From assembly GCA_905221615.1 (NCBI GenBank), contig CAJNDT010003779.1, positions 372,001 to 436,000 of the forward strand: a DNA stretch of 64,000 nt. The letters run 5' to 3'. The stretch's first letter is position 1. The number at the start of each line of letters is the position of its first letter. This stretch comes from Symbiodinium sp. CCMP2592. Taxonomy: Eukaryota; Sar; Dinophyceae; Suessiales; Symbiodiniaceae. Below, piece after piece: positions 1 through 64,000 of this stretch. A program made the position numbers and the translations under genes. The notes under the pieces were generated by a model that saw nothing but the letters and a program-made list of their open reading frames with translations, was not told where the DNA came from and ran no database searches.

Positions 1-71
1 CAGGATCCAAAGGTTCCAAGTAAGGCCACAACCTGGAACACAGCATGTCATATACGTTTTACTATACACTG

Positions 72-194
72 TACTTAAAGGCTCATGGGGCTTAGTAAGT
101 AAGGTTATAAGTAGGTTGTGGTTAGGATAACCCCACTTAGGGGACTTATAGCCCCAATTATAACCTACTTACTAAGTCCCACGATCCTTTCAGT
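72..194. mobile_element. Foldback element, family A
   Basis: A near-palindrome running from TACTTAAAGG to a CCTTTCAGTA end, with an inner GGGGCTTAGTAAGTAAGGTTATAA arm split by CCCCACTTAGGGG. The ends carry TA, like Tc1/mariner-type MITEs. It codes for nothing. Confidence 0.7.
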
Positions 195-507
195 ATCCCC
201 TCCACTCTAAAGCCGTGTATCTTGATTCCAGTAAACCCCACATAATCTCATCAGTTTAGCCTTGCCCAAGCGCGCTAGGCGAAAAGCTCGAGGAACGATA
301 GGGGACGCGCTAGTTCAAGAACAAAAGCAGCATGAACGGTTTAGGGTTTAGGGTCTCACATCATCTTACGATGATCTGAGAATGGGAAGCTACCCAGAAC
401 TGCAACAACAATCCTTAGTGAGCGCATAATTCTCCTTGCATTATGCAATGACCCTTAACTTGAGTTAAGGTATAGGCCTGGGGCAAGGCGAGGTTTTGGA
501 GTCCATC

Positions 508-642
508 ATAACGACCCTTAGTGGGGTAGGGGGTCGGGGGTAAGGGGCCTGAATACCCATAATAAGGGTTTAGTAAGGCTTATTTAAGGAAGTATAGTCC
601 CCTACCCCCCTCCCCCTACCCCCCCTAAGGGGTCCTCGTGAC
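508..642. repeat. G/C-rich foldback (single copy)
   Basis: ACCCTTAGTGGGGTAGGGGG faces CCCCTACCCCCCCTAAGGGG. The G runs could also form G-quadruplexes. Confidence 0.5.
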
Positions 643-735
643 GATGAGGGTCCGAGTTACGTTGAGCCTGGCTGGGCCTTTCGGGGGTCGGGGCCGGTCA
701 TAGACTTTCCCGGATTTCAATGCAGGGTGTCTGAG

Positions 736-829
736 TACCCAGAGGCCCCAAAGTAGTTCCTTTTTGGGATTGCCTTATGGGATTCTATATGCGAACCCCA
801 AAAAGGAACTACTTTGAGGCCTTTGGGTA
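736..829. mobile_element. Foldback element, family K
   Basis: TACCCAGAGGCCCCAAAGTA pairs with TACTTTGAGGCCTTTGGGTA, with GTTCCTTTTTGGG continuing the arm. Confidence 0.6.
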
Positions 830-844
830 ATGAGTAGCACTAAC

Positions 845-947
845 ATAGGGGCCTGAACGCTTACCTCTACTATTTTGGGGGTTTCCTTATTATGATTATA
901 GTATAATGGGCCCAAGACCTTATTCTAACCATTAAGGCCCCCATATT
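845..947. mobile_element. Foldback element, family B
   Basis: It begins ATAGGGGCCTGA and ends TAAGGCCCCCATA. Arms carry TTTTGGGGGTTTCCTTATTA and a central TATAGTATAATGGGCCC. Confidence 0.6.
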
Positions 948-1251
948 ATTCCCTGATGCTCCCTCTACATCAAAAACCGCATAAAGCCTGCACAACTCCA
1001 AAGGAACACTCACAGAACACACGAAGCTCGAATGAGAAACCTTGCTCCAACTGCGAAGGCACCCAAATCAGGAATTTCGGGGAGTATAGCCCTAAAATTC
1101 CTAAGCCCTGTTTTGACCCCCAGCCCCCTAAACCCATAACCCTTAACCCTAAATCCTAAACCCTTTATAGACCCAAAACCCTAAATCCTACGCCCTGAAT
1201 TTTGGGGAGTGGACCCCGAAGACCGAACGTCATTCGTCTGTTTCATAATTT

Positions 1252-1330
1252 AGGTTTTAGGGTTGGGGGTTTTTAGGGTTTAGGGTTTTAGGGTTTAGGG
1301 TTTCAAGGTTTAGGGTTTAGGGTTTAGGTT
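1252..1330 (+). repeat. Telomere-like repeats, TTTAGGG orientation
   Basis: Runs of TTTAGGG with single-base variants. Similar runs lie at 5221-5287, 8868-8935, 9068-9180, 11095-11290, 12705-12775, 23800-23890, 24935-24995, 25118-25155 and 54800-54905. Confidence 0.85.
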
Positions 1331-1338
1331 TTTTTGAG

Positions 1339-1405
1339 GTACGTGGTGCCGGCGAAAACCTTCGTGGAGATGGCGGCCCTGAAGCCCTTTGAGGTGCTCC
1401 TACAG
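1339..1405 (+). CDS. Exon 1 (first visible) of a split ankyrin-linked gene
   Basis: This is a coding island between runs of telomere-like repeat. It follows a T-rich tract ending in GAG and stops at CAG|GTGCGT, a good 5' splice site. It reads 22 codons from 1340, beginning YVVPAKTFVEMAALKPFEVL. In the dinoflagellate family I recognise, this segment lies just before an acidic stretch and an SHQW motif. The join to the island at 3545 is in phase 0. The protein's function is unknown. The family combines a short conserved N-terminal region with C-terminal ankyrin repeats, which usually mediate protein contacts. Earlier exons probably lie upstream of the window. Confidence 0.55.
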
Positions 1406-1943
1406 GTGCGTGCTCTGCGGTTTAGGGTTTATAAGTTTAGGCCTTAGGGGTTTAGGGGTTTAGTGTTTCGGGTTTCGGGGTTTAGTGGTTTAGGGTTTAG
1501 GGGTATAGGGTTAGAGGTGCTCCTGCGGTTCTGGGCTCCCAGCGCTTAGGTTTCGTGGGTCTCAGCGCTTAAGGGTTTAGGATGGTTTTACTGATATAGG
1601 GTAGAAGCGCTTTATATTTTGGGGTATGAGGGCTTAACCGTATAGGGGTTAGGGTATGAGGGTTTAAGGTATTAGAGGTTACTGGCTGAAGGGTTCCTTG
1701 TAGGGCTGTGATATGGTTTTCCGCAAGTTCGATGATTGGCTGAACGTTTGAGAACTTCATGTACCCTAGCTGTGGGGACCATAAGAAGGCATGATTAACA
1801 GTCCAAGGCCTTAAAGTTTTCGGTTTTAGAACCTTGGGGTGAGACGCTACTTATAACAAACCCTAAACCCTAAACCTTATTATAGCGTTTTGGGTTTAGG
1901 ATTTACGTTTTTGGGGGTGTATGCCTTCAGGGTTCAGGGACTG

Positions 1944-2060
1944 TACTTGGAGGTTCATGCGACTGCCGGTCATAAGTACCTTAACTGGGGCTATAACAAA
2001 TTATAAGCCTAGTTATCTTAATTATAGCCCTAGTTACTAAGTCCCATGAACCTTCAAGTA
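1944..2060. mobile_element. Foldback element, family A (diverged)
   Basis: Ends TACTTGGAGG and CCTTCAAGTA. The left arm is altered (CGACTGCCGGTC instead of the GGGACTTAGTAAG core), while the right arm is well kept. Confidence 0.6.
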
Positions 2061-2231
2061 GGGGGTTACGGTTTGGGATTCGGCCTCTTGGGATGCTTTG
2101 GGTAGTCGGTTGCTGCATTTTGACTCGAGCCTGAACCCCATGTGAAGCTACGTTCCCTTCATGCTTCTTTGGCTTCTTGCTTTGGGTTTGGGGGGTTTGG
2201 GCTTTTGGTTTTGGCTTCGGAGTCCAGGGCT

Positions 2232-2355
2232 TACTTGGAGGATCATCGGACTTAGTCAGTAGGTTATAATTGGGGTTATAAGTCCCCTAAGTCAGGTTAT
2301 CCTAATTATAACCTACTTATAACCTTACTTACTAAGTCCCATGAGCCTTTAAGTA
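2232..2355. mobile_element. Foldback element, family A
   Basis: TACTTGGAGGATCATCGG to CCTTTAAGTA. Both arms are complete. Confidence 0.7.
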
Positions 2356-2528
2356 GGGCTTATGTGGATTTCGGGTTCGGGCGTTGCAGGGTTGAGGTTG
2401 GCCCGGCTTGTGGGTCTAGGGTTCTCAGGTTGATCCAAGATCCCTGAATAAAGGGAAAAAAAGGTAACTATACTTTTATAACTACTTATAACCCCAACGA
2501 AGGTCATAATCCAATTCCATAATGGTAG

Positions 2529-3070
2529 TATATATGGTCAGGCGTCTGGCGTTCCCAGCCCCCCCCCCCCCCCCCAATGGTATGGTCTCACAGGGGTGGG
2601 GGGGGGGGGGGCCTGGCGCGTGCGGAAAGGGGTTGGGGGCTGTTGGAGCTGCCGCTGCATGGTGGGGTGGTGCTGGCGGCCAGGGCTCACGCGCAAGCCC
2701 TTCGCAAGCAAGCCGCAAACCCTATAACGCAGCGCGTGCCCCCGTTTTGAGCAACCTTAACTTGTACTTAAAACGCTGCACCCAACCTAAACCCCACCTA
2801 ACTGCAGGCTCTAAGCCTAAAGCAGAGCATACACCGCAAATCCTCCCTAAGCCCTTGTCGACTCCAAGCCTTATACCTTATAACCGTAAACCCAAAATTC
2901 AAAAGCTTAAGCTAAACCCTAAACCCCAAAACCCCACAACCACCCCACAGGGGGAAGAGGAACCCCACACCCCACACCACAGGGGAGGGGGGCGGCCCCA
3001 CCCTATATCCGGACCATTGACCTTTGGGGGGGGAGGGGGGGGGGGGGCTGCGGAGCGCGTGACCATATAT
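2529..3070. repeat. Long foldback with homopolymer G/C runs
   Basis: TATATATGGTCAGGCG near the left end faces CGCGTGACCATATAT at the right; inside each arm lies AGCCC...C or its complement. An ORF (2522-3109) crosses it, but its repeats and composition argue against coding. Confidence 0.45.
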
Positions 3071-3079
3071 GGACCCTCT

Positions 3080-3201
3080 CCCAGAACCCCGGGAGGATCT
3101 AGAAAGTAGATCCCCTAATTCGGGGCCCTATACTACTAAGGGTACTTTATAGGAACCCCCATTAAGGGATCTACTTTCTAGATCCTCCCGGGGGTCTGGG
3201 T
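3080..3201. mobile_element. Foldback element, family F
   Basis: CCCAGAACCCCGGGAGGATC with AGAAAGTAGATCCC pairs with its mirror ending CTCCCGGGGGTCTGGG. Confidence 0.65.
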
Positions 3202-3202
3202 A

Positions 3203-3285
3203 ACTAAGGAATATTCCAATAAATCATATAAGGGATCCTACCAGAATTTAAGGTATATCCCTTAGTTAAGGCATATTGGAGTCTT
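3203..3285. mobile_element. Foldback element, family G (partial)
   Basis: AACTAAGGAATATTCC ... AATTTAAGGTATATCCCTTA matches the complete copy at 47667. It abuts family F. Confidence 0.55.
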
Positions 3286-3544
3286 AGGGTACTGGGTTCC
3301 TGAGTGGTCGTACCCTTTTGCCCGTTTTAGTGTAGGCTCCCTGATTCAAACCGAATAGTAGGAAAAAGGGTACCCCTGTTATCAAGGGGCTGTTCAGGAA
3401 CCTAGTGTAGGTGTCACGGCTTAAGGCTTAGTGCTCAGACTTCAGGATTTCCACAACTTTTCAGGACGCTGTAGCCGCAAGGCTTTGAATGCCGAAAACC
3501 CTAAACCCTAAACCCTTAACCCTTGCTTGCACCTTCCTCACGAG

Positions 3545-3605
3545 GAGGGAGTTCTGGTGGCCTTCGATGACCAAGAGGGGCACGCCTTGTTCGTGTCGCA
3601 CCAGT
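3545..3605 (+). CDS. Exon 2 of the split ankyrin-linked gene (SHQ motif)
   Basis: After CACGAG it reads EGVLVAFDDQEGHALFVSHQ and then meets an in-frame TGA, so the exon should end at or just before that point. The family normally continues SHQW, then HPDP a few residues later, and the next island (8994) supplies the HPDP part. A GA-AG intron from 3606 would keep the frame but puts S instead of W after SHQ. The border is therefore uncertain. Surrounding DNA is telomere-like repeat with no coding look. Confidence 0.6.
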
Positions 3606-4325
3606 GACTGGGTTCTGTAGAGGTTAGGGTTTAGGGATTTAGGGTCTAGGGGTTCAGGCGTTCAGGGTGTAGGGCTTTGGAGGGTCGTGGGGCTTAGTAA
3701 GTAAGGCTACAAGTACCTTCATTCGGGCAATTAGCAATTGCAAAAATAGTTGCCTGAACAATAAATCTTCAAGCAGTGGTTCATAGGCTTCATCAGACGT
3801 TACAATGATGAGAGTTGCCGGTTCAGGGCGAGTATAAGAGATTTGAAGGTTTCAGGCTTTCCAAGTATAAGACCGTATAAGACTTTAATGAGGTGAGGTT
3901 TCGGGTTAAGGCCACTATGTGTTGTTTTACCACTTTATAGTAGATCTTTCAGAAGTTTGGACTGTCTTTGCCACCCTGTAAACCTTAAAACCTGTACTGC
4001 CTAGTTTTTGTTGCTTCGGAGCTCAGGTGGCTGACATCGGCACCCAGGCTGTGATTGGATTCGGACTCGGTGTCAGGAAATGGATCTTACAATTTGGCAT
4101 TTGGGACCTGGGGTTTAAGGCTTTCGGGTTTTGGGGTCTAGGTTCTTAGGGTTCTGCGGTTCAAAGCTTGGGGCTAAGGGTCTTATCGTCTTAGGGTTTA
4201 AGAGTTTCAAAGCCTGTGGCTCAAGCGAGCAACATCTCACAGGATGGATAATGATGGTTGATACATGGTTAGGATTTGGGGTTTAGGACTTGCAGCAGTG
4301 GCAGTATGACGGCCATACTGATCGC

Positions 4326-4497
4326 ACGTCAAACATTTGGCCCCTTCAGCCCCTTCAGCCCAAAACCCTGAACCCCAAACCCTAAACCCTGAACCCCAAA
4401 CCCCAGAACCCTGAACCCCAAACCCTAAACCCTGAACCCCAAACCCCAGAACCCTGAACCCTGAACCCTAAACCCTGAACCTCAAACCCGTCAAACT
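4326..4497 (-). repeat. Telomere-like repeats, CCCTAAA/CCCTGAA orientation
   Basis: Alternating CCCTAAA, CCCTGAA and CCCCAAA units. Similar runs lie at 10021-10145, 27225-27270, 49195-49325, 51295-51400, 55500-55620, 56150-56325 and 63640-63775. Confidence 0.85.
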
Positions 4498-4642
4498 CTC
4501 CAAACCCTAAGCCAAATCCGGGCCCAGCACGCCAAAACTCCGAAAAATCAAACCTAGGCTGACCCCTCCGCCCGTACGACATCCTTAAAGACTCCTTTAC
4601 AGCATCCCTTAAAGAATCGTTAGCAACCCGAACCCTTAACAG

Positions 4643-4936
4643 CTGCCTGGTGCTTAGTAGGGAACCGGGGAATGGATCCCTATGATAGTCCCTTTAGGTC
4701 CCTTATATCAAAGGGGAAAAGGAGGGACCCTTAATGGGGACCCCCTACCCTATAATGGGCTATAGAATGGTTTTTCAATAGCTATATTAAGGGTATATGC
4801 CTACGGGTCCTTATTAAGGGTCCCTCCTTTTACAGTACCCTTGGATTCTAGTGTTTGGGGTTTAGGGTTTAGGGTGTAGGGTTTTAGTACTCCCTATTAT
4901 GACCCATTCCCGAATTCCCTACTAAGAACCAGACAG
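4643..4936. mobile_element. Foldback element, family D, with nested element
   Basis: The ends CTGCCTGGTGCTTAGTAGGG and CCCTACTAAGAACCAGACAG are about 34-base inverted repeats. A family E element (4708-4842) and some telomere-like repeat lie inside. Confidence 0.65.
4708..4842. mobile_element. Foldback element, family E, nested in family D
   Basis: GAAAAGGAGGGACCCTTAAT pairs with ATTAAGGGTCCCTCCTTTT. It is shared with 57573-57695. Confidence 0.6.
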
Positions 4937-5287
4937 ACAAGCCAAAGGCCCTGATCCTTGAGCGTGACACCCGAAAGCTTATGCAGAAACCATGGTAGGT
5001 GCGGTTTAGGGTCCTTCAAAACCACAGAACTCAAAACCGCAACCCCTAAGCCCTGAACCCTAAAACCTCAACCTTACACCCTTAACCTCTAAACCCCAAA
5101 CCACTCCCAAACCCCTCAAAACTGCAACTCATAAGCCACTAACGTCCGAAGCCTCAAACTCCACTGCCCCTTAAACAAAAATCAGCAGCCAGCCTTAAGC
5201 CCCCGGGCCCTTGAGCTTAGTTGGGTTTAGGGTTTAGTAGGGTTTAGGGCTTAGGCTTTAGGGTTTTAGGGTTTAGGGTGTAGGGTT

Positions 5288-5439
5288 GCACCCCATATTC
5301 ATGCAACGACTGGTCGGCGCACGTTGATGCTTGTCGTCTGTAGCAAGGGTAGCCGAGGAGCAGTGGCATCAACTGAAGCTCTGATGTCATGTCATATCTT
5401 CATATGTGGCTCCAGTCAGAAAGCTGCGCCAAAGGCGTG
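5288..5439 (+). repeat. Retroelement split repeat A1
   Basis: 152 bases, matching 8494-8645 without a difference that I can see. It holds the first ATG of the ORF. Confidence 0.85.
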
Positions 5440-7921
5440 GTGTGCCTGTCTTGTGCAGCGTGGGGTGGGACATGATGGCTTCCTGCATCTAAGAACCGGT
5501 CGCAGGAGTTTATGGCTTTCCGCCTGTGGCCCTCTGCTTTGGGTGCTTTACGACGCTTTCTACATGTCGCCCTCCAAGCTGCGGCGAGACTCGCATAGGG
5601 CCCGTGCTCACAGCCATTATCTGCTGGCACTGGGGTGTTGCGCTGAGCGGATGCCTAAGACTTCAACCAGAGTTCGTTCACCGTCCAGCAGGCGACTCGC
5701 TCGTGCTCGACGCGCTTCGTGGTTAAGTTGGCGAGCCGACCGTCATGCTGATGTTCCGCGAGACCCAGTGTGGCTTCTTGACCGCTTGCGACGTGCTGCT
5801 GTTCACAACACTGGCCGTTTTGGTGACTTTGTGGCAAACTTTGCTCCCGGGCCTAAGTCAGGCCGGCAACGTGACGTGTTCCCGCTGGGCCCGGTCACTG
5901 GACTGGAACACAAACCTGCTGGCATGTTCGTGGGCCGTTGGCATGTGCTGGTGCGCTTCGTCAATGTGATAGTGGCTACACTGAATTGGTTGTATGGGAT
6001 GAAACAAGATGCTCGAGCTCCTGCGAAGTATACCGCTTGTCAGCGGACAGTGGTTGAAAACGTGGTGGCCCGTGCAAACTCCGTGCTGACTCGGCTTGAG
6101 GCCGTGGAGAACGGCAGTTGGGAGCGGTTTTTGCCCGACTTCGTCACCGGACCTCTTCGCCCTGCTGCTGCTGCTGCTTCATCCTTTCAGGACTTGATCG
6201 CTGATCGGGTTGACAACCTTGAAGCTGCTGCCATGTGTGACCCCATGCCGCACCTGCCGCTTGACGTGCAGTTGAAACTCTGTTGTGCGAGCGAGATTGT
6301 TTCTGACCCTGGGGACAACTTGGATTGCTTTGAGGGAGTGACACGTGGTTCCAGGGAGGAGTACGCCAAGCTGGTGGTGAAGCAGTTGCGTTGTGGGAAA
6401 CTGGGGCTGTCAACGTGGTGCAAGGCAGGAGGGACAACTTTTGCTGTCGGCAAACCTGGTGGTTCACGTTTGCGTGAGGTCTGGGACGGGCGTCGTGTGT
6501 CAGAAGCCTCGGCAAGGCCCCCTAAACCTCGGCACCTGGCCTCACCCACTGCCTTGACTTTCCTCGAGTGCACACAAGAACACCCTTTTCGGCTTAGCAA
6601 GCGGGACGCTTCTTGTTGGTTTGACCAGCTCAAGCTCCCTCCTGCTCTCCGTCTTTACATGGCCAAGCCAGCGCTTTCGACAGCTGAACTTTGTAGAGCA
6701 GGAATGCCAGTTCATGAGCAGAAGCAGCACTTGGAGGCTGGTCAGACATGGCGTCAGGGCCCCGTTTTCCCTGTGCATCATGTTTGGCCGATGGGCTTTT
6801 CCTGGTCCTCTTACATTGCGCAAGAGGAAATGCTCAGTGTTTGTGAAGAGGCTGGCATACCGGAGAATGCCCTCATGGCATGTGATCTGGAAACTCCTGC
6901 CACGTTCGAGCTGGTAGCGGCTGTGGCCACCGATGATGTCATGATGTTCAGCAATGCTGGCCCAGGCGTTACATCAAAAGCTGCGCGAGACTTTGATGAA
7001 GCTATGCGTGGACGGGGGGCAGTTCGTAATTCTGCCAAGGATGTCAACGATGAGCTCTGCGGCACTTGTGTTGGCGTCGACTTGGACAGTGGCTGCTTCC
7101 TGGATGTGCCTGCTGCCAGGTTCATGTCCATGATTTTCGCATTTTTGCATCTTCATGCAAACAGAGTCGCTTCTCCAAAAGACGTGCAGCAGCTGCTAGG
7201 GGCCCTTCAGTGGTTCGACCTTCTGGTTCGTCCGAAGCTCTCCGTCTACAGCGACATCTACAAGTTCACCCTTCCGGGCACGAGCAATGCCGTTCTACTC
7301 CCTGCTGAAGTTCTGGCAGAGTTGGCATGCAGTCTTTGCTTGGGGATCTTTTGGCGATGTGATCTCCGAAGGCCTTTCCTTCCTCTCGTGGGGGCGACTG
7401 ATGCAAGCACTTCCTACGGGTTCGGCGCTTCATATGTTCGGACCACTTCGACGGTGGCTCGCAAGCTCGCGCGCGTGGCAGAGAAGCAAGGGGCTTTTGT
7501 GGTGATGGATGGTGGAGCTGGCAGAGCGCTGGGAGTTGACCGTCTGACCGAGGCCTACAAGCTTAACTTGAAGTTGGAGGACTTTTCAGACATTCTCAGC
7601 GTGCGGTGCAAGTTCCCTGCGCACATCAACGTGTTGGAAGGTGAGGCTTTGGTTCTTTTCTTGCGCTGGCTTTTGCGAACCAAGAGGCATCACTCAGCCA
7701 GGGTGGTGGTGCTGCTGGATTCTGCTGTCCTTTTGGGAGCAGCTGCCAAGGGACGCAGTTCTTCCCAGCTCAACAGGCTGCTGAGAAAAGTGGCTGCTTT
7801 GACTTTGGCCGGGAGCCTGCAAGCACATCTCATCTTCGTTCCTTCAAGTGAGAACCCTGCTGATTTCCCTTCTCGTGGTGTGCGACGACGTCGGGTTCAT
7901 CGGGAAGCTCGGGATCTTTAG
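5327..7921 (+). CDS. Reverse transcriptase-RNase H polyprotein of the retroelement
   Basis: This is an uninterrupted ORF of 864 codons from the first ATG, which lies inside repeat A1; the true start may be later. The first 300 residues are basic and unassigned. Reverse transcriptase signs are WPMGFSWSSYIAQ (from about residue 487) and the catalytic pair in ATDDVMMF (D536-D537). RNase H follows: D692 in VGATDAS, E771 in NVLEGEA, D798 in LLDSAV and D846 in NPADFPSRG, matching the RNase H ending seen in DIRS-like and related elements. No protease, integrase or R..H..R..Y recombinase signature was found. Only 386 bases remain before repeat B1, too few for a recombinase domain. The element should copy RNA to DNA but may need a recombinase in trans. 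Confidence 0.85.
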   Translation: MLVVCSKGSRGAVASTEALMSCHIFICGSSQKAAPKAWCACLVQRGVGHDGFLHLRTGRRSLWLSACGPLLWVLYDAFYMSPSKLRRDSHRARAHSHYLLALGCCAERMPKTSTRVRSPSSRRLARARRASWLSWRADRHADVPRDPVWLLDRLRRAAVHNTGRFGDFVANFAPGPKSGRQRDVFPLGPVTGLEHKPAGMFVGRWHVLVRFVNVIVATLNWLYGMKQDARAPAKYTACQRTVVENVVARANSVLTRLEAVENGSWERFLPDFVTGPLRPAAAAASSFQDLIADRVDNLEAAAMCDPMPHLPLDVQLKLCCASEIVSDPGDNLDCFEGVTRGSREEYAKLVVKQLRCGKLGLSTWCKAGGTTFAVGKPGGSRLREVWDGRRVSEASARPPKPRHLASPTALTFLECTQEHPFRLSKRDASCWFDQLKLPPALRLYMAKPALSTAELCRAGMPVHEQKQHLEAGQTWRQGPVFPVHHVWPMGFSWSSYIAQEEMLSVCEEAGIPENALMACDLETPATFELVAAVATDDVMMFSNAGPGVTSKAARDFDEAMRGRGAVRNSAKDVNDELCGTCVGVDLDSGCFLDVPAARFMSMIFAFLHLHANRVASPKDVQQLLGALQWFDLLVRPKLSVYSDIYKFTLPGTSNAVLLPAEVLAELACSLCLGIFWRCDLRRPFLPLVGATDASTSYGFGASYVRTTSTVARKLARVAEKQGAFVVMDGGAGRALGVDRLTEAYKLNLKLEDFSDILSVRCKFPAHINVLEGEALVLFLRWLLRTKRHHSARVVVLLDSAVLLGAAAKGRSSSQLNRLLRKVAALTLAGSLQAHLIFVPSSENPADFPSRGVRRRRVHREARDL

Positions 7922-8307
7922 CAGCCTGGGCATTTGACAGCGGACCTGCTTTCCAAAAGCATGATGTGCATGCTGCTGTCGCTCACTGCCCACTAGCTGT
8001 TCGAATTGGCTTTGTTTTTGTGGTTCAAACGGTGAGGTTCTGCCATCGCTCGGCGTGCAATTTCCGGACACTATGCGGCTTGGGCAGAGCTGAAGGTTCT
8101 GCTCAGCTCCGACAAGCAGCTGGCAGATGCTTGGTGTTGATCTTGCACGCACGGGTCTCTGCGAGTCTGCTCCGCTCGTGAAGACAGTTTTGTGGCGCCG
8201 GCTTCGTGGTGGAAACGCAAGACATTCACACTGCTGGCTAATTTGGATTTATTTTGGTTGGCCATTTTCGTCCGTGTGCGCATGTGCTCACGGCCAGTGC
8301 TGGTATT

Positions 8308-8493
8308 TGGGCTTGAGAGCTGCAGAGGCCGAGGACACCGTCTACAGTTGGCTAAGTCAACATTGGACAGGCTTTTGTTTGCATGAACTCTTCTCTAACA
8401 TACCGGCAGCTCCTCCTGTTCAAATGCGCCGCTGTGATTGCTGTGGGAACTTCCGCATCGGAGAGGCCTCTGCGAGAGGGATGTCTCATGAAT
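8308..8493 (+). repeat. Retroelement split repeat B1
   Basis: 186 bases, matching 8682-8867 without a visible difference. It abuts A2 directly. Confidence 0.85.
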
Positions 8494-8645
8494 GCACCCC
8501 ATATTCATGCAACGACTGGTCGGCGCACGTTGATGCTTGTCGTCTGTAGCAAGGGTAGCCGAGGAGCAGTGGCATCAACTGAAGCTCTGATGTCATGTCA
8601 TATCTTCATATGTGGCTCCAGTCAGAAAGCTGCGCCAAAGGCGTG
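8494..8645 (+). repeat. Retroelement split repeat A2
   Basis: Second copy of A1. The B1/A2 junction shares its bases with the element ends, as expected if it is the template used to rebuild the termini from a circle. Confidence 0.85.
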
Positions 8646-8681
8646 CCCCACCCTCCCTGCCCTGTAAGCTTACAAGCTGCG

Positions 8682-8867
8682 TGGGCTTGAGAGCTGCAGA
8701 GGCCGAGGACACCGTCTACAGTTGGCTAAGTCAACATTGGACAGGCTTTTGTTTGCATGAACTCTTCTCTAACATACCGGCAGCTCCTCCTGTTCAAATG
8801 CGCCGCTGTGATTGCTGTGGGAACTTCCGCATCGGAGAGGCCTCTGCGAGAGGGATGTCTCATGAAT
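8682..8867 (+). repeat. Retroelement split repeat B2 (3' end)
   Basis: Second copy of B1, separated from A2 by 36 bases. TTTAGGG-type repeats resume immediately after. Confidence 0.85.
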
Positions 8868-8993
8868 TAGGGTTTAGGGTTTTAGGGTTTAGGGTTTAGG
8901 GTTTAGGGTTTAGGGCTTAGTGAGGGTTTAGGGCGTAGTAGGGTTGTGGGTTTAGTAGGGTTCAGGTTTAGGCTTTGGGGTTGAGGGTTCCAG

Positions 8994-9067
8994 CGGCCAA
9001 GGGGCATCCCGATCCGAAGATGGAGCAGCTCAAGATTCTTCAGGACGCCTTGCCTCTCGGCTGCACG
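8994..9067 (+). CDS. Exon 3 of the split ankyrin-linked gene (HPDP motif)
   Basis: The island starts after TTCCAG and ends before GTTTAG. It reads AKGHPDPKMEQLKILQDALP, then LGCT. The HPDP...EQ...L pattern follows SHQW in this family. Two bases before the first full codon match the phase of exon 2. It lies 127 bases beyond the retroelement end at 8867, so exons 2 and 3 now flank that insertion. Confidence 0.6.
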
Positions 9068-9659
9068 GTTTAGGGTTTAGGGGTTTGGGGTTTAGGGGTT
9101 TGGGGTTTAGGATTTAGGGGTTTGGGGTTCAGGGTTTAGGGGTTTGGGGTTTAGGGGTTTGGGGTTCAGGGTTTAGGGTGGGTGTTGGTGGTGGTGGCGG
9201 CTGTGGGATGGTGAACAGAGGTAGACAGTGGATCTCCCAAGACTTTCTACACATCAGCAACCGCTTGCAAAGACCGGGCATAACTTCAACAGCACCTCTT
9301 GGATATTCTGTAGTATAGACCTGAACCCCGTACCACCCGAACCCACATCCAACAGGAACGACGAAGCCCTGAACATACAACCAAAAAGGATCCTAAAGTC
9401 CGAAAGCCAGGCCGACAAGCGCAATCAACCGGAAGAAGATGCAAGGAATACAGTAGAAGCCTTACAATCGGAAACCCAATAGCCTCAACCCTCTAAGAGT
9501 AATTCTTGAGGGAATCCCAGCCACAATTTGGCCTTTATGTCGGTTTCCTCCTTTATGGGGGGGCTTATTGTCGTCTATACGGGTCCTGAGTTAAAGGACA
9601 GCGAGGGCTCCTGACTGCAGGAAACGCTTTCAAGCCTGAACCCTAAACGTCCTAAAGCA

Positions 9660-9783
9660 TACTTAAAGGATCATGGGACTTAGTAAGTAGGTTATAATTG
9701 GGGTTATAAGTCCCCTAAGTGGGGTTATCCTAACTATAACCTACTTATAACCTTACTTACTAAGTCCCATGAGCCTTTAAGTA
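9660..9783. mobile_element. Foldback element, family A
   Basis: Full copy, TACTTAAAGGATCATGGG to CCCATGAGCCTTTAAGTA, close to the family consensus. Family J (9787) abuts it. Confidence 0.75.
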
Positions 9784-9786
9784 ATG

Positions 9787-9886
9787 TAGGAACCTGATTA
9801 AGAAACCCTGAGCCGGTGGCCCCAAAACAGTAGGACTCATATAAGGAACCCTAATAAAGGCCCAAGGTTTCTTAATCAGGTTCCTA
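9787..9886. mobile_element. Foldback element, family J
   Basis: TAGGAACCTGATTAAGAAAC pairs with GTTTCTTAATCAGGTTCCTA. Confidence 0.6.
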
Positions 9887-10335
9887 GATTAAGTCCTACA
9901 CGCCGAAACCCTAAAAGGATGGACCATCCACAAGTTTTGACAAGCTTGAGTCATAGAAAAATGCCTGTAGCCCGACACCTTTTCGCAACTGCCTGCTGTC
10001 GTCGCCACTCGCCACCCTACACCCCTAAACCCTAAACCCCAAACCCAAAACCCTAAACCTTAAATCCTAAACCTTAAACCCTGAACCCTGAACATTACCC
10101 CCTAACCCCTAGACCCCTAACCTCTAAACCCCTAACCTCGACACACCTTAAACCGTAAAGCCAGCAGGAGGAACATCCTGAGCTCTGAACCCGAAGCATC
10201 CTCGCCGTAATATGGGGGCCGCCTAAAAAATTACCTCTACCAGTTTGGGGGTTCCTTATTATATCTTCTCACAGGCAAGATTGGGTTCCTTTAAAGGGAT
10301 CTATAGGGTTTAATTAGGGTTTAGGAGGGCTTCGA

Positions 10336-10420
10336 TGATTACCTCTACCAGTTTGGGGGGTTCCTTATTTATGCTTGTATAGTATAATGGGCCCCAAAAC
10401 CCTATTGAAATTAGGATTCA
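10336..10420. mobile_element. Foldback element, family B (partial)
   Basis: ATTACCTCTACCAGTTTGGG through TAGTATAATGGGCCCC. Further family B fragments lie at 10211-10262 and 10436-10470. Confidence 0.55.
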
Positions 10421-10489
10421 ATATCGGGGGGGCTGAATAATTACCTCTACCAGTTTGGGGGTTCCGTACGGTAACTATAGTATCACCAT

Positions 10490-10727
10490 ACGGGGTACTG
10501 TAGGGGCTCAGTTTGGGGGCTTAAGTAATTACGCATACTACTGTTGATGGACAAAATCCTGCATTACCCATTATAAGGAATATACCATAGTTCCCATAGT
10601 TTAGAGTCCTTAGGGTCATGCAGGGTTTTGTCCATCAGCAGTATTTTGGGGGCTCCTTATTATCCTTTTGTAGTATAATGGGCCCCAAAACCTCATTCTA
10701 CTTATACAAGCCCCATTTTTTAGATCC
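10490..10727. mobile_element. Foldback element, family B, carrying a family C insertion
   Basis: Family B sequence (GGGGCTTAAGTAATTACGC...) breaks at 10540 and resumes at 10642 with TATTTTGGGGGCTCC. The break holds a complete family C element with TA on both sides. Confidence 0.65.
10541..10641. mobile_element. Foldback element, family C, inserted with a TA duplication
   Basis: CTGTTGATGGACAAAATCCT pairs with AGGGTTTTGTCCATCAGCAG. It is flanked by TA at 10539-10540 and 10642-10643. The empty site is inferred from other family B copies. Confidence 0.75.
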
Positions 10728-10918
10728 TCAAGGGCCCAAGAACCTTATCTAACATTTCCAACAACACCTAAGCCCTACACTTTCCCTAAGCCCTAAGCCT
10801 TAAGCTACAACCAAGCAGGAAGAGCATCCTATGCCCTAAGCCCATGAGCTCTAGCCCCAAACCCATAAACCCTAACCCTAAACTCCTAAGCCTTAAGGGC
10901 CCTAACTACTGTTGATGA

Positions 10919-11009
10919 TATAAATCCTGCACTACCTTAAGGACCCTAAACTATGGGAATTATTGTATATTCATTATCATGGGTCATGCAGGATTTCTAT
11001 CATCAGCCG
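10919..11009. mobile_element. Foldback element, family C
   Basis: CTGTTGATGATATAAATCCT pairs with AGGATTTCTATCATCAGCCG. TA lies at both ends. Confidence 0.65.
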
Positions 11010-12260
11010 TACAACCAAACAGGAAGAACATCCTGGCTGGCGTTTCCACGGTCCCTGCAAGTCTGGGCTTGGAGTTCTTGGAAGGCCGGGCCTTTTGGGT
11101 TTAGGGCTTCAAGGGTTTAAGGGTTTAGGCCTTTAGGGCTTTAAGGGCTTCAGGCTTTAGGGGTTTAGGGCTTCAGGGCTTTAAGGGTTTAAGGGTATGA
11201 TGGGGTTTAGGGCCTAGGGTTTAAGGTTTAGGTTTTCAGGGTTTAAGGTTTAGGGCTTTACGGGTTTAGGGGTTTAGTGGGTTTACGTGTTTGTCCAGGG
11301 GTTGATGGTTCAGGACTTTGAACTTGGGGGTTTAAAGGGTTTAGGGGTTGGTTTTTAGCGCTTGGTCTGAGGGTTTAGCATTTAATGGTTTAAGGGTTTG
11401 CTGAATGCAGAGCTTTGCTTTTTCCCTTAGGGTCATATGGGGTTGTATAGGTGTCCCTTGTCAAAGTTGCAGATGGTTTTACAGCGGTTTTTGTGGGATA
11501 CCTTAAAGCCCTAAACCCAAATCCCTACACCCTAAACCCCCAAAAAGGAGCCCTTAAAAACATAAAAAACCCTAAAGCCTTAAACTCAAATCCCTAAACC
11601 CGAATCCCTAAACCCTAAGGCTTAAACCCAACTCCTAAACCCTAAAGCCTCAAAGCCCAAATTCTTCCAAGTTTTGGACCGGCACCGAGTCGGAAAGACC
11701 TAGGGGCCCGGGTTTGGTACCGAGGTTCCCCTGTGGTTTTAGGGTTCAGCGGTTCGGTGGTTCAGGGGTTCAGGGTTTAGTGTTTCGGGGTTCGGGTGTA
11801 GGGTTGGGTTTAGACTCTGGGGTGTTGTTTCGGGTTTCAAGCTGGTGTCATTGTGCTTCTTGGGTTGCAATCAAGGGCCATGGAAGCGTTGAAAGCACCA
11901 TATAGAACTCCGAAAGCTATGGATGTGAGTTTTTGGACTTGCCCTTGATTGCAAACCACCCCAAAGTGGCTTTAGATGTCCCATGCTTCGTAAATGAGCA
12001 GCGTAAAGTGCAAAGCAGTCTTTTGGGGGCCATCCGTTTGCTGTGCGACCCTGCGCTTAAGCCGAAAACCCCAAAGCCAGAACTCTGAACCCAAACGCCC
12101 TAAATTCGGTCTCTAGATCCAAGGCCACAAGCCTTTGATTCGTCCTCAACTCCCCAAAGCCCCAAACCCTAAGCCCAACAAAAGGTAAAACTCCAAGCAA
12201 AAACCACGTCGACACACTCGCTCAAAAGAGCTTCCGATTTAGACCGCGCCGGCAGCGATC

Positions 12261-12378
12261 AAAGGATCATGGGACTTAGTAAGTAGGTTATAATTGGGTT
12301 ATAAGTGCCCTAAGTGGGGTTATCCTAATTATAACCTACTTATAACCTTACTTACTAAGTCCCATGAGCCTTTAAGTA
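12261..12378. mobile_element. Foldback element, family A (left tip lost)
   Basis: The left arm starts at AAAGGATCATGGG without the TACTT tip. The right arm is complete. Confidence 0.7.
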
Positions 12379-12490
12379 AGACCAAAACCCTGAAACTCCT
12401 GACTCCTAAACTCCTAGGAGACTAAACCCTAAGACACCCTTTGTAGAACCCTGAAAGGAACAATGAAAGGCGACCCTAAGCCGGCGGCCC

Positions 12491-12610
12491 TACTTCAAGG
12501 ATCATGGGACTTAGTAACTGGGGTTATAAACAAGGTAACTATACCTATAATTACTTATAACCCCAATTAAGGTACTTATAACCTTACTAAGTCCCATGAT
12601 CCTCCAAGTA
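12491..12610. mobile_element. Foldback element, family A, subtype with TTAGTAACTGGGG
   Basis: TACTTCAAGG to CCTCCAAGTA. The inner arms differ (AACTGGGGTTATAAACAAGG), the same subtype as at 25990 and 47781. Confidence 0.7.
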
Positions 12611-12701
12611 CGCTTCGCCTCGAGCAAGGCCGGGGTGGTGCTGCCGTCGGCGGTGAAATGTGCGGCAGACCTCTGCCGCCGGGCTTCGTTGGGTTCTGCA
12701 G
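12604..12701 (+). CDS. Possible exon of the split gene, between exons 3 and 4
   Basis: This GC-rich non-repeat island reads FASSKAGVVLPSAVKCAADL in one frame and ends near TCTGCAGG. Its place, between the HPDP and VWYDY islands, is where the family has a variable linker. The phases of exons 3 and 4 do not match each other, so at least one exon is missing between them. This is a candidate only. It may equally be non-coding GC-rich sequence next to a foldback element. Confidence 0.25.
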
Positions 12702-13029
12702 GGTTTAGGGTTCAAGGTTTGGGGTTTAGGGTTTAAGGTTTAGGGTTTAGGGTTTAGGGTTTAGGGTTTAAGGTTTGCGCAAGGCACAGCAAGAGTACCC
12801 TCGCCGGTTGGGCGTTTGAGGTCGATGCGAATCTTTCGGCCTCGGAGTGCGCATGGAGGCACTGAGACTGGGGCCTTGTATCGGCCACGTCAGTTTTTTT
12901 TCCCACCCGCGCCGCTCGGGCGGCTCCCGCCCTTAACCAGCTCCGCCTTTTAGGGTTTAGTTTTCTAAACTCTTTTTTTCTTTTGGTCGTTACACGCCGC
13001 GATTCTGCAGCAATATACGCAGCCGTATA

Positions 13030-15110
13030 ACAAGCGGGTTCTGGAGCAATGCCCGCCTCTGAAGGTTTAGCTTTTTAAATTCGTTTTTGCGGCATGGCCG
13101 ATTGTAGGAGGCAGAAGGTTATACCAAGGCATGGAGATTGTGGTTGGGATTTTGTTCGGAACCAGTTTTCAAGCTAGTAGCAACCAGAATTTAATAGAAT
13201 CATGCAATCCGCATGCCACTTCGGTTGCCACTCATTCAAATATTCCGTGAAGGCATCATGCCTTATTGCAGGCAAGTTCTTGGAAATTCGGATGCTGCGA
13301 CAAATGAAAAAAGCATCTTAAGATGCATCTTGTCCTTACTTGCTGAATTAGCTCAGCGACCAGGCCGGTCGCATGCCATTAATAGAAAGAAATGCTGAAT
13401 CCATATTGTTCGGATATGGTGCTTTCAACCAGAATTCGGCTTGAATCCAATGACCGGCAGGCCGGATAATACAAGATATTCCTGAAGCCAGTCGCTCAGT
13501 CGCATTTCTGCAGAGCAGGTCGGGGCCGAATCCTATTTGCCGCATTGCTCATATATCGTGAAAACATCACACAGTCTTGTAGCAGGTTGGTTCCGAATCT
13601 TTCAGATGCGTTCCACATTCTTTTTGCGAAGGTCTTTCCCAATATGCTGCGAAATGCAAAAAAATACGTGGATTACGTAAGCCCGGAATGCTATTCTTCC
13701 TAAACACCATACTTTAGGAGTTTCCAAAACACATTTCCTAAGCAATAAATACCTTACACGCGGCTCCGAAACTCTGTTGCACATAGTCGTACGTCTCGGC
13801 CAGTACATTCTTGACCGAATCCAAGAATTTTGACGAGTACGTTCTTGACCGAATCCTACAATTCGCATGCTACGATAAGCTAAACGAGCTCCATGATTTG
13901 CTTCAATTTGCGTTGTAATACAAGATCTTGCCGTGTCTGGACCAGAATTCTGAATTTCACGTCGTCGGGTGTAATTTCGTCGATTGTTAGCTATGTGACA
14001 ACATCTTCGTTGACTCATGAAAGTCGCATGGCCACAAGCTCGGGATGGGAACGCAAGCGTGTCCGCAAACGTCCTCGTTGGTAAGTTAGTTGCTCACAAC
14101 CACAAGCTTGAGGTGGTAACGTCACCTTGTCCTCGACCATCTTTACAAGCAACAAGCTCCCACCCACAAGCTTGCGACGGTGACATACTCGTGACCTCAC
14201 ATCTCTTCGCTGGTAAGTTCCTCAAAACCATAAGGTGGCGAGGGTTAGTTACCTTACGGTGTCCCCGAACTTGTTGACTGGTAAGTTGCTCATAGCCACT
14301 ACTTCTTCAATGATTTCTTTTTCACTGTTTAATTTCGCTTGTTCTCTAACCCAGAGAGCTTGATTTAACAAGTTTTGAACCCTGTCTCGGAAACCTGCAA
14401 AGCTGCATCCCGTACAGCCATTCGTCCCGCAACGTGGAGGTCGCGAACCGAGCTTGTATTCAGAGAGACCAGAAAATGGCGACACGAATTACAACGAAAC
14501 GCAGAATGATCGGCAAGAGCCGCGTCAGCCAGTCAGCTTGTTGCCACTCGCAATTCGGCAGGGAATGTACGTCTCTGCAGATGGACATTAAAATTCATCC
14601 AGCAACTCGACGAATTATTTTTGCAACCACGTCCCGGTGGTCGTGATGCGCCTTTATTCCGAGAGATTGGTTTCGGAACTACGACCAACATGGAGGGGAA
14701 CCCCGAAAGACCCAATGTAAACCTCGGCCGTCAAGCGCCAGAAGTACAGCGAAAGCTTCACCGCAGCAGTGCATGCAAGCATGACGTCTTGAGGGCCTCG
14801 ACTTGCGTGAGCATGGACCATTTCGTGTCTTCCTCAGACGTTGATGCAGCTAAATCTCAGGCGTCTTGGAGATTCTGCTTGTAAACTGAGGAATAGAGCC
14901 TCCAGCGAAAGTTTAAGTATGTGGTCATGAGCGTCCTGCGAGGATTAAGTGGATTCACATATTGAGTCCACCGCGAAGGCTTCAGTACATGAAGGTATTG
15001 GAGCCCACCGCGATGGTTTAAGTAAATTGAAGCATCGAGCCCCCACGAGTTGCGACAAACAAAGACTAGCATCGCATATCTGATAATCTGCATGCCGCGG
15101 AAACGTTATG
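13030..15110. repeat. Degenerate dispersed repeat region
   Basis: This region lacks telomere-like repeats. It holds scattered GCATGCTACGATAAGCTA motifs with CCGAATCC nearby, four decayed 65-base units with TGGTAAGTT (14030-14300) and three decayed units with GAG.CCACCGCGA.GG (14890-15050). No convincing gene was seen. Confidence 0.5.
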
Positions 15111-17345
15111 TAATCGTTGAGTCATGTCCCTGCACCATGGTTTTCTCTGCTAAGTGCACTGGGTAAGCAATGGGCCCAATGCAACCTTCCTTCTTTTTCT
15201 CGAACATGTCGTGAAGGCATCTTTTATTCATGCGGGCAGGCTCTTGCACAAACCCTATAGTCATCATGCTACGATAAGTAAGGCCTATCGACCGAACAGT
15301 TAATGAAACGAAGCCTACACTTCGCCTTACTCCGACATATCATGAAGGCATCCCCTTTTATGCGAGCAGCCTATAGATCGAATCCTACAATTCGCATGCT
15401 ACGATAATGATAAGCTAGTAAGAACTTCAATATCCTTGCCACAATATTTCTGTGACCAGGTTCTTGACCGAATCCTGGCATGCTACGAAAAGCTAGACAG
15501 GCATGACCTAAATTAGGTGAGTTGTATACCGCGAAAACACAAGCAAATGTTGCACCCGTACGGTTCGGATTTTTCTTGCCTTAGCCGGGCTGCTTCCTGC
15601 TTGCGATATTAGAATTGTGGCGTGAAATGCTTCCCGCTTGCAAAACCTGAATGTTAGTTGAATCCATGTGCAACTAGCTTGTGAAAACCTTTCTGAACAA
15701 ACCAGCCGCTCAGTCATCTTCCTAATGCGCATGCTGCGAAAGTTAAACAAGCACTTGAAAGTTCCCGATGCTACTGCGAGCAAGTTCGTGATAGAATCTT
15801 AGAATGCGCATGCTACGATAAGCTAAACAAGCATCTTAAGAATCACGAAAATCGCATGCCACTAGAATAACACGCTAGTAATCGTTGAGTCACGTCCCTG
15901 CGCCATGGGTTTTCTCTGCTAAGTGCACTGGGTAAGCAATGCATCCAATGCAACCTTCCGTTTTTTGTCGAACATATCGTGAAGGTATCTTTTATTCATG
16001 CGGGCAGGCTCTTGCGCAAACCCTATAGTCATCATGCTACGATAAGTAAGGCCTATCGACCGAACAGTTAATGAACCGAAGCCTACACTTCGAGCAGCCC
16101 ATGGATCGAATCCCAGAATTCGCATGCTACGATAATGATAAGCTAGTAAGAACTTCAGTGTCCTTGCCACAATATTTCTGTGAGCAGGTTCTTGACCGAA
16201 TCCTGCAAGTCGCATGCTACGAAAAGCTAGACAGGCATGACCTAAATTAGGTGAGTTGTATACCGCGAAAACACAAGCAAATGTTGCACCCGTACGGTTC
16301 GGATATTTCTTGCCTTAGCCGGGCTGCTTCCTGCTTGCGATACTAGATTTGTGGCGTGAAATGCTTCCCGCTTGCAAAACCTGAATGTTGGTTGAATCCA
16401 TGTGCAGCTAGCTTGTGAAAACCTTTCTGAACAAACCAGCCGCTCAGTCATCTTCCTAATGCGCATGCTGCGAAAGTTAAACAAGCACTTGAAAGTCCCC
16501 GATGCTACTGCGAGCAAGTTCGTGATAGAATCTTAGAATGCGCATGCTACGATAAGCTAAACAAGCATCTTAAGAATCACGAAAATCGCATGCCACTAGA
16601 ATAACACGATAGTAATCGTTGAGTCACGTCCCTGCGCCATGGGTTTTCTCTGCTAAGTGCACTGTGTAAGCAATGGACCCAATGCAACCTTCCGTTTTTT
16701 GTCGAACATATCATGAAGGTATCTTTTATTCATGCGGGCAGGCTCTTGCGCAAACCCTATAGTCATCATGCTACGATAAGTAAGGCCTATCGACCGAACA
16801 GTTAATGAACCGAAGCCTACACTTCGAGCAGCCCATGGATCGAATCCCAGAATTCGCATGCTACGATAATGATAAGCCAGTACGAACTTCAATGTCCTTG
16901 CCACAATATTTCTGTGAGCAGGTTCTTGACCGAATCCTGCAAGTCGCATGCTACGAAAAGCTAGACAGGCATGACCTAAATTAGGTGAGTTGTATACCGC
17001 GAAAACACAAGCAAATGTTGCACCCGTACGGTTCGGATATTTCTTGCCTTAGCCGGGCTGCTTCCTGCTTGCGATACTAGAATTGTGGCGTGAAATGCTT
17101 CCCGCTTGCAAAGTCTGAATTTTGGTTGAATCCATGTGCAACTAGTTTCTAAAAACCTTTCTGAAAAAACCAGCCGCTCAGTCATCTTCCTAATGCGCAT
17201 ACTGCGAAAGTTAAACAAGCACTTGAAAGTTCCCGATGCTACTGCGAGCAAGTTCGTGATAGAATCTTAGAATGCGCATGCTACGATAATCTAAACAAGC
17301 ATCTTAAGAATCACGAAAATCGCATGCCACTAGAATAACACGCTA
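15111..17345. repeat. Tandem triplication of a 734-768 bp unit
   Basis: Units start at TAATCGTTGAGTCA: 15111 (768 bases), 15879 (734) and 16613 (about 733). Units 2 and 3 are nearly identical; unit 1 has about 34 extra bases. Each carries several GCATGCTACGATAAG motifs. Repeated minus-strand ORFs of 91 and 98 codons follow the repeat and are probably not genes. Confidence 0.8.
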
Positions 17346-17439
17346 AACTCGTATTGTTCGGATATTTGTTGCGTTAGCTGCGTTGCTGCCTGAAAAACCC
17401 AATAATCCGCATGCTGCGAACCTGTGAAGACGTACCTGC

Positions 17440-20400
17440 CCAGGCCTTATTCCTCAAATCGTAATCCTTCATCGACCAATGCTTATTCCGAAATCTTATT
17501 CCCTAATTCTTGTTCCCAATTCCTATTCCGAATTCTAATTCCCAACTCCTGTTCCGAAATCTTATTCCCAATTCTTATGCGCTAATTCTTATTCCGAAAT
17601 CCTAGAGCCCACATATTCTCCCCCTGGGCTCCCCTGGGCTCCAGAAATGCTCACTTAATTCTTATTCCCAATTCTTATTCTCAAATCCTATTCCCGACTC
17701 TTAGTCCTAATTCTTATTCGGAATTCTTATTCCAAATTCTTAGTCCCAATTCTTATTCCCAACTCTTATTCCCAATTCTTGTTCCTAGTTCTTGTTCCCA
17801 ATTTCTATTCTCAATAAGAATTAAGCACCGGAATGAGGGTCCCCCCAGGATTGGCCACCAGCCTAATCTAAAACGCATTTTTTATGTACAGAATTTGACA
17901 ACGAAAATCCATCCTCCGATTCTGCAGAAAAAGCCGGTTTAATTCTTATTCCCAATCTTTATTCCCAATTCTTATTCCCAATTCTTATTCCCAATTCTTA
18001 TTCCTAATTCCCAATTCTTATTCCCAATAAGAATTAAGCACCTGAATGAGGGTCCCCCCAGGATCGGCCACCAGCCTAATCTAAAACGCACTTTTTATGA
18101 ACAGAATTCGACAACGAGAATCCATCCTTCGATTCTCCAAAAAAACGCCCGTCTAATTCTTATTCCCAATTCTTATTTCCAATTCGTATTCCCAATTCTT
18201 ATTCCCAATTCTTATTCCCGATTCTTATTCCTAATTCCCAATTCTTATTCCCAATAAGAATTAGGCACCTGAATGAGGGTCCCCCCAGGATCGGCCACAA
18301 GCCTAATCTAAAACGCACTTTTTATGAACAGAATTTGACAACGAAAATCCCTCCACGGATTCGCCAGAAAAACCTGTCTAATTCTTATTCCCAATTCCTA
18401 TTCCCAGTTCTTATTCCTAATTCCCAATCTTATTCCCAATAAGAATTAGGCACCTGAATGAGGGCCCCCCCAGGATCGGCCACCAGCAATCTAAAAAGCA
18501 ATTTTTATGAGCAGAATTTGACAACAAAAATCCCTCCACCGATTCTCCAGAAAAGCCCGTCTAATTCTTATTCCCAAATGTTCTTGCCAATTCTTATTCT
18601 CAATTCTTATTTCCAATTCTTATTCCCAATTCTTCTTCCCAATAAGAATTAGGCACCTGAATGAGGGTACCCCCAGGATCGGCCACCAGCCTAATCTAAA
18701 ACGCATTTTTTATGAACAGAACTTGATAGCAAAATCCCTCCACCGATTCTCCAGAAAAGCCCGCCTAATTCTTATTCCCAATTCTTATTCCTAATTCCCA
18801 ATTCTTATTTCCAATAAGAATTAGGCACCTGAATGAGGGTCCCCCCAGGATCGGCCACCGGCCTAATGTAAAACGCATTTTTTATGATCAGAATTTGACA
18901 ACGAAAATCCATCCTTCGATTCTCCAGAAAAGCCCGTCTAATTCTTATTCCCAATTTTTATTTCTAATTCTTATTACCAATTCTTATTCCCAGTTCTTAT
19001 TCCCAATTCTTATTCCTAATTACCAACTCTTATTCTCAATAAGAATTAGGCACCTGAATGAGGGCCCCCCCAGGATCGGCCACCAGCCTAATCTAAAACG
19101 CACTTTTTATGAACAGAATTTGACAACGAAAATCCCTCCACCGATTCTCCAGAAAAAGCCGTCTAATTCTTATTCCCAATTCTTATTCCCGATTCTTATT
19201 CCTAATTCCCAATTCTTATTCCCAATAAGAATTAAGCACCTGAATGAGGGTCCCCCCAGGATCGGCCACCGGCCTAATGTAAAACGCTATTTTTATGAAC
19301 AGAATTTGACAACGAAAATCCATCCTTCGATTCTCCAGAAAAGCCCGTCTAATTCTTATTCCAAATTTCTATTTCTAATTCTTATTCCCAATTCTTATTC
19401 CCAATTCTTATTCCTAATTCCCAATTCTTATTCTCAATAAGAATTAGGCACCTGAATGAGGTCCCCCCCAGGATCGGCCACCAGCCTAATCTAAAACGCA
19501 TTTTTTATGAACAGAATTTGACAACAAAAATCCCTCCACCAATTCTCCAGAAGAGCCCGTTTAACTCTTATCCCCAATTCTTATTCCTAATTCCCAATTC
19601 TTATTCCCAATAAGAATTAAGCACCTGAATAAGGGTCCCCGCAGGATCGGCCACCAGCCTAATCTAAAACGCACTTTTTATGAACAGAATTCGACAACGA
19701 GAATCCATCCTTCGATTCTCCAAAAAAACGCCCGTCTAATTCTTATTCCCAATTTTTATTTCTAATTCTTATTCCCAATTCTTATTCCCAGTTCTTATTC
19801 CCAATTCTTATTCCTAATTCCCAACTCTTATTCTCAATAAGAATTAGGCACCTGAATGAGGGTCCCCCCAGGATCGGCCACCAGCCTAATCTAAAACGCA
19901 CTTTTTATGAACAGAATTTTAACAACGAAAATCCGTCCACCGATTCTCCAGAAAAAGCCGTCTAATTCTTATTCCCAATTCCTATTCCCAATTCTTATTC
20001 CTAATTCCCAATTCTTATTCCCAATAAGAATTAGGCACCTGAATGAGGGTCCCCCCAGGATCGGTCACCGGCCTAATGTAAAACGCTATTTTTATGAACA
20101 GAATTTGACAACGAAAATGCATCCTTCGATTCTCCAGAAAAGCCCGTCTAATTCTTATTCCCAATTTTTATTTCTAATTCTTATTCCCAATTCTTATTCC
20201 CAATTCTTATTCCTAATTCCCAATTCTTATTCTCAATAAGAATTAGGCACCTGAATGAGGGTCCCCCCAGGATCGGCCACCAGCCTAATCTAAAACACAC
20301 TTTTTACAAACAGAATTTGACAACAAAAATCCCTCCACAGATTCTGCAGAAAAGACCGTCTAATTCTTATTCCCAATTCTTATTCCTAATCCTTATTCCC

Positions 20401-22990
20401 AATACTTATTCCCAATTCTTATTCCCAATAAGAATTAGGCACCTGAATGAGGGTCTCCCCAGGATCGGCCACCCAATTCTTATTCCTAATTCCCAATTCT
20501 TATTCCCAATAAGAATTAAGCACTTGAGTGAGGGTCCCCCCAGGATCGGCCACCAGCCTAATCCCAAACGCATTTTTTTTGAACAGAATTTGACAACAAA
20601 AATCCTTCCACAGATTCTCCAGAAAAGCCCGTTTAATTCTTGTTCCCAATTCTTATTACCAATTCTTATTCCCAATTCTTATTCCTGATTGCCAATTCTT
20701 ATTCCCAATAAGAATTAGGCACCTGTATGAGGGTCCCCCCAGGATCGGCCACCGGCCTAATGTAAAACGCATTTTTTATGATCAGAATTTGACAACGAAA
20801 ATCCATCCTTCGATTCTCCAGAAAAGACCGTCTAATTCTTATTCCCAATTCTTATTCCCAATTCTTATTCCTAATTCCCAATTCTTATTCCCAATAAGAA
20901 TTAGGCACCTGAATGAGGGCCCCCCCAGGATCGGCCACCAGCCTAATCTAAAACGCACTTTTTATGAACAGAATTTGACAACGAAAATCCCTCCACCGAT
21001 TCTCCAGAAAAGCCCGTCCAATTCTTATTCCCAATTCTTATTCCCAATTCTTATTCCTAATTCCAAAGTCTTATTCCCAATAAGAATTAGGCACCTGAAC
21101 GAGGGCGCCCCCAGGATCGGCCACCAGCCTAATCTAAAACGCACTTTTTATAAACAGAATTTGACAACAAAAATCCCTCCACAGATTCTGCAGAAAAGAC
21201 CGTCTAATTCTTGTTCCCAATTCTTATTCCCAATTCTTATTCCTAATTCCCAATTCTTGTTCCCAATAAGAATTAGGCACCTGAATGAGGGTCCCCACAG
21301 GATCGGCCACCAGCCTGATCTAAAACGCACTTTCTATGAACAGAATTTGACAACAAAAATCCCTCCGCCGATTCTCCAGAAAAGCACGTCTAATTCTTAT
21401 TCCCAATTCTTATTCCCAATTCTTATTCCCAATTCTTATTCTCAATTCTTATTCCTAATTCCCAATTCTTATTCCCAATAAGAATTAGGTACTTGAACGA
21501 GGGCGCCCCCAGGATCGGCCACCAGCCTAATCTAAAACGCATTTTTTATGAACAGAATGTGACAACAAAAATCCCTCCACAGATTCTCCAGAAAAGCCCG
21601 TCTAATTCCTATTACCAATTCTTATTACCAATTCTTATTCCTAATTCCCAATTCTTCTTCCCAATAAGAATTAGACACCTGAATGAGGGTTCCCCCAGGA
21701 TCGGCCACAAGCCTAATCCAAAACGCCCTTTTCATGAACAGAAATTGACAACAAGAATCCCTCCACCGATTCTCCAGAAAAGCCAGTTTAATTCTTATTC
21801 CCAATTCTCATTCCCAATTCTTATTTCCAATTCTTATTCCCAATTCCCAATTCTTATTCCCAATAGATAGGCACCTGAATGAGGGTCCCCCCAGGATCGG
21901 CCACCAGCCTAATCTAAAACGCATTTTTTATGATCAGAATTTGACAACAAAAATCCCTCCACCGATTCTCCAGAAAAGCCCTTCTAATTCTTATTCCCAA
22001 TTCTTATTCCCAATTCTTAGTCCCAATACTTGTTCTCAGTTCTTATTCCAAATAAGAATTAAGCACCTGAATGAGGGTCCCCCCAGGATCGGCCACCAGC
22101 CTAATCTAAAACGCACTTTTTATGAACAGAAATTGACAACAAAAATCCTTCCACCGATTCTCAAGAAAAGCCCGTCTAATTCTTGTTCCCAATTCTTATT
22201 CCCAATTCTTATTGCCAATTCTTATTCCCAATTCTTATTCCTAATTCCCAATTCTTATTCCCAATAGATAGGCACCTGAATGAGGGTCCCCCCAGGATCG
22301 GCCACCAGCCTAATCTAAAACGCATTTTTTATGAACAGAATTTGACAACAAAAATCCCTCCACCGATTCTCCAGAAAAGCCCGTCCAATTCTTATTCCCA
22401 ATTCTTATTGCCAATTCTTATTCCTAATTCCCAATTCCTATGCCCAAGAAGAATTAGGCACCTATATGAGGGTCCCCACAGGATCGGCCACCAGCCTAAT
22501 TTAAAACGCATTTTTTATGAACAGAATTTGACAACAAAAATCCCTCCACCGATTCTCCAGAAAAGCCAGTCCAATTCTTATTCCCAATTCTTACTTCGAA
22601 TTCATATTCCCAATTCTTATTCCGAATTCTTATTCGCCAATTCATATTCCTAAATCCTAAAGCCCAAATCCTAAAGTGCAATCTGAAAAAAAAAGAATTA
22701 GGCACCCTCGAAATCCGCCACCAGCCTATATTAACATGCACTTTTTATGAACAGAATTTGACAACAGAAAATCCGTCCACCGAACCTCCCAATTCTTATT
22801 CCCAATTCTTATTCCGAATTCTTATTCGTTAATTCTTATTCTCCAAATCCTAGAGCCCAAATCTTAAAGCGAAATCCTAAAAAATAAGAATTAGCCACCG
22901 GAAAGAAGGTCCCCTCGAGATCCGCCACCAGCTTACTTTAAAAGGCACTTTTTATGAGCAGAATTCGACAACAGAAAATCCGTCCACCGA
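17440..22990. repeat. Satellite array of AATTCTTATTCCC-based units
   Basis: About 26 units of roughly 170-225 bases. Each has a conserved part (CACCTGAATGAGGGTCCCCC ... CAGCCTAATCTAAAACGC ... GAACAGAATTTGACAAC ... GATTCTCCAGAAAAGCCCG) followed by a variable number of the 13-mer AATTCTTATTCCC. Units meet at ATTCTTATTCCCAATAAGAAT, a 9-bp hairpin with a CCC loop. Open frames up to 230 codons arise because three 13-mers make 39 bases without a stop; I do not think they are genes. Confidence 0.85.
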
Positions 22991-23570
22991 TCCTCCCAAT
23001 TCTTATTCCCAATTCTTAATCCCAATTCTTATTCCGAATTCTTATTCGCTAATTCTTATTCTCCAAATCCTAAAGCCCAAATCCTAAAGCGAAATCCTAA
23101 AGAATAAGAATTGGCCCTAATTCATATTCCCAAATCCTAAAGCGAAATCCTAAACCCTAAATCCTAAAGCCCAAATCCTAAAGCGAAACTCTAAAGAATA
23201 AGAATTGGCCCCAATTCATATTCCCAAATCCTAGAGCGAAATCCTAAAGCCTAAATCCTAAAGCGAAATCCTAAAGCGAAACTCTAAAGAATAAGAATTG
23301 GCCCCAATTCTTATTCCGAAATCCTAAAGCCGAAATCCTAAAGCCTAAATCCTGAAGCCGAAATCCTAAAGCGAAACTCTAAAGAATAAGAATTAGGGCC
23401 CAATTCTTAAAGAAATCCTCAAACGGCAATGTAACGAATAAGAATTAGAGCCAAATCCTAAATCCTAAAGCGAAATCCTAAAGCGAAATCCTAAAGCGAA
23501 ACTCTAAAGAATAAGAATTAGAGCCCAATTCTTATTCCTAATTCTTATTCTTTAAGAATTCGGGGCCCAA
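22991..23570. repeat. Satellite edge: AAATCCTAAAGCG units
   Basis: Degenerate 13-base units (AAATCCTAAAGCG) alternate with AAGAATAAGAATTGG. It looks like a bridge between the satellite and CCCTAAA-like repeats. Confidence 0.7.
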
Positions 23571-23916
23571 CCGAGCAGGTGCGCGCACGAACCGATCAGG
23601 CGGCACAGGGTTTAGGGTATATCTATATATAGGACAGTACTGTCGTCGACCCACTGCTTAGCGATGGCACGGCCTGTACCTTGGTGAGACAGTAGAAGCG
23701 CTGTGTAGGCACACTGCATGTGGCGATGCCCTCTAACGCCGAAAAGGCAGGGGAGGCCGCAGCGGTGGGCCGACAGGGCCCACCGGCCTGCGCCCCCTGA
23801 GTTTAGGGTTTGGGGTTTAAGGCTTTAGGGTGTAGGGTTTAGGGTTTAAGGTTTAGGGTTTAAGGCTTTAGTGTTTAGGGTTTAGGGCCTGCAACCCAAA
23901 ACCTGCTGTTTGCCAG

Positions 23917-23990
23917 GTTCGTGTGGTAGATCCTCGACCCCAGAGCCCGGCGGAGCCTTAAACCCGCTTCGCCATGAGGTTCGTGTGGTA
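23917..23990 (+). pseudogene. Broken copies of the start of exon 4
   Basis: AGGTTCGTGTGGTAGATCCT occurs at 23916 and 23976; the true exon (24815) reads AGGTTCGTGTGGTACGACTA. Both copies turn the Y codon into a TAG stop and then diverge. Confidence 0.45.
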
Positions 23991-24183
23991 GATCCTCAAA
24001 CCTTTAAACCCTAAACCTTAAACGCTTACATCCTTATATCCTTAAATCCATAAATCCTTGAATCCCTAAACCCTTAAACCCTTGAACCCTAACCCCTAAA
24101 CCCTTACACCCTAAGCTTTAAGCCCAGAGCCTCAACCGTAAATCCGACGGCCCGGAGGCCTTAACGCCCTGAACCTCAGATGC

Positions 24184-24384
24184 TACTTGGAGGGGCAGGG
24201 GGCTTAGTAAGTAAGGATGGTTCTAAGCCGGATCATGTACCCAGTGTTATTGGGCTTTTTATGACATTAAGCTTTTGAGCTAAAGCCGTAAGGTTATAAG
24301 TAGGTTATAATTAGGATAGCCCAGCTCTGGGGACTTATAACCCCAATTACGACCTACTTACTAAGTCCCATGATCCTTTAAGTA
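24184..24384. mobile_element. Foldback element, family A with a central insert
   Basis: The ends match the family, but about 75 unrelated bases (24218-24292) sit inside the left arm, lengthening it to 201 bases. Confidence 0.65.
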
Positions 24385-24409
24385 GACCCGAAATCCGAAA
24401 CCCTAATCA

Positions 24410-24508
24410 TTGCCTATACTATTTTTTTGGGGGGTTCCTTATTAAAACTATAGTATGATGGGCCCCAAAACCCTGTTGTAAAAAAATTAAGGCCCCTATA
24501 CTAAACCC
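24410..24508. mobile_element. Foldback element, family B
   Basis: CATTGCCTATACTATTTTTT through GGGCCCCAAAACCC to TTAAGGCCCCTATA. The left tip is worn. Confidence 0.6.
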
Positions 24509-24816
24509 CGAGGTGATCGCCCAAACAGGTGATCTGCTCGCCCAAGCGGGCTTTCGCGAGGTATCATGCGGACCGCCCTACCTGGACCCTAGAGAGGTTC
24601 CTTATTATGATTTCTTTATATAGGGTCTTTGGGGTCAAGGTAAAAACCCTGAACCCTAAACCCCAAAGCCCAAAACCCATAAGCCCAAACCCAACACCCA
24701 AAACCCTAAGCCCTAAGCCCCGAGACCCGAAACCCCAACCCCTAAACCCCAAACCTTCAACCTTGAGCCTTAATCCTCAAGCTATTCGGGGTTCCCTAAA
24801 AATCCTCAGCCCCGAG

Positions 24817-24895
24817 GTTCGTGTGGTACGACTACCTCTGCTGCCCCCAAGTCGAGGGGAAGCGCGAGGAGGCCATCCTCAGCCTGCCAAGCTAC
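24817..24895 (+). CDS. Exon 4 of the split ankyrin-linked gene (VWYDY motif)
   Basis: It follows CCCGAG and reads FVWYDYLCCPQVEGKREEAI, then LSLPSY. VWYD(Y/F)...PQ...I.S(L/I)P.Y is the best conserved block I recall for this family. Ending at AGCTAC|GCCTCT (a GC-type donor) and joining to exon 5 gives SYVEKC, which matches the family pattern in phase 0. Partial copies of the first 15 bases of this exon, with a stop, lie at 23917 and 23977. Confidence 0.65.
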
Positions 24896-25159
24896 GCCTC
24901 TCGGAGCTGGCTCATTTAAAGGGAGCCCCTTAAGGCTTGCTTAGGGTTTAGGGTTTAGGGTTTAGGGTTTCGGGTTTCGGGTTTAGGGTTTAGGGGGTTA
25001 TCTAACCTTTGATATTGGAGGAGCTAAGGAGCCAGGGATGGTGATAATCCCTATTGAATAAGGAGCTAAAGAGCCAAGGGAACCCCAAAACCATTGGTTA
25101 GGAGCCCCTTAAGGCTTGCTTAGGGTTTAGGGTTTAGGGTTTAGGGTTTAGGGAGCCCC

Positions 25160-25572
25160 TTAAGGCTTGCTCTAAGGGGCTCCTTTAAGGGATCTGTAAG
25201 GGGTTCCTTTAGGGCTCCTTTAAGGGAGCTTTCTGGGCTCCCCTAAAGCAACCCTTAAAGGAACTCTTAAAGGAGCCTTTCAAGGAACCCTTAAAGGAAC
25301 CCTCTACCCCCACTAAACCGTAAATCACTGCAAGGGCTTCCTTTCGGGTTCCTTTAAAGGATCTTTTAGGGTTCCCTTAAACGAACCCTTAAAGGAGCCT
25401 TTAAAGGAATCCTTAAAGGAACCATCTACCCCCACTAACCCGTAAATCCCTGTAATTGCTTCCTTTCGGGTTCCTTTAAAGGATCTTTTAGGGTTCCCTT
25501 AAACGAACCCTTAACGGAGCCTTTCAAGGAACCCTTAAAGGAACCCCCACTAAACAGTAAATCCATTAGCTC
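25160..25572. repeat. Tandem repeat, about 120-bp unit
   Basis: Three copies of a unit with TTCCTTTCGGGTTCCTTTAA and CCCCCACTAA, with AAATC starts at 25322, 25444 and 25558. The inner AAAGGAACCCTTAAAGG segments are palindromic. Confidence 0.7.
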
Positions 25573-25573
25573 T

Positions 25574-25698
25574 GCTTAAAGGATCATGGGACTTGGTAAG
25601 TAGGTTATAATTGGGATCATAAGTCCCCCAAGCGGGGCCACCCTACTTATAAAACCTACTTATAACCTTACTTACTAAGTCCCATGAGCCTTTAAGTA
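25574..25698. mobile_element. Foldback element, family A
   Basis: GCTTAAAGGATCATGGGACT to CCTTTAAGTA. Complete apart from the first base of the TA. Confidence 0.7.
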
Positions 25699-25989
25699 GA
25701 CCTTAAACACTTACGGGTTTCGGGGTTTGGGGTTTTCGGGCCTTAAGGCTTTAGGGTTTAGGGTGCATCCCTTAAGGTACTCTACGGGCTTCCAGAAACT
25801 CTTAAGCCCCTTAGTGCGCGTTTTCCTTGCCTTATGGATCCTAAGGTAGATCCTAAAGGGTTTTGGAGTTTAATTGTTTCTGGGTGGCGCGTTGGGTCGG
25901 GTGGGCCTTAGGGCTTAGAGTTTCTGTGCAGCGCGGCTTGTGGGTGTAGGGTTCAGGGGTTGGAGGTCTTCGGTTTTGGAGTCCTTGAT

Positions 25990-26115
25990 TACTTAAGGGA
26001 TCATGGGACTTAGTAACTGAGGTTATAAACAAGGTATGTAACTATACTTATAATTACTTATATAACCCCAACTATATCTCCAATTTACTTACTAAGTCCC
26101 GTGATCCTCCAAGTA
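25990..26115. mobile_element. Foldback element, family A, AACTG subtype
   Basis: TACTTAAGGGATCATGGG to CCTCCAAGTA, with the TTAGTAACTGAGG inner arm. Confidence 0.7.
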
Positions 26116-26155
26116 GGGGACAAGCGTCTTTCGGACTGTTTGGGGTTTAGGGGTC

Positions 26156-26261
26156 TACCTTAACCTACCAGAACCTACTTTTTTGTAGGGTCCCTATAAG
26201 CTCAATATGTGGGTTGATAATAGGAACCTACAAAAAAAGTGGAGTTTGGTAGTTTAAGGTA
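26156..26261. mobile_element. Foldback element, family I
   Basis: TACCTTAACCTACCAGAACC pairs with TTTGGTAGTTTAAGGTA. Ends in TA. Confidence 0.6.
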
Positions 26262-26313
26262 GGGTGTGACTTAGTGGTTTAGGGCCCGCACAGACCTATC
26301 AGCCCGCAGAAAG

Positions 26314-26375
26314 GTTGAGAAATGCCGTTTCTTCGCGATTCTCTGCCCGCCCGTCCAGAACTCAAGCGCCTTGGA
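26314..26375 (+). CDS. Exon 5 of the split ankyrin-linked gene
   Basis: After CAGAAAG it reads VEKCRFFAILCPPVQ, then NSS. The C..FF..LCPP pattern directly follows the VWYDY block in the family. The 3' border is not clear; possible donors lie between 26357 and 26386. The family's next block (a W..RGWCR motif) was not found, so an exon may be hidden or lost in the 23 kb before 49330. Confidence 0.6.
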
Positions 26376-26393
26376 GGGGTTTCTACTTAAAGG

Positions 26394-26507
26394 CTCATAG
26401 GACTTAGCAAGTAAGGTTATAGGTAGGTCATAATTAGGATAACCTCACTTAGGGGACTTATAACCCCCATTATAACCTGCTTACTGAGTCCCATGATCCT
26501 TGAAGTA
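26394..26507. mobile_element. Foldback element, family A
   Basis: TACTTAAAGGCTCATAGG to CCTTGAAGTA. It begins just after exon 5 of the split gene. Confidence 0.7.
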
Positions 26508-26535
26508 GAGACTTTCGGTTTCGGGGATTCGGGTC

Positions 26536-26660
26536 TACTTGGAGGGGCAGGGGACTTAGCAAGTAGGTTATAAGTAGAGTTATAAGTACCCTAAATGGAG
26601 TTACCCCACTTACAACCCTACTTATAAACGACTTACCAAGTTCCCTGCCCCTCCTGGCAG
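26536..26660. mobile_element. Foldback element, family A, GGGGCAGGGG subtype
   Basis: Arms GAGGGGCAGGGGACTTAGC and GTTCCCTGCCCCTCC. Same subtype as 48673 and 60442. Confidence 0.7.
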
Positions 26661-27270
26661 ACCCCAAACCCTAAATCCCATAGATACCTTTAAGGATCCC
26701 TGTAGATCCCTTTCAGGAGCCCTCTAAGGAACCCTTACTAAGGATTCGGGTCTAGGGGCACCTTAGCTCTAGACCTTTTGGGGTTAGGACCCTTTCAGTT
26801 AGACCTCCTGCACTCCCGAGGTTGAGGCCCCTATACCTTGCAGCATGCATACAAAGGCTCTAGGGACTCACATCTTCAGGTTTAGGGTTTAGGGTTCAGG
26901 GAGGGCCCAGGCTACCTGACTCGACAGCGGTTTTGTGGGCATGTTGAGGCCGACGGTGCGTGTTTGGGGTAAGCCGTGGTGATAGTCGAAGTTTGGAAAG
27001 CCCGCGAGCCCACAGATTCCCAAAGTCTTACATAAGACCCGGTTAACGGAGAGAGTCCTTAAGTAAGTTTAAGCATTCGGGTTCGGGACGAGAGGTTTTC
27101 GCAGTTTCTGCCATGTGTTCACAAGGCAGCTGGGTGCAAATGGAATCTTCAATTTCAGGCAAAACTGCGGGCTGCAACTGTCAAGGCTTCAAGTCTTTGT
27201 CCAGTTGGACTAAATCCCTAGACCCAAATCCCTAAGCCTAAACCCTAAATCCCTAAACCCTAAACCCTAA

Positions 27271-27882
27271 ATTGGAAGCCTTTACAGCTCTCGGACAAAA
27301 CAGAACGATAGCATCCTTAAACCCCAAGCCCTTAGAAGGCCCACTGGCCTCCAAACGTAGGGCCTAGGGGCGCGAAGGGGCCAGGGGGATAGATATTCAC
27401 GGGGCAGCCTGGGTAGCCATACCGATTGTAGTTCTGCAGCCTGCACATAAAGATCTGGGATGTCTCTGGCAGTATGAGTTTGCAATTGTGGTCCCGATTT
27501 CAGTCAAGTGAGCTGAACATATCAAGCGTCCTTTTGCATATTAGCAGGCCGACGACCACGTGCATCATCATTTTCGTGGGCCCAGACAATGTATCTAAGG
27601 CATGGCGCGATGCAAGCAATATTTGGATATTAGGTGGGCTTTTCTTATCTTTTGCAATAATTTGCAGGTTAATGTTCATATTTGCTGATGCTCCAAGAAA
27701 TAAACTCGACCTTCAAAGTTCTCCCTTCGCTGAGTGATGCTTGTCCAAGGTTTAGCTCCATTGAGGTCATGTGATGCACCGCACATTGAGGAGCATCCCA
27801 AAAAAGTGACGTTCCATCAGCTACAAATTTGTGGCTGTCGGTTGTAGCAGCATCGGGGCAACGTCCAAAACGGGAAGTGGTG
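27271..27882. other. 5' edge of the gene island
   Basis: Telomere-like repeats stop at about 27270. An ORF at 27474-27737 has a hydrophobic segment (GGLFLSFAIICRLMFIF) but no family likeness. It may hold an upstream exon or promoter of the transposase-like gene. Confidence 0.35.
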
Positions 27883-30800
27883 ATGCTTGTTAGGAGAAGT
27901 GTAGGCTGGAAAGACGACAGTTTTATGATATTGCCATGGCTTCGCTTGTGGATGTCTGTCCTCTGTGCAAATGCGCTGAGCAGCTTCATTCGTTTGCAGT
28001 CGTTGGAGGTTGAGGGGAAACAAGTTGTCCCAAAAGAAAAGGCCACTGACTTTTTCGTGGGTGTTCTGAAGAATCGTGGCTGGCAGTTGGCTGCTGCACG
28101 TCGTCGGATCCATGAAGCTTGGCGCCAGGCTGCCACGGAACCAAGGTCTGTGGCTTCAGCATCAAGTTGGCGAGATGCGTTCATTAGTGTCTACGAGGTT
28201 ACGCAAGTAAGCCGGGCATTGGGACTCGATGTGGCGTTGTCCTCAATTCTGCAAGCGCAGGGGCCTATCGATGTGGATGCAGATGATGCGGTGGAAGTTT
28301 CGGGACTCGTTCCGCTTGCGGACGTTCCAGGCACAGATGGGGGTGCAGATGCCTCTGCTTTAGCTTCTTCAGCTTCAGCCGCGGCTGCATCTGATCCCGT
28401 GGTGCCACTTTTGGAGTTGGCAAATCCAGCAGACGCGTCTAGGCGGCCACGGAAGCGGGCTGCGGTGGCCCGTGACCCTGTGCAGCAGCAATCTGATCTG
28501 GTTGCTTACGAAGCGCATCACAAAGAACTCTCAGGCATGGAGCACCGGGCATTGGTGCAATTGTGCTTGAAGCAAGAGGGAGAACTGCGACGGCAATCAA
28601 GCCGCATCGACGTGCTGATGAAAAGTCAGAAGCAACTGAAGAAAAAGGCTGCTACTGCGGCTGCAGCTAAGACCAAAGCGATCACGAAGATGAAGGCTCA
28701 GAAGAAGCCTGAGCTGTTTGCCATCCAGAAATTGGGCAAGCAGCGTGCTGGCAGAGCTGGACGATTTTCGTTGTCCAGCAAGTTTTCCATCGGACTTCGT
28801 CGATGTCTGACGAATGTCGCTGCCAGCGACTTCGGCATCATCAACATGGTGGACATCAGCCGACAGACTGTGTTGCGCAGCGAGCTGCTGACAGGAGCAG
28901 GGATCGTGAGACTGATGCAGCTCTTCGTACAGGACGGATTGGGGCTCGCGTTGGAATCGGCATCTGCGGTGTCAGCGGAGAACGACGACTGGTCTTTATT
29001 TGGCGTTGGGTACCGCTGTGATGCGACAAATGCTGCCATCTGGAGGAGAAAAAAGCTTCACGTTCTGGAAGCAAATGTTCTGTATGTGTCGGACTTTGAA
29101 AAGCTCCGTGAAGGCAACTTCGACGAAGCTACTGTGCGCAGGCATTGTGTGTTCCTTGTTGCCGACTTCAAGCAGATGTTTTGCGGTTTGCAGTTTGCAA
29201 TTGCCGAGGCCGCGTTCGTGCAGTCTCGCTTGACATCCTTGCTTTCCCCCCTATGTTGTTTTTTTTAATGTTGCTCATGTCTGTGGAAGCGCAGTCGGAT
29301 GCTGAGGTCAGACCTGCAGGTTATCAACAATGATGCAACTGCCTTCGACGTGCTGGCTTTGGTTGTCAAGCAGCTGCAGGCGTTGGGCGTGCCTTTCGGG
29401 CATAAGATTGCGAATTTGCGCCAGTGGCTTGGTCTTTTCTGCTCATACGGGTTGCCGATAGTGTTGTCAGTGTTGTAGTGAACGGCGATTATATGTTGGA
29501 AAACCTATTTTGTGTATCTGCTACTAAAGACTTAAGGCAAGGCAAGCTGACAGAGCGCTCTGTCTTTATCTACTGTGACACGACGGATGCTGGAAGTGAT
29601 CAAACTGCTCGAAGACGCCACGTGGCCGCCGCCCTTGCCACTGTCGATTGTGTGCTGTATTTTGACTGCAATTGCTTGCTTCACCAATTCCACCTTATAG
29701 TCCGTGAGAGTCTTCAGCTCATGGACGCGATGTTGGTGGAGCTGCGACAAAGCCATCCTGAAACCACCCGTGATTTCCAAGGCTATTGCTCGAGCTTGGC
29801 AAAGGCAACCAACTTTTGGCGCTCCCACATTTCCGCCTTCATCGACGTTTGGGAAAAGTTGCACGGGACCTCTGCCAAGACCCCGCATACAGACCCGGAC
29901 TCAGTCAAGTACAGGCGCTTGCCTCTGGCTTTTGTTGCTGGACGCTGGGGTTCCATCGAGGATTCTGAAAGATTTTACATCCAGCGCTCGCGCAAGCTCC
30001 TCGAGCCAGTTTTCCTTGGTGTGCTCAGCAAGTATGTGAAAGCAAATCCAGCCAAGCAAGCTGGGAACGCCACACCTGCAACCTCTGCAGGCAAGCCAGA
30101 CAAATCCTCGTCCGCGGAGGCCTTGCTGGATTCGGATGATCGAGAGCAGTATCGCATCAAGATGACGAAATGGGCTGCAGGGACATGGGCCGCGATTAGC
30201 AACTCTTTGTTCTGGTTGCTGCTGCATCTGGGAAGCAAGAGCCGTGAGCCACTCACTCACTTCTTTTGCTGGGCACAGAAATATAGCAAGCGGCGCATGC
30301 TGCAGCGCCTCGTGACAGGACAGGCAGACATTTTCATGAGCGAGTACAACCAATTGTTGGAGTCCTTCGAGGATTGGTACGAGATGGCTGTGCGGGAAGC
30401 GAATGCGCAAGATCTTCCAAAAGAAGTTGCTCAGTTGGTTCGCACCTTTGCCTTGAAGCTTGTGGTCCACGGCGCAGGCTCCTTTCACAGGCGTATCGTC
30501 TCTGTTGTGCAGAGGCCTTTGGGGCAACATGCACATTATCAGTGGCATTGCAATGTGCACTTGCGAGGATTTGTGTGCGTTGACTTCTTCCACATAAGAT
30601 TTCAGATTGATGTGCTGAGCTTTTTTTTGTTCTGTTGGAAGCTGTGAGCTTCACTCAGTCATCTCCTGCAGGTACCCACTTCGGCTTCTGTGGCTGTTGC
30701 ACCGTGCTCCGCATGCCCGTTGCACCACGCGCAAGACGATTGCAACAGAGTTGCTTGCGTGCAGCCCGAACGAGCTTGAGGCAAACTGTCGCAAGGTGGT

Positions 30801-33251
30801 GCTGCTCTGCAGATCAGAACTGGAGCACATGGCCTCGGAAGGCAACTTCCAGCTTCATGCACATCCAAAAGGGTCTTTGTTGTATTCAATAGTCAACACC
30901 TTTGCGGAACTCCTGCACGGCGACACGCAGCTTGTAGAATCCATAAACTCAATCGTGCGCTTCGTCAGCACGCGATGTCCTTCCATGGATTTGCACACAC
31001 TTTCTGCAAGACTGACTTGCAAGAAGGCTGTTACCGGATGCATGGACGCCGCCAGCGAGGCAAACCGAAAGCGCTGGACCGCGGTCGAAGCCTTTGCCCG
31101 TCCGCTTCTGCAGGAGCTGACAGAAGCAGCGCACGAGTACAAAGCAGTCCTTGATGCCGCGCACCGGTACGAGCAACCGGTGCGACAGACACTGCAAGAC
31201 ATGGAGACTTCCTTGTCCAACACGAACTTGGCTGTCGCGTTTCCAGACTTGAAGCCCACAGTCGCCACTCGCTGGGCTGGATCCCAGGCCTCGAAACTCA
31301 AGAAAGCTTTGGAGATGGAGTGGGGCTGTTTGGGCCCAAAGGGCACATGCGCGCGAAGCAAAGCTGCTGCGGCAGCTGGGTTCACAGTGTTTTGCCTGCA
31401 AGACTCGCAACAACCAGAAGCTCTGCGTGTTTTTGTGCGGGCGTGCTCGTATCGTTCCGTTTTGACAGTTGCAGAGTTGGAAGCGCATTCGGATGGCAAG
31501 CTTCGTTTTCGATCCGGACGTATGCATTTCACCTCCACGGTCACTTTGCTGCGGGGGTGTCACGGCGCCTGCTTCCAGGAGGTGGACCCATCAATATATC
31601 GGGTCTTCCGAAGCTGCGCTGTGCATGACACCGATGGCGGGCTTGCGTGCGTGGCGCAGACTGCTTCTTCAGACAAGCAGAGTCTGCATCTTCAGGTGAG
31701 TCCTTTCCAGCATATCTTGTCGCATGAGCCGGTTCATGAGGTGCAACGAACCGCAGATGGCTTGTCGAGAAGCATGGGTGCAGAGGCCTGCTTTTGGCAG
31801 CCAAGTGATCGCACTTTTTCTGGAAACACATGTTTTTAATTGTTTTCAGGTAGTTTGGGGTGCTGCATGCAGGCTCTGGAAGACGACATTGCGGCTCCCG
31901 ATGGAGCAATCCCAGACGGCTACACTTTTGGTGATGGGGAGGACATCGCAGAATCGAAGTCTCACGCCGACGCACTGGAACAGGAACTGGATGTTGCGGC
32001 AACTGCGGCTGAGGCATGTGAGACAATCCGCCAAGCTGCACCCTCTGCTTCAGACGGAACAAAGAAGAGGAAGAGACACGTCCCAGAAGAGACGAAACAG
32101 ATTCGGTGCGATGATTTGCAATTGCTCGATGATGCTGCAGAGCTGGTGCGCTCCATGCACACTTCTTCGTCTTCGGGGATTGCATTGACGCAGGAAGAAA
32201 TTGAAGAGGAAGCGCTACTCATGTTGATCCGCAAGCAGAACGAGAAGTCGGCGGCTAGTTCTGCCAGGGGACAGGACGACGAGCTGGACGTCCTGGTCCA
32301 TGCAAGCACGGCTCGGCGTTCCACGGCTTCGGGCCGACGGAAATCCAGATGCTTTGAAGATGATGAAGCCTTCTTGCAACAACTGCTGCCGGAACCGGCG
32401 ACCGAATCAGATGCTGGGAGTGAGGCCAGTGCAGCTGACAGTGGCGTGGTCTCAGCAGGTCTGGCTGATGCGCGCGAATCACGCGCCAACCGCAAGGCTG
32501 TAGAAACATGGGAAGCATCAGTTTCTTCTACCCTGCAAAGCTTTGCGGACCGCGACCAGCGGCTGGCTCGTGGTGCAGGACACAACGACGAAGTTTCATT
32601 GCTTGTGACAATCCCAAAAGATACCAGGCCTGCGCCAGCAGTTGCTTTCACTGAGTCTGGAGAGGGAGAGGATGATGATTGCGAAGCTTTCGAAGTTATA
32701 TGTGTGAAGTGGACTGACCCCAGTCGCCGCTTGGGACGCACTGTGCGCCTGGATGCGAAAAATCGCGTCGTGTATGCACCACCACATCTGTTCGGAGCGG
32801 CTGTGCCAGTGCATGAATTTCCTCTTGGAAGACACGAAGACCTGGTGCATGCTTCTGGAGCACAGAGTCGCAAGTACAAAGGTGGTATGCGTGACGAATT
32901 GCCTCCTGAAGTACAGCGTTTGCTTTTGCTGACTCGGATGATATGTTCCTATGCCAACGAGGAGCAGGTTTTCTGAACTTTCTTACCTTTAGTGCACTCG
33001 TTTTAGCAGGGAGCAGGAATCAGTGGAATTCATGTCTGTGTCTTCTGCCACAGGACCCATCTGCGGCATCTAGGCGGAACAAGCTTCGCGGCAAGTGTCC
33101 GAAATGCAAGCAGCCTTGCGATGCTGCGCCCTGCACCCTCTGCCTCCCCCACGAAGCGAACGGCCATGTGCACACCGGATGCGGCACGTGCACTGTATGC
33201 ATTGCCACGTTTTATGCGGCCGTTCGTGCCATGTCCCCCAAGCACAACTGA
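27883..33251 (+). CDS. Multi-exon transposase-like protein (RNase H-fold suspected)
   Basis: My model joins 27883-29208, 29320-29431, 29542-30514, 30672-31695, 31873-32967 and 33054-33251 (1575 residues); all five junctions keep phase. Introns are 86-177 bases; the first and third use GC donors and the others GT. From the N-terminus: an acidic low-complexity part, a basic coiled coil (about 220-290), then a domain with YRCDATN (D380), IYCDTTDAGSD (D492), CNCLLHQFH (C524-H527) and LVESINSIVR (E893). This D-D-C/H-E spacing recalls RNase H-fold DDE transposases such as hAT, but I cannot place it in a superfamily. Residues 1146-1510 are acidic, then comes a folded patch ending KWTDPSRRLG and beyond. 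The last exon is a cysteine cluster (CPKCKQPC...CTLC...CGTCTVC), probably zinc binding. The start is tentative and upstream exons are possible. It could be an active transposase, a domesticated one, or a host protein family. Confidence 0.55.
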
Positions 33252-35400
33252 GTATGAGCACACTTCCAGGACCGGGATTTGCAAACGGTGGTCATGATTC
33301 AGTTACGAAGTTTCGAAGGTTTGTCTAAGTGTGTTTTTAGATTGAAGCTTTGCCTTTCGTGATAGTCTAACAGCATGTCCCTTGTACTCTGTACTCAGCT
33401 TCTACTTTCAGTCCAGTCTATATCATGTCGCAGGATTCCTGCTCCGTGTCCGTTGTGCCATTTGGCGTTGCACGAGCTGTCGCGAGTCAGGCAGGGACAG
33501 CACAGATCTGCATCAACATGAGCTGGCCATGTCCATGCAGCTAACTGACCAATCTGCAAAAGCTTCGTACCGAATCCTACACCGATGTTTAAAACAGAGC
33601 TGGGTTGCCATGAGCTATTTCTGTCCTCGCGCACAGGTTATCCTGAGATTGCCCGGCGCGGTTCTGCTCTCAGCGCCAAACCAAACCTTGAGCGCCGGTT
33701 CAGCACATGACAAGAAGGACGATGTATACTTTGCGTAGTATGCTGTGCAACATCCAGTGTAGACACAGAAGAAGCACACTGACGAAGGCCGCTATAAACT
33801 TAAACACGCCCTTTCTCTTCTCTCCAATTCTTGCCCTGCGCACTTCCCTTCTGTGTTACAGTTACACTGTTTCTGTCCTTTTCTATCTGTCCCGGTGCTT
33901 CGTGTCCCTCGTCTGCTTGCCGTCTGTCTCTCTGTCTGTTCCATCGCAGTCACTCTCTCTCTGTCTCTCCCTCCCGCTCTTTTGGTGGTCCCATCTCACA
34001 TCTCTCTTTTGTCTTTGTCTTTCCGAACAAAGACAAAACAGATCCTGCAAGGTTGCATGCCAGCGGGACCTATTCGGTCCGGAGGCCATGTACCCGAGGA
34101 TTGGCATGTTCTCACAGAAGCTGGGGTCATTTGTCTGTCATGTAGTTTAATGGCGCCTGAAGCTTGCACCGCAAGGCTTCGATCATTGATGGGGGCTTGG
34201 AGTTGGAAAGTTTTGCAGGGCTTGTGTTCCGTGGGGTAGAGTTGCGCATTTGTCACCGTTGTGCTTGGCTGTTACCTCACCAGAATTACATCCTCCAAGC
34301 CGGAACCGCCTTATACCACGGACCCGCAGCATCGTATCCATCCTTACAAATGACCTACGATTACCTGGCCGGCCTACATGTAGGTACATGCTTGCCGATA
34401 TGTTTTGGGTATGGGCTGCGCAGACTTGTTTCTGATGGCACATTTTTGGTTCTCACTTTGTTCCAAGGTCTTCCGTCAACTCTAGTCCTTAGCCGTCCTT
34501 AGCCCAAGCAAAAGCCTACGTACCAAATCCGACGATACTTCCTGTTCTTTCAGCGAAGGGTCCGAGCAGTCCCGGGGGTGGCTAGCATTAGCGCTTTTAT
34601 TTGCGAGCCTGCCATGTTGTTTAAGGGCTGTAGGTTTAGGGCTGGTTTGGACTGGTTTAGACGTTTAGGGCTCACGGGCTAGTGCGGGCTAGTGTAACGG
34701 TTTTGGGGGTCGGCTTGATCCGTTGCAAGGGAGTTCGCTGAGGAGGTTTGAGGTCGAGGTTGTTTGCATCCTCAAACCCATATGCAAGGACATACTCAAC
34801 CCTGGAAGTTGCTGTAGTTACTCAATCCTCCAAACCCCAGACGCCCTAAACTAAACCCCGCAGCCCGTGGCACTCCGGAACTTTGGGTGCCCACCCTTGC
34901 CACAGGGACGAAGAAGACTTGGCTGGACGGCTCAGAACACTTCAGGGCTTTGGGATCTCGAGTTCAGAAGCTCTGGAGATTAAGATTCGGACGTTCGGTC
35001 CTAAGATCTTTCAGATTTTGCTCTGGGCTCAGCCATTCCTTGTCCAGGATCTTAAGCTCAGGGCGTGGGTTTCGTACAGTTTCATGTTGGGGTGTTGGTT
35101 CTGGGGTTTCACAATTCAGGAACTTAGTTCTGGAGTATCAGAAACCCCAGGATTTCTACGATTTGGATTTCTAGGTCTCCAGGTTTTGAGTTACGGTTCA
35201 GTCTTGAAGCGCGAACAAAAGGTTTGTTGGGTGTAGGGGCAGGGAGAAAGGCTGTGATCAATTACCAATGGTTGGTTACTTTCAGAACCGACATCGAATC
35301 TTCGTAGAAGTGGTATTAGAGCAGCAGTATTTGGAATCGTAGTAGTGTAGCAGTGTTGCCAGCAGTAGTCATGATAATGATCGAAATGGTAGTGGTAGCC
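33252..35400. other. Intergenic stretch with no clear gene
   Basis: It follows the stop of the transposase-like gene. Apart from the CT tract and weak telomere-like text near 34620-34870, nothing is recognised. Several ORFs of 60-150 codons overlap in different frames without any family likeness. Confidence 0.4.
33880..34020. repeat. CT-rich low-complexity tract
   Basis: TCTCTCTGTCTCTCCCTCCC-type text. Open frames across it (Ser/Leu-rich) are not convincing as genes. Confidence 0.6.
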
Positions 35401-35457
35401 TTGTCCCTCACCCAACGTACCCATCTGCGTCCTTAACCTGTGTCCTTTTTTTTCCTA

Positions 35458-35459
35458 GA

Positions 35460-35524
<65 letters not shown>

Positions 35525-35616
35525 TAGTAGTAGTGGTAGTAGTAGTAGTAGTAGCAATAGTAGTAGTGGTAGTGGTAGTGGTAGTGGTAGTGGTAGTGGT
35601 AGTGGTAGTGGTAGTG

Positions 35617-35677
<61 letters not shown>

Positions 35678-35703
35678 CAGTAGTAGTAGTCGTAGTAGTG
35701 GTT

Positions 35704-35750
<47 letters not shown>

Positions 35751-35760
35751 CGTAGTAGAG

Positions 35761-35800
<40 letters not shown>

Positions 35801-35935
35801 CAGTAGTAGTAGTAGTAGTAGTAGCAGTAGTCGTAGTAGTCGTAGTAATACTAGTAGTAGTTGTAGTAGTAGTAGCAGTAGTAGTAGCAGCAGTAGTAGT
35901 AGTAGCAGTAGCATTAGTAGTAGTCGTAGTAGCAG
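35458..35935. repeat. TAG trinucleotide microsatellite, block 1
   Basis: About 480 bases of GTA/TAG repeats with GTG, GCA and CGT variants. The poly-Val and poly-Leu ORFs on both strands are artefacts. Confidence 0.9.
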
Positions 35936-35999
35936 TATCATTGTTGTATTGTTATTATTATTGGTAGTCTAGTATAGTAGTAGAAGTATCTGTAGTAGA

Positions 36000-36026
36000 T
36001 GTTGTTGTTGTTCTTCTTCTTGTTCA

Positions 36027-36072
<46 letters not shown>

Positions 36073-36605
36073 GGTGGTGTGGTTCTTCTTGTTGCTGTTG
36101 TTGTTGGGTTTTTTTATCAACTTGTTTGTTGCTGTTGTTGTTTGCTGTGGTTATTGCTATCGTTGCTGTTGTGGCTGTTGTTGCTGCACTTAGACAAACA
36201 CATTCACGCCCTGCTGGTTTGAACGTTTCATACAACAGACCAAATCAAAAAAACAAAGCCAAAACATTTTGCTGCTGTTGCTGCTGCTGTTGCTATGGAT
36301 GTTGTCGTTGCTGTTTTTTCTTTTTTGTTTGGTTGTTGCCGTTGCTGCTGCTGCTGCAGTTATGGTTGGAGTTGTTGTTGTTGTTGTTGTTGCTGCTGCT
36401 GGTTTTGTTGTTGCTGTTGGTGTTGCTGTTGTTGCTGTATGGTGCTGTTATTGTTTGTTGTTGTTTCGTGTTGTTGTGTGGTGTTGTTTTGGCTGTGTGT
36501 GTTGCTGCTGCTTTTCTGGTTGTTGCTGTTGCTGCTGCTGCTGCCGCGATTTTTGTTGTTGGCCATTGTCGTGGCTGTTGCTGCTGCAGTTGTATTACTA
36601 TTATT
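36000..36605. repeat. GTT/GCT trinucleotide block 1
   Basis: GTT runs (36000-36080), then mixed GTT/GCT text. 36290-36600 closely matches 37690-37945. Confidence 0.85.
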
Positions 36606-36619
36606 AATAGTATTTTTTT

Positions 36620-37500
36620 ATCGGAGGGCTGTGAAGAGGTTTTCTTCACATCGGGCTGTTTGTGAACAGTGTTTCTTCACACTTCACAGCTGTGCACAGT
36701 GCCCCTTTTATGCCAGGCGTGTCGCCCATTCACACCGAACGGATGTGGACAGGGTCCATTCAAACGGGCTGTGGAGCGGGACCATTCACACCAGGCTATG
36801 CGGCTGTATGTGGAGGGTGCCCCTTCACACCGGAGGGCTGTGGACAGGGCCCCTTCACGCCAGGCTGTGCGTGGACGGTACCCTTCACACCAAACATGTG
36901 TGAACAGGGACCCTCCACACCAGGTTGGCCGTGGAGGGTGCCCCTTCACGCCGGACGGGTGTGGACAGGGCCCTTCACACCAAATGGCTGTGAACAGGGC
37001 CCCTTCACGCCAGGTTATGCGTGGAGGGTGCCCTTTCACGCCGGACTGGTGTGGACAGGGCCCGTTCACACCAAATGGCTGTGAACAGGGCCCCTTCACG
37101 CCAGGCTGTGCGTGGACGGTGCCCCTTCACACCGGACGGGTGTGAACAGGGCCCCTTCACACTTGACGGGTGTGGACAGGGCCCCTTCACACCGGATGTC
37201 TGTGGACAGGGCCCCTTCACACCAGGCTGTGCGTGGACGGTGCCCCTTCACACCGGACGGGTGTGAACATGGCCCCTTGGCCGTGGACAGGGCCCCTTCA
37301 CACCGGATGTCTGTGGACAGGGCCCCTTCACACCAGGTTGTCCGTGGACGGTGCCCCTTCACACCGGATGTCTGTGAACAGGGCCCCTTTACACCGGCTG
37401 GTCGCGGACAGGGCCCCTTCACGCCGAATGGCTGTGGACAGGTCCTCTTCACACCAGGATGTGTGTGGACAGCACCCCTTCACACCTGGTCTTTGTGGAT
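36620..37500. repeat. 30-bp minisatellite
   Basis: About 29 units of GTGGACAGGGCCCCTTCACA plus a variable CCGGATGTCT-like tail. Because 30 is a multiple of 3 and stops are rare, several frames on both strands stay open (for example a GCGQGPFTPD repeat). There is no codon bias or start context that would favour one frame. Confidence 0.85.
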
Positions 37501-37689
37501 ATATTCCATTCATATTAACCCTTATGTGAAAAAGAAATTTTACACCCGCTATTTGTAAACCGAAAGCACTCGGCTTACACATAGACTCTTCACGCCAACA
37601 ACGATGTAGACAAACACTTTCACGCTCTGCTGGTTTGAGCGTTTAATTCAGATTCAAAAGAACAAAACAAAAAACAAATCCAAAAAATA

Positions 37690-37945
37690 TTGCCGCTGCT
37701 GCTGCCGTTGCTATTGGTGTTGTGGTTGCTGCTTTTTCTTTTTTGTTTGGTTGTTGCCGTTGCTGCAGCTGCTGCAGTTATGGTTGGAGTTGTTGTTGTT
37801 GCTGCTGTTGGTTTTGTTGTTGCTGTTGCTGTTGCTGTTGTTGCTGTATGGTGCTGTTTTCTGGTTGTTGCTGTTGCTGCTGCTGCTGCCGCGATTTTTG
37901 TTGTCGGCCATTGCTGTGGTTGTTGCTGCTGCAGTTGTACTACTA
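37690..37945. repeat. GTT/GCT trinucleotide block 2
   Basis: A shortened copy of 36290-36600, with TTTTCTTTTTTGTTTGGTTG conserved in both. Confidence 0.8.
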
Positions 37946-37952
37946 GTGTTAG

Positions 37953-37984
37953 TAGTAGTAGTAGTAGTAGTTGTTGTAGTAGTT

Positions 37985-38031
<47 letters not shown>

Positions 38032-38032
38032 C

Positions 38033-38101
<69 letters not shown>

Positions 38102-38113
38102 ATAGTATAGCAA

Positions 38114-38183
<70 letters not shown>

Positions 38184-38188
38184 CTTTA

Positions 38189-38235
<47 letters not shown>

Positions 38236-38244
38236 ATACTAGTG

Positions 38245-38278
<34 letters not shown>

Positions 38279-38308
38279 TGGTAGTGGTAGTGGTAGTGGT
38301 AGTGGTAC

Positions 38309-38394
<86 letters not shown>

Positions 38395-38477
38395 CTAGTG
38401 GTAGTAGTAGTAGTAGTAGAAGTAGTAGTCGTAGTAGTAGTGGTAGTAGTAGTGTAGTAGTAGTAGTAGAAGTAGAA

Positions 38478-38539
<62 letters not shown>

Positions 38540-38550
38540 AGTAGTAGTAG
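37953..38550. repeat. TAG trinucleotide microsatellite, block 2
   Basis: About 600 bases of TAG repeats. It ends 250 bases before the methyltransferase start codon. Confidence 0.9.
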
Positions 38551-38802
38551 CTGGCACCCAGTCCTCATTTCAAGGTCACAATGTGGTGGCATCAGACGTG
38601 GGCAGCAGGCGGGATAGCGGCTTCGGTTCGCCATCGGAGAGGATTGCTCCATGATTTGCAAGCATGCAGGCCGTGGCGGCTTTCTTTAGAGCCTCTAGAG
38701 CTCAGAAACAAAACACCAACACGCACCACCTTAGACAGCTAGCTAAAGTCTAGAGTCTATAGAGTGTAGTGTCGACACAGTGGACGAAGCATCCCTTGTG
38801 TG

Positions 38803-39585
38803 ATGTTGAAGCCCACGCGCCGGCTTCGCGGCAAGCGCCCCGGCGACTCGTCGTTGTCGAGGCCAACAGCTGCGAAGTCGAGAGCACAGCCAGCAGAGGT
38901 AGTGGCGGACGACACAGACGACACAGCAGTGCCACCAGTTGACCGCGAAACCTTGCTGCAGAAGCTGTTTCGCTGGCCGAGACACGTCCTGCACGTGTGG
39001 TCTAGATGGCGCGGTGTTCGGGACCGCACAAGGCCAGAAGACTGGGCTCAGGCAGCAGAGGCGATAGTGGCGGAATCTCGCGCAACTGGTTACCCTGCAG
39101 TCAACGGGGCCGCATGTGCCGACCAGTGCGCTTCGAGCATGTCTAGCCTCTTCAAGCGCATGCAGGAGATGAGCATGAGCACCGCCTTCTCCGGCATCGA
39201 CACGCCGTCCACAGCCTTGTTGGCTTTGGGTGCCGGCCTCTGCGAAGAGCTCGGGTTGGACCCAGAGCACATACCGCGCCCGCGCAACCTCTTCGCCATA
39301 GAATGGCTGGCTGCGTCTCAAGCAGAACTCCTGCTGCACCCTCACGGGCCGGAGCATGTATTCGGCAACATAGAGGACTTTTGGCGACCAGCACTGCGAG
39401 ACAAGGTGAAAGGGCTGCTGGACATGGCAAGCGTGACGGAGATTTTCGTGCCCCTCTTGAAGCAGCACGCGGCAGATGTTGTCGCTGACCAAGCCTACTG
39501 CATTAAGCACAGGAGGTGGTGCAAGGCGGGCGTGCAAGAGAAGCGGACCAAGAGAATGATAAGAAGGAGAGAAATGAAAAGAGAG

Positions 39586-39624
<39 letters not shown>

Positions 39625-40943
39625 AGTAGAGAAAGATATAAAGTATGTAAACCAAAGAAATTCACACAGTGACTTAAAGAAGGTTTCCAAAAAACTCCCT
39701 AATATAGGTAGGAAGAAAAGCTTAAGAGAACCGTGCGTCCTACAATTGAAGGTTTTCTTCTTCCCTGCTCGTGGTTCTCCGTCTCTTTCCTTTTCTCTCT
39801 CTCTTTTCGGTGCTGCCGCTGTCTCTCACTTTCTCTCTCCAGGTCGAGCCAGCGCGTCTTCACGTGGCAGGGACGCCCTGCACTGACTTTTCGCAGAAGG
39901 GTTTGATGATGGGTGTGGAAGGACAGTCCTTCGCCTTTCTGCTGGCATGGACAGCCATGCGAGCACGTCTGCAGGAAGAGTTGGTGATACAGGAAAACGT
40001 GGCGCCGTTTCCAGTGTCCTTGCTGTGCACTTTGCTTGGTTTCCTGTACCATATAGACACCTGCGAGTTGGATCCAGCAGAGTGCGGCTGGCCAGTCAGC
40101 CGCCGTCGGAGGTGGACCATTTTGAGGCACAAGGGCAAAACAAAAGGGGCCACGACTCCATGGTCCATTTTCGGCCGGCTTTTCCAAGCTGAGCTTGTGT
40201 TCGGCTGGTGCCACCGGCTCGGAGATGGCACGCCTCCATGGGATGTCTTCTTTACAAGCAGCCGGGAGTGCTTGTACAAGGAGCTAACCTGGGCTTGCGG
40301 AAGGCCTGGTAGCGCAGCCTCAGACACGGGCTGCGTCTTTGCTTCTTTGGAAGAGTTCGAGGCTGCCAGCACAGAAGCTGTCGCAGAAGAGTTCTATCGA
40401 GCACTGACGGGTTCCGAGCAGGAACGCCTGCAGCACTTCCGGGAAGGAGCGCCTGGCATGGTCTACTCCTTGAACCAGAATCCGTCAGTGTGCTTCACGT
40501 GCTCGAAGAGCAACACGTTGCAGACGCTGATTCGGAACATGGGCATCTTGTGGTGCCTTGACCTGCAGTCTACATTGCTTAAGGTGCATGTTCGAGCAGT
40601 GTGTCTTGATTGGTGCGCGAGTCAAAACTGATTTTGTTCCAGGTCGGATCACCATGGCAGGTGGCTCACGGCTGAGGAGACCTGCTTGGCCCAGGGCTTT
40701 CCAACGAGGACAGCTCTGTCGGGCAATGTGCCCATGTGTAGCTTTGCTTGTAGCGACAACAGCTCACTTGAGCGAAGCAGGGCGGCGCAGACCGGACAAG
40801 CCGGCAATGCAATGCATGCCATGGTCTGCGGCATCGCTATTTTGTTTTGCGTTGCAGAAGTGCAGCCACAACAGACGACGGTTGCACGCCATCGCTTGGG
40901 TAGTCTTGTGCGGCGCTTGGGCGCTGAGTGGGGGTCACCGTGA
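38803..40943 (+). CDS. Cytosine-5 DNA methyltransferase (three exons)
   Basis: Exons 38803-39525, 39843-40552 and 40643-40943 give 577 residues in phase. The enzyme would transfer a methyl group from S-adenosylmethionine to carbon 5 of cytosine in DNA. Motif I is TAFSGIDTPSTALLALG (F129-D133), motif II includes AIEW (E167), motif IV is AGTPCTDFS with catalytic C254, motif VI is QENV (E292), motif VIII is VSRRRRW (R328-R331), motif IX is GRWLTAEE...QGFP (W485-P498) and motif X is GQAGNAM (G532-N533). All key residues are present. The first intron (317 bases) has a GC donor, the second a GT donor; joining exon 2 to 3 recreates LW|SDHHGRWLT. The N-terminal 120 residues are basic and lack a recognisable reader domain. 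The target recognition region between VIII and IX is normal in size. Related methyltransferases are known inside dinoflagellate retrotransposons; no reverse transcriptase gene adjoins this one. Confidence 0.85.
39575..39842 (+). other. Intron with complementary AG-rich and CT-rich tracts
   Basis: In methyltransferase intron 1, an AG-rich tract (39575-39640, GAGAGAGAGAGA core) faces a CT-rich tract (39780-39842) before the acceptor. In RNA they could pair and loop out the middle. Confidence 0.5.
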
Positions 40944-41336
40944 TACATGGCAGCATGGCGCAGCATGCCTATTGACTGTGCTGCCTGCAAATGCAGAGCA
41001 GCGATCTGAAGAGTGCCCTTTGCAAGTGGCTTGCACGAGAGTTTCGAGCTGACAGCTTTCCCTGCAAAAAAACAACTGGCATTCGAGGAAAGTTCGGAGC
41101 ATTTCTGCAAGCGAATATGCAAGCAAACATGCACATGGCTGTAGAGCGCAGTTTTTCAGTGGCTTGAGAGCTTTGAGAGCTCACGTGTGCAGTGATCCTG
41201 TTGTGCGTGCATGTCGGGCCATGCACAGAGTCTCAGCTTGAATGATCCGCTATGCCATGCCTGCGAGATCTCAGACATGTCAAACTGTGCATGAAACCCA
41301 ACAACAATGTGACCAGGTGCTCTGGACTTAGGGCTT
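40944..41336. other. Spacer between methyltransferase and next gene
   Basis: No repeat or convincing ORF is seen. The end of the methyltransferase transcript and the start of the next gene should lie here. Confidence 0.35.
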
Positions 41337-44300
41337 TTGAAATTGAGTCAGCATCGTCATCCGAGGCCAGTGGGCGGCATGGAAGCTGCCCAAGCTCTTT
41401 TATGGGGGCAGCGATCGCTGAGTGAGCGCTTCGGCGCTTTGCAGGGTCGCGAGCTACAAGAGAGGGTTTTCCAGACGTACCAGGCGTGCCCTTGTGCATT
41501 GTCAAGACTTCGAATGATTCGCGGTTGGGCTAGCAGCATTCCGAGTGATGATTGGGCTTCAGGTTCCAGAATGCAACGAGGGGCTGGTGTCCGTTCCGTG
41601 GTTCAAGAATGGCAGCCGCAACATCGTCCGGCACAGCATCAACAGCCGTAAACAGGCGTCCGTCAAGGCCTTGTACATGAAGGGCATTCTGACCCACGGA
41701 ATCATGACGGGCTGCAGAGGGGAGGCGTGGCTCGTGGCGAGCCTTGCTTTAGATATGAGGCCTTGCGTTTGGCAGTGGATGGAGGACGACTTTGAAAGCT
41801 GGGAATCATTCTAAGGCCAAGCAATGCCTCGCAGCCCTACCAAGCCATCACTTTTGGTACGCTGCTAAGCCCTCAGTTTGCCCGCGGGCCCTCAGCTGTG
41901 TTGCGCGCACCCTGCCGCCATGTGTGGGTTGCATGAGATACGTTGTCCTTGTGACGAGGAGTGAAGCCTTCTACGACGCCATCGACCAAGCTCCAAACAA
42001 TGCACAGGTGCTCGCCACCCTGAAATTCGGGCTGCAAGCCCGTGTGCTGTACGCAGACACGCCGGCAGACGTGCTCACGCATGATACTGAGTGTCCGCGT
42101 GCTGCGTCATGCGTCATGCGTAGACAGACAGTTGTCGAGTGTGTATGTACGTGTGTGCAGACAGAGCTGATCAAGGTATTTGCGGGATGTCAACAATCGT
42201 TGGCATGGCGGTGCCAACATCTCCTTCCACGAGCTTGTCATGGGAGCCGATGACGTAGACCAGGCTAGGAGTGGGGGGACGGTGGGGGGGGGGTAGTGAC
42301 GGGGTATAGTGGGTAAACGAGGGGAAGGGGCGGGTTAAAACAACGGCAATGTTCCTGGTATCCATGTACAATGCATCAGACTTAAGGTGTCCGCCCTCGG
42401 ACACCTTAACAATTTGTGTGTGCAACGGCAACATATTCTCATGATGCTGGCTTGTGCTGGGGGCTGTTTGCTTAGAATCGGGGCAGGGGAGGGGAAGGAG
42501 GTGGCAGGAAGGGCCACATTTTGGACACGGCGTGTTTTCCATGCTTTACCGCCCTGAATCTTGATCGCAGTAGAGTAGACTGACATGAGGACGCTGTTTT
42601 CAAAAGGGTGCTTCCTCGGGCCGAGGAAGCACCCTTCCTCGGGACTATATAGTTATACTTCCTAGTCAGCCATTTCATACATATTAATGCACGCCATATT
42701 GGCAATGACATGCTGGCAGGCTTGGAGAAGCTATGCGGACAGGGCGTCCATAACCAGCAGGAATTCCAACTATCACGAGGAGATGATGTCCTGGCTCGCG
42801 TCCAGCGAGTTTAAGGACACTGTGGCATTGGAGATTAGAACGGTCTGCGTCAAGCTCGCTTAAGTTTCGCTTGCGCTGGCCCTGATCGTCCCGTGTAGTT
42901 ACAACAGTTACACATGATGTTTCGCACATAATTTGGACAGACACTGCCGCAGGAAAAGTACTCTGCCCAGAGCTTCAAGACAGCGCGGGCTCTCCGCAAC
43001 AAGCTCAAGTCGTTTGGCATCTTGAAAGACTGGGACGAATTCTTCGGCTCGGAGACGGACTTTCTGAATGAGAACCTAACCAAGCACGAACATGTGATGA
43101 GCAACATGAACAGTTTTGCCACACTACTGGATTCACGATTCAGCGGTCAGAGCAATTCTGACTTGGGACCCGTGTTGCTGGAAGCCTGTAAGTTTTGCGT
43201 CGGGGTTCCCAGCATGTTGCAACAAGCATATGTGCAATGATTTTGGAAGGGTTCAGCTGTAAGTCTACAGAAGGGCGATTGGGGTGACGCAGGTTCCATT
43301 GATGCAAGTCCAGCTCGGTGGCAAAAGCCGTCGTCACCCACCGTTCATCTTCGTGAAGGGCGCCGAGTCCCAGATGTTCCAAGAGTGCCAGGAGAGACTT
43401 TGCTGTCCGGTGGCTGGTGCATTGTTCATTCGGAAATTGAGCACAGCCGGTGCCGCTGCTCAAGCGGCTGGTAATCGGAAAAGAGCGTTGGTGCCAGACC
43501 TTTCCCCTGCAGTGCAGAAGCGTGCAAAGGCCAAAGCCAAAGGCCAACCGAAGTCGAAGGGCAAGGCTGCCAAGCAAGTTTTGGCGCCCGGGGAGTCAGC
43601 GCAAACTTTGGAGGCCGACGTGGAGTTCGCGCCGCTGGCCAATGCGAGTGAAGCAGAGGCACCGGGCCATCGCCAGCGGCTTTGGCTGGACGACCTCATC
43701 GCTGCTTTGAACCGCTGCAGCGGCGCTCCCTTCCAGGCTGCATACCAGAAGTTGATGCAGACCCCTGGCTCCAGCCACCTCATGGGCAACCTGATCTCCT
43801 ATGCCCTGGAGTTTTGCTTTGTAGGGAAAGTCGTCGTTGGAAAGAAATGCATGAAGGATTGGAGCTCGCTCCGACCAGCATTGCAAGACATCCTGCATGC
43901 GGCCTTGCGGAAAGCCAATGCTGAGCTACCTGCAGGTGACTCCATGGAAGAAGTGCTGGCCAAGCTGGTGGACGAGCTGGCTCGCAGTGGCAAAGCGCCT
44001 CCGACGGCGGAAGCTGCAACAACCGAAACACCACTCGCAAGGAATAAGACCATCATCGCAGACAAGCAGAAGACGGCAGCGTGCAAGAAGTTCCTTACGC
44101 AGAACAACGACAAGAATTTCTTGAAGCATCCAGCCCTCGTCTCGACTATGAAGCATGTTCGCGAGGTTCACTGCCAATGCCCACAACCGGGCCAGTGGGA
44201 TGCCCCAGCAGATGGCTTTTGTGATTTGCACGATCGCAAGATGCACAACACCTTGAGCAACTTGGTTTGGAGCGTGGCAAAGACGCTGGAGAGCGAAGAC

Positions 44301-46823
44301 TTGATCCCGGCGGCAGTGTCCGATGTGGGCAATGCGGCACTCGCCCTGACCGTCTTTGTGGATGACGCGCAGAGAAAGGCCACCAACCAGGACTGAGAGT
44401 CCGTAGAGCAGAGTCTTTTGTTGCCAGAGTTCTGGTTGGATACGACCCCGTGGCGCTTGCAGTGGCGGGGTTTAGGAGTAGGGGGACGGGGGGGGGGGGT
44501 AGTGACGGGGTATAGTGGGTAAACGAGGGGAAGGGGCGGGTTAAAACAACGGCAATGTTCCTGGTATCCATGTACAATGCATCAGACTTAAGGTGTCCGC
44601 CCTCGGACACCTTAACAACTTGTGTGTGCAACGGCAACATATTCTCATGATGCTCGCTTGTGCTGGGGGCTGTTTGCTTAGAATCGGGGCAGGGGAGGGG
44701 AAGGAGGTGGCAGGAAGGGCCACATTTTGGACACTGCGTGTTTTCCATGCTTTACCGCCCTAAATCCTGATCGCAGTAGAGTAGACTGACATGAGGACGA
44801 GGCACCCGCCCTGTATGACATGCTGGGAAAGGACGCCAAATTTCTGTTGGTATCGATGGAAGCCACTGAAGCCGCCACCAGCGACGAAAGCGATCAACCC
44901 TTGTTGCAGAGTTCTACGGACAAGCAGACAACAGCGTCAGGCTCGACGAAGCCAGCCGCCATGGCGGTTGTGGCTGAGAAGGAGCCTGAGGCTGTTGAGA
45001 TGCAGAAGGTTGCGGAGGCTTCGGATGCTCCTCGCACGAATGTTGCCGCTGCCTCTTCCACTCCAGAGACTGCGGTGGAGGAAGCGAAGATTGTCCAGTC
45101 CGAGGAGGCCGTGGCTGCGGTGAAGGAAGCGAAGACCGTCCAGTCCGATGAGGTCGCGGAGGCGAAGCACCCCCAGGAGCCTGCCGATTCCGCGGAAGCG
45201 AAGAAGCCGAAGACTGCGAAGAAGCCCGAGATGTGTCTCAATGAGAAGGCCGTGCAGATGTGCATCCTCAGTCGACCCAGATATTTGTTCAAGTGCATCC
45301 ACATGCTGATCCAGATGCCGGCGTCGCATAAAGAGGCTGCTGTGAGAAAATTTGCGAAGATGGACGACCTCTCAATGAAATGCGCGCAATCATTGCTCCG
45401 CGTGCTCGACTTCCTCTGCGACGAGGCTTCGGATGACTACATCCTGGAGCTCGAGTCCTGCTTGAACCGCCGTGTGACAGAATGCCTCCATGACTTTGAG
45501 CAGGCGACGCATTGCTGGTCAACATCATGGGCCAAAGTGTTGTCCGTAACGGTGTCCCGCTTGCAGAATAAGGCCGACGCGGACTACGATGCTGAATCCA
45601 TGATGAAGGTGCTCCCTGCTATCAAAGCTGTGCTCAAGGCCACCGTGCCCTTGCCTGATAGGGGAGCAGACGGCAAAGAAGGTCAGGAAGCGGCTTCTAG
45701 CAACGTTGACCCCGCGACTGGTGGTGCAAACGCAACCGACCAACCGCCCAGCTTGCAGAGCATCTACGACATCGATGCTGTGGGGTCCAGCGGGACAACC
45801 GTCCTGGATATCATGTCCATCCAATCGCAGGTGGAAGCCCATCTGATGCTTTGGGCAGGGTGTCTGCCCCAGCTCAAACATGGGGTTTTGCAGAAGTGCG
45901 CAAGCTGTTGTTACTGCATGTCGTTGCAGTGAACCTGTGATATTTGATGGCGGAGGCAGAAGTCCTCTGCGGAGCTGCTGCGCATCATGGTCGCGGATCA
46001 GAAGAGCAACGTCATGATCAAGATGCAGAACCTGGAGCCCACACTGGGTGGGGCGAAAATCTTCGCCTTCGGACGTGTGAGCACGGAGCGAAGTGTGAAG
46101 TCCGTGAAGGCATCGAGGACCGAGTGGAGTTTGTTTCAATGTCATGCTTGTGCGAGTCCAGTCCCCCGCCGCACAAACCAAGGTCGCATCGGCGACTTTC
46201 GGAACGCTAGACATCGACTTTTGGATGAGCGGAGACGGATATAACCGAGCCACATCTTTGTGCCCGTGCGCGGTGTGGCTTGTCAAACCGGGCTACGACT
46301 TGAAACGAGCGATGTTTGATTGCATCTACGATGAAGATGTCATCGAGTTTCCGGACTCGCCGGAAGCCCAGACTTTAGACCTTACTCACGTAGCTCTGGT
46401 TTTACGTGCTTGAGTTCTAAGTTGCCGAGTGACAATCAAGGCATGGACGGACCCAACAGGTTCACATGCGCTATCATTACATTGAGCTGCGCACGCAGGC
46501 AGGTACGGTCACGCATGTGAGTGTCGTGATTCATTTATCTGCGGTGGTGGGGGTGGGCTGACAGGGCTGACAGTGCTGACGTGTCCCGCCAGGCGATTGA
46601 GACGCTAGTGCAGAAGGGCACGGACCCAGACACCTCGCTTCTTTGCACACGTGCCTGGATGGCTCATGAGAAGGATCCCAAGCACAAACTCGGGGGTGGC
46701 TCGAACCCCCCGTGGAAGAAGGTGGCTTCTCCGGATGAGCCGATGAAAGCAGAGCCATCAGCTGATGAAAAGCTGTTGATGGACATCAATGCTCCACGCC
46801 ATTGTGCCCATTTGCTGAAGTGA
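41337..46823 (+). CDS. Large multi-exon gene, unrecognised product
   Basis: Coding segments in phase are 41376(?)-41483, 41563-about 41800, an uncertain exon near 41950-42060, about 42177-42263, 42720-42842, 42953-43187, 43309-44390, 44802-45895, 45956-46076, 46162-46398, 46460-46498 and 46593-46823. Joins such as ADDVDQ|AWRSYAD, EIRT|EKYSAQ, FGR|SPAAQT and HVAL|VHMRYHY read smoothly. Donors are mixed GT, GC and one GA (44391). The protein would exceed 1100 residues. The exon at 43309 has a lysine-rich stretch (KRAKAKAKGQPKSKGKAAK) and a CQCPQPGQWD...CDLH pair; the exon at 44802 has alanine/glutamate-rich repeats (EAKIVQSEE, EAKTVQSDE) before a folded domain. I recognise no catalytic motif. 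Two introns carry copies of the same 320-base repeat. It runs in the same direction as the methyltransferase and the transposase-like gene. Confidence 0.5.
42266..42590 (+). repeat. 320-base intronic repeat, copy 1
   Basis: It begins in a G-rich tract (GGGGGGACGGTGGG) and ends CATGAGGACG. It matches 44472-44798 with only a few differences. It contains a perfect 12-bp hairpin (42382-42409, loop CCCT). It fills most of the intron 42264-42719. Confidence 0.75.
42606..42634. repeat. Perfect hairpin in an intron
   Basis: GGGTGCTTCCTCGG pairs with CCGAGGAAGCACCC around a single G. It lies just after intronic repeat copy 1, in the same intron. Confidence 0.7.
44472..44798 (+). repeat. 320-base intronic repeat, copy 2
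   Basis: Near-identical to 42266-42590, with the same hairpin at 44588-44615. It lies in the predicted intron 44391-44801, and its 3' end directly precedes the acceptor GACGAG|GCA. Its minus strand keeps an ORF with CPKCG in both copies, but this is probably chance. Confidence 0.75.
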
Positions 46824-47590
46824 GCCGGTGAAAGCCGTGATTTTGTGCTCACAGATGCAGTGTTTTCCAGAGCAAACCGGTTTGCAGGCTTGTCTTTGGC
46901 TTTCTGTTGAACGTTGCTGTTTGGGATGAAGGATGAAAGCTTCAATGAGATTTACCGAAGTTGCTCAAGTCGCACTCACGCCTCCTTTTGCAGCCTTTTC
47001 GTTCGCTGGTTGTCGGAAAGAGCCCTTCAATGAAGGGTTCCACTGTTCCACGGAGCCAGACTGGTTCACCAACCGGCGGACCAAGCAACGAAGCGAAATC
47101 TTAGCCAGATGCGGAAAAAGACTGAAATTGGACAGCGACATAACCTCGAGCATGAAGATTACTGGAGTGATTCTCAATTCTCTGTCAGACTGTCAGATGT
47201 GCGCAACAATTCGCAATGGTGTGGCAGGTCTTCGTTGCGACCGACGGCCGGCTCTTTCCAATCTTGCGGGCATAGACTGGGCATAGATCCCAGCCATGCG
47301 CGAATGAAAAAAAGTGAGTGAAGATACGTAGTTGGAGTCCAAATCCCACCGGCGAGTGATGTTCTCTTGGACTTTGTACTCCTAGGTTTGCGCAGTGATG
47401 CTACCACTGTCCAGGTGATCGGTAGAGCAGTTGAGTTTAGTGCAGTTGGTGAGGCCGCATTCATGCGGCGGCGTCCGGGATAACCCAGGGCATGCGTGAA
47501 GAGATCCCAGCCGAACCCCATCCACAGCCCTGCTCTCTAAGCTTTTCCACCAGTGGACCTTTGAACCCAAGCCCCCAGCCACTCAACACT
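46824..47590. other. 3' edge of the gene island
   Basis: An ORF at 46933-47286 (117 codons) includes a few cysteines but is unrecognised. CCCTAAA-like repeats resume near 47590, marking the end of the island. Confidence 0.35.
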
Positions 47591-47666
47591 AAACCCTATG
47601 AGCCCTGAACCCTAAACCCTAAACCCCGAAGCCTAAAACCCCAAAGCCCTTAACCCCAAGTTCCCT

Positions 47667-47768
47667 GAGACTCCAATATCCCTTACTTAGGGAATATTCC
47701 TGAAATCATATTAGGGATCCTGCTATAATTTAAGGTATATTCCTTATATCAAGGGATATTAGAGTCTC
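47667..47768. mobile_element. Foldback element, family G
   Basis: GAGACTCCAATATCCCTTAC pairs with AAGGGATATTAGAGTCTC. Complete. Confidence 0.65.
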
Positions 47769-47780
47769 TGGGTTCTCCCC

Positions 47781-47880
47781 TGGTAACTGGGGCTATAACT
47801 GAAGTAATTATACTTACAACTCCTTATAACCCCAATTAAGGTACTTATAACCTTACTTTCCAAGTCCCATGATCCTCCTC
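47781..47880. mobile_element. Foldback element, family A, AACTG subtype (left end lost)
   Basis: It starts at GGTAACTGGGGCTATAAC and keeps the right arm to CCCATGATCCTCC. It begins 12 bases after the family G element that ends at 47768. Confidence 0.6.
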
Positions 47881-48236
47881 TTCTTTTTCTCAGGTGGGGA
47901 GACCTTGTCCAAGGGGACTTACGAAAGCCGAGCCTGGTGTCGGCTGGAGCGGGCCTGCAGAATGCTGACACTGCAGGACCTAGGGTTTGGGGTGTTCAGG
48001 GTTTAGGGTTTAGGCCCAGCTGAACGATTCAAGGGTTTCAATGGAAGCAGAAATACTTATGGTTAAGGTCCTCTGGGTTTAGCGTTTAGAGTTTGGGGTT
48101 TCGGGTTCAGGGCTTTGGGTTTAGAGCTTCTGGGGTTAAGTTTTGTCACCTCCGTTTACCGTGCCCGTAAGACCATGCGAGAACAAAATTCGAACCATGA
48201 GGCCCCTTCGTTACAGAGTTCGGTTTAGGGTTTAGG

Positions 48237-48347
48237 TTAGAAGGGGCCCCCACCCTGTAATGGTGACCACAAGGATTATATAGGATTATATTGGGGCCCT
48301 CTTATGTTCCTGTTATGCCACTATTACAGGGTGGGGGCAGCTTCTAA
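48237..48347. mobile_element. Foldback element, family H
   Basis: TTAGAAGGGGCCCCCACCCT pairs with AGGGTGGGGGCAGCTTCTAA. Confidence 0.65.
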
Positions 48348-48496
48348 GGTTTAGGGTTTTAAGGGTGTTAGGGTTTGGTGCTTGGGGCGTGGGTTTGTGA
48401 TCTAACTTGTATGCATTAAACCACTTTGAGGGTCTGGAGGCTCACCAAAAACCCTAAACACGCAAGGGTTTGGGGTGGGCCTTGAAACCTACTAAA

Positions 48497-48596
48497 GGGG
48501 CCTTAATAATTAAAATAGGGTTTTGGGGCCCATTACATTACACATACAACAAGGAACCACCCAAAATAGTATAGGTAATTATTAAGGCCCCTATAT
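48497..48596. mobile_element. Foldback element, family B (reverse orientation)
   Basis: GGGGCCTTAATAATTAAAAT to TAATTATTAAGGCCCCTATA. Complete. Confidence 0.65.
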
Positions 48597-48672
48597 TAAA
48601 TCCCACATGGGCGACTCCGCCCCCGACCTCCGACACAGTAGCGTTTCTCGACATCATTACCAAACAGGTTCC

Positions 48673-48840
48673 TACTCGGAGGGGCAGGGGACTTATCAAA
48701 TAGGGTTTAGGGTTTAGGGTTCAGGGTCTAGGGACTTGGTAAGTAGGTCATAAGCAGAGTTACACCTGCCCGAGAATGGAGTTACCCCAATTATAACCCT
48801 ACGTATAAACGACGTACTAAGTCCCCTGCCCCTCCAAGTA
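48673..48840. mobile_element. Foldback element, family A, interrupted by telomere-like repeat
   Basis: The ends TACTCGGAGGGGCAGGGG and CCCCTGCCCCTCCAAGTA are intact. A stretch with three TAGGGTT-type units lies inside the left arm (about 48700-48737), and part of the arm is duplicated around it. Confidence 0.65.
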
Positions 48841-49329
48841 GACCCTAAACCCTAAACCCCATAGATCCCTTTAAGGATCCCTTTTAAGGAGCCCTTTATA
48901 AACCTCCAAGTAGCCCCTATGCCCCGGCCCAGAAGCCTAGACGTCCAATAAGGTGGCAGCTTCGTTCGGCTTTGGGTCTGGGGCTCTTTCACTTCGTAGC
49001 TGAGTGAGCACACCTTGCACTTTTTGGGATGATGTGATCTCTTCCAGAACTGAAAGTATACACTGTTTGGGGCTTATCAACTCAGCAACTAAGTTCACGG
49101 GTTCCTTTAAGGGTTCCCGAAGCCCTTCAAGTAATGATCCTTAAGCGTTTCCGGAGGATTTCCGTAAGGATAACCCTAAGGCATCACTTCCGTTTAAGGA
49201 ACCCTAAACCCTTAAAGCCCTAAACCGTTAAGCCCTTAAACCCTTGAACAAACCCTTAAACCCTAAACCCTCAGACCCTAAACCCTAAACCCCAAGCCCT
49301 AAACCCGAACCCTAAGCCTTATGCTCCCT

Positions 49330-49401
49330 TACAAGAGACTCCAGGAAGATGCCAGCGAGATCATCGAGATCAAGGGCCCCCAGGAACAGGCGGGCATCCC
49401 C
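49330..49401 (+). CDS. Probable exon of the split gene (downstream part)
   Basis: This non-repeat island in telomere-like DNA reads YKRLQEDASEIIEIKGPQEQ, then AGIP and a stop at 49402. Possible borders are CCAG|GAAGAT at the 5' side and CCCCAG|GAACAG (a GA-type donor) at the 3' side. It fits the family stretch after the RGWCR block only loosely. Strand and order agree with the other islands. Confidence 0.4.
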
Positions 49402-49873
49402 TAGGGTTGCCTGAAGGGGGTAAGTAGGGTAGTTAGGGTAGTTCAAAAGAAGGGTTTAGGGTTTAGGGTTCCCTTAAGGCGGTAAGTAGGGTAGTTCAAA
49501 AGGAGGGTCTAGGGTTTAGGGGTTTGGGTAGTTCAGAAAGAGGGTGGAAGGGTTAGGATTTGAAAAAGCATCTAACGGTTGTTTTGTTCTGTTGGGGTTT
49601 AGGTTTTAGAGGGGTGGGGTTTGGGGTTTGGGCTTAGGGTTTAGGTTTCAGCATGTTGCTGTTTGTGGTTTTCTGTCCGACTCTTCTGAAAAGCAGTGCT
49701 GTAGTTCAATTCTGCGTGGTGAAGAGAAGTCTTAATGTAGGACCTAGAGTAGGCCCTTATTCCCTTTTCTTAGGGTTCAGGTTTCCTTATAAGCCCCCTT
49801 AAACCAAAAAGGGCACCCTTTTTATTCCTAGGATACTTGTGGGTCTAGTAATCCTTGTGAAGTGTCTACACTC

Positions 49874-49960
49874 TCGACGATTCCTGTCCGTGGTTCTACG
49901 TAAGTGCCGTTGAAGCAGGAACCGCCGAACCAGCCTCCCTAACTCCCAATAATAAGCCCC
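49874..49960 (+). CDS. Possible exon with a GTAAGT donor
   Basis: One frame reads VYTLDDSCPWFY up to TTCTAC|GTAAGT, a strong-looking 5' splice site, and stays open past it. The base composition differs from the telomere-like flanks. I do not recognise the residues with confidence. Confidence 0.2.
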
Positions 49961-49984
49961 ACGTGTAAGCTCGAAGTGGTTTAG

Positions 49985-50215
49985 GGCTCAGGGGTTTAGG
50001 GTTCAGTGGTTTAGGGGTTCAGGGGTTTAGGGCTCAGGGCTCTAGGGCTCAGGGGTTTAGGGGTTCAGGGGTTTAGGGGTTTGGGGTTCAGGGGTTTAAG
50101 GGGTTCAGGGGTTTAGGGGTTTAGAGGTTTAGGGGTTCAAGATTCAGGGGTTTAGGAGTTCAGGGGTTTAGGGGTTCAAGGTTCAGGGGTTTAGGGGTTC
50201 AGGGGTTTAGGGTTT
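49985..50215 (+). repeat. Telomere-like tandem block (GGGGTTTA/GGGGTTCA units)
   Basis: Mixed 7-9 base units in the G-rich orientation with no coding island inside. Confidence 0.8.
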
Positions 50216-50863
50216 GGGCTGAAACCCAAGTTTCAGTAAATGCAAGGCCATCGTTCCTGCTTCCACCTGGATGCGCTCGCCGGTGGGTGCTCCCTGGCAT
50301 GCTCCGGTATAATAGAAAAGCTCTTCTAAGAGTTCTGGATGAGTTTGGCTTATAGAGTCTTGTGATTTAAGTCCTCACACAACTAGAAGCCTGCATACCA
50401 TTATTCCTCGGGTTCCTTGGCAGAATTATTGTGTGATATATGTGCTTTCACCACTAAGCCCCTATAAGCCCCTATATTATACAATTCATGTAGACACTGA
50501 TTAAGCTCTTGGGTGTTCTTTGCTTTCAGCTTTTTTCTTGTGTGTGTGTGTGTGTGTTTTTGGGGATTTCGAAAGAAAGCATGTTTGCTTACCTTCTTTG
50601 GGGAGTATGGCTAGGGTGAGAGGGGGTGAGGCGGAGTGTCTTGGGTTCAGTCTAGGTTGTAGGGCTTTTGGAACGTAGGGTTAGGCTTTCGGGGAATGAA
50701 CACGGGATGTTCAAACCTGGGGAATGAACACGGGATGTTCAAAACTGGGTCGTGCTCTTCCCTTATCACCCCTGTCCAAGTTTTGCATAAGTTCGCCAGG
50801 CTACAGCCCGATTGCAGTTACACATTTAAGGGTTTGGGGGACTTCAGCGTTGCGGTGTATGTA

Positions 50864-50963
50864 CTAGAAGCTGCCCCCACCCTGCAATAGTGACTATAAG
50901 GATTATATTAGGGCCCTATTATAGTCCTCTTATACCACTATTACAGGGGCGGGGGCCCTTTCC
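50864..50963. mobile_element. Foldback element, family H
   Basis: CTAGAAGCTGCCCCCACCCT to ACAGGGGCGGGGGCCC. The right tip is worn. Confidence 0.6.
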
Positions 50964-51076
50964 AATGTATATACCGCATCTACCAAACGATGGGTGGGGT
51001 TTGTAGTCAGCCAGAAGTGTAGGCTTGTAGGCTGCTGATCCCATCAGCTTAGGCTCGAGCCCCGAAGCCTTGAACC

Positions 51077-51200
51077 TACTTAAAGGATCATGGGACTTAG
51101 TAAGTAGGTTATACTTGGGGTTATAAGTCCCTTAAGTGGGGTTATCCTAATTATAAGCTACTTATAGCCTTACTTACTAAGTCCCATGAGCCTTTAAGTA
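51077..51200. mobile_element. Foldback element, family A
   Basis: Full copy, TACTTAAAGGATCATGGG to CCTTTAAGTA. Confidence 0.75.
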
Positions 51201-51894
51201 CACCCAAAAGCCCAAAACCCTTAAGCCTCCTAGCGCTCATCACCCTGAATCCATGTGCCAACCTTCTGAAATCACAGGATAGGGTCTCTGGCTTAATCCT
51301 TAAACCCCAAACCCTAAACCCTTAAACCCTTAAATCCTCAAACCCTAAACCCTTAAACCCTCAAACCTTAATTCCTAAACCTTAAACCCTTAAACCCTAA
51401 AATCCCAAGGCGCGGACCTACGCTTGCCCTAAGCGAAGACAAGATGCCTCTAACGCCACATTCACTTCTAGGTAGTTCAAAAGACAGGACCCAAGCAGGG
51501 AGCCTGAGTAGTGCATCCCTTCATGTGAAGTAGGCTTACATTCAGGATGGTGGGGCATGTAGGAGGGGGTCATTGCGAGTGTATTTTGGATGTCCTTCTT
51601 CTCGTCAAAGCCATTGTACTTCATCCTGAGCCCAATGCCGTTTGCCTTAAAGTCTAGTCCATACACCATCATTCCTTAACTCCCAAACCCCGAACCTTAA
51701 GCCCCAAGCTCTAAGCCGTGGCATAAGCCCAACCCAAAACCTTAAACCCTAAACCTTTACCCCTACACCATGAACCCCAAACCCTTAACCCCTACACCCC
51801 TAAAGCCTAAATCCAAACCCCCAAAACCCCTAGACCCCTAGACCCCTAAACCCTAAACCTAGACGCGCCCACAGTTGACCTACCCAAATAAGCC

Positions 51895-52095
51895 CTTATG
51901 CCGCTGCCCAAGCCACATTCTCAGCTTCAATTTCTTGCTCGTTGGGGGGTCAACAGGAGTCCAGGAGATGCCTTGCAACGGCCGCACAGTGGCACGGTCG
52001 ACAACATGTGGAAAATAATGAACGACGTCATACCTAGCGTCCACGCTGCGAGCGACCCCGCCTTGGTAAAGTATTTGCATCCGTTTTCTTTGTGA
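51895..52095 (+). CDS. Possible exon, unrecognised
   Basis: An ORF starting MPLPKPHSQLQF runs 65 codons and includes DNMWKIMNDVIPSVHAASDP, which has the composition of real protein. It is flanked by telomere-like repeats on both sides. The position is consistent with another exon of the split gene, but I cannot match it to the family. Confidence 0.25.
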   Translation, partial: LMPLPKPHSQLQFLARWGVNRSPGDALQRPHSGTVDNMWKIMNDVIPSVHAASDPALVKYLHPFSL

Positions 52096-52234
52096 TGGCA
52101 TCATGAAGGCAACTTCCAGTGTTTGAAGCAGAAAGTCGGAGCTTCCTAGAAAATCAATTATGAAAAAAGGCCCTAAGTTTACAGGTCAATGAATGCTGGC
52201 GTGGGCAGCGCAATCGGTAGGGCAGCAGTGGCCG

Positions 52235-52540
52235 CGCCAGGCCCCAAACCCCTCAACCCTTAATTCCCTAAACCCTAAGCCCAAAATAACCCCCAAAACC
52301 TCTAAGCCTCTCAACCCTTAAACCCCCTAAACCCTAAACCCCCAAAACCCCAAAACCCCTAAACCCCAAACCCCTAAACCCCTCAACCCCCAAACCCTAA
52401 ACCCCTAAACCCAAAACCCCTAAACCCCTCAACCCTTAAGCCTAAACCCCTAAACCGCTAAACCCCTAACCCCCAAACTCCCCTAAGAACCCCTAAACCC
52501 CGAAGAACCCTAAGAACCCCCAAAAAACAGAAAAAAACCA
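52235..52540 (-). repeat. Telomere-like tandem block (CCCCTAAA units)
   Basis: 300 bases of 7-8 base units with extra C. A short non-repeat stretch after it (52560-52625) reads EEGELSNQDDRPLMGQARNL and could be a small exon. Confidence 0.75.
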
Positions 52541-53005
52541 AAAAGCACCCCTCAAGTGGGCCGAGGAAGGCGAACTCAGCAATCAGGACGATCGGCCCCT
52601 GATGGGCCAGGCCCGTAACTTGAGCGAAAGGGGGTTTAGGGCTTTAGGGCGTGGTTGTTTTTTTTTATTATGGGTTTTCAAGGTTTTTGGGGTCTTTAAG
52701 GGTTTTTATGGGTTTAGGGTTCTTAGGGTTCTTAGTGTTTAGGGTTTAGGGTCCTAAGGCCTTCTTGGAGGATTATGGGCCCTGCGTAGCAAAAGGGCTA
52801 TACAGGGGCTCTATGGCGGTAACTTCAAGGGGCTCCTTCAAGGGATATATGGGGATTTGGGTTTTAGGGTCTACTTGGAGGGCCATGGGACCCAGCAAGT
52901 AAGCTTATAGGTACTTTAACTGGGCTTCAAAGTATTTATAAGTATGAACAAGAACCCTTAACAACGAAGCCACACCGTGAATTTTCGACTGCATGTTCTG
53001 ATCTT

Positions 53006-53007
<2 letters not shown>

Positions 53008-53046
<39 letters not shown>
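53008..53046. repeat. GA dinucleotide microsatellite
   Basis: About 19 GA units. Shorter TG and AC runs lie at 50538-50557 and 54498-54513. Confidence 0.85.
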
Positions 53047-53047
<1 letters not shown>

Positions 53048-53138
53048 ATGCAACCATTTTGAATTCCCTGGGCTGAGTCTGGTGGCCGAGATTTACCGAT
53101 TTTGCGTTCCGAAGCACTCCCAACCCTCAATCGAGGAA

Positions 53139-53282
53139 TACTTAAAGGCTCATGGGACTTAGTAAGTAGGGTTATAAGTAGGTTATAATTAGGATAACCC
53201 CACTTAGGGGACTAATAAGGAACCCCCCAAACTTAGTATAGTTAACTATTCAGAAAACAACATAATACGTTAGGGTTTTGGG
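53139..53282. mobile_element. Half family A element fused to half family B element
   Basis: 53139-53212 is the left half of family A. At GGGACTAATAAGG it passes directly into a family B arm (AAGGAACCCCCCAAACTTAG). Neither right half follows. Confidence 0.6.
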
Positions 53283-53480
53283 TGTAGGGACTCGGGGCTG
53301 GACTCCCAATAAGATGTCTACATTATGGATCCTCGCAGGATCAGGTTTAGGGTTTAGGGTTTAGGGTTTCCTTAGGCTTGAGGGTTTAGGGCTTCCTTAG
53401 GGTTCGTTCGTTTCATTCATAAAATGAACAACTAAACGGTAATGTGATTTCTCAGGGTTCGTTCTTGGAGCTGCGCTAAG

Positions 53481-53549
53481 GCCGGCGACTCCAAGGCCTT
53501 AACCCTGCAAAATCTGAAAAACTCCGACAACCCGGAAGCCATACAGAAG
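53481..53549 (+). CDS. Probable exon of the split gene
   Basis: After GCTAAG it reads exactly 23 codons, beginning AGDSKALTLQNLKNSDNPEA and ending IQK, up to CAGAAG. The exon ends 6 bases before a foldback element that starts at 53556. Charged, non-repetitive sequence inside repeat filler supports coding. The family assignment rests on order and strand. Confidence 0.4.
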
Positions 53550-53555
53550 CTAAAC

Positions 53556-53679
53556 TACTTAAAGGCTCATGGGACTTAGTAAGTAGGGTTATAAGTAGGG
53601 TGTAATCAGGATAACCCCACTTACGGGACTTATAACCCCAATTATAACCTACTTACTAAGTCCCATGATCCTTCAAGTA
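53556..53679. mobile_element. Foldback element, family A
   Basis: Full copy, TACTTAAAGGCTCATGGG to CCTTCAAGTA, 6 bases after a probable exon. Confidence 0.75.
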
Positions 53680-53704
53680 TGCCCCAAATCCTAAACCCTA
53701 AAAC

Positions 53705-53793
53705 AGCTGCCGAGCCTATCTTGGTGGCAGGTGTTGCAGCAGATGGTTCGAGACAAGATGACGGCTTTTCTGATGCCGGCCGGCTTCCGTTTA
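53705..53793 (+). CDS. Probable exon of the split gene
   Basis: It reads QLPSLSWWQVLQQMVRDKMT, then AFLMPAG. In the family a stretch with CDK...I..VL..M...K precedes the region seen in the next island, and VLQQMVRDK fits that spot. An internal acceptor at 53730 (GGCAG|GTG) is an alternative start. Confidence 0.45.
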
Positions 53794-54054
53794 AGGGTTA
53801 CTATAAGGGTCCTTTAAGCGTCTAGGGTTGATAGGGACCACAGAGTTTATAGAGTTTAAAGGGCTTTGGGAGTGGATCCCGTGAGGATACCTTGAAGGGT
53901 TTTTCAAAGGGTCCCTTTGAGGGTTCCTCTTAATTGTCCCTTTACGGATTCTATAGACGATTCCTTTAAGAGTTCCGTTTTTTTACGGGGTCTTTAAAGG
54001 TTGAGGACTCCTTGGATGATCCCCGGGGCTTGTAAGAGGATAAAGGATGTTTAA

Positions 54055-54235
54055 GCTTTAGGGGTTTAGGGAATTGGCATTTAGGGTTTGGGTTTAGGGG
54101 TTTAGGGAACTGTCATTTAGGGTTTGGGTTTAGGGGTTTAGGGAACTGTCATTTAGGGTTTAGGGGTTTAGTGAATTGGCATTTAGGGTTTGGGTTTAGG
54201 GGTTTAGGGAATTGACGTTTAGGGTTTAGGGTTTC
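54055..54235 (+). repeat. Tandem repeat of about 45-50 bases with TTTAGGG cores
   Basis: Four copies of a unit that joins GGGTTTAGGGGTTTAGGGAA to CTGTCATTTAGG-like text. Confidence 0.65.
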
Positions 54236-54696
54236 CGCAACAGCACCCTTTTGGTCTTTTCGGTTTTGGATTCCCTTGTTAAACCCAGATAGTAGGAGAA
54301 TGGGCACCCTTTTTGTCAACGGGCTACTGGTAGGTATGGTTGCTTTATGTTTAGACATGCTGCTGAGTCCTTTGATCCTTCAGGTACAGGAGCCGCAAAA
54401 CCAAACCCTAACCCCAAACCCTCAACCCTTCCCCGCCAGACGAGTTTACGATGTTTATGAAAGAAAGGACGACTTTTCTCAACAACAGACAACTCAGCAC
54501 ACACACACACACACCCAAGGAAGGGCCCCTCCATTAGATGAAAGCAAAAATGAGTCCAAGGAAGGAACGAACACATACAGCATTTCAACACAGATATACC
54601 AAAATGAGCACTCATTTCCAATAAGAGAATCGTAAAGTAAGTGCAAAGCTTCCTAAATTCCCAAGCCCTACACCTTAAAACCTAAGCCCAAGGAAG

Positions 54697-54787
54697 GGGA
54701 ACTTCCACAAATACCGCCTCATCTTCGCTTTGCTGCGTGCGCACTTTGCCGGCCTGCCCAAGAAGCCCGTGGAGAACCTCGTTCCAG
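54697..54787 (+). CDS. Exon of the split gene (YRLIFALL..AGLP segment)
   Basis: After AAGGAAG it reads GNFHKYRLIFALLRAHFAGL, then PKKPVENLVP, and ends at TTCCAG|GTAGCC, a canonical 5' splice site. The family has YR.L.A....L.AGLP at this point, before the first ankyrin repeat. This is one of the better supported downstream exons. Confidence 0.55.
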
Positions 54788-55670
54788 GTAGCCTTTCGGG
54801 GGGTGTGAGGGTTTCTGGGGTTTAGGGCTTTGGGTTTGGGGTTCAGGGTTTAGGGTTCAGGGTTTAGGGTGGTGTAGGGTTCAGGGTGTGGAGTTCAGGG
54901 GTGGTGTTCGGGGTTAGGGTGTAAGTTATAGATTTGGGCTGCGGGTTTGGAACTTTTGGGGTTGGGTTCGGTCACCAGGCAATTCAACCCAAATCCTAAA
55001 CCACCCTAAACCACTAAGGCTGTGAAGCTCAAGAGCCTCTGAGGATAGTGGACGTTAAGGTTCGGGAGAATGATTTAAAGGAGTCAGGTGCGCCGAGTAG
55101 TCGAGTTCAGGATTGAGCCTTTAGGGTGCCGGTTGTAGGGTTCGGGTTTTACGTAGTGTTGGGGTTTACGGCGCAGGATGACTTTCAGGGATGATAGGGC
55201 CGTGGAGACAGGGATGATCTATGTGGGGAATCTGTTATGGCGGTCCTTATTAAGGAATGATGTCCTTTTGGGTATAACTGACCACACGTCATATCGCAAT
55301 CTGCCGCAAAACCTTCATGAAGCCACAGAAAGTCTATATAAAGCACCGGAAGATGACGAGGTTTTTCCACTTCAGGTCAAAACCCTAAACCTTAACCCTA
55401 GACAGTTTAAGCATCATTTAATGTAAGCATTGCTTCATACTTTCAGAAGCCTATACGGTAGAGGCCCCGTCAAACCCCTCAAAAAGTTTTCATATCGCCA
55501 CCCTAAACAGTACACCCTAGACCCTAAACCCTAAACCCTTAAACCCTCAACCCCAAACCCTAAACGCCAAACCCTAAACCCCAAACCCTAAACCCCAGAC
55601 CCTAAACCCCAAACCCCAATTTCAAAACCTACATCCCTATACCCTCTTGGGTCCTCAAGTGCGCGTGGAG

Positions 55671-55738
55671 GCTTCGTGTCGAAGGCCACCGACCCAGCTG
55701 ACTTCTTCCTGGCAGAGTACATGAACCAGAAACTGTCT
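55671..55738 (+). CDS. Probable exon of the split gene
   Basis: After GTGGAG one frame reads GFVSKATDPADFFLAEYMNQ, then KLS, with a possible GC donor just after. Hydrophobic and charged residues alternate as in a helical linker. It sits between the AGLP exon and the first ankyrin exon, as expected. Confidence 0.4.
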
Positions 55739-55959
55739 GCAAATTAAGGAATTTCTGTTGAAGGCTACCATAACAGGGATCTTGAGTGAAGTTTTAAGTT
55801 GGCACAAGAAGGATCTTGAATAATTTATGCGGTTTCCTTGTTGCGGTAACTTAGATCAGATTCCCTTCACAAGAACCCAGGACATTGGGCCCGGAAAAAG
55901 GCATCGAAGGGCTCTTGTAAGGGGTCTTTCAGGGCTCTACAAGGGTTCTGGAGGGTTCG

Positions 55960-56040
55960 TACTTAAAGGCTCATGGGACTTAGTAAGTAAGGTTATAAGT
56001 AGGTTATAAATAGGATAGCCCCACTTAGGGGACTTATAAC
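55960..56040. mobile_element. Foldback element, family A, left half only
   Basis: TACTTAAAGGCTCATGGGAC through CCCCACTTAGGGGACTTATAA, then unrelated sequence. Confidence 0.65.
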
Positions 56041-56389
56041 GGTCAAGGTGTGAGGGCACCCAGGATTTTACGGCCTGTGGAGCCCACTGTGGGGGCCAAG
56101 GGCGCAGACACCCGAAATCAGAGCGACGCACTGTTTCTAGGCTATAACCCTTCACTCCTAAATCCTAAACCCTGGACCCCCAACCCTAAACCCCAAGACC
56201 CCCTACATCCTAAACCCCCAGATCCTTAACCCCAAAACCCTCAACCCGAAACCCCCAACCCTAAACCCTCAAACCCCCAACCCTAAATCCTAAACCCCAA
56301 ACCCTAAACTCTCAACCCTTAATCCTTATGGGTCTTTTATTTTATACAGCTTTTAAGGGAAGCCTATTTGTTAATCATCCGAAGCCCAG

Positions 56390-56485
56390 GAACGGCTTCT
56401 CCAGTGTCACGGATCGGAGCGCGGAAGGCTGGACGCCTCTGTGCTATGCCTCCTTGCTGGGCAATCCAATGCTGATCTACGCCCT
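56390..56485 (+). CDS. Ankyrin-repeat exon of the split gene
   Basis: After GCCCAG it reads NGFSSVTDRSAEGWTPLCYA, then SLLGNPMLIYAL. The G.TPL..A...GN......L pattern is an ankyrin repeat core. A GT donor (CCCT|GTGGCT) follows. Ankyrin repeats are protein-binding modules, and the partner is unknown. Confidence 0.6.
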
Positions 56486-57452
56486 GTGGCTCGGCGGTTT
56501 CGGGTTCAGGGTTTAGGGTTTAGTTGGGTTCTATGACGGTTCTGCAACGGAGCTGCAAGGGTTGTTGTTAGGGCTTAGGGGGTTCGGCTGCAGTCCAAAT
56601 ACTCTGGCAAATAAGTCCCATGATCCTTCAAGCATGACGCTTCTGCAAGGGAGTCTGGGTGGCTTTATATGGGGTTCTATAGGCCCTTCTGGGGTTTCAT
56701 GCGGCTATCAGGGCTTTTAGAGTTTGAGGGTTTCGAGGGTACCTGGGGTTTGGGTTTAGGGTTGAGGGGTCAGCGGCCCGAGTTTCATTTAGGAGTCTCG
56801 AGCCAGAAGGGATCGAAGAGCAGGATAATTCGACAAAGAACCCGAGGAGGCACCTTTTCGAACCCTGAGTCTCTACATGGGTGGTTGTCAAAATTAGGGT
56901 TCCTTTTTGGGTACCCTAAATCATAGGTGGGACCCACTCACATGTGATATTCTAATTTATGCTAGAAACCCTAGTTTGCGTGTATCACGGCTTCTGCAGT
57001 GTGGCCTAGCCTTGAATTCGGGTATTGCGGTTGAAAGTTTATCAGCGGTATACCCAGGGAGGCAAGTATCTACCCAGTAGGTATGAAATTTGACTGAAGA
57101 ATGAAGAAGGTATTCATTTACGAGACATTCCTGTTGAGGGGTAGTGGCTCCCTGAAATTCTCGGTCGTTTTAAACCTAAGTCGCAAGCCCGAAATACGTA
57201 GGGCGTAGGGTACCTCTTCAATGAGCTGCAGTTTCCGTCAGTTACGATTGTTGCAACTGTTGGGTGTCCTTACTATTGTGGTAGGCTCTCCGGTTATCAG
57301 TTCAAGAATGATACTGAGGCACAGAGGCCGGAAGAAGTGAGAGCACCATGCCTTCTTATAGGGGTATCACAACATACCTCCACGACTTAGTGGAAAACCT
57401 CGGGTTCCTACTTCAGAACAGCCTTGAAACGACCCCAAGGTTGGAACATCAA

Positions 57453-57515
57453 GCAGACCCCAACGACGCTATCTCGCAGCTGGGCTGCGATGCGGGCATG
57501 CCGCGGTTTCGTCGG
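57453..57515 (+). CDS. Possible ankyrin-linked exon
   Basis: One frame reads ADPNDAISQLGCDAGMPRF. ADPN commonly ends one ankyrin repeat and starts the next, and the place follows the ankyrin exon at 56390. The borders are unclear because the flanks give no strong splice signals. Confidence 0.35.
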
Positions 57516-57572
57516 TTTAATGTTCAAAGTTGGGATCTAAACCCGAAACCCTAAACCCTAAAGCCCCAAACC

Positions 57573-57695
57573 CAAAGGAGGGACCCTTAATAAGGACCCC
57601 TAGGTATATACGCTTAATATATTTATTATATACCCATTATATAGCCCATTATAGGGTAGGGGTCCCCATTAAGAGTCCCTCTTTTTCCCTTTGAT
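57573..57695. mobile_element. Foldback element, family E
   Basis: AAAGGAGGGACCCTTAATAA to CATTAAGAGTCCCTCTTTTT, with AT-rich centre. Confidence 0.6.
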
Positions 57696-57737
57696 TAAAG
57701 GAACCCTATTCCAAGCCAGGAAGACGCCGATATTATC

Positions 57738-57967
57738 CCCGGGGGGAGGATCCAAAAAGTAGATCCCTTCATGGGGGTTCCTTTAAGGTTTCCGTTAAGG
57801 GTCCCTTTAAGGGATCTGTAAAGATTTAGGGTTTAGAGTTTAGGGCTTAGGGGATCCAGAAAGTAGGTCGCTTAATGGGGGTTCCTCTAAAGTACCCTTA
57901 GTAGTATAGGGCCCCAAATTAGGGGATCTACTGTCTATGCTGTCTAGATCCTCCCGGGGGTCTGGGT
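57738..57967. mobile_element. Foldback element, family F with insert
   Basis: GGAGGATCCAAAAAGTAGAT occurs at the left, a second arm copy at 57854, and the right end CCTCCCGGGGGTCTGGG. About 90 bases including telomere-like repeat separate them. Confidence 0.55.
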
Positions 57968-58104
57968 TATGACCAGTCCCAAAATCCAGCCATTCTGAAC
58001 GCCCTTGATTCAAGAAAGATACCTGTAAGTTACAGGAGGGAAGGATCCTTAATCATTTCTCAGGTCACGGTTTAGTGACCTGCACCCCAATCCTTACGTC
58101 CTTG

Positions 58105-59760
58105 AAGCCTAAGCCCTAGACCCAAACGCTCTGAACCCTAACCCTAAATCCTAAACCTTAAACCCTAGACCCAAACGCTCTAAACCCTAACCCTAAATCC
58201 TAAACCTTAAACCCTAGACCCAAACGCTCTAAACCCTAACCCTAAATCCTAAACCTTACACCCTAGACCCAAACGCTCTAAACCCTAACCCTATATCCTA
58301 AACCTTAAACCCTAGACCCAAACGCTCTAAACCCTAACCCTAAATCCTAAACCTTACACCCTAGACCCAAACGCTCTAAACCCTAACCCTAAATCCTAAA
58401 CCTTAAACCCTAGACCCAAACGCTCTAAACCCTAACCCTAAATCCTAAACCTTACACCCTAGACCCAAACGCTCTAAACCCTTACCTTAATCCTAAACCT
58501 TCCACCCTAGACCCAAACGCTCTAAACCCTTACCCTAAATCCTAAACCTTAAACCCTAGACCCAAACGCTCTAAACCCTAACCCTAAATCCTAAACCTTA
58601 AACCCTAGACCCAAACGCTCTAAACCCTAACCCTAAATCCTAAACCTTACACCCTAGACCCAAACGCTCTAAACCCTAACCTTAAATCCTAAACCTTACA
58701 CCCTAGACCCAAACGCCTAAACCCTAACCCTAATCCTAAACCTTAAACCTAGACCCAAACGCTCTAAACCCTAACCCTAAATCCTAAACCTTACACCCTA
58801 GACCCAAACGCTCTAAACCCTAACCCTAAATCCTAAACCTTAAACCCCTAGACCCAAACGCTCTAAACCCTAACCTTAAATCCTAAACCTTACACCCTAG
58901 ACCCAAACGCTCTAAACCCTAACCCTAAATCCTGAACCTTAAACCCTAGACCCAAACGCTCTAAACCCTAACCCTAAATCCTAAACCTTAAACCCTAGAC
59001 CCAAACGCTCTGAACCCTAACCCTAAATCCTAAACCTTAAACCCTAGACCCAAACGCTCTAAACCCTAACCCTAAATCCTAAACCTTAAACCCTAGACCC
59101 AAACGCTCTAAACCCTAACCCTAAATCCTAAACCTTAAACCCTAGACCCAAACGCTCTAAACCCTAACCCTAAATCCTAAACCTTACACCCTAACCCAAA
59201 CGCTCTAAACCCTAACCCTAAATCCTAACCCTTACACCCTAGACCCAACGCTCTAAACCCTACCCGAAATCCTAAACTAAACCCTAGCCCAAACGCTCTA
59301 AACCCTACCCTAAACCCTAAACCTTAAACCCTAGACCCAAACCCTAAATCCTAAACCTAAACCCTAGACCAAGCTCTAACCCTAACCTAAATCCTAAACT
59401 TACACCAGACCCAAACGCTCTAACCTAACCTAATCCTAACCTTACACCTAGACCCAACGCTCTAAACCCTAACCCTAAATCCTAAACCTTAAACCCTAGA
59501 CCCAAACGCTCTAAACCATAACCTTAAATCCTAAACCTTACACCCTAGACCCAAACGCCCTAAACCCTAACCCTAAATCCTAAACCCTAAACCCTAGACC
59601 CAAACGCTCTAAACCCTAACCCTAAATCCTAAACCTTAAACCCTAGACCCAAACGCTCTAAACCCTAACCCTAAATCCTAAACCCTAAACCCTAGACCCA
59701 AACGCTCTAAACCCTAACCCTAAATCCTAAACCTTAAACCCTAGACCCAAACGCTCTGAA
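58105..59760 (-). repeat. Higher-order array, 49-bp unit
   Basis: About 33 copies of a 49-base unit containing CCTAGACCCAAACGCTC plus CCCTAAA-like parts. The period was counted at 58161-58210. The block 59260-59460 has many single-base losses. Confidence 0.85.
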
Positions 59761-60246
59761 CCCTAGCTCTAAACCCTAAACCTTACACCCTAGACCCAAA
59801 CGCTCTAAACCCTAAACCTTACACCCTAGACCCAAACGCTCTAAACCCTAAACCTTACACCCTAGACCCAAACGCTCTAAACCCTAAACCTTACACCCTA
59901 GACCCAAACGCTCTAAACCCTAAACCTTACACCCTAGACCCAAACGCTCTAAACCCTAAACCTTACACCCTAGACCCAAACGCTCTAAACCCTAAACCTT
60001 ACACCCTAGACCCAAACGCTCTAAACCCTAAACCTTACACCCTAGACCCAAACGCTCTAAACCCTAAACCTTACACCCTAGACCCAAACGCTCTAAACCC
60101 TAAACCTTACACCCTAGACCCAAACGCTCTAAACCCTAAACCTTACACCCTAGACCCAAACGCTCTAAACCCTAAACCTTACACCCTAGACCCAAACGCT
60201 CTAAACCCTAAACCTTACACCCTAGACCCAAACGCTCTAAACCCTA
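59761..60246 (-). repeat. Higher-order array, 36-bp unit
   Basis: About 13 near-perfect copies of a 36-base unit, counted at 60001, 60037 and 60073. It equals the 49-base unit minus 13 bases. Confidence 0.85.
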
Positions 60247-60441
60247 ACCCTAAATCCGAAAGCTCAAGCACCGTAAAACCCTGAACCCTGACCTCCAAGA
60301 GCCCTCTTATCTGACCGCCTGCTTGGAGGGGCTCCTTAAAAGGGATCTATAGGGATCCTTAAAGGGATCGATGGGGATCCTTAAAGGGATCTATAGGGAT
60401 CTTTAAAGGGATCTATGGGGTTTAGGCTAGGGTTTAGGGTC

Positions 60442-60553
60442 TACTTGGAGAGGCAAGTCGTTTATAAGTAGGGTTATAATTGGGGTAACTCCATTTCGGG
60501 TACTTATAACTCTACTCATAACCTACTTACTAAGTCCCCTGCGCCTCCAAGTA
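60442..60553. mobile_element. Foldback element, family A, GGGGCAGG subtype
   Basis: TACTTGGAGAGGCAAG to CCCCTGCGCCTCCAAGTA. The left arm lacks about 10 bases. Confidence 0.65.
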
Positions 60554-60562
60554 GACCCTAAG

Positions 60563-60655
60563 CTGTCTGGTGCCCAGTAGGGAATGGGGGAATGGTTTAT
60601 GGGGACTACTATTGGGGATTATATGGGGACTAGAAAAGGGATTCCATTCCCCCAA
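60563..60655. mobile_element. Foldback element, family D (right end worn)
   Basis: CTGTCTGGTGCCCAGTAGGG at the left matches 4643; the right side ends at GATTCCATTCCCCC. Confidence 0.55.
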
Positions 60656-62346
60656 CCCTAAACCCAAAACCCTAAACTCTAAACCCTAAACCAGGGAGTA
60701 AGCCCAGCAGGCAGCCCTCGTCATTTTGCCACTTCGCGAGTGGCACCTCCGGACTTCAGATGTGTAGCCGCTGGGCAGCGACAGAGCCCTAGAGAGTTTT
60801 ACTCGGTTGTATAGGCTTTTAACTCTGGGTTGCAGAAGAGATTATTGCATCAATCGGATTTCTATAGGGATTTGCAGCCTTTTTCAGGGCTTCAACAGGG
60901 CTGCTAGGTGTTTCATCGCGGTCTAAGTCTAAGGAGCTGGGAAGACTTTGCTTTCCCTGAACGAAGGCTTCGGGGGGCTCGCGGTTTAAGGTTTAGGGTT
61001 TAGGGCATTCATCACGGTTTCCAGGTTTCGAGTCTTTTTCTGGGTTTTCTCAGATTTTAAGATTGTTAGTTTTGCGTTTTGTTGTGTTTCCGGCCTTATG
61101 TTTTCCATAGAGTTTCGTGGGTCTAAATTGTTAGCTTTCTGCGTTTCTTGATATTGTTGGGTTTCTATATTGCTTCCCAAAATTTTGTAAAGCTTCTAGA
61201 GGAGTGTTGGAGATATGAATGCTGGTCGTCCTGATTGTTATGTTCCCCCGTACCCCATTCAGTCTTCTTCCTGTGAAGGCAATTGAGGTCCTCGAAACGT
61301 TTCAGCCTGAAGCCTACCCTTTACCCTAAACCCTAAACCCTGAACCCTAACCCTGTTGTTCAACAGCATACAAGTCTCAGAGCTCAGGCTTCTTGGGACA
61401 CAACGAGGCTTTGCGACAGCCCCTTGGGTGAAGTCCATAACAAGAGGGTTCTTCAGTGGAAAGGTTCCGTAGTAAGGAATCTGTGAAATAGAGATCTATA
61501 GAAGGGAATGTAAGTGTTGTATGTAAGGGTTCTACAACAGCAGGGGTTCTGTAGCAATTGTTCCATCAGAGGGCTCTGTTGGTTTGTGGGTTAGGGGTAG
61601 CCAATGGCCCTGTGCTTCCAAGGTTTATGCAGCAGAATTCAGACGTCGCAACACAGACGTTTGCTGACCCTAAACCCGCAACCCTAAACCCTAAGCCCCT
61701 AAACCCTACACCGTAACAGGGTTTTCCTTTTTGATGCTTGCATGCTTTGGCTTCAGATCCTAAGGCCGCTCCGGGATTCCGGACTTTGTGGGGTTTTCTG
61801 CTTGTTCCAGGGTTTAGATGCGACATGGGTTTAGGGTTTAGGGTTATATGAGGGTGTGGGTTTGGAGTTTATAGTTTTCGAAAACTACGGAACCCTAATA
61901 CAGTTCCCGAAATAATAGTAGGATCCTCAATAATAAGGACCCCAAAAGACGGTACCCATCATTTTCTGAAACTCTAAACCCTAAACCCTTTACAGAACCC
62001 TTATAGCTCCCTTACAGGGAGCCCTTAAAGGATCCCTTCAAAGGTAGACCCTAAATCCTAAACCCTAGACCCTAAACCGCTAAACTGCAGACCCTAAACG
62101 GTTAAACCCTAGACCCTAAACGGTTAAGCCCTAAAGCCTAGAGCGTTATGCCCTCAACCCTAAACGGTTAAACCCTAAACCCAAAACAGTTGAAGCCCAA
62201 GCCGCAGCCTAAGCCCTAAGGAGCCCGAGCTCTCGGATTCGTGGATTGAGGGTTGGAGCTTACCCTAATATACGGGTTTTGAATGATTAGAATAGGGTTC
62301 CTTTTAAAGGGGTCTACAAGGATTACTATTTGGGGTACTATTGGGG

Positions 62347-62456
62347 TTTAGTTTAGAGGCCTAAATAATTACCCATACTGTTGTGGGGGCTCCTTATCAT
62401 ATTTATAGTTTTCTGGGCCCCAAAACCCTATTCCAAGTATTAAGGCCTCTATATTA
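62347..62456. mobile_element. Foldback element, family B
   Basis: TTTAGAGGCCTAAATAATTA to TATTAAGGCCTCTATATTA. The ends are well paired. Confidence 0.6.
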
Positions 62457-62666
62457 AACCCTATTCTAATTATTCCGGTTTCTACATTGAACCCAATGAG
62501 TCCGAAATTTTTGGAGAATAGCTGCTCACTCAAATCATTCGGCGCTAAAACCGAAGGCACTGCAACTTGAAGCCCTCCCTGGAGATTCCAAAACCCCCTT
62601 GGTCTCAAGGAATGTACCCAGATCTACGGTTTAGGGTTTAGGGTTTAGGGTTCCGACACTCCTTAG

Positions 62667-62734
62667 TTACGGTAGATATACCTTGCATCGTATGAGGGAT
62701 CTTATCGTCATACGATGTAAGGTATATCCGTGAA
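62667..62734. mobile_element. Foldback element, family L
   Basis: TTACGGTAGATATACCTTGC arm with CATCGTATG pairs with CATACGATGTAAGGTATATC. Confidence 0.55.
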
Positions 62735-62948
62735 TACAGGATTTTAGACATGAGGCACTCGCACTGGAGACTCCTCCTAGTATAAACCATGTAGAACCCC
62801 TGAAAAGGAACCCTTAGAACTATATGGGAGTACATGGGCCCTTAAACCCTAAACCCTGAATCCCTTATAGAACCATTAAAGGAATCCCTCTTTGGGTACA
62901 TGGAGCCTTGGGGATGCAGGAGCCCTGGTCAAGAGGTCCCTTGTTGCG

Positions 62949-63085
62949 TACTTGGAGGGTCGGGGGACTTAGTAAGTAGGTAGTAAGTAGACTTATAAGT
63001 ACCCTAAAAAGGGACCCTAATTGGGGTTATGGTACTTATAAGTCACTAAAATAACCAGTTACTAAGTCCCCCGACCCTCCAAGTA
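62949..63085. mobile_element. Foldback element, family A, GGTCGGGGG subtype
   Basis: TACTTGGAGGGTCGGGGGAC to CCCCCGACCCTCCAAGTA; the terminal arms are perfect inverted copies. It lies 12 bases before the last ankyrin exon. Confidence 0.7.
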
Positions 63086-63097
63086 CCCCGGATCCAG

Positions 63098-63186
63098 GCT
63101 CATCGCGCACCGCGCGGACGTCACCGCCGTGAACGGCAGCGGTGCTACGGCTCTTCACTGGGCCGCAGCTGGGGACAACGTGGAAG
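63098..63186 (+). CDS. Ankyrin-repeat exon of the split gene (last visible)
   Basis: After GATCCAG it reads LIAHRADVTAVNGSGATALH, then WAAAGDNVE. L....ADV....G.TALHWAA..G is a textbook ankyrin repeat. GTGGAAG|GCGCAG is a possible GC donor. It begins 13 bases after a foldback element ending at 63085. The gene should continue beyond the window. Confidence 0.65.
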
Positions 63187-63536
63187 GCGCAGAAGGGTTC
63201 CGTCTTTAGAGTTTAGGTGTTGCCGTTTTGAGGATTACTATAGAAGTCGGACAATGCCAACTCTTAGGGTGCATTTGTGCAAATCTAGAAGCAACCCTAA
63301 ACCCCAAACCCTAAACCCTAAACCCCAAACCCTAAACCCTAAACCCTCAAGCAAATGATAAATAGAAGGTGTGTGTTGGACGGTTCGGATGGCAGGGTCA
63401 TGAGAATAGCAATAAGCATGTTGTGAAAAATGTCTTTTCATTGCAACTTTGTTGTTCCGCGAGAGCTCGAAAGCAGGGGCAGGGCAGGTTCGAGGCAGCA
63501 AAAAACAAAGCCACCTGCACCAAAAAAGCAAAAGCA

Positions 63537-63612
63537 AAAACCCTGTCAAAACCCGCCAAAACCCGCCCGAAACCCGCCAAAACCCGCCCGAAACCCGCCC
63601 GAAACCCGCCAA
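63537..63612. repeat. Short tandem repeat AAACCCGCC
   Basis: Seven or so units of 10-11 bases (AAACCCGCCA/AAACCCGCCCG). The ORFs crossing it are by-products. Confidence 0.7.
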
Positions 63613-63851
63613 AACTCCGGACCCAAACCCTACACACCTTCTATAAACCCTAAACCCCAAACCCTATAACCCCAGACCCTATAACCCTAAACCCTAAACC
63701 CTAAACCCTAAACCCCAAACCCTAAACCCTAAACCCTAAACCCTAAACCCCAAACCCTAAACTCTAAATGATGTTTTGCAGGAGTTCCCAAAACCCCGGA
63801 TCTGATCCGGGTTGAGGGACCCGGGCTGAATAACCAGTCTTGCCTGAAGAG

Positions 63852-63967
63852 CACTTGGAGGCCCTTTTGACTTAGTAAGTAGGGTTAGTAAGGTGGGTTA
63901 TGGGGTTTCTAACAGGGTTTCTAGGGGATACTAAGTAGACTTACTAAGTCAAAAGGGCCTCCAAGTA
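63852..63967. mobile_element. Foldback element, family A, TTTTGACTTAG subtype
   Basis: CACTTGGAGGCCCTTTTGAC to AAAAGGGCCTCCAAGTA. The terminal arms pair almost perfectly. Confidence 0.65.
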
Positions 63968-63968
63968 T

Positions 63969-64000
63969 ACCCAGACCCGCGGGAGGATCCAAAAAGTAGA
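63969..64000. mobile_element. Foldback element, family F (cut by window end)
   Basis: ACCCAGACCCGCGGGAGG then ATCCAAAAAGTAGA is the left end of family F. Confidence 0.5.

Follow-up and report, generated by a model that had tools for sequence, protein, structure and literature searches.

Gene structure

The window, a 64,000-nt stretch of the Symbiodinium sp. CCMP2592 genome (assembly GCA_905221615.1, contig CAJNDT010003779.1, positions 372,001-436,000 of the forward strand), contains 20 modelled exons of a gene of the SHQW/WYDY-ankyrin family. The original prediction had placed one ankyrin-linked gene at window positions 1339..63186. The first coding island was found to start at 1340 and the GATALHWAA island to end at 63186, in line with those coordinates, and all of the quoted motifs were present on the + strand in the order proposed.

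Single-exon paralogs from the same genome (open reading frames of 569-740 aa) were used as the splicing template. Spliced protein alignment, which had been put forward with the prediction as a check, was carried out as a splice-aware profile alignment with AG|G-aware scoring and gave one + strand chain of 30 modelled exons with a score of 756, compared to 59 for the reverse strand and 55 for a reversed profile. Neutral scoring of the acceptors gave 732, compared to 83 for the reverse complement and 62 for the reversed profile, placing the order of the islands far above chance expectation against both controls. The exons chain in frame along the paralog profile; the prediction had noted that several junctions agree in phase. 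The islands were also collinear in genomic order when searched by tblastn with 15 paralog sequences, which revealed an additional island, ESRAWCRLERA at 47899, that the prediction had not named.

The modelled chain gave a gene length of 75,290 bp with 2.15% coding sequence, the largest introns reaching 21.5 kb, and approximately 30 exons averaging 54 bp across at least 75 kb. It extends a further 12.6 kb outside the window and reaches approximately 76,629 in window coordinates, and the 3' end of the gene is open. The predicted span of more than 62 kb was right in its tens of kilobases but too short.

The strength of each modelled exon was measured as its longest ungapped run and scored against 209,000 control positions. 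Every control was beaten by 21 of the 30 exons. Exons 18, 21 and 24 were equalled by 1, 4 and 4 control positions respectively, none of which had splice sites, and six exons (nos. 5, 9, 10, 12, 22 and 28) were weak. About thirteen islands had been predicted, fewer than the 20 modelled exons within the window, 15 of which belong to the 21 strong ones. These 20 exons comprise 1,132 bp, or 1.83% of 1340-63186, so the estimate of under 2 percent coding was correct. Comparison of the chain with the control positions revealed no convincing exon for profile columns 94-106 and 187-210, and the 30 kb upstream of the gene yielded no N-terminal family motif. The exons and weak candidates are as follows (window coordinates).

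1340..1405, + strand, exon YVVPAKTFVEMAALKPFEVLLQ; profile chain, equalled by 0 of 209,000 controls; preceded by TTTTTTTGAG|G
3545..3603, + strand, exon EGVLVAFDDQEGHALFVSH(Q); first model end 3616, likely end 3603 with donor GTGACTGGGTT
9002..9051, + strand, exon GHPDPKMEQLKILQDA; profile chain; second model start 8986
11023..11089, + strand, exon KNILAGVSTVPASLGLEFLEGR; profile chain and controls
24817..24895, + strand, exon FVWYDYLCCPQVEGKREEAILSLPSY (WYDY exon); tblastn, profile chain and controls
26314..26365, + strand, exon VEKCRFFAILCPPVQNS; profile chain and controls
47894..47984, + strand, exon GETLSKGTYESRAWCRLERACRMLTLQDL; tblastn E 9e-5, chain and controls; follows a 21,528-bp intron
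50831..50860, + strand, exon GLGDFSVAVY; chain and controls; second model stops at 50851 (GLGDFSV)
53731..53774, + strand, exon VLQQMVRDKMTAFL; profile chain and controls
54693..54787, + strand, exon KGNFHKYRLIFALLRAHFAGLPKKPVENLVP; tblastn, chain and controls; to 54810 in the second model
55671..55728, + strand, exon FVSKATDPADFFLAEYMN; chain and controls; from 55685 in the second model
56390..56485, + strand, exon NGFSSVTDRSAEGWTPLCYASLLGNPMLIYA (ankyrin); tblastn E 1e-6, chain and controls
57440..57505, + strand, exon LEHQADPNDAISQLGCDAGMP; profile chain and controls
60741..60769, + strand, exon GTSGLQMC(S); chain; 1 control position equal, none with splice sites
61388..61418, + strand, exon FLGHNEALR; profile chain and controls
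63098..63186, + strand, exon LIAHRADVTAVNGSGATALHWAAAGDNVE (ankyrin); tblastn E 4e-4, chain and controls
13253..13296, + strand, weak exon candidate for columns 94-106; chance-like; second model uses 12625-12674 instead
49157..49180, + strand, weak exon candidate for columns 187-199; chance-like against controls
49375..49405, + strand, weak exon candidate for columns 200-210; chance-like against controls
52053..52070, + strand, weak exon candidate RPRLGK by the controls; second model uses 51563-51580 instead

Protein family

The motifs SHQW, HPDP, WYDY..CPQ, SIPxY, CxFF.LCP and WCR.E are present in order in the split gene, including the variants SLPSY, CRFFAILCP and AWCRLER. The single-exon paralogs carry these motifs in an identical order within a full protein. 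C-terminal ankyrin repeats were detected by Pfam in three paralogs (best E 5e-19) and in the split gene with an E of 1e-9, the latter for two islands joined by a few bridging residues supplied by the analyst. On the basis of its motifs the split gene is a member of a large protein family of this genome, which combines an SHQW/WYDY N-terminal region with ankyrin repeats and has at least 201 matches when exon pieces are counted singly. The motif order of the paralogs and the in-frame exon chain thus support the predicted single gene of this family spread over tens of kilobases, and it is probable that the locus is one dinoflagellate nuclear gene, spliced as a single transcript and carrying oriented arrays.

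A chance tandem of two or three fragments from different paralogs is very improbable. The size of the family and the long intron between 26.4 and 47.9 kb would allow it, but the strong family segments in the tblastn list each occur once, ordered and on one strand, and the profile chain uses every segment once over 75 kb.

Splice sites and the in-frame TGA

AG|G acceptors were found by neutral scoring at 22 of the 30 modelled exons, and at 19 of the 22 exons later judged confident. The acceptors without a G after the AG are at 6335, 13925, 20284, 48642, 49863, 52053, 65890 and 73941. Among 23 donors there were 11 GC, 10 GT and 2 GA, the only three types that the model allowed, and this mixture falls within the Symbiodiniaceae range given in a review (PMC11453091). 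In both acceptor and donor types the splice sites look dinoflagellate. Most likely one very long precursor would be transcribed and then spliced by the ordinary dinoflagellate spliceosome, which would use the AG|G acceptors together with GT, GC and some GA donors.

Read most simply, exon 2 contains an in-frame TGA at 3605-3607, at the tryptophan position of SHQW. The best donor precedes the TGA and scored 5.6 bits, compared to 1.3 for the one that follows it. An exon 2 that ends at 3603 leaves the TGA in the intron. Stop-free continuation is provided by an extended exon 3 or by the following micro-exon.

4027..4039, + strand, tentative 13-nt micro-exon candidate that would give SHQ-WLTS-GHPDP; absent from the second model

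Within the 5.4-kb intron no other AG|GTGG candidate 4-19 nt long has a donor, and only through this one would the split gene contain the W of SHQW. The TGA is probably intronic. If it were instead a lesion, the islands would be relics of a dead gene, a pseudogene swollen by repeats. The two profile stretches missing from the chain, a stop within the poorly aligned end of exon 23 and a DNA search in which exon 2 was found in one place only, namely here, are consistent with such decay. The stronger upstream donor and the stop-free continuation argue against decay, as do 19 of the 21 strong exons, which contained no stop in the first model (the exceptions being exons 2 and 23), and a dead gene is considered unlikely.

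Orientation of the heptamer arrays

On the sense strand the introns tend to open with TTTAGGG (G-type) and close with CCCTAAA (C-type) heptamers, so that many exons lie in a C-exon-G frame. Clear examples are given below.

9067..9180, + strand, donor-side TTTAGGG (G-rich) array beginning approximately 16 nt past the exon
24644..24801, + strand, acceptor-side CCCTAAA (C-rich) array stopping approximately 16 nt short of the exon
24941..25154, + strand, TTTAGGG arrays shortly after the WYDY exon

Over the 29 modelled introns, the first 300 nt contained 608 G-type and 151 C-type heptamers and the last 300 nt contained 391 C-type and 68 G-type. Within 60 nt of the 21 strongest exons, donor-side arrays were G in 12 of 13 cases and acceptor-side arrays C in 7 of 9 (7 of 10 allowing smaller arrays), with exceptions at exons 1 and 3 (G on the acceptor side) and exon 17 (C on the donor side). 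Against a circular-shift null for these exons, the total orientation statistic gave p values of 0-0.0004 over eight settings.

In the split relatives, 6 of 6 arrays no more than 40 nt away from the edge of a modelled exon obeyed the rule by the analyst's reading, two of the six being located past the last modelled exon; locus L003 was discordant and L005 ambiguous. A script tally within 400 nt, in which an array in a short intron was counted for both ends, gave 4 C and 1 G upstream and 1 G and 3 C downstream.

A rival explanation sees the arrays as the inverted repeats that terminate introner-like mobile elements. Each intron would be an insertion with telomere-like ends, and for that reason the orientation would reflect the build of the element rather than splicing. 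The G and C arrays do face one another from opposite ends of introns, as would be expected of inverted repeats, and intron positions appear by eye to differ between family members, with one possibly common in L003. Amoebophrya elements have 8-20-nt inverted repeats at the intron ends and hairpins (PMC7789003), and introner-bearing genes are reported to make up 5% in Effrenium voratum, somewhat more than the 4% and 3% in symbiotic relatives (PMC11114475). However, arrays found within 60 nt sit mostly 8-53 nt inside the intron, only that of exon 8 touching a modelled exon end, and in 7 of the 29 modelled introns one end lacks any exact heptamer over 300 nt. A casual rather than systematic look noticed no sequence other than the heptamer shared between introns. 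The introner explanation is somewhat doubtful.

The complementary arrays might also pair, folding the intron as a hairpin that brings the splice sites together. Predicted end-to-end duplexes in 18 introns averaged -80 kcal/mol, compared to -62 kcal/mol for 400 random segments of the same length (p 0.003), and one complete intron folded at a z of -2.2. One of 20 shuffles of that intron folded equally well, however, and ends from the same intron (-80.1) hardly differed from those of different introns (-77.6, p 0.68). Complementary arrays also face across the exon in 13 of 24 exons, at gaps of 90-385 nt, where pairing could loop the exon out. The hairpin is decidedly unlikely.

Genome-wide distribution of the arrays

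Across the genome, array pairs 90-120 bases apart were arranged C..G in 3,654 cases and G..C in 430, an 8.5-fold excess at exon-size spacing. The corresponding numbers were 309 and 276 at 20-50 bases, and 2,318 and 1,311 at 400-430 bases. The description of the heptamers as filler undersells them; the arrays are not neutral, being oriented relative to exons and showing a strong orientation bias at exon-size spacing genome-wide.

Most of these genome-wide gaps are putative exons. The median coding score was 6.0 for 33 sampled C..G gaps, 7.3 for 16 known exons and 3.3 for 300 intron segments (p 5e-6), the control segments coming from this region rather than from like-for-like G..C gaps. Only 9% of the 33 gaps scored above the intron control's 95th percentile, compared to 31% of the known exons. 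In 100 kb of flanking DNA, exon scores of C..G gaps were not clearly better than those of other gaps, and 0 of 10 gap peptides gave a Pfam match. One gap was read as P-type-ATPase-like, which follow-up did not confirm. The pattern was uneven between other genes. For dynein, 18 of 20 matches were without a nearby array and the 2 with an array within 400 nt had it on the 'wrong' side, while for myosin 4 of 7 arrays over 12 loci agreed with the rule.

The orientation may have been kept since sense-strand arrays would supply splicing signals. UUUAGGG G-runs would act next to the donor, the acceptor would be preceded by CUAAA-type branch points within pyrimidine-rich sequence, and these signals would help to define 60-nt exons within multi-kilobase introns. 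That the arrays give splicing signals is put forward tentatively, and equal caution applies to the wider proposal that CCCTAAA before and TTTAGGG after tiny exons in very long introns serve as oriented punctuation genome-wide. If true, telomere sequence would be reused within the splicing code. The exon-size-specific excess offers a concrete and cheap test of how dinoflagellates, with their loose donor rules, recognise exons of approximately 60 bases within introns of thousands. Oriented arrays could also aid gene finding in these genomes, where genes of this shape may escape ordinary prediction, and they bear on intron gain.

Intron content and comparison with known systems

The introns had been described as heptamer repeats and foldback elements. 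Heptamers are present, but exact TTTAGGG-type copies account for only 9.3% of the gene sequence (a single shuffle gave 0.5%). Minisatellites, simple repeats and long open frames are also contained in the long introns. The flanks contain 6.4% and 5.6%, indicating that the arrays are not peculiar to this gene. The 95-kb region of the split gene has 36 heptamers per kb; of ten single-exon paralog loci, nine have 0.2-8.3 per kb and one (L019) has 16.4.

26366..47893, + strand, 21.5-kb intron with several long open reading frames, simple repeats and, at 39750-40280, a weak match to C-5 DNA methylase

The introns would have grown in two ways: a few would have taken in mobile elements and satellites, and telomere-like heptamer arrays would have built up close to splice sites. 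The methylase match (PF00145, 16.5 bits, E 0.006) lies below the Pfam cut-off of 22, and the 21.5-kb intron was not assigned a DNMT-bearing retrotransposon. Such elements have been described in Symbiodinium (PMC5890265), and the intron, in which no complete element was delimited, shares with them the weak match only, as a lead.

Massive intron gain is described for dinoflagellates (PMC11453091). Introners of Amoebophrya, Polarella and others have inverted repeats at both ends of an intron, with hairpins proposed (PMC7789003), and the oriented arrays at many intron ends of the split gene may be comparable. In Amoebophrya the repeats vary, measure 8-20 nt and are accompanied by direct repeats at the boundaries, whereas the split gene uses one common telomere-like heptamer, its arrays spanning tens to hundreds of bases and mostly lying a few to some tens of nucleotides inside the splice sites. 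TTTAGGG is the reported telomere of Fugacium kawagutii and other dinoflagellates (PMC11453091, PMC7023079). Interstitial telomeric repeats share the heptamer; the split-gene arrays lie internally, are degenerate and have an orientation relative to the exons.

Dinoflagellates are already known to have long genes composed of tiny exons. E. voratum genes average 20 kb and 18 introns, with introns forming 92% of the gene (PMC11114475), and a 26,372-bp intron is reported from Crypthecodinium cohnii (PMC11453091). The portions of the published accounts cited here make no mention of oriented telomere-like arrays. The split gene resembles these Symbiodiniaceae and other dinoflagellate genes in its many introns, which form most of the gene, and in its GC and GA donors, and lies toward their long end at 75 kb, approximately 30 exons and 2% coding.

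Gene Model and Single-Exon Paralogs

The window occupies positions 372001–436000 (+) of contig C3779. The genome of Symbiodinium sp. CCMP2592 (1,098,105,373 bp in 5,383 contigs) was searched using a query joined from several coding islands, which gave at least 201 matches, exon pieces being counted singly. Open reading frames of the family were found at the ten loci fetched for long frames (L019–L028, 569–740 aa) and at an eleventh locus, L008 (606 aa). Among these eleven loci the family alignment was lost in the C-terminal part of L020, L021 and L028. These single-exon paralogs served as a template for the spliced product of the split gene. A Pfam search with the N-terminal domain of the family gave no match; this domain may bear some resemblance to TIR. 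Among the matches listed, the long-ORF members are locally clustered, for example at 233–249 kb of contig C5340 and 1101–1208 kb of contig C4941 of the same genome, so that the family holds both clustered single-exon and exploded members.

The motifs from which a single exploded ankyrin-family gene was originally predicted were all found on the + strand and in the order stated. When 15 paralog sequences were compared by tblastn with the window and 50 kb on each side, the islands obtained were collinear; the tally below omits other rows with E < 1, for example L019 matches rich in Ser and Leu, and weak, isolated hits on either strand.

Collinear islands and extent of the gene (window coordinates)
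1340–76629, + strand: modelled gene, 30 exons
1331, 3536, 8996, 24803, 26314, 47899, 54697, 55670, 56358, 63099: tblastn islands inside the window
70529, 73111, 75621: tblastn islands past the window end

A splice-aware alignment was run using a profile of 590 columns built from 10 paralogs of the same genome (586 columns when the three closest rows were weighted threefold), for which L020, L021 and L028 were trimmed where the alignment was lost and L019 was left out. With neutral AG acceptors the profile scored 732, against 83 for the reverse complement and 62 for the reversed profile, and with AG|G preferred it scored 756, against 59 and 55. The collinear islands and this splice-aware alignment bear out the reading as one exploded gene; its extent had been underestimated, as the modelled gene runs from 1340 to 76629, a span of 75,290 bp that is 2.15% coding. 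The modelled exons total 1,620 bp with a mean of 54 bp, and the 29 modelled introns have a mean of 2,540 bp and a median of 1,425 bp, the longest three being 21,528, 11,520 and 5,385 bp. No N-terminal family motif was found in the 30 kb upstream, and the 3′ end of the model is open-ended. Among genes of a kind already known this is a long one, since long intron-rich dinoflagellate genes and odd donors have been reported in PMC11114475 and PMC11453091, and a spliced gene requires no new machinery.

Exon Confidence and Splice Sites

Each exon was represented by its longest ungapped stretch, which was scored at every position of 209,000 control bases (the region in reverse complement, plus flanking DNA). 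For 21 of the 30 exons no control position was equally good.

Outcome of the control-position test
Exons 1–4, 6–8, 11, 13–17, 19, 20, 23, 25–27, 29 and 30: no equally good control position
Exons 18, 21 and 24: 1, 4 and 4 equally good control positions, respectively, none having splice sites
Exons 5, 9, 10, 12, 22 and 28: weak

In the neutral run AG|G acceptors were used by 22/30 exons overall and by 19/22 of those later judged confident. The donors of the 23 confident exons were GC (11), GT (10) and GA (2), the only types permitted in the model. A loose extended donor motif, G[CT]nnC..GG, was seen for example at the donors at 9052, 24896 and 26366, with C at +5, G at +8 and G at +9 each present in 13/22.

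An In-Frame TGA at Exon 2

The paralogs carry SHQW or SHEW at a site that the simplest model of exon 2 reads as SHQ-TGA-LGS, and the islands might on this account be a pseudogene with the TGA as a lesion. A donor matrix derived from 22 other exons, however, favours a donor ahead of the TGA, giving 5.6 bits for the donor at 3604 (GTGACTGGGTT) and 1.3 bits for the one past the TGA. The next intron contains a single AG|GTGG candidate with an in-frame donor, a putative micro-exon of 13 nt (4027–4039) that gives SHQ-WLTS-GHPDP with the spacing of the family. A second alignment using the donor matrix, which scored 836 against 55 for the reverse complement, also ended exon 2 at 3603 and joined it to a lengthened exon 3, without the W. 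Under either of these models the stop would be unnecessary, and the pseudogene was set aside as the less likely reading in view of the donor scores and the candidate micro-exon. Exon 2 with its flanks also served as a DNA query, which might have supplied a second copy for judging the stop; it matched only this locus.

Orientation of Telomere-Like Arrays

Heptamers, which were not used in the exon alignment, are oriented on the sense strand of the gene. Counted over 300 nt, or half of the intron when shorter, the starts of the 29 modelled introns hold 608 exact TTTAGGG-type (G) and 151 CCCTAAA-type (C) heptamers, and their ends hold 68 and 391, respectively. G-type heptamers predominate at the 5′ end in 19 of the 26 introns showing a difference and C-type at the 3′ end in 21 of 25; heptamers are absent from one end in 7/29. 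When the positions of the 21 strongest exons were moved along the gene in 5,000 circular shifts, the summed statistic gave p values of 0–0.0004 across eight settings, and the fraction of concordant edges gave 0–0.018. Among arrays within 60 nt of exons, 12/13 on the donor side are G and 7/9 on the acceptor side are C (7/10 if smaller arrays are admitted). The rule is thus C before and G after an exon, and 13/24 exons lie inside C..G gaps, where a C array is followed by a G array, though such gaps make up 21% of gap bases (p = 4e-4). These oriented arrays are the new element of the finding. By far the largest array in the gene is an almost unbroken CCCTAAA-type array of about 2 kb within one intron (58134–60283).

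The favoured explanation is that the arrays may serve as splicing signals. G-runs and CTAAA-type sequences can act as intronic enhancers and branch points; the sense-strand TTTAGGG arrays would provide the G-runs, and the CCCTAAA arrays would provide CTAAA in a C/T-rich context. Alternatively, the paired arrays could fold each intron into a hairpin, as strong duplexes are predicted between intron ends. This is less likely, because the ends of the same intron pair no better than those of different introns and complementary arrays also oppose each other across the exon at 13/24 exons. The main rival to splicing signals concerns origin, the arrays being the telomere-like inverted ends of introner-like elements, with which their geometry and the introners described in PMC7789003 and PMC11114475 are compatible; such an origin and a use in splicing could both be true at once. 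TTTAGGG-type repeats are already known as dinoflagellate telomeres (PMC11453091 and PMC7023079). Nothing relevant to their oriented intronic use was found in the accessible text of open-access literature on dinoflagellate telomere repeats, introners and introns, and the splice-site passages of PMC8045281 do not mention telomere motifs.

Arrays in Other Genes and in the Flanks

Six other exon-broken family members were compared (L001–L003 and L005–L007). All six arrays seen at 40 nt or less from the edge of a modelled exon follow the rule, two of them sitting past the point where the last such exon ends; a discordant array lies 71 nt off in L003, one lies mid-intron in L005, and L007 has none. 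A script tally to 400 nt, in which an array in a short intron may be counted at each of its ends, gave upstream C 4 and G 1 and downstream G 1 and C 3. Myosin and dynein genes, tried as independent tests of orientation, gave no support, as few arrays lie close to the matched sequence: arrays were within 600 nt of it in 4/12 myosin loci, 4/7 agreeing, and the two arrays within 400 nt of it in 20 dynein loci both disagreed. Arrays thus mark a subset of introns. Heptamer density was 0.2–16.4 per kb at ten single-exon paralog loci (nine below 9) and 36 per kb (3,463) across the 95 kb that contain the split gene. The flanks are rich too, exact heptamers covering 9.3% of the gene against 6.4% and 5.6% of the flanks.

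Genome-Wide Array Pairs

Array pairs were counted genome-wide, in the forward reading, with exact patterns that had roughly two and a half repeats on either side of the gap.

Forward counts by gap length (nt)
20–50: C..G 309, G..C 276
90–120: C..G 3,654, G..C 430
400–430: C..G 2,318, G..C 1,311

When the pattern was reversed, all six counts were 0. The counts include repeated registers of single arrays; among 50 forward rows listed for each order at 90–120, 37 C..G and 41 G..C places were distinct, so the ratio remains about 7.7. Of the three spacings tried, the C..G excess is therefore strongest where an exon of 60 nt with 15–30 nt per side fits.

The 33 C..G gaps (90–120) with complete letters all differ by eye. 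Their median best-frame codon score was 6.0, compared with 3.3 for 300 intron segments of the region and 7.3 for 16 known exons (p = 5e-6), and 9% of the gaps against 31% of the known exons lay above the 95th percentile set by these segments. Exon-parse scores also placed the genome gaps above intron controls (p = 2e-9), with a donor matrix that itself favours G-rich neighbours, and in the 100-kb flanks of the gene C..G gaps did not score clearly better than other gaps. No Pfam family matched 10 gap peptides, and another had no PDB match. A P-type/cation-ATPase identity considered for one gap was unsupported, one search returning only the gap itself.

Other Contents of the Introns

Further sequences were observed in the introns (window coordinates).

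5270–7918, + strand: 883-aa open frame in intron 2, segments of which are repeated at about 8356–8667
15508–17266, − strand: three copies of open frames starting DSITNLLAVASGTFKCL, period 734 bp
17478–23509: minisatellite of about 6 kb, 13-bp unit (AATTCTTATTCCC and relatives)
35463–38560 and 36819–37486: long AGT/GTT trinucleotide arrays and a 30-bp tandem repeat, 21.5-kb intron
38770–40631, + strand: open frames in the 21.5-kb intron

Parts of the 883-aa frame resemble retroelement reverse transcriptase and RNase H by eye; it had no solid Pfam match and a PDB search was empty. The frames at 38770–40631 are C-5 DNA methyltransferase-like by eye, with a PF00145 match below the cut-off (E = 0.006) at 39750–40280 and none for 38770–39549, and may represent a DNMT-bearing retrotransposon of the sort known from Symbiodinium. 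The three copies at 15508–17266 form a short tandem duplication, and the minisatellite has higher-order units of about 172–227 bp over much of its length.
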